Of a DNA stretch of 64,000 bases, positions 1 through 64,000 are shown one piece after another. Within the stretch, counting starts at the first letter, position 1; each line of letters opens with the position of its first letter. Below the pieces are notes generated by a model. That model made no database searches. It saw only the letters and a program-made list of their open reading frames with translations, and was not told the DNA's origin. The position numbers were made by a program, and so were the translations under genes. Source of the stretch: Rhizoclosmatium globosum (Eukaryota; Chytridiomycota; Chytridiomycetes; Chytridiales; Chytriomycetaceae); assembly GCA_002104985.1 (NCBI GenBank), contig MCGO01000146.1, forward strand, positions 1-64,000. Direction: 5' to 3'.

Positions 1-1077
1 GAGTCCGCGCATAACCTGGATTCCGTCTTGGACGACATCAAGCACGGTGAAGCCACCCACGTTCTCACACACCACGTGAGCCACGTGTCTCACGCCTATT
101 GTCGATGAAGTTCCAGTCGAGGGTACTAAAGACGTTGAACCAGAAGTCGTGAAGCATAACCTGCTGCAGTCTTGAACGACGTGCAACAGTTGAAGGAAGA
201 AAAGGAGGAAGGAAAAGAAAAGATTGCCCACCTCTTTGAAGAGAAAGCTGCCCGTGTGAAGCACAAGCGAAACTCGCTGCCGTCTTGCACAAGTTGAACA
301 CCTGGGTGAAGAAAAGGAAGAGGGCAAGGAAAAGCTCGCCAATTGTTTGAAGCCAAAGCCGCGAAAGTCGAAGCTCATCTAAACGCTGCGGTGCTTCATG
401 ATGTGGAACACTTGAAGGAGGAGAAGGAGGAAGGAAAAGAGAAGCTTGCACACTTGTTTGAGGAGAAGGCTGCTAAATTGGATGCGACACACAAGCTTGA
501 CTCTGTGTTGAATGACATTGAGCATGTGAATGCTGCGCAAGTGCTTTCTCACCACGTTGAGCCACATGTTTCTCACGCGCCTGTTGTGGATGAGGAGGCT
601 GCTCCTGTTGCTCAATATGATGCCGTTCCAGCGCAGGTTGAGGCGCCGGCACAGTTGAGGAGACTACCTACGCTGCTGTTAAGGAGACTGTTTGCTGTTG
701 AACAGGTTTCTGTTGCTACTGCTGCTACGGCGGTTGAGAAAAAGGCTGTGGAAGTTGTGACTGAGACCACCCAGGTTACTGGAATCAATTACAACTACTA
801 CCACCAGTGCTGTCACTGAAACTGCGGCTACTGAAACTACAACCACCCACTGAAACTGTTGAAGCAACTGCCACCACCACAGCTGAAAGCGAGGGAATCA
901 CAACAGTAATTATCAAAAACAGCCAACCAAGGATTGAGCTCATTGTACCGATTTGTGCGCAAGTCATTCTACAAGGACCCAGCGTCACCAGTTGTAGGAG
1001 ATGCGCCACCTGTTCCAGCTCCAGCCACTGGCGAGACTGAAGCATCTGCTCCAGCACCAGCAGCCACCTCTGCTTAA
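1..1077 (+). CDS. Coiled-coil repeat protein, 5' partial, reading frame broken
   Basis: Not recognised as a known family. At least three degenerate copies of a charged helical unit are visible, with the core EEKEEGKEKLAHLFEEKAAK preceded by AVLHDVEHLK-like sequence. A second unit (LDSVLNDIEH...HHVEPHVSHAPVVDE) occurs near 10-120 and again at 490-600. A Thr/Glu-rich stretch follows, then a Pro/Ala tail ending GETEASAPAPAATSA with a stop at 1075-1077. The coding frame changes several times (near 96, 170, 290, 345, 800 and 915), usually by one or two bases. No single frame covers the gene; the longest clean piece is 343-819. The 5' end lies outside the window. It is either a pseudogene or, more likely given the same error type elsewhere, a gene with uncorrected sequencing indels. 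Function unknown. Confidence 0.5.
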
Positions 1078-1279
1078 TCAACCAACTTAGTTGTTCATTC
1101 TCCCATTTCTCGTAACGTACACTCTTTTCTTCTTTTGTCTCAACCACCATGATCCATTATCATTACAATAAAAACAAGCCAGAGTATTTGATTATTTATG
1201 TTTTGTGATGGGAAAGGGTGGGAGACACTGCCGGCATTTTTCGTTTCAGATCTCCATTGATTGATTGGGAAAGTAGTGA

Positions 1280-3534
1280 ATGCAAGCACTGACAGTCCTT
1301 CTTTCCCTTGCACTTGCGGCACCAAGGCTCGTGTCCGGACAAGGACAAGGCGGGGCAGCAACGGTGACGGGGACACTCGGAGCAGCAACGACAACGACAC
1401 AGAACGGACTCGGTGATTCAACAACGACAACAACACTCGTCAACAACGGCAACTCGAACTCGACGGGCCTGACTCGAACGACCTCGGCAACGGCATCGCG
1501 AACGGCAACAACGACACTTTCAGCGACAACGACGGCGGCTTCGAACGGCGGCGGCGATGGTGTCCAGTGCGTGTTCCTCAAGGGCTCGCAGCACTGCCCC
1601 TCGTACGCTGCCTATGCAATCGATGCAAACTCGCTGGTCCTCAAGCAGGAGGCGCAGGGGCAGACCGGTGTTGCTGGCGTTCGATATCATGGTGAGTGTT
1701 TGTTTGTTTGTTTGTTTAGAAGGTGGTGGTGGGTTGGTGGTGGTGGTGGGTGACTCATACCCAAAACAATACAGATTGAGAACTGGGCTTCAGCGGGACC
1801 TCGTTCAATCTTCTCTCAGGCAACTTGCTCAATCTGGGATCCTTCTCAAGTGCGCTATGCAGACCAGTTCTTTTGCGACTACTTGTCTACGACCCATTTG
1901 TTTACGGCGATCCAACTACCCCAAACGCAATCAAAGACTGCAACCTCTTTCTGACGGGAAACTCTATTGAATCTACTTCCCCCTCCTTCAACTCCCGTCT
2001 CTACCCTCGCATCTCAAACGCTACCTGTTCAGCTTTTTACGAGTCAATGTTTGATTACATTTCGGACTGTGATGGGTCTACCGTCTCTGGAAGACAGTCG
2101 GTCAAGGATACGGTTTCTAATGCGTGTCTTGTGGCGGTTCAGGCTGTTCAGGCAGGAAGTCCTGCTATTGATATGCTCAAAGACACTTCTTCTGAGGCTC
2201 TCAATTGTGGTGCGTCGTGTAGCCTACTTGCGTAGCGATATCAAAAGCGAGAGTGTGTGTGCGTGCAAAGTGAGAGCTCGAGAGTGTAGCTCGATGTCTT
2301 CGGGTGAAAGCTGTTGAACTTTGTGAACGCAGGGAACAGTCTTTTCATGAAGTGATTTATGCTTAGGGAGAGCTCGAGAGCAGAGCCCGATGCCTTCAGC
2401 GAAGCTATTTCATTAGTGAGCGTAGCGAACATGCCCTTTTGTGAAACACTTCGAGTTGAGCTCCATGCCGTCCGGCAAATTTGTTAAATCCAGTGAGCAC
2501 AGCGAAAATGCTTTTTGCGAAGCGAATGTGCGTAGCGAGAGTTCGAGAGTCGACGCTTTCAGGCACACTTATATGTAGAGTGGGCACCGTCTAAATGGAG
2601 TACCAACTATCAACAAGGAGTACTGACCTGGATTGATATAGGATTCGGAATGTTCCAAGGAAACGTGACAAGAACTCTTCAAGAGGCATACAACTACTGT
2701 CTTAGCACAGGCCATCCACCTACAGACCCATGCTGTACAGCAGATCCAACTCTTGCGAATGCGCTCAACAAGGGAATTATTCCAGGAGCCATACAAGACG
2801 TTTACAATTGCCAGCTTTCCCTCTCAGGTGGCGCCTACCTAACTTGCGGCCAAGTCATTGGTGCTTCAAGTGGTTTCATCATGGGTTGTCTCTCGCTCTT
2901 CATCGTATGGTGGGGTGTGAAGCAACAAGACCAAGATGCAATGCGCAACACAGCCTCTTACCAAGACAATCCCTTCCAAAAATGGTTCCGCAATTCTCCC
3001 TTCTCCGCCTCCTCCAAACAATCCGCCGCCGACGACGCCGCCCTCGCCGCATACCACAACTCCCAACAGCAGCAATACCAAAAAGACCGGCGTGAGTTCC
3101 GTCGCTTTGACGATACCCCTACTACTCCACAAGACCCTGTTAACGGCGAGTTTACAGAGTACCAATTCGTCAACTCCCAACGACGCAGCCACTCTGCACG
3201 ACGACCTTCCGCCGGTGGAGTTCCCGGTGACAACACGTACCGGTCAATGGCGCGAGACGGCCGGTCCAACTCGCGCAGTCCGATTCGCGGGGTGGATCCC
3301 TTTGCGGAGATGATGGGTGGTGACCCTGCGCAATCGCCACCTCCATCCGATTCGATTCCAACATATCGAGCCATGTTTGAGTTTTACGGGACTCGGGGGA
3401 CGATGGAGATGGATGTTGTGAAGGCTGGGGATCGGTTGATTTTGTTGGAGGTGAGAGGAGGTGGAGTTGCTGTTGCCAGGAATTTGGATACTGGACGACA
3501 GGGACTGGTTCCACTGAATATTTTGGCTCGTTGA
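1280..3534 (+). CDS. Single-pass membrane protein with cytoplasmic SH3 domain
   Basis: The N-terminus is a signal peptide (MQALTVLLSLALAAPRLVSG), followed by a Thr/Asn/Ser-rich linker that is probably O-glycosylated. A cysteine-rich ectodomain follows, with CSIWDPSQVRYADQFFCDY, FVYGDPTTPNAIKDC and CCTADPTLANALNKG segments. One hydrophobic helix (IGASSGFIMGCLSLFIVWWG, about 2860-2915) is followed by a polar tail. The last 60 residues form an SH3 fold (YRAMFEFYGTRGTMEMDVVKAG ... GRQGLVPLNIL, about 3355-3534). Introns lie near 1692-1774 and 2209-2641. The frame shifts by one base near 1883 in a T run, and the first splice phase does not close cleanly, so at least one more indel is likely. The architecture suggests a surface sensor or adhesion protein linked to signalling or actin, but this is inferred only from domain order. 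Confidence 0.7.
2209..2641 (+). repeat. Long intron carrying a degenerate internal repeat
   Basis: This interval separates two coding blocks of the SH3 membrane protein (GT at 2209, AG at 2641). It is several times longer than other introns in the window. It contains repeated short phrases such as AGCTCGAGAG, GTGAGCGTAGCGAACATGC, GTGAGCACAGCGAAAATGC and GTGCGTAGCGAGAGTTCGAGAG. These look like decayed copies of one unit of roughly 100 bases. No coding potential is seen. Confidence 0.4.
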
Positions 3535-3759
3535 TAGAGGAAGGAGGTTTCGAATTCTTAAAAAAGAAGCCGTGTTCATTTTGTATCTCTGTTTTGTAAT
3601 CCTTATTCTTTGCCACAACAAAATTACTAGTATAATTTTCCTTTTTGGTGTTAGAGTTGAGTTTGTGTTGGTTCATATTGTTCACGAGTCAATGTTCAAC
3701 AGAGAACAAAGAGGACGCTTCTTTCTGAACGCACGCAGTCGAGTTATCATTTATTCTTA

Positions 3760-4158
3760 TCAAGATAGCTTCTTTTCGAGCAAGTCCCAACGGTTTCCGT
3801 ACAAATCTTGCCACACTACAACCCAACCGTACACTTCATTTCGCGGCTCCTCTGTAAAAACCACACCGTTCGCTTTCATGCTATTATAAGTTTTCCAAAA
3901 GTCTTCAGCATAGAGAAAGAGCCAGACCCGGCCACCTCCTTGATTGCCAACCATATTCAGTTGTTGAGGGCCATCAGCCTTTGCAAGCAGAAGACCTCCA
4001 GACGGAGAAGTCGCTGAAGGATTGATAACCACCCATCGCTTAGTAGGTGACAGAGTCTCATCCTGCTTCAAATGAAACCCAACTTTTTTGGTGTAGAAGT
4101 CGATGGCCTCGTCGTAGTCTTGGACGATTAGAGACACCAGTCCAAGTGCTGCGCTCAT
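3760..4158 (-). CDS. Glyoxalase/bleomycin-resistance (VOC) superfamily protein
   Basis: A 132-residue protein starting MSAALGLVSLIVQDYDEAIDFYTKKVGF, the standard first beta-alpha unit of a vicinal oxygen chelate domain. It continues with RWVVINP, GGGRVWLFLYAEDFWKTYNSMK and ends with VYGWVVVWQDLYGNRWDLLEKK, the typical GxxxxFxDPxGNxWxL-like last strand. The length equals one VOC domain, so it should act as a dimer. The longer upstream frame is ignored because the domain begins at this methionine. The substrate cannot be deduced: members include glyoxalases, dioxygenases and drug-binding proteins. Single exon, divergent from the GNAT gene at 4378. Confidence 0.8.
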   Translation of the reverse strand: MSAALGLVSLIVQDYDEAIDFYTKKVGFHLKQDETLSPTKRWVVINPSATSPSGGLLLAKADGPQQLNMVGNQGGGRVWLFLYAEDFWKTYNSMKANGVVFTEEPRNEVYGWVVVWQDLYGNRWDLLEKKLS

Positions 4159-4377
4159 TGTTTTATACTCAGATAATACACAAAGAAAAGCATCTGGAAT
4201 TAATAATTTCGGCCAAGCAATTATGGGTTTTGGGTAAAAGAAATTTTGGGGGCACCTTCCACAGCCGCCACAGCCGAACACGCATTTGTAAGAATAACAA
4301 ATCGATAAGACAAAAGGCCACGCCACCTCAAGAGATACCTGAAACAAAAAACACAGAACCAAAAAACCAAGTTGCAT

Positions 4378-5037
4378 ATGACAAAGTCCACAGTGACAAC
4401 AGCTTGGCGTTGGAAGCCTCGCAGTCAACTCCTCAACCGCGTCCACATCTGGCAACCACACTCAAAACCCCCAACCCAAATCGTCAACAACACGCTCACA
4501 GATTACAAAGAAGCAGCCTCATTCCATTTCATCAGCCAAGAGCAGATAAACTCGCACCCACTGCTTACCGACGGCACAGTATCCCTCATCATCAAATCAA
4601 AAAAGGATCTCTTAGCTTGGACACCCGAGACCAAATTCCTCCCTAAATACAAATTCACAATCGTAAGCGCATCCGACCACTCCATCGAATTCGGCGAACT
4701 TGCGCTTAGAATTGGGAACGACCCTTGGGTGTTTTGGAATGGCCATATCGGGTACGGTGTGCGCGAACATTCACGGGGTCATCATTATGCTACGCATGCG
4801 AGCAACCTTGCAATCCAGTTTGCAAGAGCCGTGCACAACCTCAACACGATCTATATCACGTGCGACCCAACAAACCCAGCTTCACACAAGACACTGCAAG
4901 GGGTTGGGTTTGACGGGCAATATATGGGTACACACGATATTCCTGAGCAGGCTCCTTTGTACAGGACTGGGATGAGAAATGTGATTGTTTATCGATATGG
5001 CCCACCATGTGAACTCTTGGAACCGCCTCATAAATAA
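4378..5037 (+). CDS. GNAT-family N-acetyltransferase
   Basis: About 219 residues. The C-terminal half carries the acetyl-CoA binding pattern: a strand GHIGYGVREHSRGHHYATHA (motif A, V/I-x-x-x-x-R-G-x-G/H-x-A-like), then AIQFARAVHNLNTIYITCDPTNPASHKTLQGVGF, where the N-x-x-S/A-x-x-x-L-x-x-x-G-F motif B is clear. The first half is lower in similarity and ends with EFGELALRIG. The start chosen is the first ATG (4378), since the frame upstream has no methionine. Substrate unknown; small-molecule acetylation is most likely in this subfamily. Single exon. Confidence 0.75.
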   Translation: MTKSTVTTAWRWKPRSQLLNRVHIWQPHSKPPTQIVNNTLTDYKEAASFHFISQEQINSHPLLTDGTVSLIIKSKKDLLAWTPETKFLPKYKFTIVSASDHSIEFGELALRIGNDPWVFWNGHIGYGVREHSRGHHYATHASNLAIQFARAVHNLNTIYITCDPTNPASHKTLQGVGFDGQYMGTHDIPEQAPLYRTGMRNVIVYRYGPPCELLEPPHK

Positions 5038-5121
5038 AAAACTGCATCATTAAAAATTTGAATACGACTATGAATCCATCCTCATTACGAGAAATAAGTG
5101 TGGTGCAAATCTCCTGAAAAG

Positions 5122-7736
5122 ATGATCTTCATTCTGTTTCTCACCCTGCTCACGCAACTCGTTCAAGCCTTATCCATTATAAGAGGCGGTGGCTCTTCTT
5201 TACCTGCTGATTTGTTGACAGAGGCGCTATTTGACTTTGGTCAACTTTATGGTTCGTAATGAGTTTCGTAATGATGAGAATCTTCAATTGGTTAACTTTT
5301 CCTGCAGCCGATATCCAAACTGCCCCTTACGATCTTTCTAGTTCGCCCACTGGCCAACTAGATGTAGCTTCAGGGAAGCTGGACTTTTCTTTCAGCTCGT
5401 CTGCTATTCAGACAGCACTTCTCACGAACGGAACAAACCAACTCGTGGCTCTTCCCAGTCTTGTAGGCGCGGTGGTCTTTGTGTACAACTTGCCTGGAGT
5501 CCCCGTTCTTAAACTTTCTCAAAAAGTGTTGCCAAGAATCTTTGATGGGACGATTGGGACCTGGGATCACCCACTTCTGGTTGCTGACAATCCATCTCTC
5601 GCAAACAATTCTGCAAAAATTCGAATTATTCAACAAGATTCTACCACATCTACTTATTCTCTTCTAAACAAATTCATGAAAGTGCTCGACACAGCTACAA
5701 AGTTTCCTAATACGCCATTCAGTAACCCGGCTCAGATTCAATTAATTACCCCTGTTACTTTACACACCCAACAAGATGCTGCTGTTGTTGTTGGTGCTGT
5801 GGAAAATACACTTGCATACTTGAATCCTCATGATGGCCTCAACGCAGTTAACAAGAATGATTCTGAAGCTTATATAGCCTACGTTCAGCATGCTGATGGG
5901 AGCTACGTCCTTTGGTCTGAAGATGCTGTCAAGGTTGCAGTATCAGGCCTTACTCAGCAAAAGATTTCCTCTTTGAATGTTTACAACGACACTCTCACAT
6001 TATACAACAGTCCTGCAAAGGGGGCATACCCATTTTCAGTTGTGTCAAATTTTGTCATTAAACCAGCGAATATTTCATCTGACTATGTTACAACCGTGGC
6101 TACTCTTAAGTTCCTGTGGTGGTTGATTCAAACACCAACGTACACTGCCAAATACCAGTTTTCAACAATTTCAAACACCTCGCTTGGATTAATGACCTTA
6201 AATCGCTTGAAATCTGTCAGTTTTGATGGAGTCAATCCAATATACGGACAATCTGTGTGTGACATTGATTCTGATGGGACATATAAAACCCTTGTCAGCA
6301 CGGACACTGCAAAGACCCTTTACCATTTCAAGACGCACGAGCTACTTGTATCTGCGACATAGGTTATTTCAACGTGAAAAACAAAGACTGCAGTGAACAA
6401 ATCGGTTTCATAAACCCAGGTTCATACTCGTATATAGAAATTGTTTTATTCTTTGTTGGAATTGCTGTTGTTCTGTGGACAACCTTACAAGTCTACTTGA
6501 AACGCGAGGAACCTGATTTGAAGGCCATGAGTCCTCCATGCTGCTTTTACATACTCGCAGGATGCTTTATTGGCGAATTTGCTATCGTAATTGATGCACT
6601 CTCTGTCACACAAGGCACATGTTATGCCAAATTCGCTATTCCTGCTCTTGCCTTTGGTATGGTTTTCAGGTATGTTTGATTCGAAACTCTTAAAAAACTG
6701 ACTTACCGTATTCTAGTATGATTTTTTTCAAGTCCTTCAGAATCTTCCTCATTTTCGGTTACTCCAAAGTTGCACGCTCAGGTCTTCTGAGGGACACTGT
6801 CATGATGTTGGCCTCTTCAATCATAGCCTTCATTGATTTGATTGTTGCCTTGATGGTCATAAAGAATGGGAACGTTTCGCCTTCGATAGTCACCTTCACC
6901 GACTCTTACGACTCATATTTTGACTGTCTGAGCCCGATTGGTCAGGAAGACCGTGCTAATTCAGTCTTCAATGGCCTTCTTGCTTTAAATGGAATCATTC
7001 TGATTCTGTGCATCATGATTGCGTTCCAAACAAGAAAGCAGCACACAAGTTCAACGAATCAAAGCAAGTTGGTTCTGTCATCATCATGGGTGCAGTTCTC
7101 ATAGGACTGGATTTGGCCATTGATTACGGGATACCAGTTACGTCATTGTCACTATTTAACGTTAGACGTATATTCACGGCAGTCGTTATCTTTATTCTTT
7201 GTACCGTCACTCCCATTATTTTGTTTGCTACTGCGTTAGGACTTGGCGGGGCTCCTGCAAAAGAGGGAATGAGTCACGGATACTCTAGTCAAACACAATC
7301 AGGTGACTATGACAAAACAGATGGACTTACAAAAGCATACATATTTCACGCTGGATTGAAAGTGAACAGACCCACCTCCTTGTGGAAATCTGCAATCCTT
7401 GTCATTATGCCCGACCTTGACATGCTCATTATCCTCTCAGAAGGAAATAACGGAACTCATAGTTTCTCAAAAGTCTTTCTCAAAGTTCAAGAAAAGACAA
7501 CGCACGCTGCAAAGTCGAAGCAGGAGGAATATCTTGAAATGACTTTGGGAGACAAGTCGAATTTCATTCTTGAACTCTCAAACAAAGCAAAAATGGAAGA
7601 AATTCGAAACTTGAGACTCACTACGGCGGCAGCAAAGAAAGCGGGTAATGCGGGTACTGCTGGTACTGAGAGCACCAATTTGACAGCATCGTCAGTTTGT
7701 CGTACCGATGTTCGAGCTTCTGTGAAGAGAAATTAA
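5122..7736 (+). CDS. Class C-like GPCR with PstS-like phosphate-binding ectodomain (copy 1)
   Basis: The signal peptide MIFILFLTLLTQLVQA is followed by a PstS-type periplasmic-binding domain: IIRGGGSSLPADLL at the start, GAVVFVYNLPGVPVLKLSQ, FDGTIGTWDHPLL and RIIQQDSTTSTYSLL, all standard PstS landmarks. A short EGF-like cysteine segment follows (CQHGHCKDP...CICDIGYF). Seven hydrophobic helices then run from about 6425 to 7230, with LKREEPDLKAMSPPCCFYIL resembling the TM2-3 region of GABA-B/class C receptors. A cytoplasmic tail follows. Introns are at 5252-5307 and 6670-6716. Two single-base losses break the frame, at CCC 6289-6291 and AAA 7035-7037; the second paralogue is intact at both points. 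The likely role is a surface receptor sensing phosphate or another ligand through G proteins; ligand and signalling are inferred. Confidence 0.8.
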
Positions 7737-7972
7737 TTCAATAGTATTTTCATTTGAAAGTTACATTTTAGCTATTTCATAAATCCTTTTTTTCCACAAC
7801 AATATGACCATTATGAATGCACATTTCCTCAGTCTCCAACACTTCTTTTGCTTTGAAGTCCATAAAATACAACAAAGAGCAAAGAATTGAAAGCCCATGC
7901 CGTCAACAATTTCAGTCACAGCATTGTTTTTAAAAGTGTAAATCTCAAACAAAGTAAGAGAATCATACAGAA

Positions 7973-10605
7973 ATGCTCTTTGGCCTGTTAGTTGTCATTC
8001 CCTGTATTCAGGCTCTCTCCATAATCCGAAGTGGCGGTTCAACTTTTACAACGGATCTGCTAACAAACGCGTTAGCAGACTTTGGCCAAATCTATTGCAC
8101 GTATCTGTTGTAACTTTTACCAACACCCGTCAACTTCTAACATTTTGATCACAGCCAATATTCAAACTGCACTTTACATTCCGTCCACATCTTCCATCGG
8201 TATGCAAGATGTTGCAACTGGCAAACTCAACTTTGCGTCAAGTTCGTCTGCTGTTACACCAGCCTTAATGACGAATGGAACAAATCAACTTGTCGCCATA
8301 CCTACCGCCGTTGGGGCCTTCGTATTTGCATATAACTTGCCTGGAATATCAACTCTCAAACTCTCTGAACGCGTACTTCCTCGAATCTTTGATGGAACAA
8401 TCAACAAATGGAATCATCCACTCCTTGTTGCTGATAACCCAGATCTAGCAAATAACTCAGCAACTCTTCGAATCATCCAGCAGCAATCCACCGCTTCAGC
8501 TGCGTCTATTCTTAACAAGTATTTGAAGGCTCTCGACTCGTTGACCAAGTTTCCCAAAACACCTTTCGGCAATTCATCATTTCAGATTCCAGTCGCAGGA
8601 TGTATTACTACGTACTCGCAGCAAGACGCTGCTGTCGTTGTTGGTGCTGTGGTGAATACCCTTGCATATCTCAATCCTCATGATGCGCTTTCCGCCATTA
8701 GCCGACCAGGATCAACAACAAACCTCGCACTTGTCCAGCACCCTGATGGTTCGTTTGTCGCCTGGAACGAAAACTCTGTCCGAGTTGCATTTTCAAGTCT
8801 CAGTCAAGCAAAAATTGATAACTTGAACATCTACAACGACAGTCTCACGTTATACAATAGCCCAGCAAAGGGGCATATCCGTTCGCAGTTGTGACTAACA
8901 TTGTCATCAAACTGCAAACATTTCAAGCGATTACTATACTGCGATTGGAACACTCAAGTTTTTGTGGTGGTTGATACAAACTCCCTCATATGCCGACACG
9001 TTCCAGTTTTCATCCATTTCCAACTCAACTCTTGGAGCAATGTCACTTGAGTACTTGAAGAACGTATCATTTGACGGAATCAAACCAGTCTACGGACAAT
9101 CTGTATGTGACATTGATTCTGACGGTACGTACAGGACACCTTGCCAACACGGTCGCTGTGAAGACCCATTGCCCTTTCAAGATCCGCGAGCAACGTGTAT
9201 TTGCGACTTTGGTTATTTCAATGTCAAGAACAAAGATTGCAGCGAACCAATCGGTGTATTCAATCCTGACTCTATTAGTTATGGTGAGTTGGCAATGTTC
9301 TTAATTGGTGTGGCCATTGTTCTTTGGACAACTTTACAAGTATACTTGAAGCGCGAAGAGCCAGATTTAAAAGCCATGAGTCCTCCGTGCTGTTTTTATA
9401 TTCTCATGGGCTGTTTGATTGGTGAATTTGGAATTATCATTGACGCACTTTCTGTTACGCAAAGTACCTGTTTTGCAAAGTTTGGCATTCTTGCCCTTGC
9501 CTTTGGAATTGTTTTTAGGTGAGTTAATCACACGCATACAAAAAAACAAAAGATTAATTGCCTTCACAGTATGATCTTTTTCAAGTCCTTCAGAATCTTC
9601 CTCATCTTTGGATACTCTAAAATTGCTAGATCAGGACTTCTGCGAGACACAGTTATGATGCTAGCATCGTCAATAATTGCTGTCATCGACTTAATTGTTG
9701 CGTTATTCGTAATCAAGAACGGACAAGTCGCTCCCCACTTGGTCACATTTACAAACTCTTTTGATATTTACTGGGACTGTTTGGCACCACCAGATTATCA
9801 AGACCAAGCAAACTCAATGTTCAACGGTCTACTCGTTCTCAACGGAATCCTTCTATTCTTGTGCATCGTGATGGCATTCCAAACAAGAAAAGCAGCACAC
9901 AAGTTCAACGAGTCCAAGAAAGTCGCCGTTGTCATTGTCATGAGCACGCTCCTTATTGGTCTTGACTTGGCAGTCAACTACGGAATTCCAATCACATCCC
10001 TCTCAACTTTCAACGTTCGCCGTATATTCACATCCGCAGTCGTATTCATTCTGTGCACAGCAACTCCCATAATTTTATTCGCACCCGCCCTGGGACTTGC
10101 CGGCGGCACAAAGGAAAACATGAGCCATGGATATTCCAGCGAAACCCAATCAACGAACCACGATGAAACAGACGGTCTAACAAAAGCATATATTTTCCAC
10201 GCAGGATTGCGTGTGAACAGGCCCACATCGCTCTGGAAATCTGCGATCCTCGTAATCATGCCCGACCTTGACATGCTCATTATTCTGTCAGAAGGAAACA
10301 ACGGAACCCACAGTTTCCACAAAATCTTCCTCAAAGTGCAGGAAAAGACTACACACGCGGCGAAAGCCAAACAGGAAGAATACCTTGAAATGACGTTAGG
10401 CGATAAGTCCAATTTCATTCTCGAGCTTTCCAACAAGGAAAAGATGGAAGAGCTTCGAAGTTTACGGCTTGCAGCCACTTCAAAGAAGAATACAGCCGCC
10501 AGCGCAAATATCACTGCTGGATCAGCAATTCCAGTTGCACGAAACCAAAGCATAAAAGTAACAAGCAAAGGACCCACAAGCAAAAACTCAACAGCAACTC
10601 AATAG
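7973..10605 (+). CDS. Class C-like GPCR with PstS-like phosphate-binding ectodomain (copy 2)
   Basis: Tandem paralogue of the preceding gene with the same order of parts: signal peptide MLFGLLVVIPCIQA, PstS-like domain (IIRSGGSTFTTDLL, AFVFAYNLPGISTLKLSE, FDGTINKWNHPLLV), EGF-like segment CQHGRCEDP...CICDFGYF, seven helices between about 9270 and 10090, and a cytosolic tail with KAAHKFNES and LEMTLGDKSNFILELS conserved between copies. The first intron ends at 8154. The phase-matching donor is GC at 8097, homologous to the GT donor of copy 1, so a GC-AG intron is likely. The second intron is 9519-9569. Single-base losses at GGGG 8870-8873 and near 8909-8912 interrupt the ectodomain; the copy 1 frame shows the intended reading. 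The polar C-terminal tail differs between copies. Confidence 0.8.
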
Positions 10606-10677
10606 CAAAATGCCATCACATTCTTCTTTCATCTCTCTTCAAATAATTACATGAAACTAATAAAAAGCACCATTCGT

Positions 10678-11354
10678 TTAACGGTCTTCACACCACTCAT
10701 TCTCCTTACGAATCTGTTCCTCCTCCTCAGGCGTAAAGTCATTCACAATATTAAACAACTTGCGCACCTCCTCCACGCTCTTCCCCTTGATCATATTAGC
10801 AACGGTCTTACATCCTATCACACAAATAACGTCAGCCACAAAAACAACCCCCAACAACAAAAAAAATCCTTACCCAAATCAAGCAGGTTCTTCATATCAA
10901 GATAATTCGCAGCAAGGATGATTTCAAACATGGTTCCTTGGTCAAGCTGCATAAACTCCTTATCCCGCTCTTCAATGTCCTCGCTTGTCTTGAGCTTGGT
11001 TTCGTCTTCAGGGGCTGGTGGGGGGTCGTCCTTGTGCATGGTGGCGTATTCGATCACTGTTGTTGTTAAGTTGGTAACGGTTTAGGCGAGTGTTGGAGTT
11101 GAGTTGAAGTTGAGGGTATCTATGAGTTACCTTTCTGAAGGATGGCACCAGACACGTTTGGAAGAGGGATTGGCTGGTCATCCGATTCACCAACGTCCTA
11201 AGAATAAACGGTGGTTGATCAGTATCAAATGCTTGGGGGAGGCGCAGAGCTTTGAAGTACACACCTCCAACATGTTCTTGATGAGGACAGATTGGTTGGC
11301 AATCTCCTTGCTGATGTTGAATTCCTGGTTGTCGCTGGAGGTGATCTTGACCAT
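10678..11354 (-). CDS. SKP1: SKP1, SCF ubiquitin ligase core subunit
   Basis: Four exons (11265-11354, 11131-11197, 10874-11056, 10678-10814) join into a normal-length Skp1. It starts [19 protein letters not shown] (BTB/POZ-like N-terminal fold) and continues [15 protein letters not shown]. The acidic loop [12 protein letters not shown] follows, then [30 protein letters not shown]. The C-terminus is the conserved F-box-binding helix [18 protein letters not shown]. It bridges cullin-1 and F-box proteins in SCF ubiquitin ligases and also serves kinetochore and V-ATPase assembly complexes in fungi. All splice sites are GT-AG and keep frame. No anomaly. Confidence 0.95.
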
Positions 11355-11627
11355 TTTGGTTGCTGTGTTTTGCGCTGAAGTTTTTTGTTGTTGGATGTTC
11401 TTCCTGGTCAACGTGGCATAAATGGTTTCCGTTCAACTTGACCACGAGTCCGCTCAACAGAGGTCAAGTACTAAGCCACATACAACTAATCAAAGTTAAA
11501 CCAAATACACTCTTTCATTTCGTGAGTTTACTTTTAACCTTTGCTCCCTTCCCTTCCTTCCCCTTGATAAAAAAAATGGGAGATCGTTCTTTTTGCACAA
11601 ATACATTCCCAACAAGAATTAAAAAGT

Positions 11628-14131
11628 CTACAATGGTGGTGGAGGAGGAGCTGGAGGTAAAGGACCACCAGGAAGTGGAGGCACGAACGCGTGATGAGGA
11701 AGCAGAGGTACAACAGGATTCCTTCCGTGAGGCTGTGATTGAGGTGGGTACCATCCAGGAAGTGGCGGAACTGGTGGCGGGTTTCCAGGTTTCTGATAAG
11801 TTGCGCCAGTTGAGGTAGAGGATGGCGGCGGTGGTCCGCGGTAGTGACTGTCACGGTCTCGTTGGTTCGAATAGCGATCTGATGACCCATTCGATTTGTA
11901 TGAGCTTCCGCTGCTGCTCGGCCTTTGTTGCGAGGAATAATTACTGTTGCTGTATGATGATGAAGGTGGTTTTGCGTACGGATGGAATCGATTGTCTCCG
12001 CTGGACTGTTGTGTTGAAGACGTGGGGATAGGAATGGAAGGAGATGGTACCACCGGCTTTGGAGGTAACGAATGTATAGATGAAGAACTACGAGGAAGTT
12101 GGGAATTCGTTACAGGCTTTGATGAAGTTGATGACGACAGCTGAGCGTTTGATACAACTGCTGGAGAAGATGGACTACTGCTCTTTGTTGGCATAGGTCG
12201 AGCAGGTGCAATGACGGCAGGAGATGGGCTGTTGCTCTTTTTCGCTGCAAGGTGTTGCTAACACAGAAGTCAGTTTCAGATTCAACACAAAACTGTATCC
12301 ATACTTTTCTCAACTGTTGCATCCGTGTAATAACTGGACCATACAGCTCGCCAATGTATTTTTCATACTTTGGTCGATTACCCACCAGCATAATCTCCAT
12401 CCCAGCATCTACACATTCAAGTCATTAGAAACTTGGATAATAAGAAACAAAGAAACTCACTTAGTAAAACCTTCGCCAACTCCTCGCCCCGTACTTCCGC
12501 ACTCTCCAAACACCCAACACCTCCAAAAATACCTTCATAGTCACGCTTCAATCCACGATATCTCATCATCTCAACTTCAAAAAAGTCAGGGACGTGAAAG
12601 ATACTCCGCAGTGTGTCCGTGAGGGGCGGGATAATTAGGAGATTGTTCAAAAACTCAGCGACGCGTGTTGGAACGGTACGTTTCGCAAACGACTTTTTCG
12701 TGGCTTCGACTGCAACGCGTAATATTATCAGGGCGAGGAGGTTGCGGTTGTAGCGGAGTGGCAGAGTTGTTGCCATACTGTGAGAGTGAGGTTGTTAAAA
12801 TCCCTTATTCCTGGTTCGTCAGAATGATGCGCACCATTCATTTGAGTAATGCAAGGCATGATGCCTCAGCTTTTGGTATATTTCCGTCCTGAGCTCAATC
12901 TCTTCATCAGTTTCGCTTAACCGTATTGGTTCTTCACAGAATGTTAGGAAAACATCAAATCCAAGAGTGCAATTAAGACACCAACCAAAGCATATTTCCA
13001 ATAAATCAATGACAATTTCGTGTGGTAGTTGAACCACCAAGTCAAAGCATAACGCCGACGTCATGTGTTCTTCTGTTGCAATGATATTATCGTACCACTG
13101 CTTGTACTCCTGTTTTGATAATTATTAGTATTGTGCATTCAAAAAAAGAAATTCAGTGTCCAATTCACGTTCCATCCATATTACTCCAACACTTTAGGCT
13201 CCACCCTTTCGCTATATTCCAGACATGCACGTTCTTCATTTAAATAAAGGATTTTGTAACGCATTGTTAATTTCATAGAGTCGTACCGGATCGGAATCTT
13301 TAAACTCTGGGCGAATAATGAATTCCGAGTCTGGAGTTCCTTCGGGAGGTCTGAAAGCGACCCATCTGCACTGATAAATCAAGTTTGCGAGTTTTTTGTA
13401 GTGGTCTGTTGATTTGCAAGCGAGGAAGAGGGCCGTAGCGCCTAATGAAGGGATGGAGAGAAAGAGATTGATGAGAGACGGTTGAATGAAAGGAGAAGAG
13501 AATTGTAGTAAGGAGACGGCGAACGTGTGTGGCATGATTTCGAAGCTTCTCCACAAGACGGTAACATTCCATAATCTGATTGACTGACAGATTGACTGAC
13601 AGTGACTGAAAGAAAGCATCCACCAGAAGACAGATGAAATATAGTTTCGAGCAGGTTTGGTTGATTGACTGAAGAACTGATGTGTCCAAAGCCAAAGAGA
13701 CAGAGATTGCGATACGACAGGGACACCCAGCAGTGCACCCAAACAAACAAGACAACAAAGACAAAGATCTAACCAGCGACATAAGGATGAACCGAGTTCT
13801 GAATGTTACGAGCAACGACGTGGCGCACGGCAAAGCGCAGCAGAAAGACCTTTGCCACGGCGACAGTTTCGCAGGGTCTTTTTTAAACGAAGAGACGTTA
13901 GAGAGTAGTTCCTTAGGGAGAAACAAACAAAAACAAAAAGAAAACAAACAGGCCGCGAAGTCGAAGCGCCACCCGGTCAATGAATGCGCACGCAGACAGT
14001 CGCGCACCCGCATCGGCCGCCGCTGAAGCCGCCGCGTTCGTCGCATCGAGAAGCGCGCCGGACGAACACAGCGACTCAAGCGTGAACCGCCACTGTCCGC
14101 TGCCGTGTCGCACGTACGGATCGAACGTCAT
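11628..14131 (-). CDS. Cyclin K/T-like transcription cyclin with Pro-rich tail
   Basis: Exon 1 (from 14131) gives QWRFTLESLCSSGALLDATN. The next block encodes ETVAVAKVFLLRFAVRHVVA, then LGATALFLACKSTDHYKKLA, which together form the first cyclin box. After a long intron comes EYKQWYDNIIATEEHMTSAL followed by CFDLVVQLPHEIVIDLLE. A 57-nt intron (12778-12834) joins YSNE to MATTLPLRYNRNLLALIILR, matching the NDSLRTTLCLQYxPxxIA element that opens the second box of cyclin K/T. Introns 12409-12460 and 12258-12304 follow. The last exon encodes a Ser/Pro tail ending in PPLPGGPLPPAPPPPPL, like cyclin K. The expected partner is a CDK9/CDK12-type kinase (yeast Ctk1/Bur1) acting on the RNA polymerase II C-terminal domain. 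Which of cyclin K, T or L it matches best cannot be settled by eye. Confidence 0.75.
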
Positions 14132-14474
14132 TTGGTTGTTTTTGTTGTTGTTGGTTGGGTGGTGGTGGTGGTGGTGGTTTGCACAACAAGAAAAAGAAGA
14201 TGGAACAAATAGTACTCGCCTCCTTAACTCACTTTAATCTGCTGAATCTATCAGGAGTCTCTGTCTGACAATAGTATTTATTGTTCAGGAGCAATAGCAT
14301 TGGATTGATTCTGTTTTCCCTCGCATACACATAGTACATTGTACTGCAAAGGAACTTAGCGAAGTACTTGATGATTCACAGGAATTGCATTGAAATAGTT
14401 GAGAGTTACTTTGTTCTACACATTAAATGTGGAAGAGAAAGTGAATCACCACAAAAAACAAAGAAGAAAAACAA

Positions 14475-16521
14475 ATGGCCACTGAGACCATCGACTATGC
14501 GTCCCTTGACGCCCTTTCGCCAGTTGTCATTCGCAACCAGGCAACAATCAACATTGGTACTGCCTCCTAGCACTCCTCCTAGCACTCCTCCTAACACTCT
14601 CCCCCCAACTGAACAAACTAGGAACCATCGGCCACGTCGCCCACGGAAAGTCTACTGTCGTAAAGGCAATCTCTGGTGTCCAAACAGTCAGATTCAAGAA
14701 CGAACTCGAAAGAAACATTACAATCAAGTTGGGTTATGCCAATGCAAAGGTACTCTTCCATCTTCTTTTTTTGGGTCTTCACCCCCCTCCCTCTCATGCA
14801 CTCACTCACACTCATACACTTCCTATCGAATGCCTTCAGATCTTCAAATGCTCCAACGAATCTTGTCCAAGACCTGGATGCTACAAATCTGCAAAGTCGT
14901 CGCAGGAGGAAGGCTTTGCTTGTGAACGTGTCAACTGTATGGGAAAGATGAAGTTGTTGAGGTGTGTCTTTGTGCCCTGCCCACACGGTACCGCTCAGCA
15001 TGAAATATTCATCTATGAAAATCTATCGAAACCGTGGACGTCATCGAAGCTTTTTGGAGTGGGAGAAAGGGGGCGTCGAGGTTGAGGTTGTTTGAAAGGA
15101 CAAAGGAGGGATGGAAGTTGATGGGTGCCCCAATTCCATGAATGCCACCTATACTTTCGTTGGAAATTGAGGGCGAAGAATGTGGCGTGGTCGGAGAATG
15201 AAATGCGTGACTCAACAAGAAGACTTTATGGATGGAATTGGCCACTGAAGAGAGACATGACGCTCAACGATACTTCAATACTGCAATCAAACTATGCCTG
15301 TTTCAATCTCTCATATCCCAAGTCTCCTCCCACATACTCTAAACTAAACCCTCAAAATCCAAAAACAGACACGTCTCCTTCGTCGACTGTCCAGGACACG
15401 ATATTCTCATGGCAACAATGCTCAACGGAGCCGCAGTCATGGACGCCGCCCTCCTCCTGATTGCCGGAAACGAAACCTGTCCACAACCCCAAACCTCTGA
15501 ACACCTTGCCGCCATCCAAATCATGAAGCTCAAGAACATTTTGATTTTGCAAAATAAGGTTGATTTGATTAAGGAGTCGGCAGCGTTGGAGCAGCATGAG
15601 CAGATTCTCAAGTTTATTAAGGGTACTGTTGCGGACGGTGCGCCTGTGATTCCTATTAGTGCGCAGCTCAAGTATAATATTGATGCGATTAATGAGTACA
15701 TTGTGAAGCGAATTCCTGTTCCTGTTGTGAGTTACTTCGTTCTTTTTCTTGTATGTATCACAATTCTGATACCATCGACAGAGAGACTTCAGTTCCGACC
15801 CAAAGCTGATTGTCATTCGTTCCTTCGACGTCAACAAGCCTGGAGCTGAAGTTGCGTCTTTGAAGGGAGGTGTTGCCGGTGGTTCCATTCTCTGTGGAGT
15901 TCTCAAAGTCGGTGACGAAATTGAAGTCCGTCCTGTACGTTATTCTGTTCACCTGCAATCTTGCATAAACTGCATCTTAACCAAATTCTCAAAAACAATT
16001 AGGGTCTCGTTACAAAAGACGCTGACGGAAAAGTCCGCGTCCGTCCAATCTACTCTCGAATCATCACCCTCCTCGCTGAATCCAATGAACTCAAATTCGC
16101 CGTTCCAGGAGGTCTTATCGGTGTCGGAACAAAAATCGATCCAACAATCTGCAGAGCCGATCGTCTCGTTGGACAAGTCTTGGGAGCTGTTGGAAAACTC
16201 CCTGCAATCTACACTGAAATCGAAGTCAACTTTTTCCTGCTGAGACAGTTGTTGGGTGTCAAGACAACATCTGATGGAAAGAAGCAGACAAAGGTTGAGA
16301 AGCTTGCCAAGAATGAGGTCTTGTTGGCGAATATTGGAAGTACGTCTTGTGGATGCAGAGTGTTGAGTGTGAAGGGAGATTTGGCAAAGATTCAGTTGAC
16401 AACTCCTGCTTGTACTGAAGTCGACGAGAAGGTTGCTCTTTCTAGACGTATTGACAAGCACTGGAGATTGATTGGATGGGGAAAGATTACTCGGGGTACT
16501 ACCATCGACCCTGACGTTTAA
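14475..16521 (+). CDS. GCD11: Translation initiation factor eIF2 gamma subunit
   Basis: Six exons with GT-AG introns at 14557-14621, 14750-14839, 14962-15368, 15727-15781 and 15935-16002. The GTPase domain shows the P-loop GHVAHGKST, switch I region [18 protein letters not shown], the eIF2-gamma zinc-knuckle insert ([11 protein letters not shown]...CERVNC), the G3 motif VDCPGHD and G4 NKVDL. Domains 2 and 3 follow ([41 protein letters not shown]) to [19 protein letters not shown]. It carries initiator Met-tRNA to the 40S ribosome within the eIF2 ternary complex. The splice acceptor at 14839 gives IFKCSNESC directly. The 407-nt third intron is unusually long for this window, and nothing is seen inside it. 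Confidence 0.95.
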
Positions 16522-16646
16522 GCGTCTGTATTGATTCTCTATTGGGGTTTATGATATGAGGAAGAGGAGGATGTGGATTTGTCATTACATTTGATTTGCG
16601 TTTCACGGATAATACATCCAGTTTATTTTTGATCATCTTTATTTCC

Positions 16647-18987
16647 TTACTTTTTGGCAAACGAGCGTACCCAATTACTTATTTTGCTTGACGTTGACGA
16701 AACAGAAGATTCACGACTCCTTCCATTGTCCCCCTTCAACGGAACCTGGAGCGTGTTTGCTCGCAACATCAGTGTCTCCAATTCTTTTTCAACACCGTCC
16801 TCCCCATTCTTCCTTGCATTCAATTCAGCGGGTCCAGTGTGTCTCAACAGGCCAAACGATGGTGTTGCAACATTCATTACAACAACGGGTGGCGTCACAG
16901 TTGGACCGTCCATACAAAACCGTAATTTCTTGGCAACAGAACTCCGCACAGACCCCAACCCATCCATCTGACTCTCAAACACCGACCGTTCACGCAAAGA
17001 ATCCAACCCCTCCCTCCTCAACTTCTCCCTCTCTTTCCGTTCCAAAAACCCATCCGGGAGTATTTCAAGAACCGATTGAGGAATATGCGGACAAGTCAAA
17101 AGATTATCCAGCTGTTTTCGTGTGAACGGTGCAATCTTGATATCAATCACCTCTGTGGTTTTCTCCACCTCGCCACTCGGTGAATTCCAACAAAAGTTCA
17201 CCACAAGACGATGCTGCACAACAGGACTCTGCTTGATCTTAATAGACGGAATAAGCGTCTCAGGAAGCGTGACTTCAACCTAATCATAACATATCAATTT
17301 CAAAAGGTGTTTCAAAAAAAATGGGGGGCACACAAATCAGAAATTATGTTTCACCTTTTCACCCTTCCGAAACCGTATATCAACCGTCTCAGACACCTCA
17401 AACAGAACAATTTCTCGGTCTCCGTCTCGTTTCCACGTCTCTGTGTCCCATTTCCAGCTTTCAATCAAGACGACGGAAATAGAAGCCCATCCTTCTGGTG
17501 GCCGTTTTACACCTCCAGAACAAATAATTGGTTCTGTGCCCATGGATACATTTTTGAGGTCTTGGATGAGTTGATTTACGATGTTGGTTGTTGGATCTAA
17601 TGGCGGTAATACGGGAAACTGCTGTATAGAAGCCGGATCACGCGGTGGAAATACGATTAGATTTTTTTGAGTTGGGGGGCGGGTGCAAAGCGGGGAAACG
17701 ATGAATGGTTGGGGAAGGTGCCTAGTGAATTTAGTTGTATAGGTTCCTCTTCAGGAACTTCCAGTAGAATTAGGGGAGGTTGTGGTGGTGTATTTTCTTC
17801 TTCTTCTGGCTCTTCAAAGATTATTCTTGGTGGAGGCGGAGGTGTGTTTTCTTCTTCTTCTGGTTCTGAGAAGATAATTCTTGGTGGTGGGGGTGGTATG
17901 TTTCTTCTTCTTCGGGTTCAGCATAAATAATTCGGTGATTTGTTCCTCTGTGATGGTGCTTGATTTGGATACGAGGGATGGAGTGGCTTCACTGTCAGGC
18001 CCTTGACTTTCATAATTCAGATTTCTCAGCACTTCTTGCTGCGATAAACTTCCTAATCGATCGTTTGACTGACCGCCAGTCAAGGTTTTATCAGAGGCAA
18101 CGCTGTCCATGGAATCCTCTCGTTCATTACTCTGAATCGAAACACTTTACGATCGCCCAAGCACCACAAACGCGAAGATTCATCATGACTATCAATCTCA
18201 AAGCTCCATTTTCCAACGTGAGAAGGTGCAGATTCCCATTTTCCTTCCTTCTCATCACCTTTTTGTGATCTAACAGCTCCGATTTGACAATATTAATAAG
18301 AGCACTCTCTTTGAAGTTTGGAAATAGAACTAAAGCTTCATCTGACATCTCTGTATGCTCATATATTCCTTCAAATCGAGCATCGACCCGAAGAACGTAG
18401 AAAACCCCAGATTCATAACACAGCTTATTTGTAGCTGATTTTTGTGTGATTTGGCCATGATTTATAAATGGCCCATCTGGTGAGAGAGAAATAGACGGAG
18501 GAAGCCGAGAAATGTCAGCGGCGTCTAGGGGAATGATGACAGGAAACTCCACGACTTTCAAAGACTCCTTAATGCTTTCTTGATTATCTGTGATTGGAGA
18601 TGGTAGATCCGCGAGACAAACAGGAACAGCTGCTTGCACCAAAGCTGCTCTGCCGGAATCAGAAGCCGCTCTGCATCTCGTCCTGGATATTGATGAAACC
18701 CTAATCCTTCACGATCAGCACTCGAAATCTTTGAGTTATTAATTAGGACAGACCTCGAAAGTGGCGCGAAGATGTTCGAGCCTTGGCCGACGAGACACTG
18801 GGAATGATATTCTCACGACTGCGCGTATTGAGACCCCTTCCGTACTTTTGTCTCTCTGAAGATCCGTCGTGATTCGTTCTGAGATATTCGGGTTTGTTAG
18901 ACCTGGATATCCATGGACAAAGCTTCCATTCTGAGGTTGATGGATTGAAACGAACATTCCAAAAATACACTCAACTTCTGGTATCAT
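16647..18987 (-). CDS. Arrestin-like protein with acidic Pro/Glu repeat linker
   Basis: The N-terminal exon starts MIPEVECIFG with beta-strand pattern ending SRRPRLEHLRATFE, as in the first arrestin sheet. The second exon has LKVVEFPVIIPLDAADISRL, PPSISLSPDGPF and SGVFYVLRVDARFEGIYE. A linker contains two to three copies of PPPPPRIIFxEPEEEENTPP. The C-terminal sandwich follows: REIVLFEVSETVDIRFRKGE, VEVTLPETLIPSIKIKQSPV and VVQHRLVVNFCW. The tail is basic/Ser-rich and ends NWVRSFAKK. Single-base losses in A runs break the frame near 17661 and 17903, and one splice phase near 18670 is unresolved. Arrestin-related fungal proteins act as adaptors between membrane cargo and ubiquitin ligases; no PPxY motif was seen, so a ubiquitin-adaptor role is not supported directly. 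Confidence 0.5.
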
Positions 18988-19746
18988 TTCTGGTATTATG
19001 TCGCGAAACTAGCCATTTACGGGCAATTAACGATAATTTATGAAATGAAGGGTGGATGATATTGTGGCTGTGGTGATGCCATCAGCACGATCCAATTCAT
19101 AGTATCACACCAATTATCTTACACACGGAACAAGAAAGCATTCTTGAAATCTACGAACTAAAGAAACTATATAGGAAACGTCTGTGCTTCTTGGACCCTA
19201 TGAGAAAAATTTCGATGGTTGTTTGTGAACTTTGGTGCGTGCCCAAGCATATTATTGAACACGCACGAAGCTGCACAATAGACAAAACATATTAAAACCC
19301 CGAACCTTTTCAATTGTGAAATAAATGCTCTTCATTACTGCATTCGATGGTATAAACGTGTTGAACTTGGCGAGTATTACAACAATATCATGCTGTACCC
19401 ATCCATATGAAAATAATTGAATATATTCTCACATACAAAGTTAATTATCATTTGGGAAATCACTTTGGTTGAAGGAAAATGGCCCAATTTGATTTCAGGA
19501 AGACACCTGTCTCATGCCACCTCAAACAACTATTTAAGTTCTGATAGTATTATCAATAAGATTATGATGCCGTGAGCCCTGGCGGAAGGAGTGTCTGTTC
19601 AAATTGGGCAGGAGATGGCTCTCTGCGTGCAAGGGAGACATCCTCCTTTAATCAATTTAGGTGCAGAAAAATTTTTGTTTCGAATTCCTTTAAAAGGGAA
19701 CGTCTCCCCCGAAACGATTGCTTCCACCAATTAGACTATAGACAAG
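18988..19746. promoter_or_regulatory. Intergenic region, divergent promoters of arrestin-like and secreted repeat genes
   Basis: About 760 bases without a supported gene, A/T-rich on the left. It lies between two divergently transcribed genes, so it should carry both promoters. The downstream gene shows strong codon bias, and a TATTTAAG-like box is present at about 19530, roughly 215 bases before its start. No RNA gene is recognised. Confidence 0.35.
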
Positions 19747-21755
19747 ATGAAGATCGTTGCCATCCTCGCTGCCGTTGCCTCTCTCGTTGCTGCTGCTGAT
19801 GTGTAAGTCTTGCAGCAACTCCTTCACTATGCCTTCACAGTTCCTCATGTATCCTTCGTTGAAACATCGGTTGTTGTTGGGTTGGATTGGGTGTCTGGAA
19901 GGCAAAGTAGGATAGTCAACAGTATGTGGAATTGATCGGCCTGCTTCCGCAACACTCATCAGCGTCAAATTCGAAAGGATGCGCGGGACTGGTAGCACCG
20001 TTAGTTCATTAAGGATGACCTTAATTGGTTGTTGCGATATCACAATCTCTATGATGCACGCCACCTACCTTCAACTCCTCAAAGTATCTTTGGGCAACGC
20101 ATCAAACCTCTACCGAACATATCTAACAGTCGAAATATAGTGCATACGTTGCCCCAGCCCCAGTTGCCCCATACGTTCCAGCTGTGAACACCCCACCAGC
20201 TGTTGTTGTTCCATCTGTCCCAACCTGCACTGGAACTCCAGCTGCTGTTGTCCCACCAGCCAACAACAACCCATACGTTGCTCCAACCCCAGCTGCCACC
20301 CCAGCTGGCAAGACCACCCCACCAGCTGTTGTTGTTCCATCTGTCCCAACCTGCACTGGAACCCCAGCCAACGTTGTCCCAGTTGTTACTCCACCAGCTA
20401 ACAACAACCCATACGTTGCCCCAACCCCAGCTTCCAAGACTACTCCACCAGCTAACAACAACCCATACGTTGCTCCAACCCCAGCTGCCACCCCAGCTGG
20501 CAAGACCACTCCACCAGCTGTCGTTGTTCCATCTGCCCCAACTTGCACTGGAACCCCAGCCAACAACGTCCCAGTTACCACCCCACCAGCCAACAACAAC
20601 CCATACGTTGCCCCAACTCCAGCTGGAAAGACCACCCCACCAGCCAACAACAACCCATACGCCCCAGCTTCTACCCCAGCTTCTACCCCAGCTGGTAACA
20701 ACCCATACGTTGCCCCAACTCCAGCTGGAAAGACCACCCCACCAGCTGTCGTTGTTCCATCTGCCCCAACTTGCACTGGAACCCCAGCCAACAACGTCCC
20801 AGTTACCACCCCACCAGCCAACAACAACCCATACGTTGCCCCAACTCCAGCTGGAAAGACCACCCCACCAGCCAACAACAACCCATACGCCCCAGCTTCT
20901 ACCCCAGCTTCTACCCCAGCTGGTAACAACCCATACGTTGCCCCAACTCCAGCTGGAAAGACCACCCCACCAGCTGTCGTTGTTCCATCTGCCCCAACTT
21001 GCACTGGAACCCCAGCCAACAACGTCCCAGCCACCACCCCAGCTGGTAACAACCCATACACCCCAGCCCAGACCCCAGCTGGTAACAACCCATACGTTGC
21101 CCCAACCCCAGCCAACAACGTTCCAAAGACCACCCCAGCTAACAACAACCCATACGTTGCTCCAACCCCAGCTGGAAACAACCCATACACCCCAGCCCAA
21201 ACCCCAGCTGGTAACAACCCATACGTTGCCCCAACCCCAGCCAACAACGTTCCAAAGACCACCCCAGCTAACAACAACCCATACGTTGCTCCAACCCCAG
21301 CTGGAAACAACCCATACACCCCAGCCCAAACCCCAGCTGGTAACAACCCATACGTTGCCCCAACCCCAGCCAACAACGTTCCAAAGACCACCCCAGCTAA
21401 CAACAACCCATACGTTGCTCCAACCCCAGTCACCCCAGCTGGAAACAACCCATACTCCCCAGCCAACTCTACTCCAGCTGCCACCCCAGCCAAGAAGAAG
21501 TGTGCCCCAAAGAACACCCCAGCTAACGTTGTCCCAACTGGTTACGTTGCCCCAGCCCCAGTTGCCCCAGTCAACCCAATCCCAGCCAACAACCTTCCAT
21601 ACGTTGCCCCAGCTGCTAACAACAACAACTACGGTGGCCCAGCTCCAGCTGCCTCCGGTGCTGCCCCAGCTCCAGTTGCCCCAGTTGCTTCTGGTGCTAA
21701 CTACGGTGCTCCAGCTGCCACTGTCCCAACTAAGCTCCCAGCCTACGGAATCTAA
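19747..21755 (+). CDS. Secreted Pro/Ala/Thr/Asn-rich tandem-repeat protein, probably wall or matrix
   Basis: Exon 1 encodes the signal peptide MKIVAILAAVASLVAAADV; a 337-nt intron ending at 20139 leads to the repeat exon. The mature protein consists almost wholly of blocks such as NNNPYVAPTPAGKTTPPA and VVVPSxPTCTGTP. Two long DNA repeat families are visible: a 228-bp unit (76 residues) starting at 20521, 20749 and, in part, 20977, and a 129-bp unit (43 residues) at 21081, 21210 and 21339. Codons are very biased (CCA for Pro, GCT/GCC for Ala, AAC for Asn), which suggests high expression. The C-terminus lacks a hydrophobic GPI-type tail. A structural surface or adhesive role is inferred from composition; no known domain was recognised. 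Confidence 0.75.
20521..21440 (+). repeat. Two in-frame minisatellites (228 bp and 129 bp units)
   Basis: Copies of the 228-bp unit begin at 20521, 20749 and 20977 (third partial). Copies of the 129-bp unit begin at 21081, 21210 and 21339. Both lengths are multiples of three and the copies are nearly identical, so they keep the coding frame and are recent or homogenised. Confidence 0.85.
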
Positions 21756-22133
21756 ACTGCTTTCTTCAGTCTTATTAGTCTAATTCCTGAAAGTTAGTAT
21801 CTTATTCTTCGTTCTCATTTTTTGTTTACCTTTATAGACTGTTGTTTTTTTGTTATAACTTCCCCTTACCCCCCTTCTCTCTCAACTGCCCTTTGTATGT
21901 TTGCAATCTCTCCCCTTTCCCTTCATCAGACTTGGCGCCTTCGTGGCTTTTGCCTGTTCTTTCGATCGCTTTTGCTGATCATCTCTCCTCTCTCCCATTT
22001 CCCCATTTTCCCCTATGTATGGTTTTATCTCGGGTTGTTTAGAATAAAAACGCAACGATTGACAGAACCTTGATTGTTTTTGATATGAATTACTTCATTA
22101 AAGTGTGTTCATCATTCTTGCGTTGAAATACTG
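21756..22133. terminator. 3' UTR and intergenic region after the secreted repeat gene
   Basis: About 380 pyrimidine-rich bases. AATAAA at 22043-22048 is a plausible polyadenylation signal for the upstream gene, giving a 3' UTR of roughly 300 nt. The remainder is the short promoter of the NTF2-like gene. Confidence 0.4.
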
Positions 22134-22955
22134 ATGGCGTTTGTGACACCGCTTCGTAGCACAGCAAGCCAGGCATCAGCAAGTAACCCACTCGCACGCT
22201 CATGCGTCGAGAAAGCAAAAGAAATACACGCGTCTGTATACAGGTGAGTGTACATCAACGTTGAACCAGCACATGGAACATTTCAAACTCCGCCAACAAA
22301 GCACCTCCCGCGAACACAAGGCCTCCGTCATCAGCGCCTACTACGCGCCGCGAAGCACGTTCAATGACCCGCTGGTTTCCGTCCAAGGCCTTCACGCAGT
22401 CACACAGCAGCTGATGTTCATTGCCCTCTTTCCCGCTGTCAAATCCCGCATTTCACACGTCTCGTGGACCCATTTGGGAACGGGAGAGCCAGAGCCTGAA
22501 TTGTCAGAAAGCGGATGCAGAACAGAGCTTGTCATTATTGATGCTGTGGTATGGTATTTTGGATGCTTGATTCTCTCTGTATTCTAACTGTATAAAAATA
22601 GGTTACGTTCACGCTCGTCCCATTCCTGCCTCAATACCTCTCAAACATCACTCTCCGCATTTTGACCCACCTCACATTCGACGCGAGTGGTCGTGTGATT
22701 TCGCATGAAGATGTTTGGAGTTTTTCGGAAGCATTGGGAAGTGCATTCAACGGATCCGTGATTCACTTGGTGGATGCATTCAGGAAAACGAATGGATACG
22801 TGTCAACTATTTTGATTGAGTATTTGATTGCGATTGTGGACGGATTCCAGGCGAAAGTGTTGGGAAATGTGAAGCGAAACTTCTCGAATCTTGGATTGGA
22901 TCGCACAGCTTTGATGGGGAAGGAGAAAACGAATCAGCATCAGCCCGTGAGATAG
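22134..22955 (+). CDS. NTF2-like/SnoaL-like fold protein
   Basis: The exon from 22134 gives MAFVTPLRSTASQASASNPL then VEKAKEIHASVYR. A short gap near 22240-22265 (GTGAGT donor but no normal-length intron; perhaps a frame indel) leads to HMEHFKLRQQS. The next part reads SAYYAPRSTFNDPLVSVQGL and AVTQQLMFIALFPAVKSRIS. After a GT-AG intron ending near 22601 comes VTFTLVPFLPQYLSNITLRI then LTHLTFDASGRVISHEDVWS. The order YY-x-FDDPLV-x-V-x-G, VVTYTL-x-PF and GRI-x-HEDVWS is typical of fungal NTF2-fold proteins of unknown role. No catalytic residue can be assigned. The start and first junction are uncertain. Confidence 0.65.
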
Positions 22956-23011
22956 ATTATTTGTTTCGTTTATTGCTGAGTGTTTTATGGTGTCAGAATG
23001 ATGTTTTGGAG

Positions 23012-23406
23012 CTATGTGCTCTTGGTAAAGATTGGTTCATCAATGCCCTTCGGTCTGGGTACTCGTACCATATCCCAATCCTTTTCATTTTCCGCCAGTT
23101 TCTAATGCCAGGTTAATCAAGAGGAGAGGAACAAGTTGTGCAACTTACAAAGTACTCCTCCTGCAGATTCAGCCGCTTCCTATTTGCATCCAGCTTAAGT
23201 TCTTCTTCTTTTGACACCTGCAATCCAGGTCAGCTATTGATACACTTCCAAGTGAAGTGACTCACCGCCTGGACCTTCTTGTCCTTCAAATCAAACTTTG
23301 TCTGGGTCAGGTTACTCAGCATCGCAGTAGCTCCGACCATCGTGGCCAGAAACGGCATTCCAAAAAAGAAGAACTGTCGCTGTTGCTTTGAGAGACGTTT
23401 GATCAT
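23012..23406 (-). CDS. COX16: COX16, cytochrome c oxidase assembly factor
   Basis: Three exons (23266-23406, 23149-23217, 23012-23101) with GT-AG introns of 48 and 47 nt. The protein starts MIKRLSKQQRQFFFFGMPFL, a mitochondrial inner-membrane anchor, and continues ATMVGATAMLSNLTQTKFDL. The family core VSKEEELKLDANRKRLNLQE comes next, followed by EYFKLAENEKDWDMVRVPRP and ending KGIDEPIFTKST. The KEEEL...EEY...W..VRVPRP signature is diagnostic of Cox16, which helps assemble the COX2 copper site of complex IV. About 97 residues, normal for the family. It starts only 33 bases from the divergent lipoate ligase gene. Confidence 0.9.
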
Positions 23407-23439
23407 TTTCTTCTATCTTTTCTATCCACAGAAAAACAA
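23407..23439. promoter_or_regulatory. 33-bp head-to-head promoter between COX16 and lipoate ligase
   Basis: Only 33 bases separate the two start codons. Both products are mitochondrial, so shared expression control is plausible. Transcription starts probably lie inside the opposite gene. Confidence 0.5.
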
Positions 23440-24916
23440 ATGAATGCAAAGGCGTTCATCAGCAAGGTTACAGATCCCTGGATCAACCTTGCCTTTGAAG
23501 AATGGTATTGTTTCTCTGCTATGTAATGAAGGTGCTAACAACGATATCGTCAAGGCTCTTTCGAAAACCATCCGGCCTTCTTTCCCCCAACACTGTATAC
23601 CTCTGGCGAAACACTCCATGCGTAGTCATTGGTCGCAACCAAGTAATACCGACCTAATCTTACCCATCCAATGTCTCAAAACCCATCTAACCCCTTCACT
23701 CTTCTGCAAACCACCATACCAGAACCCATGGAAAGAATGCAACCTCCCTCTAATGCGTGCCGCAAAGATTCCTCTCATCCGAAGACGTTCCGGCGGTGGA
23801 ACAGTCGTCCACAACCTCGGAAACACAAACTACACCTGCTTCATGCCCCGCTACGCATTCAACCGCGACTCCTCTGCCCAAATTGTCGCTCAAGCTCTGC
23901 ATCAGCTGGATATTCCTGCAATCGTGAATAAACGGTACAGAAAACTGTGTTCAGGGTTTGATTTCCTTGATTAATGGAATTTTTGAAATCACTCTAGACA
24001 TGATATTGTGGTGGATGGGATGAAAGTCAGTGGAAGTGCGTTCAAAGTTGTTCATGAACGGGCGTATGCGCACGGGACAATGTTGATTTCTTCGGATTTG
24101 GTGCAACTCGGGAGTCTCCTCAAAAGTCCGCGTAAAGAAAAGATTGTGGGTCGTGGTGTTGAGTCTGTTCCGTCAAAGGTGAATTAATGAACCATAAATG
24201 GCTGATGGAGGCTCATCGCATATTTCTTGGAATAGGTTACGAGACTGATTGACCATTCATATACTGTCACACACACGGATTTCTGTCGAGCAGTAGCAGA
24301 AGAATATGGAAAAGTATTTACGGGGCAGCCTGGTTTGAAGGTGCGGCAAGTTCTCAACTCTGATCCCCAAACTCACCCCTATAACATCAGAACGAAATGG
24401 TTGAACTCACCATGGACGACTACACATCTGACCCAAAACTTCAATCATATTATGACGAAATTCGCGTAAGAGAGTTTCCTGACTGTAATCTTTGTGTTTC
24501 TAACAACCATTCCAGACTGACGAATGGAAATGGGGCTCAACACCAACATTTACCCACGAAATGGAACAACGCTTTATTTGGGGCAATGTGGTTCGTCATT
24601 TTAGTGGTACTTGTCTGCAAGATCTAACGAATTCATTCAGAAAATTACTCTCACTGTGACGGAATCTATTATTGCAGCAGCAGAGACAGTATTTACTCCT
24701 GCATCAGCCAGCTCAATCTCCGAATCAAGTCTTGCCAACGCAGTGAGCGCCTTCTTCGTCAACATGCCTTACGATGACGGAAAGCTTTCGACACTCACTC
24801 TTCTGAATGATATGGAAAGATGGAAGATGGGGGCTTCCGGTTTTGCTGGGAGAGAGTCTGAGGAGGTGTATGAATGGATTAAGAGTGAGATTTGGAGTGG
24901 AATAGAAACTATATAA
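23440..24916 (+). CDS. LIPT1: Lipoate-protein ligase (LplA/LIPT1 type), mitochondrial
   Basis: Eight exons. The protein starts MNAKAFISKVTDPWINLAFE and, after an intron, continues WLFRKPSGLLSPNTVYLWRN and TPCVVIGRNQNPWKECN. The active-site region RRRSGGGTVVHNLGNTNYTC carries the conserved RRxSGGGxVxHDxGN motif, here with HNLGN. The lysine motif appears as DGMKVSGSAFKVVHERAYAHGTML. The C-terminal accessory domain has TDEWKWGSTPTFTHEME and ends GRESEEVYEWIKSEIWSG. Introns follow GT-AG rules (for example AACCAA|GTAATA ... CAG|AACCCA). The enzyme attaches lipoate to E2 and glycine-cleavage H proteins in mitochondria. A targeting peptide is not obvious, since the domain begins almost at residue 6. 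Confidence 0.9.
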
Positions 24917-25717
24917 AGTAAGAAATGACTTTATGATACACTTCCAACCCCAAAAGACAAAGAAACAAGCAAATAATACGACCTTGTGTTCACAGGGTGT
25001 CTGTGAATAACAAATGATTAGAACTTTACCTCATCAAAAGACTTGGTTGCCCTCCAGGAATATAGGGTCACTCTCCAATTGGTCCAAGCCAAGTCGCCCA
25101 AAGCTTCTCTCCATAGGTTGAATTCAGAAACACAAAAAGAGAGATTCCATTTCCGTTCACGAATGTGAAGTCCTCCAATAGAAATGAAGAGTCCTCCCAA
25201 CGTGACAGAATGTATGTGTACGAAGTCCTCCAAATAGAGTCCATCCAATTGATAGAAGTCCTCCAAAAACAGAGTCCATCCAGGGAAAGAAGTCCTCCAA
25301 AAAGATCATTCAAGGGAATCCAACGAAATCCAATGAAATCCCAAGGCAAAGAAAACGATTCCATTCCAAGAGAAAAGGAGTCCTCCACAACGAGCCCATC
25401 CATTAACGAGGGAAGTCCACATAGCCCGACCTGTCAATCCACAATCATAAACGTCGGTCCGTCCAAGTCCGCCCATTTCTTTCCAAGATCCTTCCTAATC
25501 AAGATTCCAGCAAGCCCTCCGTCATCCGCCCATCCAGAAAAAAGGGAAGAGTCCTCCATAAAAACCCCCAAACGATATCCAGAAAAAAAAAGAAATCCAA
25601 GGAGAGAGCGCCACGAGTACTTTGCAAAAGAGCCAAAAGGAAGTTGACCTATATCCCAAACGAGTGGCAACCTCAAATAAAAAAACAAAACTTACCACCA
25701 AAATAACTTCAATACAT
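24917..25717. repeat. Non-coding stretch with degenerate GAAGTCCTCCA repeats
   Basis: About 800 bases between two convergent genes. From about 25160 to 25560 the phrase GAAGTCCTCCA or GAGTCCTCCA recurs irregularly (near 25170, 25189, 25224, 25256, 25290, 25380, 25550), often followed by AGAGTCCATCCA. The strand is purine-rich. A 160-codon open frame crosses it but has only repeat-derived composition, so no gene is called. 3' ends of both flanking transcripts should lie here. Confidence 0.5.
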
Positions 25718-27226
25718 TAATTTCTGTCACCCCCAGCGCCATCGTAATTAAGCGCAGCAGGAGCTCCACCGGCATCACTTCTACCACCCGCATCACTTCC
25801 CGCATTCCCAACACTAGCACTCGCACCACCACTTCTAGGTCCAAATCCATCCCCAACAGTACCCCCAGAAACAGGCGGCGCGCCTCCACCACCACTTCCG
25901 CCTCTGTAATAAGAGTCCCCACCTCTATCGTCATAACGAGGGTACCCCCTTAACCAAAATCAGAAAAAAAAATTTTGTGGTGGGAAAAGAAAACACTTGC
26001 CTTGGTCCGTCATCGTATCCACGATCACCGCCTCCGCCACGGTAGTCGTGGGGAGGTGGGCGGCGGTCGTCGTAGTAGTCGCTGCCGCCGCGACGGTCGT
26101 CGTAACGGTCGTAGCCGCCACCGCGGGGTGGGTATGGGGCACGGTCGTATCCACGGTCGTAGCCGCCACGGTCTGGGGAGCGGCGGTAGTCGTCGTAGCG
26201 GCGGGGTGGTGGGCCTCCGCGGTAGTATGGGTCTCTTCTGTCGTATCTGTCGTTTTGGAGGATAAAAACGAGGTTAATGAGAGGATGCGTGGGTGTATGA
26301 GTGCGTGAGAGACAATTGGTAGGAAGCGGAGGAGATTCAGAGGAATTTTATTTTGATGTGTGTGTTGTAGGTTGACTGGTTTCCAAAATATTGATGGGAT
26401 ACGGGACACAACATACCCTCTGTCGTATCCACCACGGTCATATCCACGGTCGTATCCTGGTGGACCTCCTGGTCTCTGGCCTTCTCCACTAAGATACAGA
26501 TTAGTGAATGTCCAGTACAATAGGGCTGAAATGAAGTCGTATCGCTCAATACTGATCCCGAATCTTACACATCTAATTCTTATAACCCGTAATCACTTCA
26601 AGTTCCAGTCCATACATAAGTTTCCGATTTGATGACTGCGCAAGGGGGGGACCAAACAAGCGACTCACCGACAGAAACGAGCCAAGTGCCCAGGCTGACC
26701 ACACTTGAAGCACTTTCCAGAACGAACATCGAGACCTTGTTCTCTGTTTTCTGGGCATTCTCTATTTAAAAGGAAGCAGGAGTTAACAAGTGACAATCTC
26801 TTAGGCAAGAAAGCAAGCCGTACCTAGCCCAGTGACCAGTGTTGTTACAAATGAAACAAGTTGAAGTGCTCGCATTAGCCGAGCGTCTGCTCCACTCGAC
26901 CGAGATGCGTTCGCCTTCAAAGGGGAAGTTGTTGAGGGCAGCAATAGCATCTTCCGCATCGCGCTGGTCCTCGTACTCAACAAAGGCAAAGCCGCCCTGC
27001 TTCAAATCAAGAGAGACGACACGGCCGTACTAGATGCGTTTAACCGGTTAATTAAATAAGTTATGTAAATAATCCACAACAAACACCTTTCCAAACAAGT
27101 CTTCCAGATCGCGCTTGTCTGCGTTGCGTGGAAGCCGACCCACGTACAGCTTTGCATTTGGGTTTCCGGATGTTGGGCCTGGCACGTCCGAGTGCGAGTG
27201 CGGTGGAAGTGGTGCTGCGTCCGCCA
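25718..27226 (-). CDS. SR-like RNA-binding protein: RRM plus two zinc knuckles and Gly/Arg/Tyr tail
   Basis: Exon 1 (27087-27226) begins [20 protein letters not shown] and then has [20 protein letters not shown] (RNP2). The next exon (26824-27029) has [20 protein letters not shown] (RNP1) and the first CCHC knuckle [14 protein letters not shown]. The following exon gives [14 protein letters not shown], the second knuckle. The tail is rich in [14 protein letters not shown] and GGGDRGY repeats. The order RRM-CCHC-CCHC-RGG/RS-like tail resembles plant RSZ and animal SRSF7 splicing proteins. The last intron starts with GC (AAG|GCAAGT, strong U1 match) and ends AAG, a GC-AG intron. Expected in nuclear pre-mRNA splicing or mRNP packaging; the tail is RGG/YDR-type, so a hnRNP-like role is also possible. 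Confidence 0.85.
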
Positions 27227-27292
27227 TTTTGTCGATGATTTTAAAGAGAGAGTAGAAAAGAAGAGAGAAGAAAAAAGTACATCAGAAAACAA

Positions 27293-28605
27293 ATGAAACC
27301 AACAACGACGAGGACAAAGCGGAGAACTGAATTAACTGGCACTAAACACATTGTCCGGTCTCTTGCTGTCCACGCTGTCTTTGCCTCTGTCTCGGTGCTC
27401 CAGCTTCAAACTCAGCTGACTGTCCCCTGGCTGGCTTCCGTCCTCAATGCCCTTGCTGTGAAATCTAGCTCAAAGGACGAAACGGAGAAAGAGAACGCAT
27501 CGGAAAACACGTGCGAACTGTCACCGGAGGATGCTCTCGTAGTCACTCTGCTCACACACACTCCTGCTTTCAACGTCCTGGCCGCCTCAAACTCACTTGC
27601 TACCTTCACAAAACTTGTCTCAAAGAACAGTCTCTTTCATTTGCTTAGGAACCCAGAATGGCACTACCAAATCAAATTCAGAGGTGGTTTCTCAGTTCTA
27701 TCGAACACATTATTGACCCCTTCCCACCTTCAGGCCGAATGCATGCAGAAGTAGACGGCTCTCCTTTTAATGGTGCACTATGCTTTGTCAGAATTGACCC
27801 CGACGACAGCTTACACCTTGAAACTGTCGTTGAAACCGCGTCTCCCTCTGAACCAACAGAACTAATTGAGCCAACTGAACCAACTGAATCAACAGACGCC
27901 TCAGATGCAAATGAAAATAATGAATTCGGTGTGCTCGAAAACAATGCAGATATGGACTCTATTCCATCCACAACGCTTTCAGTTCCAGCAACACCATCTC
28001 AAAAGTCGAAGCCAGTCAAACCTAAATCTGCAAAGCCCTGTAGGAATACAAAACAGTTTGGATTTTGCAAAAATGAAGCAAAGGGATGTCCATTCAATCA
28101 TAATCCTGCTTCAATACCTGCATCCCCTTCACAACAGTCCCGATCAGACTCGACTGCCTCGTCCACAAGTAAGATTAATTTACGGCTATATTTCATGAGA
28201 TAGAACTTGATGGACAGACGCGTTTCAACCACGGAACCAAGACTTTCCCTTGGGGATATCTTTGACACGTCTTCATTGAAGCCAAACAAAGCCCTTGAAT
28301 CTAACTCTTTAACCAATAGCCTCCAGTCTACCGCTCTCCACGAAGCCAGATCCACCACCTCAAACACCGAAAAAGAAACCACTTACGGCGCTCCCCATCA
28401 AGCCAAACACCATCAACTTCCTGACTCTCAAATCTCAAGTTATCGCACTAACAATAACCCACCTCCTCCAACTTCTGCCTCGCAAGAAAATGAACCCTCT
28501 TGCGCAATTAGCCCGGCACATTCGAGAAACTTACTACACAACCCACTTTGCCAACTCAACCCCGCCACCCCCCTACAACCTGGGCACCCATCCGACCGAT
28601 CCTGA
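27293..28605 (+). CDS. CCCH zinc-finger segment, probably N-terminal part of the next gene
   Basis: The first part (27293-27660) is helical, beginning MKPTTTRTKRRTELTGTKHI and ending NSLFHLLRNPE. The frame then moves by one base into MALPNQIQRWFLSSIEHIID and GRMHAEVDGSPFNGALCFVR. A Thr/Glu/Pro-rich linker precedes one CCCH finger, CRNTKQFGFCKNEAKGCPFNH (C-x8-C-x6-C-x3-H), at about 28036-28100. After a doubtful 35-nt intron or another indel near 28169-28203, a Ser/Asn-rich region (RLSLGDIFDTSS) runs to 28605. It overlaps the start of the Cid1-type gene in another frame around an AAAA run. I think both are one protein, but cannot prove it. CCCH fingers usually bind AU-rich RNA. Confidence 0.5.
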
Positions 28606-30703
28606 ATATGACCTCTCAGAAACAACTCCTACAACCACCGACGACGCAGACGAAGACCTTCCAAAACGTCTCTGGCCCCAGCATTTCCACTCCTGGAACC
28701 TCATCCGTGGCCTGACAGCAAAACAAACATTCCGCCGCCTCCTCCACGAACAATATGCCCCAATCCTCCATGAAGACACGTACCTCCTCATCGACGTGGT
28801 TGAAGACAACAGTGTCCGAGAATATCCATGGACAGTCGTCATCACGCCCATCACAGACGAAGACGCCGTCGCTGCATGCGCACGCGTATCTTCCCGCGCC
28901 GCACCGATCCTCACCGCTCTAAAAACCCTCATGGACGCTGCTGTCACATCAACACTAACCACCACAGAACCGGACGACGCAACCGCGGAAGGGTTCTGTC
29001 CTGGATCCATGCTCGACGACCTTAACGTGAACATTGTGTTGGTTGAGATGGAGAGCCGGTTGGAAGGAAGTTGGGCGGAGGTGTGGAAACCGTTACGGTC
29101 TTTGGTTGGGGATGAGAAGCAGAAAGCTTTGAAGCGGCGTACAGTTCTTAAAGATTCTTTGGTGAATGAGGGGACTGGGGAGAGGGGTGGTGATGTGGAA
29201 GATGGAGATGGTGAAAAGGAGGAAGCTGAGAGTGAGGAGGATGTCGGGGATGAGAAGAAGGTTGAGTCTTTGTTTGATGAGAATGTGTTTGCGGGGTTTG
29301 CGGAGCATGTTGAGTCTTTGTTGACGGTTCGTGTTGGGGTTGAGCAAATTTGAGGCTTCAGAGCACTTACATATTCTTAATTACAGAAGATAAGCCCACC
29401 AAAGACTATTCAGCCACACCGCATCAAATTTCTTGCCAATTTACAATCGATTATTACACGTGCTTTTGGTCAGGGTTATACTGCTCACCTTTTTGGATCA
29501 TCAGTTACAACTCTTGCATCGCAAACTTCCGACGCAGATGTAACCATCTTACTGGATGATCCAACAGAAAATCCAGCAACGCATCCTATATCAAATATGT
29601 ATCTTCTGGCCTCCGTCCTTCGCCACCATGGAATGCAAAAAGTGTTTCCTGTCGCCACAGCAAAAGTTCCAATCGTGAAGTTTTACGATCCAGTTTATAA
29701 TTTACATGCAGATGTAAATGTTGGAAACGCGTTGGGAATTGAAAATTCACGAATGATTCGAGAATACATGCAAGTGGATGAACGTGTGCGAGATCTCATA
29801 TTATTGATCAAGTACTGGGCTGCTCGACGAGATTTGAATGATTCGGCGGAAGGAGGGACGTTTTCATCATACGCTCTCACTCTGATGCTCATTTCATACC
29901 TTCAACTCATGAATGTACTACCCTCCCTTCAAGCCCTCTACCCTGACGTTGAACCCCGATCTTATATTATTGCACGTACAAACACCCCGCTTCTCAAATC
30001 AACAAAATCCAAAATAGACGCAAAAACAACCGCTGCATCTCTCTTCACCGAATACAAAACCCGTCTCTCAAATACAACCCCAACAACCCCACGTCCCAAA
30101 ACCCCACCCCCAGACACCTCTCTCGACGCCCTATTCCTCTCCGGAAAATCGATTGTCTCCCTCACCGCCCAACAAATCCCCACCCCCCTCTCCCCAGGCC
30201 TGATCCTCTGGGACGTCTCCTTCCTCCCCTCCACATCCCTCCCTCCAACATTCACACGCCGCACATTCCCCACTCCTTACCCACGCGCAGAATACTACAC
30301 ATCCCTAACCCACCTCCTCCACGGCTTCTTCCACCACTACGCCCACACCCACAAATTCAACAGCACATGCGTCATCTCCGTGCGCTGCGGGGGAACGATC
30401 CCGCTCTCCCGCGCGCCAGGACTTTCCGTGCGGAAGGGGACGAAGAGGGAGGGACGGCAGGTTGTTGTTGTTGAGGATCCGTTTCAGTTGGATAGGAATA
30501 CGGCGGGGATGGTGAAGGAGGTTGGGGCTGTTGTTGGTGAGTTTCGGAGGGCGGCGAAAGCGTTTGAGGAAGGGTTTGGTGGTGGGGGTGGTGGAGTAGG
30601 GTTTGCGGGGGCGTTTGAGAAGGTGTTTAGACAGTATAATGGGGATGAGGAGGAGGAAGATGGTGGAAAGGGGAAGGGGAAAGGGAAAACTGGTGTGGTA
30701 TGA
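28490..30703 (+). CDS. Cid1-like terminal nucleotidyltransferase (TUTase/non-canonical poly(A) polymerase)
   Basis: After an acidic, poorly conserved N-terminal part and an intron (about 29325-29386) comes KISPPKTIQPHRIKFLANLQ. The catalytic block is HLFGSSVTTLASQTSDADVT, with the GSS and DAD metal-binding pair. The third aspartate lies in VPIVKFYDPVYNLHADVNVG. The central domain continues ENSRMIREYMQVDERVRDLI and YWAARRDLNDSAEGGTFSSY. The PAP-associated part has LTHLLHGFFHHYAHTHKFNS and VVVEDPFQLDRNTAGMV. The gene ends in a Gly-rich, Lys-rich tail. It should add U or A tails to RNA 3' ends in cytoplasm or nucleus; the nucleotide preference cannot be read from the sequence. Probably continuous with the upstream CCCH segment (27293). 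Divergent from the RNA-binding protein gene, only 66 bases from that segment's start. Confidence 0.85.
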
Positions 30704-30952
30704 TGACGGATCTTTTTTATTCCAAACTTGTTAAATAGGATTGTGGTTAACAGCTGCACATGGGGCGTTCCTCCTCTTTTTTTCCATTTGCGAAACTGAA
30801 AAACTGAAAGCGGCGATATCACGTGGGCAAGGGAAAATTTTTGGAAGAAGGGGAGTCTCACGGGCAAGCCCGTTCGAGAAATTCACCCGAAATTGGTTGC
30901 ACCTTGCACGCAAAAGCCACTAAACCACCAAAGCCTACAACTTGCGCCCAGT

Positions 30953-32338
30953 ATGCCGCTCTCGTTTGGACACTCGTATACATCCATGCCAGACATTCAG
31001 TCACCCGAAGAGCGGGCCTCCGCTGCGGACGTATCGCTATTTTCGGGACTTGAAGCAAAACAAGATCTTCATGCTCTTACCCTCACCACAAGTTCTTTCT
31101 TGCCTCAACAACAACCAAATGCCAAAGCAGATGAGGCAATGCACAGTACCGTTGCGGCAAGGGACTTCATTGAGCCTTACCAGACATTCCGGCAATTAGG
31201 TTTTGACCAGCCACTGCAGGAGCACGATCTCCACTCCCGCAACAAATTCCACCCTCCATCAGCCCAACACTCGTTGCTTTGCGGAGCTGTCTTGTCGTCA
31301 GATCCGAATGGATCATCGTGTCTTTCCCCATTCTTTAGCTCCGGATCATCCTTCTTTACGGTTGAGCCACAACCATACCTTGCCAGAACAGTTCCTTACC
31401 ACGAATTAGATCCCCTCCTCCAAATACCGCCACAGGGATACAATCATGCACAAATATCCCCACTACAAACGCTATTCCCTTCCACCGCCATCGCGGCATC
31501 ATCGGCAACAAACGTCCGCAATTTACAGGTTCTTCTTGGCGGTTGCCCCACGAATCACCTTACATCACTCCCTACGCCCACGTCATCCTTCTACAACAGC
31601 AACAGCAGCAGCACCACCACCAACAACAACACATGCTCGCCCTTCTTTGACACAAACCCAGACTCTACTCTCCTAATCTCACCACTCCAAACAATCGCAC
31701 CGCAGTTCCACACTCCAACGTCTCCCACCCTTTCACTGCCTGAAGAAGATGTAGTCGCCAAAGAAACAAAGTCCGATGCATTGGCTTCAGGGAAACCGGC
31801 CAGGAGAGTGCCACTACACCGTCCACCGAGACCGTCTCGCGCAGCCAAAGAGAAGGCATCGACAAAGATTGAGTGGACAGAGTGTTCCTTCTTTGCCGAT
31901 GATCCCAACACCAACTCCGACAATGAAAACGACGACGACGACGATGACGAATTCAACGAAACCTCCTCTTGCGCCAAAAACGTCAAACGGGATCCAACCT
32001 CTTATTCAGCCTCACCCTCCTTTCAAGGTCACTCACGAAGAAACTACGCACGACAAAGAGACTCGTCTCGAGAACTGTCAGAATCAGACGCACAGCAGCA
32101 ACAAAATACACAACAGTATTCAAAATCAAGCAGCAGATCGTCGCTCTCCAAACACCAAAAAGCAATTCTAAAGCAGGAACTGGACAAACAAGCATATCCA
32201 AGCATGGAACGGATGCGTGAACTGGGAGAAGTGTGTGGAATGAATGCACGGAAAGTGCGGATTTGGTTCCAGAACCAACGGGCAGCAAAGAAGGCAAAAG
32301 GGAAGGGGTTTGGAGAGAAGGGGCGGGGGCGGTCTTAG
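30953..32338 (+). CDS. Homeodomain protein H1
   Basis: First gene of the homeobox array; intronless, about 461 residues. Long disordered Ser/Pro/Asn-rich N-terminus with an acidic run NENDDDDDDE before a basic stretch. The homeodomain is at the C-terminus (about 32130-32310): LSKHQKAILKQELDKQAYPS then MNARKVRIWFQNQRAAKKAK. Spacing from helix 1 Leu16 to Trp48 is exactly canonical, giving a 60-residue non-TALE homeodomain with W48, F49, N51 and R53 intact. It ends in a basic tail GKGFGEKGRGRS. The start chosen is the first ATG of the frame. AATAAA lies at 32395-32400. Presumed nuclear transcription factor; targets unknown. Confidence 0.9.
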   Translation: MPLSFGHSYTSMPDIQSPEERASAADVSLFSGLEAKQDLHALTLTTSSFLPQQQPNAKADEAMHSTVAARDFIEPYQTFRQLGFDQPLQEHDLHSRNKFHPPSAQHSLLCGAVLSSDPNGSSCLSPFFSSGSSFFTVEPQPYLARTVPYHELDPLLQIPPQGYNHAQISPLQTLFPSTAIAASSATNVRNLQVLLGGCPTNHLTSLPTPTSSFYNSNSSSTTTNNNTCSPFFDTNPDSTLLISPLQTIAPQFHTPTSPTLSLPEEDVVAKETKSDALASGKPARRVPLHRPPRPSRAAKEKASTKIEWTECSFFADDPNTNSDNENDDDDDDEFNETSSCAKNVKRDPTSYSASPSFQGHSRRNYARQRDSSRELSESDAQQQQNTQQYSKSSSRSSLSKHQKAILKQELDKQAYPSMERMRELGEVCGMNARKVRIWFQNQRAAKKAKGKGFGEKGRGRS

Positions 32339-32746
32339 TAATAGGTTAACTAATATAAGTTTGTAATGGGGTAGAATATCTATATCTTGTAAGAAATAAA
32401 TCGCAACAGTAAAATCGCTATTTCCATTTGGGTGAATAATCAAAATGAAAGGGTGGATATTTTCCGATGAGGTGTATTTATAGGATTCGAAAACCTGTTT
32501 CATCGTCCTTGTAGTAATATTTGTAATAACGAGAGAAAGGAAAGGAACGAGAGGAAAAGGAGAGTTAGAATGTGTATTTTAACAAACAGTTATAACATGG
32601 ATTGGAACATTTGCAAGTGAGGGCACTTACTTTTTAAAGGGTCATTGTTTTCTGGTGTCTGTCCAATGGCAGTCAATTTGATTTGAGGGCCATCAAAAAT
32701 TTGATTTCTAAAAGCATCACAAGGCCTCTTTCACTCTCTCTCTTGA
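32339..32746. promoter_or_regulatory. H1-H2 intergenic region
   Basis: About 410 bases. The H1 polyadenylation signal AATAAA is at 32395-32400. The H2 promoter side holds ATTTGATTTGAGGGCCATC and AAAAATTTGATTTCTAAAA, resembling the TTTGAATTTCTAAG phrase found before H7. No gene seen. Confidence 0.35.
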
Positions 32747-34442
32747 ATGGACGCCCTCCTCGCAGCCGTGTCCGTATCCGAAGGACTTCCCCTGACTGAG
32801 ACAGGGTTCGACTGCGCATCAGTGGCGACATTGGCGGCGGCGGCGGCTTCGACGGCGGCCGACGCTGACAAATTGAAGGACTTTGACGGCGGCGACAACA
32901 ACAACGACTTCGACGACGACTTTGAGGCGTGCGCGGCCTTCGACTCGCCGCAAATGAGTGTCGTCGTCGTTCAACCAGGTCCTGAACAACGAGACAGAAA
33001 ACGAAGATTCAGAATCCCGGCTGACTCGCTCGCTCACTTGAAACACCTCTTCGAACTTAACCCGAGGCCTTCTCAAGATGAACTCAGTGCTCTGTCGCTG
33101 CAGCTGAGCATCGACGAGAGGAAGATTAAGATCTGGTGAGTGCTCAAGACAATGTCATGGCTCTCCTATCACTCTCGGAAAATTGATTGCAAAAACGCAA
33201 AAACCCGGGAAAAAACCATGATATCACTAAACTCTCTTCCTCTCTCTCTGCACTTGTTTGTTTTGTGATTACGCTAACTCGTGGTCTCTCCAGGTTTCAA
33301 AATATGCGCACCCGGAAAGGGCTCAGTAACAGCAGATCTCCACCCTGAACAATCTTGTTTATCATCAACACTCCTCTGTTTCCCCCTCAATTCCTGCCGC
33401 AGCTTCACGTACGGCATCAAATCCTTATGCGAAAGCTGAAAACAGTCCTTTGACACTGCCGTCAACTTTGCTTCCCTCGGCAACTAGCTCCGACAGTTCG
33501 ACCTCCCAGTATCCTCCTTCGCATCAATCGGCACCACCCCCTCCTCAACGTTTCGTTCAAAATCCTGCCTTTTCTCAAGGTGTAAAACATGATCCTCGTC
33601 ATGGTCAACCCCACCAACCAGACTACCCTCCTCCTCAATCGCAAGGAAGATATGATCCAAACTATCAACAAGTTCCAAGTAGTGTTGCAAATAGCTACAG
33701 GCATCCATATCCGCCACACCCACCGCACCAGCCACCTCCGACCCACCAGCCACAACAACACTATCCACCCCAACACTATGACGTTCGGTATCAACAGCAA
33801 CCATACCAACAACCAGGCCCGCATTCTTATAATGGATCTTATCATCATCAACCTATGCCACACTCTATGCCCCCCCAACAACAACAGCAACAACACTATG
33901 CACCTTTAAGTTACACTCAGTCTCAACAGCAACAGCAACCTCAGCACTATGATGCTCCACCATATCACCAACCTCCTCAACATTCTCAGCCACAGTACTC
34001 CAACGAAACCCATAATCATCATCAGCAACAAGGACATCAACCCTTACCCCACCCGCACCACACAACACATTCAAATGTACCCTCAACCATCCAAACCCAC
34101 GAAACATCATCCCCCCGCGCCGCTAAAATCCAAGCCAAAAAGGGTCTCAACTCCCTAAGCCCAGGCGGTGACCGTCGAAGTCCAGACGACGGCAGCACCC
34201 CCAGCGAACAAGGCGCCGTCGACTCCCCCGGCACTGGCTTCGACTACAAAAAAGCCAAACGATTCATCATGTCGCGCGAGCACTTGAAATGGCTCAAAAA
34301 AGTGTTTGAAGAGACACCGTTCCCGACTGCGGAACAAATGCAGCATATCAGTGAAGTTGTTGGGATGGATCGAAGGCAAGTTCGGGTGTGGTTCCAGAAC
34401 CGACGGGCTGTGGAGAAGAGGAAGGGAAATACTGTAGGTTGA
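32747..34442 (+). CDS. Double-homeodomain protein H2
   Basis: Exon 1 encodes an Ala/Asp-rich start and homeodomain a: RFRIPADSLAHLKHLFELNP then SIDERKIKIW. The intron 33136-33293 splits the Trp48 codon as TG|G, and exon 2 continues FQNMRTRKGLS. The frame then needs one extra base in AA at about 33328 to continue into QQISTLNNLVYHQHSS. A long Gln/His/Pro-rich region follows, and homeodomain b at the end has KRFIMSREHLKWLKKVFEET and MDRRQVRVWFQNRRAVEKRK. The second frame has no in-frame ATG before about 33855, which supports one protein with two homeodomains. Without the extra base, homeodomain a would end in a stop soon after KGLSNSRSPP. Both homeodomains are canonical 60-residue types. Confidence 0.75.
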
Positions 34443-34581
34443 GAGGTGTTGTTGATTTCGATGAAAGGCAGGGGTGAAAATGGAAACGTGATACTATTCT
34501 GCAAAGTTAATTAAAAACCCTTGAATCAATCATTATCTTAATAATATCTGTGTATTAATAAGAGGATGTTCGCTGAGAAAC

Positions 34582-35988
34582 ATGACCAAAAAAGGGCAAC
34601 AACAACCACATCAAGTCCAAGAACGGATCGCGCTCTTTGTGCCCAATGTGATTGGCTACATCCGACTTGCCACATGTTTCCTTTCGTGTGTTGCCATGGC
34701 CGAGCGACCTGTGACTGCGATCGTATTGTACTCAGTGTCCTGTCTTCTTGATGCAGCAGATGGATACGCAGCACGGGCCCTGGATCAAAGTAACGCTTCC
34801 CTTTACTTTTCAGCTCACTTGACGCTATCATCATCCCTCTTCATCCTACTCCTTCGCCATCGCAACTGATCCAACGCAATCCTCTCAACCCTTTCCCCTC
34901 CTCCCTTCTTCTTCTCCACAAACACAACAACCAAACCAACATTTAAATCCAACACAACGAAAAAAAGGCTCCCGCTTCGGCGCCGTGCTCGACATGGTTC
35001 TCGACCGCCTAACAACGCTCTGCCTCCTCGTCCGCCTCGCCCTCCAACTCCCCGCCCCGTTAGTCCTCGCAATCCAAGTCCTCGCATCTCTCGACCTCGC
35101 CTCACACTACTCCCACATGTACGCTTCCCTCGTAACCGGGTCTGAGAGCCACAAGAAGATTGACCCGAACGCGCCATACCTCCTGCGACTCTACTATCAA
35201 TCTAAAGTTGTCCTTTTTCTCGTGTGTTTGCTGGATCAGTGGTTTTATATCTGTTTGTATCTGTTGACGTGGAGGGATCCTGGATCTGGTTCGTCTTCCT
35301 TTGAAATCGTCTGCACTTGAACTCTCTTGCAATTCTGGAAATGAGCTCTTTATTTCGAATACGGATGATGATTAATTTTGGGACGCAAAAGGACGGGTTT
35401 ATTGGAGGTGCGATGAAATACTGGGGTTTGCGAAAACTGGAAATATCCCCATGGCGGAAGGAGGCAACTTTGTGATTGACTGTGTGACTATCGCCTACTT
35501 TAAGAACAGCAAGATAATCCAAAATGTCAATCTTGAACTCATACTCTCAACACTTCATCGAATTCTCGAAAACCCAACAACTAACTAACCTTTCAACGAA
35601 ACACACACAGGCAACCTCCTCTTCCCCGCATCTCAAACAGTATCAACCTCATGGTTCTCAGTCCTCATGAACGAAGGTGCAGGAATGTTCATCAAACACG
35701 CACTCGTTCCTTTCTTTGGAACGACGCCTGTCGAAATCGGAATTCTCTTGATTGAAGAAATGGGTGCAATTCGAATGACCATTTGGGTGATTGCAGGGTT
35801 TAGTGGCGTTGTTTGTCTGTTCAAACAGGTGAAACCCCCCAAGTCCTTCAGATTTCTACCTTTGATAAAAAGCGCGTTGACAATTTTATTGCACCTAGGT
35901 CTTGAACGTGATTCAGATGGTCGGTGCATACAAAGATTTGGCTGCTTTTGACGTAAAGAGCCGATCAAAGGGGAAGAGACGGGGTTGA
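34582..35988 (+). CDS. PIS1: Phosphatidylinositol synthase (CDP-alcohol phosphatidyltransferase)
   Basis: It starts MTKKGQQQPHQVQERIALFV and then has PNVIGYIRLATCFLSC. The catalytic motif D-G-x2-A-R-x8-G-x3-D-x3-D is complete across the first splice: DGYAARALDQ joined to SRFGAVLDMVLD. The PI-synthase hallmark HYSHMYASLVTGSESHK follows, which separates it from choline or ethanolamine phosphotransferases. Introns occur near 34791-34971, 35289-35610 and 35830-35898; the last exon gives VLNVIQMVGAYKDLAAFDVK. Multi-pass ER membrane enzyme making phosphatidylinositol from CDP-diacylglycerol and inositol. It is the only ordinary gene inside the homeobox array and shares the + orientation. Essential in yeasts. 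Confidence 0.92.
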
Positions 35989-36657
35989 TTTTTTTATTCG
36001 TTGATTCTTTGCGGTATATGATGCTGGCGATAAAAGTAATAATGGTTATAGTCTGTTTTCTGCAGACAGCGCGAAGGAGCGCTTACGCCACCTCCAGCCG
36101 TCAAATTGGAAAATTTTGAATATGCGTCCAACAACGTCCAGTGTCAAAACGGGAAGACTGCATTATTAAATAGGATTTCAAAATGATGGATTTTTCTATC
36201 CGTGTAGTTTGCAGGTGAGATGTTACGCTTATTCCATATATTCAAAAAGCCGAGCTTTTTAAACCCGGTTTTCTTTCTCGAATCTATCTGACATCCGTGT
36301 CAATAGTCATGAAAGGCAGAGAATTGATGTATGACTGTTGCTGATGTAGAGATGAGGGGTGGCACCCTCAGTCTAACCCTCATTGTCATCCTGAGCTTCG
36401 GAGGAATGTAGGAGACTTCCGCTACCGAAAATGGATGTTTCGGATCCAAACCAAGGTACATTCTTCTGTCCTAGACAGTTTCTGGCCCACTACGGATGGG
36501 CACGATGACATCTTACTCCGCCAAACCCTCAATCTTGCACGAAAAAATCTTGGGGAATTTTTTTGGGCTCTCCCAAAAATTTCCAGCAGCATCCCACACC
36601 AACAACCACCGCAGACAAAACGTCACTGCGAAACCCTGCAAGCCCAACACAAAAAAG
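35989..36657. promoter_or_regulatory. PIS1-H3 intergenic region with GGGTGGC-type element
   Basis: About 670 bases without a supported gene. GAGGGGTGGCACCCTCAG near 36355 shares GGGTGGC with the region before H5 and, on the other strand, with the duplicated element before H7. AAAATCTTGGGGAATTTTTT near 36543 lies about 110 bases before the chosen H3 start. Confidence 0.35.
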
Positions 36658-37749
36658 ATGACTGCCATGTATCCCCAAGATCCCTACGAGCAGCACTTCT
36701 TCTATGAGCAGATGCCCTATCCCACTGCGGCACCTCTGAATCAAGAAACATTCTACTACGAGCAGTACGCCCCCGCCGCCCCTCTTCAGCAACAACCGCA
36801 TCCAACCTATCTTCCTCTGGACGCAGAAGTACTAGTGCCATTTGAGCTCCTCCAGGGGTCATTCTCTGTGTCAGACGAAGTGTTCTCGCACAGCCCCGTC
36901 CATCGCTTCGATCACCCAACTTTGGATATGCATCATAACCCTCATGAAGTTTTCCCATCATTCGCGCCTATTCAAAGCCATCCACAAGACTACCAGCAGT
37001 ACGCAGATCAGTCACTCTACTCCAACAATCCATACACTGCAACTCACCCTATCCCCAGCTTTGACCTTTCCATCTCACCAATCTCCACCAGTCCGCGTTG
37101 CCGTTCTCCTCCATCTCCAATCAACACTGCCAACTCGCAGTGTATCCCTCTCTCCGCAATCATGGGCTCTACTCAAGAGCTCAAGCGAGAACCCATCTCC
37201 CAACATCTCTCCTCCACAATCCCACCACACCAATCACAAATGAACCAGATCCAGTCCCCTCCACAAGCATTTATCGACACAAGAACCCACGAGTCCTACA
37301 CCGACATGTATCCAGCCCAACCAAGCAACACGTACACAACGCCACCAACAAACTCCTCCTCCGCCGCAACAGCCCACCACCATCAACAACCCTACCAACC
37401 CCGCCCCCAAGTCCGCATCGTATCCCCCCTCAGCGACCACGACGACTCCGAAACCTCCTCCTCAACAACACACCGCCGAAACCGCGTCGGCGGAACAAGC
37501 AAGAAACGCCACACCCTCGACACATCCCAATCCGACATCCTGAACCAATGCTTCCAAAGCCACAGGTTCCTCCGCCCAGGACAGGCAAAAGAGCTGTCGG
37601 AGCAGTTGGGTATGACTACAACCCAGGTCAAGATCTGGTTCCAGAATAAGCGCGCGTATGGGAAGAGGAAGGGGTATAAGCGTGGAGGCTCGAATAAGCA
37701 TGCTCACGCGCATGACGATGAGGACGACGGCGCGTATGGGTCTGAGTAA
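36658..37749 (+). CDS. Homeodomain protein H3
   Basis: Intronless, about 363 residues from MTAMYPQDPYEQHFFYEQMP; an in-frame ATG 54 codons upstream (36496) is possible but encodes unlike sequence. Tyr/Pro/Gln-rich N-terminal region, then a basic stretch (SSSTTHRRNRVGGTSKKRHT). The homeodomain reads LDTSQSDILNQCFQSHRFLR then MTTTQVKIWFQNKRAYGKRK, with W48, F49, N51 and R53 intact and canonical 60-residue spacing. The tail is basic and then acidic (DDEDDGAYGSE). It shares with H5 the features LNxCF, FL, QAKxLS, LGMT and WFQNKRA, so these two form a separate subgroup. A polyadenylation signal AATAAA lies near 37946. Confidence 0.9.
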   Translation: MTAMYPQDPYEQHFFYEQMPYPTAAPLNQETFYYEQYAPAAPLQQQPHPTYLPLDAEVLVPFELLQGSFSVSDEVFSHSPVHRFDHPTLDMHHNPHEVFPSFAPIQSHPQDYQQYADQSLYSNNPYTATHPIPSFDLSISPISTSPRCRSPPSPINTANSQCIPLSAIMGSTQELKREPISQHLSSTIPPHQSQMNQIQSPPQAFIDTRTHESYTDMYPAQPSNTYTTPPTNSSSAATAHHHQQPYQPRPQVRIVSPLSDHDDSETSSSTTHRRNRVGGTSKKRHTLDTSQSDILNQCFQSHRFLRPGQAKELSEQLGMTTTQVKIWFQNKRAYGKRKGYKRGGSNKHAHAHDDEDDGAYGSE

Positions 37750-38602
37750 ACCCGTTTTGTTGATTTTTTGGTGTTTCTTCTTGTACCATACTGTAGTTCC
37801 AAATTCCCGTCTAGTGTAGTTTTCGCACTGTTTTCTCTTTTGCTTTCTTTTCTTTTTCTTTTTTTTATATTCGCCTTTGTGTTTGTAGAGAGCCCTGTAG
37901 ATTGTGCTGTGTAGTCTTTTTTGTAGAGTTCTTTGTAAGTAAAAAAATAAAATTAAGTATACTTAAACTTGAATGCAGTCATAAAGTGGCAAGCGTGCTT
38001 TGCTTTCCTAAATTGGCAAAATTTTAGCGGAGAGCCCTTAAATGTTGAAGAAACCCGCGTATTTGTGATATGATGGACATAAACTCTACTCTATTGAACA
38101 ATTGCAGACTCTAAGTTTTCTTATTTCTAACTGTAAGGATATGAGATCTCAGACACAAAACACGGAATGAACGATTTTTCCACCGCTTAATCCAAAACAG
38201 TGTCTTAACCTTGTTGATGGCGTACTATTTAATGGAGCAGCGGAATCAAGTGATATTCTCTGTTTTATATCCTGAACCACAAATCGTAGACACCCTTATC
38301 ACAATTTCCATTATGAGCTATCAATCGATGCATGAATGCAAAGTCATTGGAGCAAACACAGTTATTAATAGGATGATTGGTGTGGTCTCTTTGATAAAGC
38401 AGCAGCAGTTGCAAAACCGACAAATGTTGATGGTGGCTTGTCGGTCGTACGTGCCGCAGCAACTGCATCTCCTCTTTCTCGAGTAAATTTCTGTCCATCC
38501 GCACATTTGGCAGGAAACTTGCCGCACAAACAAGTGCATCTCTTTACTCTCCCACTAATTGAGTCCCTGCCCGCGCTCCGTCCGTCCGTCCAGCATCAAC
38601 AC
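37750..38602. promoter_or_regulatory. H3-H4 intergenic region
   Basis: About 850 bases. The H3 3' UTR is T-rich and carries AATAAA at 37946-37951. The rest is the H4 promoter/leader. A short open frame at 38211-38486 lacks recognisable features and is not called. Confidence 0.3.
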
Positions 38603-39807
38603 ATGTCAATCAAGCAAAACAACTCATCGACACCGCAGCAGTCTTCAAGCGGATTGAATCCATTGTCTGAGCATCCATTATTGAGACAGCTCCACTCACC
38701 GTCCACGCTCCCCCTCTCTGCATTTGGGGATCTCTCCAGCACCTTGAACCAACCTCAAGTGGCAACCCAAGACGACAAAGCATTGATGTCAACTTCATTT
38801 GATAGTGACTTTGATTTCCTCACCACACTGTCTCTTCCATCACAGTCTCAAGTCATTTTAAATGCTCCTCCACCACCAAAGTCAAACTTGAAAAATGGTT
38901 GCAAGCTTTTCCTTGACACGTCAACTACCACGCCTCTCTTAGACCAACAAATTCAAGCTGCCTTCTTCTCTCCCAATACACCAAGTACATTTCAATCAGG
39001 CTTCTTGCAGTCACAACTGGATCAAGCATTCAATGCATCTACAACACCATCCGGCCTCTTGGATCCAAGTTATCAAGCACTATATTCAGGATTACCAATC
39101 GGATCATTTGAATCTCTCTCCTTCCAGTCACCCACTGAAGTCCCAACAACAAACTTCTTTTCGCAAAGTTTTGCAACACCTACACACACTCCAGTCAACC
39201 CATTTTTCCAGCAGCCCTTCACAATACCAAATTCCACTCTTGAAAATCCTTTCACCCGTGATTTCCTTGGTACTTCGTCGCATTCTGTGCCACTCTCCAG
39301 CCCAAGCGTCTCGCCTTCACAATTCACAACAAATCGAGTCAACACACCACGGTTGATCTCTCGGCAATCAGTGATTCTTCCACGGTACAACCCGATCGGA
39401 ATCGAGAGCGCACCACAGAGTCGCCATTGCAGCCCCCTCCCAACACCAAGACCCAAAAGCGCACCCCAAAGCCGTGTTTCTTCTCCTGTTGCACGAGACA
39501 GTTTGAATTCCAGTTTCGATGTTGAGCATTTATCTAACATGCAATCCGATCCCGACGCGAAACGCTTCCGCCTCCCTAAACAACAAATGGACTGGTTAAA
39601 AAGTCGGTATGAAGAGAATCCGTTCCCGACGCCAGATGAAGTGCTTGTCATGGCGAATAAGCTTGGAATGAATAAGCGCAAGTTACGTATTTGGTATGTT
39701 ATCATTGTAATCAGAAAAAATCTGTTTCTGACATTCTGTTTCATAGGTTTCAGAACCGACGATGCGTCGCAAAACGGAGAGAGAAGCTTGGCAGTTCACT
39801 TGACTAA
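38603..39807 (+). CDS. Homeodomain protein H4
   Basis: Starts MSIKQNNSSTPQQSSSGLNP, the first ATG of the frame. Ser/Thr/Pro/Phe-rich N-terminus with SP-type phosphorylation-like sites (SRHCSPLPTPRPKSAP). The homeodomain begins KRFRLPKQQMDWLKSRYEEN and continues MNKRKLRIW, where intron 39694-39746 splits Trp48 as TG|G. Exon 2 adds FQNRRCVAKRREKLGSSLD and stops. The protein therefore ends just after the homeodomain. Canonical 60-residue spacing. The KRFRLPxxQMxWLK opening is shared with H7 and H2b and closely with H6. Confidence 0.9.
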
Positions 39808-40478
39808 ACGATTATGTCAGCACCTTCTATTCCCTACCATACATTTGCATCTTTTCATTACTAGTATGTGAATAGAATTCTGTAAAATCTGAAACATTGC
39901 AAACGAGAGCTGCCCGCGCGATTTTTCCCCCCTTCCTCTCAACCATAGAATTTTTTTCGGTCCTCATCACCACTGAATGAGGGTCGTGATTAATGAGCAC
40001 CAAAGTCAACCAATTATTGAAGCAATTTAGTCGGAGTTTATTTTTGTTCATAAATTTTGTTATAACAATCTGGTCAATGGTGTGGCCCCAATAATTTCGT
40101 GTGAGTGAAATTCCGGATTGAATTATGAATGAAAAAGCAAGTTATAATGAACGGAGTGATATAGGACGAAATCACAAAAGAAACTCTGGAAAATGAGGGT
40201 GGCGACTCTCGGGCTTGGTGAAACCCTGTCCCTCATGGGATGGCGTGATTTCAAGAAGGGGAGGCGTCTTGGGCTCCAGGCGTCTCCCGTACAGTATCGT
40301 AATCGGAATCAAAATGAATTACCAGCAAATGCTCACCTCTGTCATCCGCGTGCCCACCAGAGCACGCACGGAAAGGAGATGACCTGAAAATTCCCATCAA
40401 GGAGATTTCAGAAATTTCAGGCAGCACGCACGTTCACGCCTTGCAAAATTTTGTCGAAACCACACAACACACAAAAAC
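39808..40478. promoter_or_regulatory. H4-H5 intergenic region with GGGTGGC element
   Basis: About 670 bases. GAGGGTGGCGACTCTCGGG lies near 40195, about 280 bases before the H5 start, comparable with GAGGGGTGGCACCCTCAG before H3. A downstream AAATTTCAGGCAGCACGCACG stretch is also like the AAATTTCCAGCAGC stretch before H3. No gene supported. Confidence 0.35.
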
Positions 40479-41501
40479 ATGTCCATTCTGTCTGAAGCTA
40501 TTCCCGACGAGTTCTTCAGCTGGAGCTCTGCGCAAACTGTATGCAGCCCAGCCCAGGTTTCCAACGACTTTGTAGCTGTTGACAGCCAGATTCCAGTTGA
40601 TATGCTCCCACACGCTGATATGGCGTGCCTCGATCCTGACATGTTCTCATACTTTATGATGCCTCCAATGCCTGTTGAACCAATGACTTTCAACTCACTT
40701 CCACTCGACTTTACCTTTCCCTCTGACTCGGGTGCAGCGTTTGAATACCCCGCCTTCTCTGACCCGTACCCAAACAACATGAACATGTTCACTTCCTCCT
40801 ACAACTCACCTTCTCCAACTCCCACTCTTCGTATCGAGTCTCCATTTGCCTCGTTCCACTCTTCCTCCACCCCGCCACATACCCCGACGTGTCTTCCGCT
40901 TTCTATCGTTGCGCCGTCACCCGCCCCATTCTATCTCGATACATCAGCCCCCCAACAGCAGCCTGCAACCGAAGTAGCCTTCACTTCCCCTATTCTTGCT
41001 CCAGCTTCTCCAAAGTCTGTTTCACTTCTCAGAACTGTCAAGAAAACTGCCATCCTCAAGAAAGCTGCATCTCCATCTGGATTGCGACCCTTAACTTTCC
41101 AAGATTTCAAGGCGTCTCCAAGTCCTATTGCTCACTCTCTGCTTGATGATAGCACAGTGGAGCCTGTCTCTCCCGTTTCGGAAGTTGCCAGCGAACCATC
41201 AAACCCCGATAAGTCTCCCGCGCCACCCTCCATCACCACAACCTCTTCGTCCCGATCCTCAAAGAAATCTTCGTCTGCTTCCCAAGGTACAAAGAAGAGA
41301 CATATTCTTCAGGAGTGGGAGACAGAAGTGCTCAACAAGTGTTTCGAGCAGAACCAGTTCTTGGTGTCTGAACAAGCCAAGGATTTGTCTGCTCGTCTTG
41401 GGATGACTGTTAACCAAGTACGAATCTGGTTCCAGAACAAGCGCGCATTTGTGAAGCGTCAGATGTCAAAGAACTCTAACATGACTGAAGATGATGACTG
41501 A
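40479..41501 (+). CDS. Homeodomain protein H5
   Basis: Intronless, 340 residues, starting MSILSEAIPDEFFSWSSAQT. The Ser/Pro-rich region has three segments with possible SP phosphosites. The homeodomain near the C-terminus reads KKRHILQEWETEVLNKCFEQ, then NQFLVSEQAKDLSARLGMTV, then NQVRIWFQNKRAFVKRQ. W48, F49, N51 and R53 are intact, spacing canonical. Closest to H3 (same LNxCF, QAKxLS and WFQNKRAF/Y). The acidic end NMTEDDD also resembles H3. Only about 270 bases separate its stop from the H6 start. Confidence 0.9.
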   Translation: MSILSEAIPDEFFSWSSAQTVCSPAQVSNDFVAVDSQIPVDMLPHADMACLDPDMFSYFMMPPMPVEPMTFNSLPLDFTFPSDSGAAFEYPAFSDPYPNNMNMFTSSYNSPSPTPTLRIESPFASFHSSSTPPHTPTCLPLSIVAPSPAPFYLDTSAPQQQPATEVAFTSPILAPASPKSVSLLRTVKKTAILKKAASPSGLRPLTFQDFKASPSPIAHSLLDDSTVEPVSPVSEVASEPSNPDKSPAPPSITTTSSSRSSKKSSSASQGTKKRHILQEWETEVLNKCFEQNQFLVSEQAKDLSARLGMTVNQVRIWFQNKRAFVKRQMSKNSNMTEDDD

Positions 41502-41772
41502 TTTCCCTGCATACATTTCCTTGCATTCGCACCTCCTCCCACCCCTTCCCTCACCTAGATCTAGAAAACCTTGCTCGTTCTTTTATTTCGTTCTTTTGTT
41601 GTTCTTCTTTACCCGTTTAGATTCCTTTCAGACTAGAGTTGGATCTATTTCCCTGTACGATTCCCTAACTTATATAAAAGTGTTGTGTGTGTATCCATCT
41701 TTAAATATTCTATCTCAAAGAAAAACGTGGTCTTGGCTTGGCAATCCAACTCACCCACAAAAAGGTCAAGCG

Positions 41773-42782
41773 ATGACTACTTCCTCCACGACGCACAATG
41801 AGCAGAGAACTGCTGCGAAAGATCATGAAGTAATGCCCGTAACGCCATCGTCGCTTGAAGGAGTTGATCAGCAACAGTTGCCTCAGAGTCAGATCTCGGA
41901 CTTGGAAGCCACTCTTGCCCCTATAACCACAAACATATTATATCCTGCATTGTTTCCGTCTTCCATGCCCATATCACTCCTTCAGCAAAGTTCCCAATTT
42001 TGGTTCGGCGAAGTACAACAAGGTTTTGCACAGCCTCAGGCACCTTATTTCCACCCAATTCAGCCGACGCAGCCGCTATTTCAGTCGTATCCCCCACTCT
42101 CAATGTCAAATAACACAATGTATCCTTTCCATCATGGTCTCAGTGTGCAGCAGGAAGCTTCGCCAAATAGTACCCACGTTTCTCCCTTTTCAGCGCAAAC
42201 ATTCAATTCGACAATCGATACGAAATCAATCAACTCGGCAAGAAACGATATCAGTGAGATTGGAAGCGCCGTCAGCGCTAAACTTGACGGGAGTCCGATC
42301 ACCACGTCGGTTGGAAATCGGTTGGGTGGCAGTACAAGTTCAAAGCGTCACCAGAATTCAGTCCGACAAGCTGAGGAGGATTTTGATTTTGAAAATGAAG
42401 AAACAATGGACGATGGATCAGGGGAAGACGATGACGATGTTTGGTCTGGCGATAACTACTCGTCTCCAACGAAGCGGGCAACAAAAGCAACCAGCTCGAG
42501 GAGAAGGCGTACAGCAGAAGATTTTTCAGACGGTATTAATCCCAGAAGCTTGAAACGATTCAGGTTTCCGTTGGATCAAATGAAGGTTCTTAAAGCGCGG
42601 TATGCGATAAATCAAGTTCCAACGCATGAAGAAATGCGCGTAATTGCTACAGAATTTGGCGTCGATTTTCACAAGATAAAGATTTGGTAAGACCCCTTTC
42701 CAAATGTTAGAAGGGCTGAACATTCAACAGGTTTCAGAACAGGAGAGCAGCACAAAAACGACGGGACTCAGGTCAAACATGA
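41773..42782 (+). CDS. Homeodomain protein H6
   Basis: Start at MTTSSTTHNEQRTAAKDHEV. Region with acidic clusters (EEDFDFENEETMDDGSGEDD), then basic SSRRRRTAEDF. The homeodomain begins LKRFRFPLDQMKVLKARYAI and continues VDFHKIKIW; intron 42687-42730 (44 nt) splits Trp48 as TG|G, and exon 2 gives FQNRRAAQKRRDSGQT followed by a stop. Canonical 60-residue domain. The acidic stretch could be an activation domain; this is inference from composition. Confidence 0.9.
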
Positions 42783-42851
42783 AACAAAATAGTGATATCG
42801 AGCAAAATAAATGCGTTATGGACAAATGTCGAAGAAGTTCTGCTCTCATTC

Positions 42852-43190
42852 CAATTTGAATTTCTAAGTCCGCAAAAATGAGCCACCCAAAGTTGGCATC
42901 TCCGCAAATCCCAAACTTATGTTCTGTCTTTGACGGTGCTCGTTCATGTTTATTGTTAGTGCTGGCGCGACGCTTGTTATGAGCGAGATCCCAACAAGGA
43001 GGCAGATTCACTTTGGCGAATGAAGCCTAATGATCAGATATTGAAGCAAAGCAGTGATTGCAATAGTTCTTTGTTTGGAATGGTCCTACTCTTCTCAACT
43101 GAAACAGTTGCGGGGGTTATCCAGATGTATATTGAAATTTCTAAATCCGCTTCGGCTGAGCCACCCGGAGTCACCATCTCCTTCCATCTC
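42852..43190. repeat. Duplicated ~50-bp element upstream of H7
   Basis: Two imperfect direct copies lie in the H6-H7 spacer (42783-43321). Copy 1 at about 42855-42902 contains TTTCTAAGTCCGC, TGAGCCACCC and CATCTCC. Copy 2 at about 43134-43182 contains TTTCTAAATCCGC, TGAGCCACCC and CATCTCC. The order and spacing match within one base. The core TGAGCCACCC is the reverse complement of GGGTGGCTCA, similar to elements before H3 and H5. No gene is seen in the spacer. Confidence 0.6.
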
Positions 43191-43321
43191 CGATAAACTA
43201 AAATTTGGGCATTTGGCAGCGGCAACCCTTGGGCTTCCATGGTCATTGTTTCGCAGCCGCCAGGACTCAAATAACTTTTTTCCACCTCGCAACACTTACC
43301 CACAGCCCCCAACAACTTCCA

Positions 43322-44638
43322 ATGATTCAGAGTGCCATGACCGAAGCCATTCCAATCAAGCGCAACCAACAATCCACACTGTCTTCGTCGCTGGATCTGT
43401 TACGCCCACCAGCTCAGTTCTCTGCTCACCCTCTCATGCCGCAACTTATGGCTCGGGAGGCATCCTCTGCCAGCCTCGGTATCTTCAACACGCCGCTTCA
43501 CACTCCAAATCCATCGCCAGATGCCGCATTCCGCATTCAAGACTGCCTCTTTCCGTTGTCCCCACCAAACTGGCCGTCTGCAAAACCGAGTGCCCCCGGA
43601 TTGAGAGCCCAATCTTTCAACACTCCCGCATACAATGCTATGGAATCAAATGACCTTTTCCCGTTATTGGATGCTTCGTCATTGGCAGATGGTGGGGACA
43701 GAGCAAACTCCATGATTTTCCATATGCCGCTGCAAAACTCGAACCTCTCCAGTCACGTGATTCCGAAGCACGCCAAAAAATGCGGAACTGAATCACAAAT
43801 TGATAATTGCAGCGGCAATGCGATGGAAACAAATAATACTCTTCCAGAAGCCATAAGTTTTCATCAAAAGCCTTCAATGCCCGACTACCGGTTCACGTTC
43901 TCACAAGATTATGACGACAGCCGTGCGTACTTTCCATCGACATCTCAATTGCAATATTCGTCTGCCGCTATGACTGAAAACTGGCTCTATGATTCAATGT
44001 TAGACCCTCTTGGTGGCTTCGTCGACATGGCTTACCCTTCTATGGTCATGCCTCCAGAACTCGCAACTTTTCAATTTCCACTTCAAGTACCATCTGCATC
44101 CTCCGCAACGGTCAGTTTATGTTCGACTCCAGTTCCACCATCAAGTGCAGTTCTGTCGTCTCCTCCACCTTTGGACACTGCTCAAATCAATGCCATCTTT
44201 GGCTTTGATTCTCAACAACAGATGGAGTCACTTACGTTACCTTCCGCGTCATCCAAGCGTTCTCTCAGCTGTCCAAATACTAGCACTCGGTTACCACTCC
44301 GTGCAGTTCGTCTTCCTGTGACAACCCCCACACCAGAGTCGACACCCCTCTTGACGTCCAAGAATGGCCGGAAATCTGAACAGCACTCGCGTGCTTCCTC
44401 ACCGGACGACCACGAGCCTGGTTATTCTTACAAGAACAACAAGCGTTTCCGTCTACCGAAAGAGCAAATGGCTTGGCTGAAGGAGCTATTTGACCAGAAT
44501 CCACTTCCATCATCTGCTGAAGCTGAGAGAATCGCTGCTGAGATTGGCGTTGATGTCCAGAAAATCAAAATCTTCTTCCAAAACCGAAGGGCTGCTGAGA
44601 AACGGCGAGCTGCTTCAAGGAAATCAAGTACAGCATAG
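43322..44638 (+). CDS. Homeodomain protein H7 with Phe at position 48
   Basis: Intronless, about 438 residues from MIQSAMTEAIPIKRNQQSTL (MTEAIP at 43337 is an alternative start). Ser/Pro-rich region with a string of aromatic motifs (MSRAFxF-like: MPDYRFTFSQDYDDSRAYFP). The homeodomain opens NNKRFRLPKEQMAWLKELFD and ends VDVQKIKIFFQNRRAAEKRR. Position 48, almost always Trp, is Phe here (ATCTTCTTCCAA), while F49, Q50, N51, R53 and the spacing are kept. No intron interrupts helix 3, unlike H2, H4 and H6. AATAAA at 44702-44707 is a likely polyadenylation signal. Confidence 0.9.
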   Translation: MIQSAMTEAIPIKRNQQSTLSSSLDLLRPPAQFSAHPLMPQLMAREASSASLGIFNTPLHTPNPSPDAAFRIQDCLFPLSPPNWPSAKPSAPGLRAQSFNTPAYNAMESNDLFPLLDASSLADGGDRANSMIFHMPLQNSNLSSHVIPKHAKKCGTESQIDNCSGNAMETNNTLPEAISFHQKPSMPDYRFTFSQDYDDSRAYFPSTSQLQYSSAAMTENWLYDSMLDPLGGFVDMAYPSMVMPPELATFQFPLQVPSASSATVSLCSTPVPPSSAVLSSPPPLDTAQINAIFGFDSQQQMESLTLPSASSKRSLSCPNTSTRLPLRAVRLPVTTPTPESTPLLTSKNGRKSEQHSRASSPDDHEPGYSYKNNKRFRLPKEQMAWLKELFDQNPLPSSAEAERIAAEIGVDVQKIKIFFQNRRAAEKRRAASRKSSTA

Positions 44639-44901
44639 AGTGCTCGAGTAAATCTTATAATCGTCCATATGCATATTTTGTAATCCGCAAATCAAACCTG
44701 TAATAAAATGTATTTCTTGATAATTGCTTGATCTGTCACTACTGTATTTCTCAGAAAATAAGACACTTAAAGAGAAAAAGAACCCCTCTTCCCTCCAGCC
44801 CATAACCTCCTCTCCTTCTTTGAAAACAGTAATAGGACCCACGTGGTTTTCTAACGACCCACGCAGCTCCGGTTGCATAATTCACATAATTCTTTCATCA
44901 T

Positions 44902-47900
44902 TCATTCATCTTTCTTCCTTCTGGTGACTTGAAACGGAAACGGACGTTTCATTTTGTTGAAACGCAGATACCAAAACAGAGTCCAGATATTTCTAGCAGC
45001 ATTCCTTCAAATACAATTAGGTAAGCCGCACGAATAATATCAAGAGGTGAACTCACTTGTCACGCTCCCAAATATTACCACACTTATGACAATACTTTAC
45101 AGCTCGAAGTGGTTTCCCAACTGGAACACCATTCTGGAATGCCTTCCTCACTCTCTCGCTCAGCGGAAACTCCTCCAACCAACCCACCCTAAAAGCTTTG
45201 TTTTTCAGTTTGAGGATGTTCTTGGATGTTGTTGTTATATATGACTGAGTAAGAGACTCCCTCTTTCGCCCTTCAGCACCGACGTCACCGACCCCTTCCC
45301 GCAGAAAATAGTGTGCTGGATTTGTTTTGTACACTTTGTCAATTGGATTAGGTTCACTGCCATCGCCCATCAAACCGCAATCGCCTCCACCAAACGATGA
45401 ATCAACTTCCATTCGATCCTCCTCTAAGTCACTCAAGTCATGGATCAAGTCATCAAGCTTGTCTTCAACCCCAAAATCTCCGTACCACAACTCAGGCTCA
45501 ATATTCATGCCATCCAATCCCAAGAGAAAGTCGTCAATCTCTTGGTTAACAGCTACATCTTCGTCGCTTGACTCCAGATTCCCCTCCATTTCGATTTCCT
45601 TCTCTTGTTCTCTTTCTTCGCAATCCTCTGGCTCCATGATTTCCACATCTTCTTCTTCTTCGTCGTCATTTGTGTCAACTTGTTTCAGATAACGATCAAT
45701 GTCCTCGTCCTCCAAATCAGCGAACTCCTCATCAGTGACTCCAAGTAGTCGGAGCACTTTCTCAATTCGAGCCCAGTGCTTCACTGTTCTCCCATCCGCT
45801 CCAGTTTCAAACAATGTGCCAATATCATGGTCTATAATCAAGTTCCGAATATAATCCAATTCCTCTTTTGAAACGACATCAGGTGAAGGACCCAAATCAA
45901 GAATATCAGTGCACTTTCCAGTTCCTTGACAACCTGAACAACAAAATGTCGTCTTTCCTTCATTGACAGTGACCGTTGTGAACGTCTTTTGGGCTTCCCG
46001 AACGAGCTTCCGACTTGGACCAGAGACTGTTCCTTTCATATTTCCGCCATAGCCTGCGTGCCCAATAGCAAGAACAATTTGGTCCCTCCGATAGTTTCCA
46101 CGAAGGTACGACATGAAGATCTTGAGAGTTCGCTGTTCTCCTTGATATGTCAAGAATCGTAGGTGGGCTTGACGGCGATAGAGCTCATAGAGTATCGGGT
46201 ACACTTCAAAAGAAACCTTTGAGGACTTGTTGAAGTCGGCAACAGACGTAGTCTTGCTGGAAGCAACAGCCAACTTTGCAAACTCTGCGTCGATCTTGAC
46301 CTTGGCCTCCTTTTCATACACTTCCCTGATCTTCACACGTTGCATTTCAGCATATTTCTGCTGAGTCTTCTCCTTCCATTCAGCAAGTCCAAACTTGAAC
46401 GATAGCCCACTAAGCTGCTCCTCCCAGGAGAGCTTTTCAAACGCGTAAGCACCAATCTGTTCTCCAAGTTTTTTTTGTTCAGCTGCCGTACGATTTCGCC
46501 GGTTATTCAAGTATCTTTTCTTTTTGGCCCTTTTCTTGGCTGCAATGACTGCAACTCTGGCATTAGCTTCAGGTACTGAAAGAAGTTTTGGCGCATGATA
46601 GCTGTTATAGAGTATGAGTGACTTTGTTGACAAATGAAATGCACACGTACATATATGATCCTTCCGCAACTTCAACTTCTTTTTTACGCCTATTCTCATT
46701 TGCTTGGTGATAGGAACCGGATTTACTTGAAATATTTGGCACTTGGGTTGGTGTAAGCCCAGGAGCACTTCCCGGGTTCAATGCCATGTACCACATGACT
46801 GGAGTAACGACTCCAGGATCACCACTGATTACTATAGAATCGGCAGGTAGAACGAGATTCTCAGGGGTCAGCATGGGCTGATTTGGATCCAAGGCTTTCT
46901 TCTTCGGGCGGAGACAGTGAAGACTTACTGAGATGGAGTTTACCATCATGGACCCACCTATTTCAGAGGGTAAGCAAATGTTTTACAAGTTTAAAAAGAA
47001 ACTCACCAAATCGACGTGGTTGTGATTTATCCTCTTGTGAACCGATTTCTTCCTTCTTGAAAACGTTTCGAATAGCTGGCAACACAGTTCCCCACAAAAT
47101 ACTCTGCTTCCGAATACCAGCAACCTTGAAGTCAGATTGCAAACAATCTGTCGGCAGGTTTAAACTCAGACACAAAGTATCCCATCCTGAGCCACGGGGA
47201 AAATACTTGTACGTCATCATCGCCAGATCACTTTATACAAGCAGTTAGTTTACACAAAAAACCCTATACATATACGTACGTGCTATCTAATTGGAAAGAC
47301 TTCTCCTTGAATGTGGTCTGAGGGTGGGCGTTCCAGCCCTTAGTTGCTCCTTGAGGCAGACTTCCATATGTCTCAATCCGAAAGTCTCCACGCTGGATTC
47401 TATCAATATCTGAATTGATAGAAGCCTGTAGCTTGGACCGAACCAGTGAATCAGTTTCTTTAACTATCCCACGATGTCTGAAGAATCTTAATCCATACAG
47501 CGGATCAGTTTGGTCTGGGTGGGCAAGACCAGCATCAACACTTCTATAATATTCAGGAACCATTACTGACATCTGCAAAAAAGAAATTGGTTTAGACACA
47601 GCATCACGCACTGCAGCTGTGTTATAGTGTTCAGTGACAATAGGAGCTGACAATAATACACACCTTTCATGTGGAATGGTTTTGGCGCTTTCAAAGAAGG
47701 AGCTTCCTTGGTGGAGGGAATATTTTGTGGTTCAAGACTGCGGTTTCTCTCCAAGAGGTAGTAGTGTCCGGAGGAGTACCTTGATAGCCAAACTTAGTAT
47801 TAAATAAAGACTTGCAAATAGAAAATCACTCACGACAGCTTATGGAATTTGAACATCCTTTTGCACAGGGGTAGCAGTTTGGGAAACCAAGCCTCCAGAT

Positions 47901-50797
47901 CTTTGATGAAGGCCAATGTCTTGCCTGCCAATTCTTCTGCAATGTCCAATGTGAACAACTTGGTCAGATGATCAGGAGACACTCTGTCCACAGACACCCA
48001 TGGCAATGGTAACTTGGGCAAGGCCGCCCTAGTGCCAGCAGTTTTCCTAAGCTCAACAAAGAGTTTCTTGTCGTTCACAAACAGATGTTGAAGCTCAAAG
48101 CGGGCGGCATTCCGAAGTGCTGTCAAATCGCAGGAAATATGGTTGTCACGGATGTACTTTCGATATAGCTGGAACAAGGTGTTGATCATGTGATTGTGCA
48201 AGTCCTTCTGTAACCAAAAGTTAGGACAGGCTTTCAAACAAGATACCAATATATACCGTGATATGGCGCTGATAGTCTGTTGCCATCCTTTCAGCTGCAT
48301 ATACAATCATATTACTAAACAACACATGATCCAATGGTGGAAGCAGTGGAACATCAGTTTCAGATTTGAAGTCAATCCACCATTGGCACAGTTTCGAGTG
48401 CTGGCCAGAAGTTTTGCTCTTTCCATTAGTAGCAACTGTTTTGATGACAGATATAAAGAACGATTGATTTATCGGCAACATTGGCTCCCCAGCTTTTGAT
48501 TCATGATACATTCGTAACCCAACGTTGGTTCCAAACTTGGTCGCAATAGTACTAATCAAGTTTATCCTGCACAATATCTTCAGACATCACAAGAATACTG
48601 ATAGGTGGACACTCACGTAGGCAGAAGCATCTCAATTTGAGGCTGGAGCCAGGTTGCATCACAAAGTACTGTTGTTAATGGCATTTTGATGACGTACAAC
48701 TCTGTAGCAGCTTTTCCTTCAACATCTGTTGGTTTTCCTGCAACATTCCATTCAACGAGTTTGGGCTGAAGGACAAGCTCCAAGTACTGCTTATATTCAG
48801 AGGAGGATATGGCTGTAAGAAACTGTTTCTCCTTTCTATTTACATCACGACAGAGAAATGGAGAAAGGACATGGTTGGGGTTTGCAACCTTCCATTCTGT
48901 CACAAAGTTAAGGGAAGGTTGAGGAAAGGAAGAAATTTACCTTCAAGCCACAGATGTAGAGGATGAATCCACTGGTTGGAATAGTTGTCAAAATGAAGCA
49001 AACAACTGCGGCTTGTAGTCTTGACATGATCCCGAACACCACAGAAACAGTTTCCATTCTGAACAGCTGTGACTGTTGCGACATAAACAGGTGGAGGGGT
49101 GTACTTGAACTTGGATTCAACAGGGACTGATAATGGTGGGTTCACATTAACAACCTGAGAGAGACATCTTGACATGGCCAATGCATCTTTCTCCATTGAT
49201 TTCATGGTTCTTGAACCAGCAACAAACCAACGACCCACAGCGTTGTCTTTGAATACAGCAAATACTTTTTCAGCATCCAACTCAATTAACCGACACAGTG
49301 CAGAATACAATGGTCCTTTCAGATGAGAGACTGTAAATTGCTTCAAGTACTTGGGCAGATTTCCATCGTTTAGGGACGGTGGGTGAAGTTGTGGCGAGAA
49401 TGCTGAGTTTGGAGGGAAGAAACCAGCAAGAGTATGTGTCAAACTGGCAGGATGAAGACGGCTGTAAACAGCTGCATTGGGAAACAACGGACTCTTTTGA
49501 ACTCCAGCAGAAGACAGAAACGGCATCACGTTTGCATGCTCGGCAGCGATTGATCCAACAATTTGAACATCAGAATATTCCAAGAAACTTGTCAGAGCCA
49601 GTGTTTGGGCTCTGTTGATTTGGTGATCCAACTTAAACCTTGTTCCAGAAGCAGCAGATGCGGGTTTGATATAATATGGAATGGGAGGATGGAGAGGCGG
49701 TGGTTGTAGAAAGGGTGTCTGTTCTGAAGGAGGTGCAGGTGGAAAGGCAGGAGGGTAGGGAAATGGGCCAGTTTCTAAACCTGGAGGAAAGACAGTGCCA
49801 GAAACAAATCCATCAGTATCCCATGACACGCCTCCGCCAGAAGCAATCCACCAATGTCCATGTTCTGGAGAATACACAGTATAACAATCTGGAGGCTCCC
49901 AACTGGACAAGTGACTATTGTGACAATAGAAGGCAGGATGCCCATCCTGATTTGGGACAAAACGAACATAGGAAGGTATTTTAGGCTGCGGATTACGTGC
50001 AGTATTATGGCTCAGAGTAGGGGTAAACTCTTTGTCAGCTGAGCAGATGTTTTGGCACGCATTACTTTGCACAGCATGGAGAGACTTGTTACAACCTCCA
50101 ACAGCCTCTGATGAGGTGACGACAATCATATACAACTTGTCTCTCTTTGCTAGATCAAACTAAACCAAGAAACAGTCAGTAATCAATGAAAAATCTGTCA
50201 GGAACAAGCTAAACACAAAAAATTACCTTTGCTGCATATTCTGGGTCAGGCTGACCATTAGGTAATGACAACTCCAACACGCATATCCCAGAGGCATCAC
50301 AAACAGCTTGCATTGATGAGTGAATGAAAGAACCTGTGAACGAGTCCTGATGGAAACCAAAGAGAGTACCCAGAGAGCACTGAGCCATAGTATGAACTCC
50401 AGAAACTTGGAGTCCGGAGGATTTCGCCAGAGTTACGGCATCAAAGACTTTCTTGATGTGTGACGCTGATGGAACTTTGTACCCAAAACACGTGGAAACA
50501 GCCTCGAGGTACTCGTTGGGACTATTTGGATTCTGTGACTCCAAGTGGCTGAGTTCAGCAGACAGGTGGTTGATTTTGTCTGTAGCAAGTGGATCCCCAC
50601 CCATGGAAAAGTACGACAAACAGTTGAGTTGTTGATCCTCCACTGTGTAATGGTCTGCGAATAGTATCATGATTTTTGACTACAGAATCATTTAGCTCAG
50701 CTATACAGATTGCAGCTAGAAAATACTGACCACGTCGACTGGAGGAGGAGGTTCGGGCGGAGGCGGTGGATGCTGCAGTCTTGTCATTTCTGTTCAT
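44902..50797 (-). CDS. Fz: Fanzor1-type RNA-guided nuclease (eukaryotic TnpB homologue), large, intron-rich
   Basis: Spliced exons give a single protein of roughly 1,600 residues. RuvC motif I is ADSIVISGDPGVVTPVMWY (Asp codon 46818-46820), preceded by NSISVSLHCLRPKKK, the usual TDGxSVxxxF position. The central RuvC part is LAIGHAGYGGNMKGTVSGPS, then TVTVNEGKTTFCCSGC, equivalent to the ExxTSxxCxxC block. The second zinc pair is VKYCHKCGNIWERD (catalytic Asp 45059-45061). A 52-nt intron (45005-45056) joins it to KNAARNIWTLFWYLRF, completing the RDxNAAxNI signature, with a basic end VTRRKKDE. The two zinc halves are separated by an acidic insertion of about 270 residues. About ten further GT-AG introns are present. 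The roughly 600 N-terminal residues match nothing I know. The exact start (50797 or the ATG near 50670) is uncertain. The guide RNA is expected to overlap the 3' end (44640-45060), by analogy with known Fanzors. Confidence 0.85.
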
Positions 50798-51886
50798 TGT
50801 ATTTTGTTAATCGTTGATACATGAAGGAGGAAAGGACGAGAGCTCATATATGAAGCAGGGAATGCAATCAGTACGTATTGATCCCTCATTCACTTCCAAA
50901 CTGTATTCAGTCTAAGGAATACGCTTCTGAAAGCATTCGAACTCCATTCACATGTTGCACCCATAGCAACGGAAAGACGGAAGAGGACTGAAGGGGAGAG
51001 AAAGGCGAGGATCCAAGAATGCGACGACTCACCAGAGTTGTTGATAGGAAAATGGGAGTTAGAATCACCCCTTTCGGCAGAAAGAGTCTTTATCGCTCTC
51101 CTCCCTTCTTTCCGATAGCTTAAACAGGCTGCAGCGTATTGTACTTCAAATCTAAGCAATGTAATAGCATAGATTAAAGAAAGGTTGCTTATGACAAAGA
51201 GTGTACCTACTCCTGAGGACGAGGAATTTATGGATTGCAAATGCTACAAAAGAACTGAGAATGGAGCGGAGGCAGTATTTGGGAAGGATTGTTCATGGCA
51301 GACTGACAGTGACCTGTGTCGAGATATTAGTTGATAAGATATGTCAAGAGGTAAGATAGACCTACCGACTGTACTGGGCACGATGGAGGACAATAAACAA
51401 TGTTACTTGCCACGTTTTCTCTCGCCAACTACCTTGGGATGCTGCATTTCTCAGTCGCAATGTGACTCCATTGGGCCAGCTGCAACACACACACACAAGT
51501 TTCGCCTGAGGCGCATTTGGTTACTGTGCATCGCAGAAGCCACTCTCCGCCTGAGGCGCATCAGGCATCACATCGAACAAGATATACAGCATCAAGGTAA
51601 TGGCGATAGAAATTTACTGTGTGTCCGAACTTTTTCTCCTCTTCTTCAAACAAGGAACTCTTCTCAATTTGTGTATTCTGTTTTAAATGCGTTCTTTAAA
51701 TGCGAGAGTGTACTGTTTGGCAATGAGCGAATGAGCCATCGCATATTGTGGTTAAGTTTGGCAAAGAAAAAAAACATGTTTAATTGTCTTAATTTGGGAA
51801 AAGAATAGTAATTTGCATGATAAGAAAAGTTTGGGAAACCCTTATCGTGTCCAGACAACCCTAGTTTTTGGTGCAGCCGAGGTCAT
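50798..51886. other. Fanzor-H8 spacer with paired CGCCTGAGGCGCAT sites
   Basis: About 1.1 kb between divergent Fanzor (minus) and H8 (plus). It should carry both promoters and, if the Fanzor is or was mobile, its left end. Two identical 14-mers, CGCCTGAGGCGCAT, lie at 51503-51516 and 51548-51561. Each contains the inverted repeat CGCCT-G-AGGCG. An (AC)n run is near 51486. No terminal repeat matching the 44640-44900 side was found by eye. Short open frames here have no recognisable features. Confidence 0.4.
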
Positions 51887-52954
51887 ATGGCAAAAGACAT
51901 TGCCAAATCGCCTGCTCGCTGCTCGATTACCCACGGCACAATGTCTGAGTCTTGGCCATCATCGCACTTGGACAGCATGTCAGAGACTTCCCATGGCACA
52001 GGTCTGGGTATAGTGGGGCTTCCAATCCCTAAGCTCGCATCCAAAACCCCGATCCCTGCGCCTACGTTCCTCCCTGAATGGTCAGAAGGAGCTATGAGAG
52101 ACGACACGAAGCCGGCATTATACCCACCTCACGTTCACGTTATCCCTCATGATCAGTACCCCAATTCAACATCTCCGACATTGCACAATATCCCACACAG
52201 CCCGCCTCGCAAAAACGTCTGTTATATATCATTTGGAGCGTCAGATATCTCGGATACTCCAGCAATACGGTCTCGTAGTATTCGATCTCGCTCTGATTCC
52301 TTAACAACCCCAGTTGTCATCGCAAAACTACCTTCCATCCCGATCCAATCTATTTCTTCTCCGACGCCAGAAACTTATAGCTCTGGTAAAATACATTCAT
52401 CGCAAAGCCTGATGCAACCGCCCATCGCAACTGTGCCTCTATCCCACAACAACATTCACCACCCTCACCCGCCATCCCCGCTTACATCTTCAGAATCCCC
52501 GCGACAAACGTACATTCAATCACAAATCAACCAACCAGCTCCACAACCGTCGAGTTACAAGACGTTTTCCGCAGCCTCCCAATTTAAATTATCTCCACAT
52601 CAGCGGAAAGTCCTTGAACGTATCTTTCAAGAGACGGAAGCGCCTACAAATCAGCAATATCATCAAATTTCGGACAGACTTCGAATGCCGCGGAGCGCCG
52701 TGATGGCTTGGTTCCAGAATATGCGGTCAATTGTTCGGAAGTATGGACAGGTGCCGTTTCATGAGGCGGCACAAGAACCTCCTCCTTCCGTCCAATATAC
52801 TGCACAAATAGCTGTTAGATCGCCGTCTGCTGCTTCCAGCCCTTCGTTAGCCCAGACATTGCCTGCTCCTGAAACGAATCTCTCAGCCAAAGAGAGCAAG
52901 GAAGATTCCACATCGAAGCGTCCATATATTATGAGTGTTATGGCTCTTATTTGA
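51887..52954 (+). CDS. Homeodomain protein H8
   Basis: Intronless, 355 residues from MAKDIAKSPARCSITHGTMS. Pro/Ser/His-rich N-terminus. The homeodomain is KLSPHQRKVLERIFQETEAP then QISDRLRMPRSAVMAWFQNM and RSIVRKYG. W48, F49, N51 and R53 are intact; A47 and M52 differ from typical. The C-terminus ends SKRPYIMSVMALI, the conserved tail shared with H10, H13 and H14. First gene after the Fanzor. A plausible polyadenylation signal AATAAA is at 53013-53018. Confidence 0.9.
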   Translation: MAKDIAKSPARCSITHGTMSESWPSSHLDSMSETSHGTGLGIVGLPIPKLASKTPIPAPTFLPEWSEGAMRDDTKPALYPPHVHVIPHDQYPNSTSPTLHNIPHSPPRKNVCYISFGASDISDTPAIRSRSIRSRSDSLTTPVVIAKLPSIPIQSISSPTPETYSSGKIHSSQSLMQPPIATVPLSHNNIHHPHPPSPLTSSESPRQTYIQSQINQPAPQPSSYKTFSAASQFKLSPHQRKVLERIFQETEAPTNQQYHQISDRLRMPRSAVMAWFQNMRSIVRKYGQVPFHEAAQEPPPSVQYTAQIAVRSPSAASSPSLAQTLPAPETNLSAKESKEDSTSKRPYIMSVMALI

Positions 52955-53364
52955 TATTATGTATATAGCTATTTTTCCATTCATTATTGTGTATACCTGT
53001 ATCTTTCGCTCAAATAAACTCAAATATATAGTGGCGACTACAAACGGATTAACTGACCAATGAAACGGGGTGAGGGACATTTGCCTCCAGTCAGAATGAA
53101 AAAAAAGCAGATTGGCCTCTACAGCCACGTGATGAAGGGGACGGAAATCCGAGAGCCAATGGCAATTGAGGGAGTGAGGGATTTTTGCGAGGGACGAAAG
53201 TGAAAAACAGCAGAAATCGCTCACAAACAGCTCAACGATGACCAATGTACGTCCTTCCTTCCTCACTGCCCTTCCCTCGACTCAACTTGAATCCTCTGTG
53301 TGATTCACATTCTCTCTCTACACTTTGAGCGCCTCTGACTTCGGTGTCTGATCTAAAACAACAG
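52955..53364. promoter_or_regulatory. H8-H9 intergenic region
   Basis: About 410 bases. AATAAA at 53013-53018 probably ends H8. ATGACCAAT followed by GTACGT at 53236 and an AACAG acceptor just before 53365 could be a tiny first exon (Met-Thr-Asn) of H9; not confirmed. Confidence 0.35.
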
Positions 53365-53955
53365 ATGCAACCCAACTCTCCCCAGGAAAGCAACTGTCCA
53401 ACTCCAGAGCTCTCGTCTTCTACATCATGGAACTACCGCCTACCCACTCCACCTGCCTCTCTGGTCCCACAAGTCAGCCTCATGACCTCGTCAGTGTCTA
53501 GCCCAGTGTCACTGCCACCCCTCTCGCAAGTCCTCTCCAACCTCCAAAACACACCGTTCACTTTGCCTCCAAGACCAGTCTACATGATCCCAAGTCCACG
53601 AGCATCGCCACCATGCATCACTCTAACCAACTCACCACCCGTGTGCATAAACCCACCCATCCGCTATCAAGTTCCAGTCCCATGTCAAGTCTCGGAAGTA
53701 GATTCGCCTGAGAAATTTAAATTGACAATGTATCAGTTGAATATGCTCAAAGAAATCTATGCCAAGAACGAGACACCGTCTGTTGCGTTGTATGACAGGA
53801 TATCTGAACGACTGGGGGTTCCTAGAAAGTTTTTGTTGACTTGGTAAGTTTGTTGATTGTTTTGACCATGAATTTGATTCGGTATTGACGTTCATTGGGA
53901 TAGGTTCCGTCACAGGAGGGCGAAGGAGAGACGGGATATCGCAAAGTCCAAGTAA
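53365..53955 (+). CDS. Divergent homeodomain protein H9 (N51H, Q50R)
   Basis: Starts MQPNSPQESNCPTPELSSST; a possible three-codon upstream exon at 53236 would also be in phase. Short Pro/Ser-rich region, then the homeodomain PEKFKLTMYQLNMLKEIYAK and ERLGVPRKFLLTW. Intron 53844-53903 splits Trp48 as TG|G, and exon 2 reads FRHRRAKERRDIAKSK before the stop. Positions 50 and 51 are Arg and His instead of the usual Gln and Asn; W48, F49 and R53 are kept and the length is canonical. Loss of Asn51, which makes the key adenine contact, suggests altered or lost DNA recognition. About 177 residues, without the IMSIxALI tail. Confidence 0.8.
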
Positions 53956-54192
53956 TTATCTTTGTCTTTTGTATTCCTTTACTTTTTTTGTAATATACAA
54001 TAGAGTCATTCAATTTTACGATACTCGAAGATATAGAATTAATATTGTCCAATATCCAAGGATTTGATGTGAAGCAGAGCATGTGATCTGTGTTGTGAGT
54101 GAGCATCGGCCACTTTCATTTTTCGATCACCATTCCTCAAAAAAAATTGCTGGGAGTCTTCTGTTCCGTCGCTGATTACAACTGAAGCAGAC

Positions 54193-55159
54193 ATGGAAGC
54201 CACAACGACAAACTCAAAGAATGGCTACACTACTCAGCAAGGGTACAGTCAGTACTTCTTGCCGTCTCCGCCGTATGTGAGCAAGGTGCACAGCTCGAAC
54301 AATCCAATCAATTCAGTGAAGCCGTTGGCCACTCCTCCCACACCAACTCCCACATTCATCTACGCACCACCACCAACCGAACAGCTTTCACAAACACTGC
54401 CAAACCACTTCATGGTTCCATCCCACGTGCAGCACCAGGCACACAGCCACACCGTCCAACCCCCTCTCCGCCACTTCCATCACCACCGGAACCCCCCACC
54501 TCCAATCACAATCCCGATCATCCTCGCAAAACTACCACCAACCACTCCTCATACAATAACAACATCCCCATCTACTCCAAAAACCGCAGCATCGCTGTCT
54601 TTCACCCAAACCACAAATCCAATTACCACAACCACTTCCAAGTCACCTGACCAAAATGACCCTCTTAAAGCATCACTCAATCACAGTCACAACATGATGT
54701 ATCCCACACCGCAACAAGTCAGCACACTTGTCGTTGTCACTCATAAACCGATACGCGGCACTACAAAACCCGCAACAATCACGTCACCGACGGAATTAAC
54801 GGCATCACAACACCGCCTCCTCGAAAAGATATACAAAACACATCCAGCACCGTCACGGGACACAATGAAACGGGTATCAGACCGAATGGGAGTTGCGATG
54901 CGGGCTATATCAGGATGGTGAGATAGATTTTTCTCATAATTTTTAAATTGGATGACTGATTTGGAATTGAACACTGTGCAGGTTCCAGATGAAGCGACGG
55001 GAAGAGAGGAAACGGGTTGAGGAGGAAAGGAGAGGGAAGTCGGGCAATGGTGATTTGTATATAGTTCATCGGCCCGACCGCGATGAAACGAGGACAGAGA
55101 GTGTAAAGAGGCAGGGAGATGTTAGACCGTTTGTTATGAGGATTGAAGCTTTGATTTGA
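54193..55159 (+). CDS. Divergent homeodomain protein H10 (N51M)
   Basis: Starts MEATTTNSKNGYTTQQGYSQ; Thr/Pro/His-rich region. The homeodomain is SPTELTASQHRLLEKIYKTH then VSDRMGVAMRAISGW. Intron 54918-54981 splits Trp48 as TG|G, and exon 2 continues FQMKRREERKRVEEERRGK. Asn51 is replaced by Met (CAG ATG AAG), while W48, F49, Q50 and R53 remain. The protein ends GDVRPFVMRIEALI, a member of the shared C-terminal tail family. The retained tail and full-length frame argue against a pseudogene. Confidence 0.85.
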
Positions 55160-55665
55160 ATCAAGACGTGTTTTTTTTGACAGAACGGTTGTTTGATAGG
55201 CACAGAGGATATTATTTTGTTGGTTCATTACTGTAGAATATTTTGTAAAATAGATATAGATTCACGTTCTGCTTACTATGATCCTAATCACAAAGCTACA
55301 TTACATCAGCCAAATTTAGGGGGGTTAGAATCTTCTTAGGGCTTAGAAACATATAAAACATTCAACTTGATAGATTCACATGTTTTTATATTATATATAA
55401 ACGTAAACTCTTTGATTTGTGATGATAAGAAAGTATTTCTCATCAAATTAAAAGTATTTGTAAACAAACAACTTTAATTCTGTGAATGAAAGAGTAGAAG
55501 ATGGCGTTGAAGTGATCCTGTACTTGTCTCCCTCGTCCAACTCACACTCAAAGAAAGAAGCAGTGTAATGGAGATGGAATTGGAGGCGGGAGGACACAAG
55601 AATTTTTGCCATTTTCCATTGCGATAATAATTTTTCATCCCATTTGCCAAGAACAACTTTCAAAG
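55160..55665. promoter_or_regulatory. H10-H11 intergenic region
   Basis: About 505 A/T-rich bases, including a TATATTATATATAAAC stretch near 55388. No gene or RNA seen. Confidence 0.3.
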
Positions 55666-56415
55666 ATGAACACACACACTGCTTCCCACGCACCTGCGCT
55701 GATGCCCGCCACTACGAAGCCCAAAGTGTTTGATGCGCTGTCGCTTCTTGCTGAGTCAGCGGCGCTTGTTGAGCATGAATTGGGACTGACGCCGTCACCA
55801 ACCGAGTCGTCCACTTTCACGCACACGCACTCGCCATCGCCATCGCCACGTCTGACTCACTCTCTGCGTTCGACTGCTTCGCCTGGCGCCACCGTCTCGA
55901 CAACCACCGCCGCCTCCGCTGCGACTGTGACTGTGACTCACCGAGCCTCTCCATCAGCATCTATTGACCACCACCACCTTCATTTGACAAGACAACCGGC
56001 CCCAACCACAGCCACAGCCACAACCTCAACCTCCGTCTTTATTCTTCCACCAACAAACGGCGCCGTCCGTGCAACAAAGCCGCAGATCGCAGTCCTCGCC
56101 CGTGTCTTCAAAACGACCCCTCTGCCCTCAACCGAAATGCAGAAGGAGCTCGCTCAGAGCGTTGGTATGACCGTGGCTCAAGTCAGGAACTGGTTCCAGA
56201 ACAACAGGGCAAAAGTGCGAAGGGAGGAGAAGGAGAAGGGTGTCAATGATAATGATGATGGTGCCAAGAAACGAAGACTCAATAACCAGCCTCCACATCC
56301 ACCCTCAACTCCTCCTTCCTTTTCTTACCAACCTGCTTCTTTTTCTTTTACTCCTTCTTATCCACCAGCATCAACATCTGCAAACTCGATGAGTATAGCA
56401 TCACTTCTTTGTTGA
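55666..56415 (+). CDS. Homeodomain protein H11
   Basis: Intronless, 249 residues from MNTHTASHAPALMPATTKPK. N-terminal helix FDALSLLAESAALVEHELGL could be an interaction segment. The pre-homeodomain block FILPPTNGAVRATKPQ is shared with H13-H16. The homeodomain has KPQIAVLARVFKTTPLPSTE and MTVAQVRNWFQNNRAKVRRE. Canonical residues at 48, 49, 51 and 53. The C-terminal tail ends TSANSMSIASLLC, a variant of the IMSIxALI end. A Pro/Ser/Phe-rich stretch precedes the tail. AATAAA at 56510-56515 is a plausible polyadenylation signal. Confidence 0.9.
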   Translation: MNTHTASHAPALMPATTKPKVFDALSLLAESAALVEHELGLTPSPTESSTFTHTHSPSPSPRLTHSLRSTASPGATVSTTTAASAATVTVTHRASPSASIDHHHLHLTRQPAPTTATATTSTSVFILPPTNGAVRATKPQIAVLARVFKTTPLPSTEMQKELAQSVGMTVAQVRNWFQNNRAKVRREEKEKGVNDNDDGAKKRRLNNQPPHPPSTPPSFSYQPASFSFTPSYPPASTSANSMSIASLLC

Positions 56416-57268
56416 TCAATTGATGATCAATAGATGAGTAATGATATGTTACCCACCACTATCAAACTTTGCTTCACCCACGCTGTATTTAGAAGCTCTT
56501 TCTTATTCAAATAAATGTCAACCCGCTTTTTGCATATCAGTTGTCCGTTTTTTTCGTCAGACACAGATCACAAGACGGGTTCGGGTGAGAGAAGTGAGCA
56601 TCAAAAATGGTTATCGGCGCAGTGAGAGGGCTTCGGTGCTCAACGCAGTGAATGCACTTTCGTGAATTATACAATTGACAATCCTCTCCCGTTGCTTTTT
56701 TTGTATTGAGTGAAGGAAGAGCGAAATATCCCAACGCATTGAAGCGCAGTTCGATTAAGTGAGCGTTTGAAAAAACTTGTATCAGTAAATCTACACAATC
56801 GATAATGATGTGACGATGAAGGGGGGGAAATGTTTTCAGTTTGGAACCAAGCCAATCAATGTCATTCTACCCTATATTTTCCGGAAGATATTCCAGAAGA
56901 TCTCCATTCAAAGTGGAGATGGAAGGGGGCGCCACTATTATTAGGGGGGAGGGGGGGGACGAGCCCCCCCCTTCCTTCCCCCCTAAAAACCCCCCTCGAA
57001 CCCCCCCCTTTTTGACAATGGTTGTGATGTTGGGCTTTGTTAATATGTGTGCTCTTAATACCGTATTAGTTAATTGTAACTTCTATGCTCTCAACCAGTT
57101 CCGTAGTCTATCCAGTAGGGAGTACTCCAACAGATGTGAACATCCGTAGTTCGAATCCAGAGTTGAAATCAATAAGAAGTTTTACTCAGAATAAGTTACA
57201 ATGGAGATGGAAGACGAGAAGAGATAATGGATGGAGATGGAAGACGATCTGGAAGACGAGCTTCATGA
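56416..57268. other. H11-H12 intergenic region with G/C homopolymer hairpin
   Basis: About 850 bases. Around 56943-57011 a run of G6-A-G8 is followed by C8 to C9 tracts and TTCCTTCCCCCC, able to fold back on the G tract and also to form G-quadruplex/i-motif. GAGATGGAAG phrases recur at 56917, 57202 and 57231. A TAGTTCGAATCCA segment near 57146 looks like a tRNA B box but does not fold as a tRNA. Confidence 0.45.
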
Positions 57269-57872
57269 ATGCCGCATTCATTTCCCCACTTGAGCACCAA
57301 TGTGTCCATTACAGTTATGAATAATACGCAATTAAAACTGTCATTACAACTAATGGCAGACAGTGAATCAATGATCTCAGATACCTCTTCCTTCAGGTCA
57401 CTCAAAACGTATCAGTCAGTCAACACAGCACAACCATCGCTTCCTTCCTTCACTGATATGGGATTCCATCTCTTTTATCTCAAATCACATCGTTACTTTG
57501 CTCTTCCATCCGAAATCGTGACCTTCCTTCCGAATTACATTCAACCAACTACAGAACAACCCGTGAAAATCGAGAGCTCTGTTGATAAATCTCCTCGTAA
57601 GCGCACCTCGCTCTTGCCAACGCAAGTTTCTGTTCTTGAAGGGGAATTCTCTCTCAACGCATATCCATCCTATTTCAAACACTCGGAGCTGGTTACTAGA
57701 TTAGCCATGTCGCGGGCACAAGTTCGGAATTGGTTTGCGGTTAGTCCTTTTGCCTGTTTCCTTTGTGGCTCACTTTGATTATCTCATTTACATCCAACAG
57801 AACCATCGGGCAAAATACCGGCGTATTGCTGAAAGACAGAAGAGAGACTCTTCAAGAGTGTATCAGAAATAA
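57269..57872 (+). CDS. Homeodomain protein H12 (Q50A)
   Basis: Starts at MPHSFPHLSTNVSITVMNNT (57269; MNNTQL at 57317 also possible). The short N-terminal part is followed by KSPRKRTSLLPTQVSVLEGE, then ELVTRLAMSRAQVRNWFA. Intron 57740-57800 lies between residues 50 and 51, and exon 2 adds NHRAKYRRIAERQKRDSSRV to the stop. Gln50 is Ala and residue 52 is His; W48, F49, N51 and R53 are intact and spacing is canonical. About 180 residues, ending shortly after the homeodomain and lacking the conserved tail. Confidence 0.85.
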
Positions 57873-58111
57873 GACTGATGTGGCTTGGGAAGTTGTGGCT
57901 CTTGGTGGATATTTACGGAAAATGAACTTTCATTGCTTCAATATTTAGTTTGGTGATTTTACAGAAATGAAACCCGTTTTTCTAACTGTGGAAAGGATCT
58001 GGACCAAACCCAACAGAACAAGACACAAGGATTCGAATCGACACACAAGCCCTGGAAAAGCCCAACCTCTTTTTGCAGTTTCAGTGACAAGCCCAAACAG
58101 AAAAAGAAGCT

Positions 58112-59209
58112 ATGAAACTGTCGGACGAGACCAACCACCACTCAGCAACCACCACACCACTGAGCCTCAACCTAGAGCCAGCTGTCAAAACGGAAAGGAC
58201 AGAAGAGCAGGAAGCTGAAGTGGCAGCGACTCTGGCCATGTTCTGCCACACTTCTTCAGCATCAGCTGCAGCCGCCACCAACACCGCCAGCACCACAGAC
58301 GATGCCCGTCTTCCTTCACCGCCACATAGCACACTCGGACCCTCTTTCAACAGCCACGAACATCACCATCACTACAACCACAGCACCTCACATTCAACGA
58401 CAAGCCGCCTCCATTCGCATCCCGCCCACGAAACCCACTTGCACCCTTCCACAATCCCACCATATCAAATCCAAACACAGCTCTACCACCAAGAAGCTCC
58501 GCCGCACCACTATATGAACCAGCCCCTCCCTCCCTCAAATCACAACACACAACAAGCCCACCAGATACATCACCACCAACAACACCACCTTCCAACCACT
58601 CACCAACCTGCATACCCACGCACAACAGTCCCCGACCGCCGTCCACAACTATTCCTCACCCCACCAACAACCGGCTGCCTCCGCACAACAAAACCGCAAC
58701 AAGCAGTTCTCCATGCCGAATTCGCTGCAAACCCGAACCCACCCGGCCCAAAGCAACAAGAAATCGCGGACCGCATTGGAATGAAAAAGAGCACGGTCCG
58801 GAACTGGTTTCAGGTGTGTATCCTTTTGGAGGCGCTCACATTTGAAAAAATTCCTTTCCCTGTGATTTCTAAACAACCTTGGATAATCTAGAATGCACGG
58901 TCTAAAGCGCGGAAAGCGGCGGAAGCACTTGCAAACCCTCATCTGCAGCAGGAGTACCAGCAAGGAGGCGACAGCGGAAGCGAAGTCGGGTCGAACGTTG
59001 GATCCACGCTTTCGTTTGCGGATTCAAGCGTTCTTGGGTCTTCACAGGTTTCTATGAACGTGGGTCCATCGTTCGTGGGGCAACCGATGCAACAGCAGCA
59101 GCAGCAAGTGTATTACTCACAAAATCATGTTCAACAAGCGGCACAGCCACAGCCGGTGGAGAGGGAGGCACGGTCGGTAAATGTAATGAGCATTTCTGCA
59201 CTGATTTAG
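58112..59209 (+). CDS. Homeodomain protein H13
   Basis: Starts MKLSDETNHHSATTTPLSLN. Long His/Gln/Pro-rich region. Pre-homeodomain block LFLTPPTTGCLRTTKPQQAV. The homeodomain continues LHAEFAANPNPPGPKQQEIA and IGMKKSTVRNWFQ; intron 58814-58891 lies exactly between Gln50 and Asn51, and exon 2 resumes NARSKARKAAEAL. Canonical residues at 48, 49, 51 and 53. Gln-rich tail (QQQQQQ), and the end is SVNVMSISALI, one of the shared C-terminal tails. Confidence 0.9.
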
Positions 59210-59519
59210 ATGGGCTTTTGGCATTCGTTTTTTTCTTTTCATTATGGTTCTGGGGTAATCACAAAATACATGTTTTTCCACGCTACTTCACGTGGTGTCT
59301 TCTGATTGGACAAGTGCCACAAGGCTTTCGGTAAGAAACTATAATGAGCTGTTGGGACAAGTGTGGCTATAGGGTTGAAGAGTGAGTAATTGTGCCAAGG
59401 AAGGCGGAGAAAACAAATGTTGTTGGACAACAATTCGGATTTGTGTCGGCTTGTGAAATGAATCTCCGGACTCCTTTCTCCTCTTTTGTTACAATTCAAA
59501 GCGAAAAATCAGATATCGA
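59210..59519. promoter_or_regulatory. H13-H14 intergenic region
   Basis: About 310 bases; no gene or clear motif seen. Should contain the H13 3' UTR and the H14 promoter. Confidence 0.3.
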
Positions 59520-60839
59520 ATGGATCCACCCACTTTGGCTACAGCTACAGTGCCTCCGCAGCATTGCGAACCTATGGCTGTACGATCCAGTCGAGTTGGG
59601 CCATTATCTGTTCATAGTGACACCGCCTCTCAACTTACGCCTCCAACATCAGAAGTGGGAACACTTAACCAAAGAGCCCCGAACTTTAATAGCCTTCCAT
59701 CTATTCGAGCACAGTTTGCTACTGCTCATCCAACGCCGTTGATGCCGCAGGCAAGTGCAAGAGTTTCAAACACTTACCAGCCTCTATTTCACCAACCGTT
59801 GGTTGCTCCACCGACCTTGCATATGGCAAATCATATTATTCGAAACGATTACCATCCATACCAACGCCCACATCACACGCAACAGCAGCACTATTCTTCA
59901 GGACCATCACAACAATCTCTGCCAAGACCACCACCATCCCAAGCCCAACACCACCAACACCACCAACACCAACCAGTTCATCAGCACCCGCATTATGCTC
60001 ATCCGCAGCCTCAAATATATCGCCCCATTCAACATCCACATCCATACACGCACCAACAAACTCGGCCACTGTATCATACTCATCCAACCACTGCCTCCAG
60101 TGTCTTGCACTCAAGCCAAACTAATACCCTTGCATCATCGCAACCACAACCACAACCATCCTCGATACTCCCAAAAATCCCTTCACCCCGCCTCACAACA
60201 CGAACCTACAAATCCCGTAAACCAAAACCAGACGGCCCACAAGTCTTTCTCACACCTCCAACAAGCGGTTCTATCCGTGCAACAAAGCCAGTTGAGTCCC
60301 AAAACATATTTACTAATCTATTTATCCTCAAACTGACTTACTTTACAAAAAAAAAACAGCAACTCAATGTCTTGTACAAGATCTTTGCAGAGAACCCTAT
60401 GCCAAGCGGTGAGATGCATGCGGCGATTGGGTTACGAATCGGTATGAAAAAGAGTACAGTTCGAAACTGGTTCCAGAACCAACGTGCCAAGGCCAAGAAA
60501 CAGCAAACGGAGGGACACGATGATCAGACTGCTTATATTGGGGATTTGAATTGGAATGGGGCTGAGGGTGAGACTGCTGGGGGTGTGAGTAGTTTGATAT
60601 CGACGGCGAACGGACATGACGATGTCGAGAGATTTGAAAAGTGTTTTGAAGGGTTTAAACAGGAGTATGATTCGACTGTTGAAGAGGAGGAGGGGTATGA
60701 AGGGGAAGGCGATGCAGATTCGTCGCCACCAGCTTCTGAACTTGCACCTTCCTCGTTGGTTAGTGAGGCAACAAACATATTGGCTCTTTCTGAATCAAGG
60801 AGACGGCCGCATATTATGTCTATTGATGCTTTGATATGA
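59520..60839 (+). CDS. Homeodomain protein H14
   Basis: Starts MDPPTLATATVPPQHCEPMA. Gln/His/Pro-rich region, then VFLTPPTSGSIRATKP. Intron 60291-60359 is 69 nt with no in-frame stop, so an unspliced transcript would add 23 residues to the homeodomain arm. Exon 2 gives QLNVLYKIFAENPMPSGEMH, then IGMKKSTVRNWFQNQRAKAK with no intron in helix 3. Canonical residues at 48, 49, 51 and 53. An acidic region (VEEEEGYEGEGDAD) precedes the C-terminal tail SRRRPHIMSIDALI, the best example of the shared end motif. Confidence 0.9.
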   Translation: MDPPTLATATVPPQHCEPMAVRSSRVGPLSVHSDTASQLTPPTSEVGTLNQRAPNFNSLPSIRAQFATAHPTPLMPQASARVSNTYQPLFHQPLVAPPTLHMANHIIRNDYHPYQRPHHTQQQHYSSGPSQQSLPRPPPSQAQHHQHHQHQPVHQHPHYAHPQPQIYRPIQHPHPYTHQQTRPLYHTHPTTASSVLHSSQTNTLASSQPQPQPSSILPKIPSPRLTTRTYKSRKPKPDGPQVFLTPPTSGSIRATKPVESQNIFTNLFILKLTYFTKKKQQLNVLYKIFAENPMPSGEMHAAIGLRIGMKKSTVRNWFQNQRAKAKKQQTEGHDDQTAYIGDLNWNGAEGETAGGVSSLISTANGHDDVERFEKCFEGFKQEYDSTVEEEEGYEGEGDADSSPPASELAPSSLVSEATNILALSESRRRPHIMSIDALI

Positions 60840-61228
60840 AACATATATACATTTCTAATACAACATTTGTCATTGCTGACCATTCTATTAACAATTGAGA
60901 GCTTTTAACGCTGTCTTGGCGGTCTTGGTGGCAATTGTGAGATTTATGATTTGTGAGATGAAACAAGTTTTAATCAAACAAGTTGCCAAGAAACCGCTAA
61001 AATTGTTCCAAAATTGGCCTTCAATCAGCCCCGGGCGCCGTTTGTTTCCTGCGGAGTTGAAGAATAGAGAATACAATGGTATCAGCTGGTAGCGAGAGGG
61101 AGCAATTGTGTCAAAGTGGTAAGTACGATAAGAAACAACAATTTCTTGGCAGGCTTCCCACTTGTTCCATTTTGAAATGGGTGTTCTATTGGTCAATTTT
61201 CCATCGTAAAATTTGTTCCAAGAAAAAC
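60840..61228. promoter_or_regulatory. H14-H15 intergenic region
   Basis: About 390 bases without a supported gene; an upstream continuation of the H15 frame (61076) is hydrophobic and unlike other family N-termini, so it is treated as leader. Confidence 0.3.
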
Positions 61229-62351
61229 ATGACGAGCCACACACATCCAACACCAGCACCAACACCAATTGGACCTAGAGGCGATGCGCTGTCAATGCTC
61301 AGTGTTGCGGCAGCGGCAGCGACAGGGTCTTCCGAGGCAGTGGGACAAGCGGGACAAGGGCCGAAGCTGCCGTCGTTCGGGGCTGCCTTTGGGGCGATCG
61401 CAGCGGCCTATCCTGTTCCATCGCCGCTTTCTGGTCAGATGAGTCAAATGAGTCAAGTGGAACAAGCAAGACAACAGTCCACGGCGGCGGCGGTTGGAAC
61501 CAGTCACCAAGGCCAACAGAGACTGCCATTCAACCAACCACAGCCGCCCGTCCACCACCACCACCACCACCACCACCCCTTCCAGCACCACCACAACCAG
61601 CACCAGCACAACTACCACCAACAAGTTCAACACCACCCACAAGTCTATGCTAGCTCGCAGGCGCTGCGTCATCCCCAGCACAGCCGCCCTCAAAGCCACC
61701 CTGATGCCCACCGCTCACCAACCACCACTCAACAACGTTTTATGGTTCCACCTACAAGCGGATGCGTTAGAGCTACAAGAGCCCAGCTCAAGGTCCTCGA
61801 GGCTATTTTTGCCGAGAACCCGCTGCCATCCACTCAAATGCACAACTCCATCGCCGAACGTATCAATATGAGCAAGCAGTCTGTGCGTAACTGGTTTCAG
61901 GTGTGTACTTTTGTTTTCTTGGCGCAATTTTTTGTTGCATAAAACTCAATCACTAATTGTCATCTTTTATTTAGAATCAAAGAGCCAAAGTACGACGTGC
62001 TGCAAATGAGGGTGACAAGGATGCTGCTGTCAAAGTAGCACTTCTTAACCAAATCCAGATGGAACGCACTCAAATGAAATATGCTGCTCCTCCCCATCTA
62101 ATTCTCCCACACTGTCGCATGAACCGGTTTCTCCAGTTTCTCATAACGAGCCATCTAACAAAGAACTACCCAAGCAAGAGCCAGCTCACACTTACCCACC
62201 ATCATTTGTCATTCCAAGCTCTTCATCCATCAGCTCTACATATCCATCATATTCGCATTACTATCACCAATCGTCTTTGTCAGCAACGCCATCATCTTCT
62301 TCGACCCCTCCCAATACATCACCACATTCAATCATGACACTTGTGATATGA
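61229..62351 (+). CDS. Homeodomain protein H15
   Basis: Starts MTSHTHPTPAPTPIGPRGDA; Ala-rich helix, a run of eight histidines, and a His/Gln-rich zone. Pre-homeodomain block FMVPPTSGCVRATRAQLKVL. The homeodomain continues EAIFAENPLPSTQMHNSIAE and MSKQSVRNWFQ; intron 61901-61974 lies between Gln50 and Asn51, as in H13, and exon 2 gives NQRAKVRRAANEG. A one-base loss in CCCC near 62092 changes frame; restoring it yields a Ser/Pro-rich tail ending SPHSIMTLVI, a variant of the shared C-terminal motif. AATAAA at 62424-62429. Confidence 0.85.
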
Positions 62352-62702
62352 TCATCATGATGTAAGACGTAAAATGTAATAAGTAAGGATGTTACTTGGA
62401 AGTGTACATTATACCAATAGCAAAATAAATGCCTTTCAGTTCGTAATTTGGACTTGTATTCTCCATTGAGTTGTTGGAAAGACTGTTGAAAAGACACCTC
62501 ACTCAGTTTCTTCCTTCAGTTCATCCCTACAAATAACCTAGATTCACGTAGATACCCATAAGCACAATCTTATAATCCTTGTAACCGCCATTCCTCAACA
62601 ATTCAACAAGAAAGCGTGCACTGACATCAGTGTCTTGTTTTGGGTCAAGCCCAATTGTGACAAAGCCAAAGAATTGCACTTTCTTTCTCAAAACTCGGTT
62701 GC
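62352..62702. promoter_or_regulatory. H15-H16 intergenic region
   Basis: About 350 bases; AATAAA at 62424-62429 likely ends H15. No gene seen. Confidence 0.3.
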
Positions 62703-63406
62703 ATGAGCCAAGAACAACAACAAAACGAGGCCGAAATGAATGCCTTATCGTCACTTCTATCCCTACGATACGCCGAATCCCCGCAGATACCTTCCACAGT
62801 CTCCTGTGCACAGTCTCCGCGTGCCGAACGGTCAAGTCCCACCTCATCAGCAAACAACAACCCTGTACCTCCCCACTCTTCCGAATCCTCAATCAACACT
62901 CCCACGCGGGCCTCACTACTGATGCCTGAGACCCTGCACCCTTCCATCAGTCCGATCAATCCGCAAGCCACACATACACACCATCCTCCTTCCACTCGAA
63001 CCCGCCGAAACAAACACTATGTATTACCCACACATATACAAGGCACTGAGCAGCGCTTTCTCACGCCTCCAACAAGCGGGAACAGGCGCCCCTCGCGAGC
63101 GCAGACAGCTATTCTTGAACGGATTTTCAGTGACGAGACGGTGGAGCCTGATGATGAGGAAGTTGATTCTATTTCTCGGAGGGTTGGAGGCCTTTCGAAT
63201 GAGGTTGTTGCGAAATGGTTTTTGTATGTTTTTGTGTTTTATATCCATCCGAATCGGGAGGTTTTGCTGACTTCTTGTGTCTTTTGCGTTTGCTTAGGAA
63301 CCGTCGTATGCGATTGGATCGTGAGGAAAAGAGAAGTGGTTCGTCGTTTGAGGATAGGAAAGAGTCGCCGTCCCATTCTGTATCAAAACATGAAAATGAA
63401 GAATGA
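62703..63406 (+). CDS. Homeodomain protein H16 (two-residue longer, Q50L)
   Basis: Starts MSQEQQQNEAEMNALSSLLS. Pre-homeodomain block RFLTPPTSGNRRPSRAQTAI. The homeodomain has LERIFSDETVEPDDEEVDSI and GGLSNEVVAKWF; between Leu16 and Trp48 there are two extra residues, so it is a 62-residue domain. Intron 63224-63297 falls in codon 50, joining as Leu, then exon 2 NRRMRLDREEKR. W48, F49, N51 and R53 equivalents are kept. It ends HSVSKHENEE, without the shared tail. Last gene of the array. Confidence 0.8.
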
Positions 63407-63801
63407 AATATCATAGCCCATATGTGGAATATAATGGATAAAATGGTTCATTACCTGCATTCAACTCACTCAAATTGAACTTACACAAAACGAACGATTT
63501 TTTATTTGAGTTTTTTCATTATAATGAGGCCAGACGAGAGAAACAATGAGGCCCTGGTTTAAACGTAAATGAGGTCAATTCGGAAATAAGAGGCACGGAA
63601 CAGCGCAGTTGCTTCCTGTAATCTAAACGGCATTAAGACATCCTTTCTCAGAAAACCCAACAAAACGAAGAGTTAAATCTAGGAATATCTTTTAAACCAT
63701 CTAGAAAACAAGAAACAAAAGCTCATAAAAACAAAGAAATAAGACGGAAGACAGAAAACAAGAGAACAAACACAACAGAATTACAGGGAGATGGCGACGG
63801 C
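63407..63801. terminator. Convergent 3' region after H16
   Basis: About 395 A-rich bases between two convergent genes. Expected to hold both 3' UTRs; no gene recognised. Confidence 0.35.
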
Positions 63802-64000
63802 TTAAGCTTGAGCAGAAGCACGCTGCTTACGGAGAACCTCGTTGTTTCTTGCAACAGCACGGTCAACAACTCCACGGGAAGAAATATCACGGATAGAGAT
63901 GGTGATCTTGGTAATCTGGTGGTTCTTGGCCAAAGCCTTGGCGAGGAACTGCTCAGCGTCGGTACCAGCGGACAAAGCCTGGTTGGCAAGCTTGACCTCA
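63802..64000 (-). CDS. C-terminal fragment of an unidentified, probably highly expressed gene
   Basis: Partial; the 5' part is beyond the window. The visible 65 residues read EVKLANQALSAGTDAEQFLA, then KITISIRDISSRGVVDRAVA, ending EVLRKQRASAQA. Codons are strongly biased to GCC/GCT, AAG and CGT, as in the secreted repeat gene, suggesting high expression. Not recognised. Confidence 0.6.
   Translation of the reverse strand, partial: EVKLANQALSAGTDAEQFLAKALAKNHQITKITISIRDISSRGVVDRAVARNNEVLRKQRASAQA

Follow-up and report, generated by a model that had tools for sequence, protein, structure and literature searches.

Clustered homeobox genes have been described in animals and, in smaller sets, in fungi. 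Among the animal genes, NKL proteins have been reported to contain an EH1-like motif (PMC4901127). Fungal mating-type loci contain linked homeobox genes (PMC2866331), and the sets described at these loci and in microsporidia are small, comprising HD1/HD2 or TALE/typical pairs, with distinct alleles at the mating types (PMC2866331, PMC4901127). In yeast MATalpha2, an EH1-like variant acts through TUP1, and a variant at the first position of the motif is given (PMC4901127).

The locus described here is a larger assemblage. The window, a stretch of 64,000 nucleotides, is part of a 95.5-kb contig (C53) of the chytrid Rhizoclosmatium globosum, and a 944-kb contig (C223) represents the other haplotype. 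Between positions 30953 and 63406 are 16 genes encoding 17 homeodomains (HDs), all on the + strand; the numbers differ because H02 holds two HDs. Searching with a profile derived from 12 array domains detects the 17 HDs, all on the + strand, from 32129 to 63221. Nine are interrupted by introns, and each of these reaches full or near-full length once spliced. The start of H01 was set by annotated proteins of the other haplotype, and the spliced frame of H16 ends at 63406. Profile search, splicing and other-haplotype annotation therefore bear out the gene and HD counts of an initial annotation of this DNA. That annotation also placed all genes on the + strand, which holds for the window but not for the whole array. 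Beyond the window lie ten more HDs (C53:71092-91935; four on the + strand and six on the - strand), so that the array comprises 27 HDs in approximately 25 genes over 60 kb, and its last six HDs are all on the - strand. C53 and C223 each carry all 27 HDs, collinearly.

A search of the genome gave 121 matches, from which 58 distinct HDs were kept: 27 in the array and 31 elsewhere. Second alleles or copies (C416, C323, C291, C1 and others) were dropped, as were the other of two C373 sets and sites that were weak or not retrieved (C193/C13, C135, C373:201773, C124/C213, C129 and C268). If these 58 HDs were spread evenly over an assumed genome of 28.4 Mb, 0.11 would be expected per 53 kb, compared with the 27 observed. 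Intergenic gaps are short: of the 16 that were listed, 13 span 162-854 bp, with approximate ends for some genes. Besides homeobox genes, the array includes a PI-synthase-like gene, a repeat-rich open frame and galactosyltransferase-like genes. No match to four TTAGGG repeats was listed on C223 or C53, and a subtelomeric expansion is still compatible with the data.

The left-hand genes begin with H01 (30953..32338; P0014, BCR33DRAFT_711639), whose intronless HD (32129-32296) is near the C-terminus. H02 (32747..34442; P0001) encodes HDs at residues 81-133 and 447-503 of 509; HD-a (32996-33135) resumes after an intron (33136-33293), and HD-b occupies 34251-34421. Two-HD relatives of H02 are found in Siphonaria and Chytriomyces, and the Obelidium relative has a degenerate first HD. 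The PI-synthase-like gene (CDP-alcohol phosphatidyltransferase; 34582..35320, + strand) follows, in a stretch common to both haplotypes. Its exon at 34582-34869 matches PF01066 (E 1.6e-7), and the probable next exon, at 34985-35320, has no Pfam match. H03 (36496..37749; HD 37498-37668) is an open reading frame (ORF) whose true start is perhaps further in; its relative HDU79_010771 has 363 aa. H04 (38603..39777, end approximate) and H06 (41773..42780) both have an intron in codon 48 of the HD: at 39694-39746 between HD segments 39557-39693 and 39747-39777, and at 42687-42730 between segments 42550-42686 and 42731-42761, respectively. The HD of H05 (40479..41501) is at 41292-41459, and that of H07 (43322..44638), in which F48 replaces W48, is at 44435-44605.

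H07 and H08 are separated by a 7,080-bp mobile-element insertion (44730..51809, - strand) that is absent from the other haplotype. Five more copies occur elsewhere with 99-100% identity, one of them in two pieces. The initial annotation named PI synthase and a minus-strand Fanzor as the only interruptions; the former is upheld by the Pfam match, but the latter falls within this one-haplotype insertion and its label was not confirmed. The ORF so labelled (45053-46777, - strand; 571/574 aa) has no match in PDB or NCBIfam, and its Pfam matches are all below the cut-off (DUF6649, E 0.0013). The label fits RuvC- and zinc-finger-like motifs and stays putative. Another ORF of the element has one weak PDB match (E 0.041).

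The right-hand genes, H08 to H16, often carry a PPT(S/N/T)G arm before the HD (five of nine) or a C-terminal EH1-like peptide (also five of nine), whereas the left-hand genes stop shortly after the HD. H08 (51941..52954; HD 52577-52741) ends in such a tail (52931-52954). In H09 (53344..53955; HD 53707-53843 and from 53904 on) and H10 (54193..55159; HD 54796-54917 and from 54982 on; tail 55136-55159), N51 is replaced by H51 and M51, respectively. H11 (55606..56415; HD 56068-56223) has a PPTNG arm and a tail at 56389-56415. A phase 0 intron after codon 50 is shared by H12 (57269..57872; HD from 57596; intron 57740-57800), H13 (58112..59209; PPTTG arm; intron 58814-58891; tail 59186-59209) and H15 (61229..62348; P0129; PPTSG arm; intron 61901-61974). 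H14 (59520..60839; tail 60816-60839) has a PPTSG arm containing an in-frame 69-bp intron (60291-60359), inferred from the relative in strain JEL0117 (P0146). H16 (62703..63406), also with a PPTSG arm, has a weak HD (63087-63223 and from 63298 on) that scores 12.9 bits unspliced and 23.4 bits spliced.

The array HDs belong to the typical (non-TALE) class. In an alignment, 26 of the 27 lack any insertion, and only H16 has extra residues (two, in separate places); the exact 60-residue spacing described for all window HDs but one is thus recovered. No TALE HD is present among the 27, and the clear HD with a three-residue insert is elsewhere, on C12. The helix 3 signature of the class (W48, F49, N51 and R53) is present, with W48 in 26 of 27 HDs and N51 in 24, the exceptions to the latter being H09, H10 and H22. 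The subfamilies probably differ in the DNA that they read, to judge by residue 47: H01-H07 have I or V at this position, H11-H15 have N, H19, H20, H25 and H26 have F, and H23 and H24 have Y. By its spliced frame, H22-H21 is a further protein with two HDs.

The EH1-like tails, found in H08, H10, H11, H13 and H14, conform to M-S/R-I/V-x-A/S-L-I/L. The EH1 heptad, which binds the WD40 propeller of Gro/Tup1, has the approximate consensus F/Y/H-x-I-x-x-I/L-L; the tails keep its spacing, with M where EH1 has F/Y/H. When 239,489 bases were translated in all six frames, a strict C-terminal pattern, written after the first tails were known, matched 11 times: in the five tailed genes of the array, in the allele of each, and once downstream of a dispersed paralogue on C393. 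A slightly wider pattern ends 10 of 243 retrieved proteins, all from Chytriomycetaceae genera. The tail is missing in H09, H12 and H16, and the annotated end of H15 is merely loosely similar. A frame bearing Tup_N is present in the R. globosum genome, and the tails suggest Tup1-type repressors.

At least five subfamilies of array HDs, each with dispersed paralogues, are seen in a tree that was built without H10, H22 and four of the dispersed HDs and whose deep forks are unresolved. One starred branch unites H01, H02, H04, H06 and H07, and another unites H11 and H13-H16; H08 and H09 are near the latter on an unstarred branch (91/86). H03 and H05 group with a dispersed set on C373. The array is therefore not one clade or two adjacent clades, the pattern that the initial annotation would have taken as support. 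The proposed left and right groups survive in part: arms, tails and intron positions largely agree with the two branches, but H03 and H05 and the dispersed paralogues do not fit. The proposed origin by tandem duplication agrees with the similarity of adjacent HDs, which none of 5000 shuffled orders equalled (Mantel r -0.22 for array HDs; 2 of 5000 shuffles). For 15 of 17 window HDs, the best within-genome match lies inside the window, and one of 20000 label shuffles was as high. The signal is weak for the whole array, in which 18 of 27 HDs have their best match inside (1090 of 20000 shuffles as high). The closest pair in the array has only 0.61 identity, compared with 0.82-0.89 in a mini-array on C334; further mini-arrays occur on C36/C416 and C373. 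Dispersed genes are found in every subfamily, so clustering is not required for their existence.

Between the two haplotypes, the HDs differ by 53 synonymous and five amino-acid changes, so most HDs are constrained. The ratio pN/pS is 0.22 for the exon segments of H01-H26 that contain an HD and 0.026 within the HDs. Indels of 1-2 bp in H05, H06, H15, H24, H25 and H26 are either haplotig errors or broken alleles. Divergence is 1.3-2.4% in the array, including near-identical stretches, and 2.0% in the flank, and no idiomorph separates the two haplotypes of this one diploid individual. In the 400 bp before 20 starts, TAAT-type sites are not in excess, and none of 12830 8-mers stands after correction, the lowest p being 0.0075 in comparison with flank windows.

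Relatives of the array genes were compared by using 75 rows picked by name from the 243 retrieved proteins (74 from Chytriomycetaceae genera, one from Olpidium; family membership was checked for seven names). Only candidates sharing most words were scored, and the best 120 of 2948 and best 120 of 309 proteins were listed, so counts in relatives are lower bounds. At least 12 of 46 non-R. globosum contigs bearing a listed protein, one of them from Olpidium and all told apart by species and size only, hold two or more relatives. Physocladia HK100_000521-523 correspond to H05, H07 and H08+H15, in array order. Siphonaria HDU68_008158/159 correspond to H03 and H05, and one further model has H07 then H08, in records flagged UNVERIFIED_CONTAM. 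Rhizoclosmatium JEL0117 HDU79_010771/775/777 correspond to H03, H11 and H14, and Obelidium has at least seven related proteins on one 726-kb contig. The order differs in Podochytrium (H20-type, H26, H07). Chytriomyces cf. hyalinus JEL632 has its relatives of H02, H03 (two), H07 and H20 on five separate contigs of 99-553 kb, and the array looks partly dispersed. Conservation of the array in related species is thus seen as shared contigs and partial order within Chytriomycetaceae, less so in Chytriomyces. Ten genes (H02, H03, H04, H05, H07, H08, H15, H19, H20 and H26) are recognizable in other genera, in a comparison without Chytriomyces sets HDU77, HDU78 and HDU80, C. confervae, the annotated proteins of R. 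globosum itself, Olpidium, HDs below 30 bits and one C373 HD.

We consider it reasonably probable that the array is an old, family-wide cluster of typical homeobox genes in Chytriomycetaceae, duplicated in tandem and in blocks and kept largely by purifying selection. A few founder types would have given rise to the present array by repeated tandem and block duplication. Most of its genes presumably make a DNA-binding regulator. The EH1-like peptide, for example M-S-I-x-A-L-I, most likely recruits a Tup1/Groucho-type corepressor, so repression would be expected of the tailed members, and the whole array would be expected to share out control of the life-cycle stages from thallus to zoospore. 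Clustering most likely reflects tandem origin and slow rearrangement, although shared regulation is possible. The lack of N51 in H09, H10 and H22 and the indel-bearing alleles count against this reading. An alternative is a neutral tandem family undergoing birth and death by unequal crossing over, in which few genes matter and order is inertia. The degenerate members (H09, H10, H16 and H22), the mini-arrays, the dispersed paralogues and the small indels would suit such a family, but the low pN/pS in HDs, the relatives of ten genes in other genera and a best pair far less alike than the C334 genes make it rather unlikely. An artefact of assembly is scarcely conceivable and was rejected: the window lies on a short haplotig that differs from the other haplotype by some 1-2-bp indels, but the 27 HDs recur in identical order on the separate 944-kb contig, and linked relatives occur in separately assembled species.

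A Hox-like cluster in the strict sense, in which when or where a gene is expressed in the life cycle would depend on gene order or on shared chromatin control and the cluster itself would be selected, is unlikely. Partial conservation of order (for example, H05-H07-H08-H15 in Physocladia), the co-orientation of the 16 window genes and the short gaps are consistent with it. However, unrelated genes and a repeat-rich frame lie within the array, the last six HDs are on the opposite strand, a 7-kb element splits H07 from H08 on one haplotype, Chytriomyces genes are partly dispersed, and a shared upstream motif was not found. It is similarly a long shot that fungi independently evolved a conserved, ordered regulatory cluster in which the life cycle of chytrids is scheduled by position, shared control and two opposed halves, with activators on the left and Tup1-recruiting repressors on the right; this would be a second origin of Hox-like organization. 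H14 and H15 equal the left proteins in P and Q richness, so the left genes do not stand out as activators by composition. The life cycle of R. globosum is highly synchronous and takes 20 h (PMC12659703), and RNA-seq of three life stages exists for the sequenced strain, JEL800 (PMC8887899), so the relation of order to timing can be asked at once. Linkage of homeobox genes also recalls an expanded HD mating-type or self-recognition locus like that of basidiomycetes, but this is very improbable and is disfavored by array divergence resembling that of the flank, by the lack of a TALE (HD1-type) partner and by the mere five amino-acid differences in HDs between haplotypes.

No published description of this array was found in the literature searched; the main text of the chytrid atlas paper lacks "transcription factor", and its sole "homeo" word is homeostasis. 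Fungal HD mating-type loci (basidiomycete A/b, MATalpha2/MATa1) and microsporidian HD pairs resemble the array in linkage, and the array differs in having 27 typical HDs without a TALE partner or idiomorphs. DUX-type proteins share with H02 and H22-H21 the presence of two HDs, and DUX4 gives the best solved-structure matches to the 12-HD profile, aided by its two domains. However, the H02 HDs are far apart and belong to a local left subfamily, and the similarity does not demonstrate orthology. The tails share the seven-residue hydrophobic spacing of the EH1/Groucho-Tup1 motif, but they start with M and are very C-terminal. Like animal Hox and NK clusters, the array contains many typical HD genes in tandem, as old duplicates with retained linkage, and some members have an EH1-like motif. 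Orthology to Hox is not supported, because all 19 animal rows but the two Dux ones, 17 in total, cluster in an ANTP-class branch of their own (95/84) that contains no array HD. The YPWM hexapeptide is also absent from 13 array-type proteins, six of which belong to other strains or species of Rhizoclosmatium, and the likeness is convergent. The array looks like an independent, non-animal counterpart of animal homeobox clusters. With 27 HDs at one locus, in a genome with at least 58 distinct HDs, it offers an independent case, in a culturable fungus, for asking why homeobox genes cluster and whether their order matters.

Within the window, a six-frame search with a profile of 12 array homeodomains (HDs) returned the sixteen genes and seventeen HDs, all on the plus strand, that the initial annotation had counted; the genes are numbered H01 to H16 along the contig, and H02 has two HDs (H02a and H02b). 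HDs that appeared truncated are made complete by short GT-AG introns, which lie at codon 48 in phase 2 (H02a, H04, H06, H09 and H10), after codon 50 in phase 0 (H12, H13 and H15), or near the codon-50 position (H16). The limits 30953..63406 are exact, as they coincide with the start of H01, placed by mapping annotated proteins, and the end of the spliced H16 frame. The 330-aa open frame of H02 is 97% identical over its whole span to BCR33DRAFT_711640 (Rhizoclosmatium globosum), and the PI synthase said to interrupt the array is recovered as a CDP-alcohol phosphatidyltransferase exon between H02 and H03 (Pfam E 1.6e-7).

The array observation is thus right, and it is understated. The contig (C53, 95,516 bp, with the window at 1-64000) belongs to an assembly of 56.9 Mb in 420 contigs and carries 10 further HDs at C53:71092-91935, four on the plus strand and six on the minus strand. 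Co-orientation therefore holds for the window genes, but not for the wider array. We infer that H22 and H21 form one spliced double-HD gene by reading through, in which case the 27 HDs belong to about 25 genes. C53 aligns over its full length with C223:37241-126028 (contig of 944,327 bp) at 96.5-96.8% identity, with gaps at one insertion and one repeat-rich stretch near 65 kb, and so represents the other haplotype of this C223 segment. The same 27 HDs are found at C223:69431-122434, and the array-HD profile listed no HD match at E < 1 in C223:30001-69430 or 122435-140000. If the 58 distinct HDs kept from 121 genome-wide matches were spread evenly over an assumed 28.4 Mb, 0.11 HDs would be expected per 53 kb. 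Between H16 and H17, the minus strand of C53:64622-68799 holds long, repeat-rich open frames with TETVTxTETA-type repeats, possibly encoding a surface protein; one such frame had no match in Pfam. About five similar tandem open frames lie between H18 and H19 (C53:72386-79977, minus strand), and the one scanned is galactosyltransferase-like.

The interval between H07 and H08 includes a segment, C53:44730-51809, that has no counterpart in C223 and is thus present in one haplotype only. Its 7.07-kb sequence recurs at five more sites (in two pieces at one of them) with 99-100% identity, which indicates a recently active mobile element. The minus-strand open frame annotated as Fanzor does lie inside this element, but neither it nor the other element frames matched a family above the cut-off in any library scanned. 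When the element is removed, H07 adjoins H08.

The haplotypes diverge by 2.4% on the left of the array, by 1.3% on the right and by 1.7% in its outer part, compared with 2.0% in the left flank; because the array does not stand out from its flank, it is not an idiomorph. Window positions 56001-60000 and C53:68001-76000 differ by 0.1-0.4%, compared with about 2% around them, a pattern that local loss of heterozygosity would give. In the left flank, positions 20184-21783 are C-rich and strongly skewed, with internal repeats and overlapping open frames longer than 500 aa. pN/pS is 0.22 across the HD-bearing exon segments, from 192 synonymous and 134 non-synonymous haplotype differences, and 0.026 in the HDs alone, where the counts are 53 and 5. 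The H11, H12, H13 and H17 segments have no haplotype difference. In H05, H06, H15, H24, H25 and H26, haplotype indels are of 1-2 bp or sum to lengths not divisible by three; such indels could reflect errors in the haplotig or alleles that are broken.

Tandem duplication, as proposed initially, is favored by the likeness of neighbors. The mean similarity of adjacent HDs is 0.312 versus 0.244 (none of 5000 shuffled orders was as high), and similarity drops with distance (r -0.22; 2 of 5000 shuffles). The best within-genome match lies inside the window for 15 of the 17 window HDs, which 1 of 20000 shuffles equals; for the whole array the signal is weak (18 of 27 HDs; 1090 of 20000 shuffles as high). 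A tree of 88 HDs, whose short sequences leave the deep forks unresolved, does not yield the one clade or two adjacent clades that had been anticipated, but subfamilies A, B, D, E and F, each including dispersed genes. Subfamily A (support 99/93) unites H01, H02a, H02b, H04, H06 and H07 with genes on contigs C36, C334 and C168; B (87/91) joins H03 and H05 with C373; D (98/91) contains H11, H13-H16 and a C393 pair, with H08/H09 nearby (91/86); E (96/85) contains H18-H20, H25, H26, C18 and C312, with H17 weakly attached (85/36); and F (98/92) contains H23, H24 and a C46 pair. H12 and H21 have no place in this tree. Of the 19 animal rows, 17 group in a branch of their own (95/84) that has no array HD. 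The division into a left group (H01-H07) and a right group (H08-H16) stands insofar as A holds most left HDs and D most right ones, but H03 and H05 fall in B. Along the array, members of A and B take turns from H02 (A) through H03 (B) and H04 (A) to H05 (B), a pattern suggestive of duplication of a two-gene block. Smaller arrays exist elsewhere: three HDs 82-89% identical at C334:720201-722604, four HDs on each contig at C36:55373-57654 (equivalent to C416:104262-106837), and two five-HD sets in opposite orientation at C373:93528-95011 and 113224-114661.

At HD residue 47, H01-H07 carry I or V, H11-H15 carry N, the set H19, H20, H25 and H26 has F, H23 and H24 have Y, and the remaining HDs carry other residues; N51 is absent from H09, H10 and H22. 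The left proteins end 6-26 residues past the HD (the annotated H04 model ends within it), and P makes up 8-16% and Q 3-12% of their N-terminal parts. Because H14 and H15 are equally P/Q-rich, composition does not separate the halves; in this comparison, H03, H05, H11, H14, H19 and H20 were represented by other Rhizoclosmatium proteins. A PPT(S/N/T)G arm occurs in five of the nine genes H08-H16 (H11, H13, H14, H15 and H16). A strict C-terminal tail pattern, designed after the first tails were known, matched H08, H10, H11, H13 and H14, the C223 alleles of all five, and a single site downstream of a dispersed C393 paralogue, with no others in six frames of 239,489 bases; of the 23 C53 matches to a looser pattern, five were these array tails. 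The array tails have the spacing of the EH1 motif, a variant of which, according to a review (PMC4901127), works through TUP1 in yeast MATalpha2. A Tup_N domain is found in the R. globosum genome. On this resemblance, H08, H10, H11, H13 and H14 are putative Tup1-recruiting proteins, most of them presumably repressors, and H10, which has the tail and lacks N51, could be a competitor. No motif was found in the upstream regions of array genes.

One single-protein and two concatenated searches listed at least 243 proteins, at least 74 of them by name from Chytriomycetaceae genera. A slightly wider tail pattern ends 10 of 243 listed proteins, from Rhizoclosmatium, Siphonaria, Physocladia, Obelidium, Podochytrium and Chytriomyces. 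Among the matches listed, with contigs distinguished by species and length, at least 12 of the 46 contigs from outside R. globosum each carry at least two array-gene relatives. HDU and HK locus tags are taken to run in order along contigs, and two genes fused in one model are adjacent on a common strand. In Physocladia, the consecutive HK100_000521, 522 and 523 match H05, H07, and H08 then H15, so that, by these tags, H07 again adjoins H08. Siphonaria, whose records bear the flag UNVERIFIED_CONTAM, has H07 then H08 in one model (HDU68_005400), HDU68_008158/159 matching H03 and H05, and HDU68_007331/334 matching H26 and H20. Rhizoclosmatium JEL0117 has HDU79_010771, 775 and 777 (H03, H11 and H14) and HDU79_006101/102 (H20 and H19), and a single 726-kb contig of Obelidium bears seven of the proteins. 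In Podochytrium, HDU98_009653, 655 and 657 match H20 with an H19/H20 type, H26 and H07, in a different order. Conservation of the array in related species is therefore partial. In Chytriomyces cf. hyalinus JEL632, relatives of H02, H03 (two), H07 and the H20 type are spread over five separate contigs, each 99-553 kb long. Of the 46 contigs, 34, many of them short, have a single protein among the matches listed. Both observations count against a fixed array.

No description of the array was found in the literature searched, although most subscription papers were beyond its reach. In sum, this homeobox cluster arose independently and is conserved, although it can be partly dispersed; its gene order might be coupled to function in a Hox-like way.
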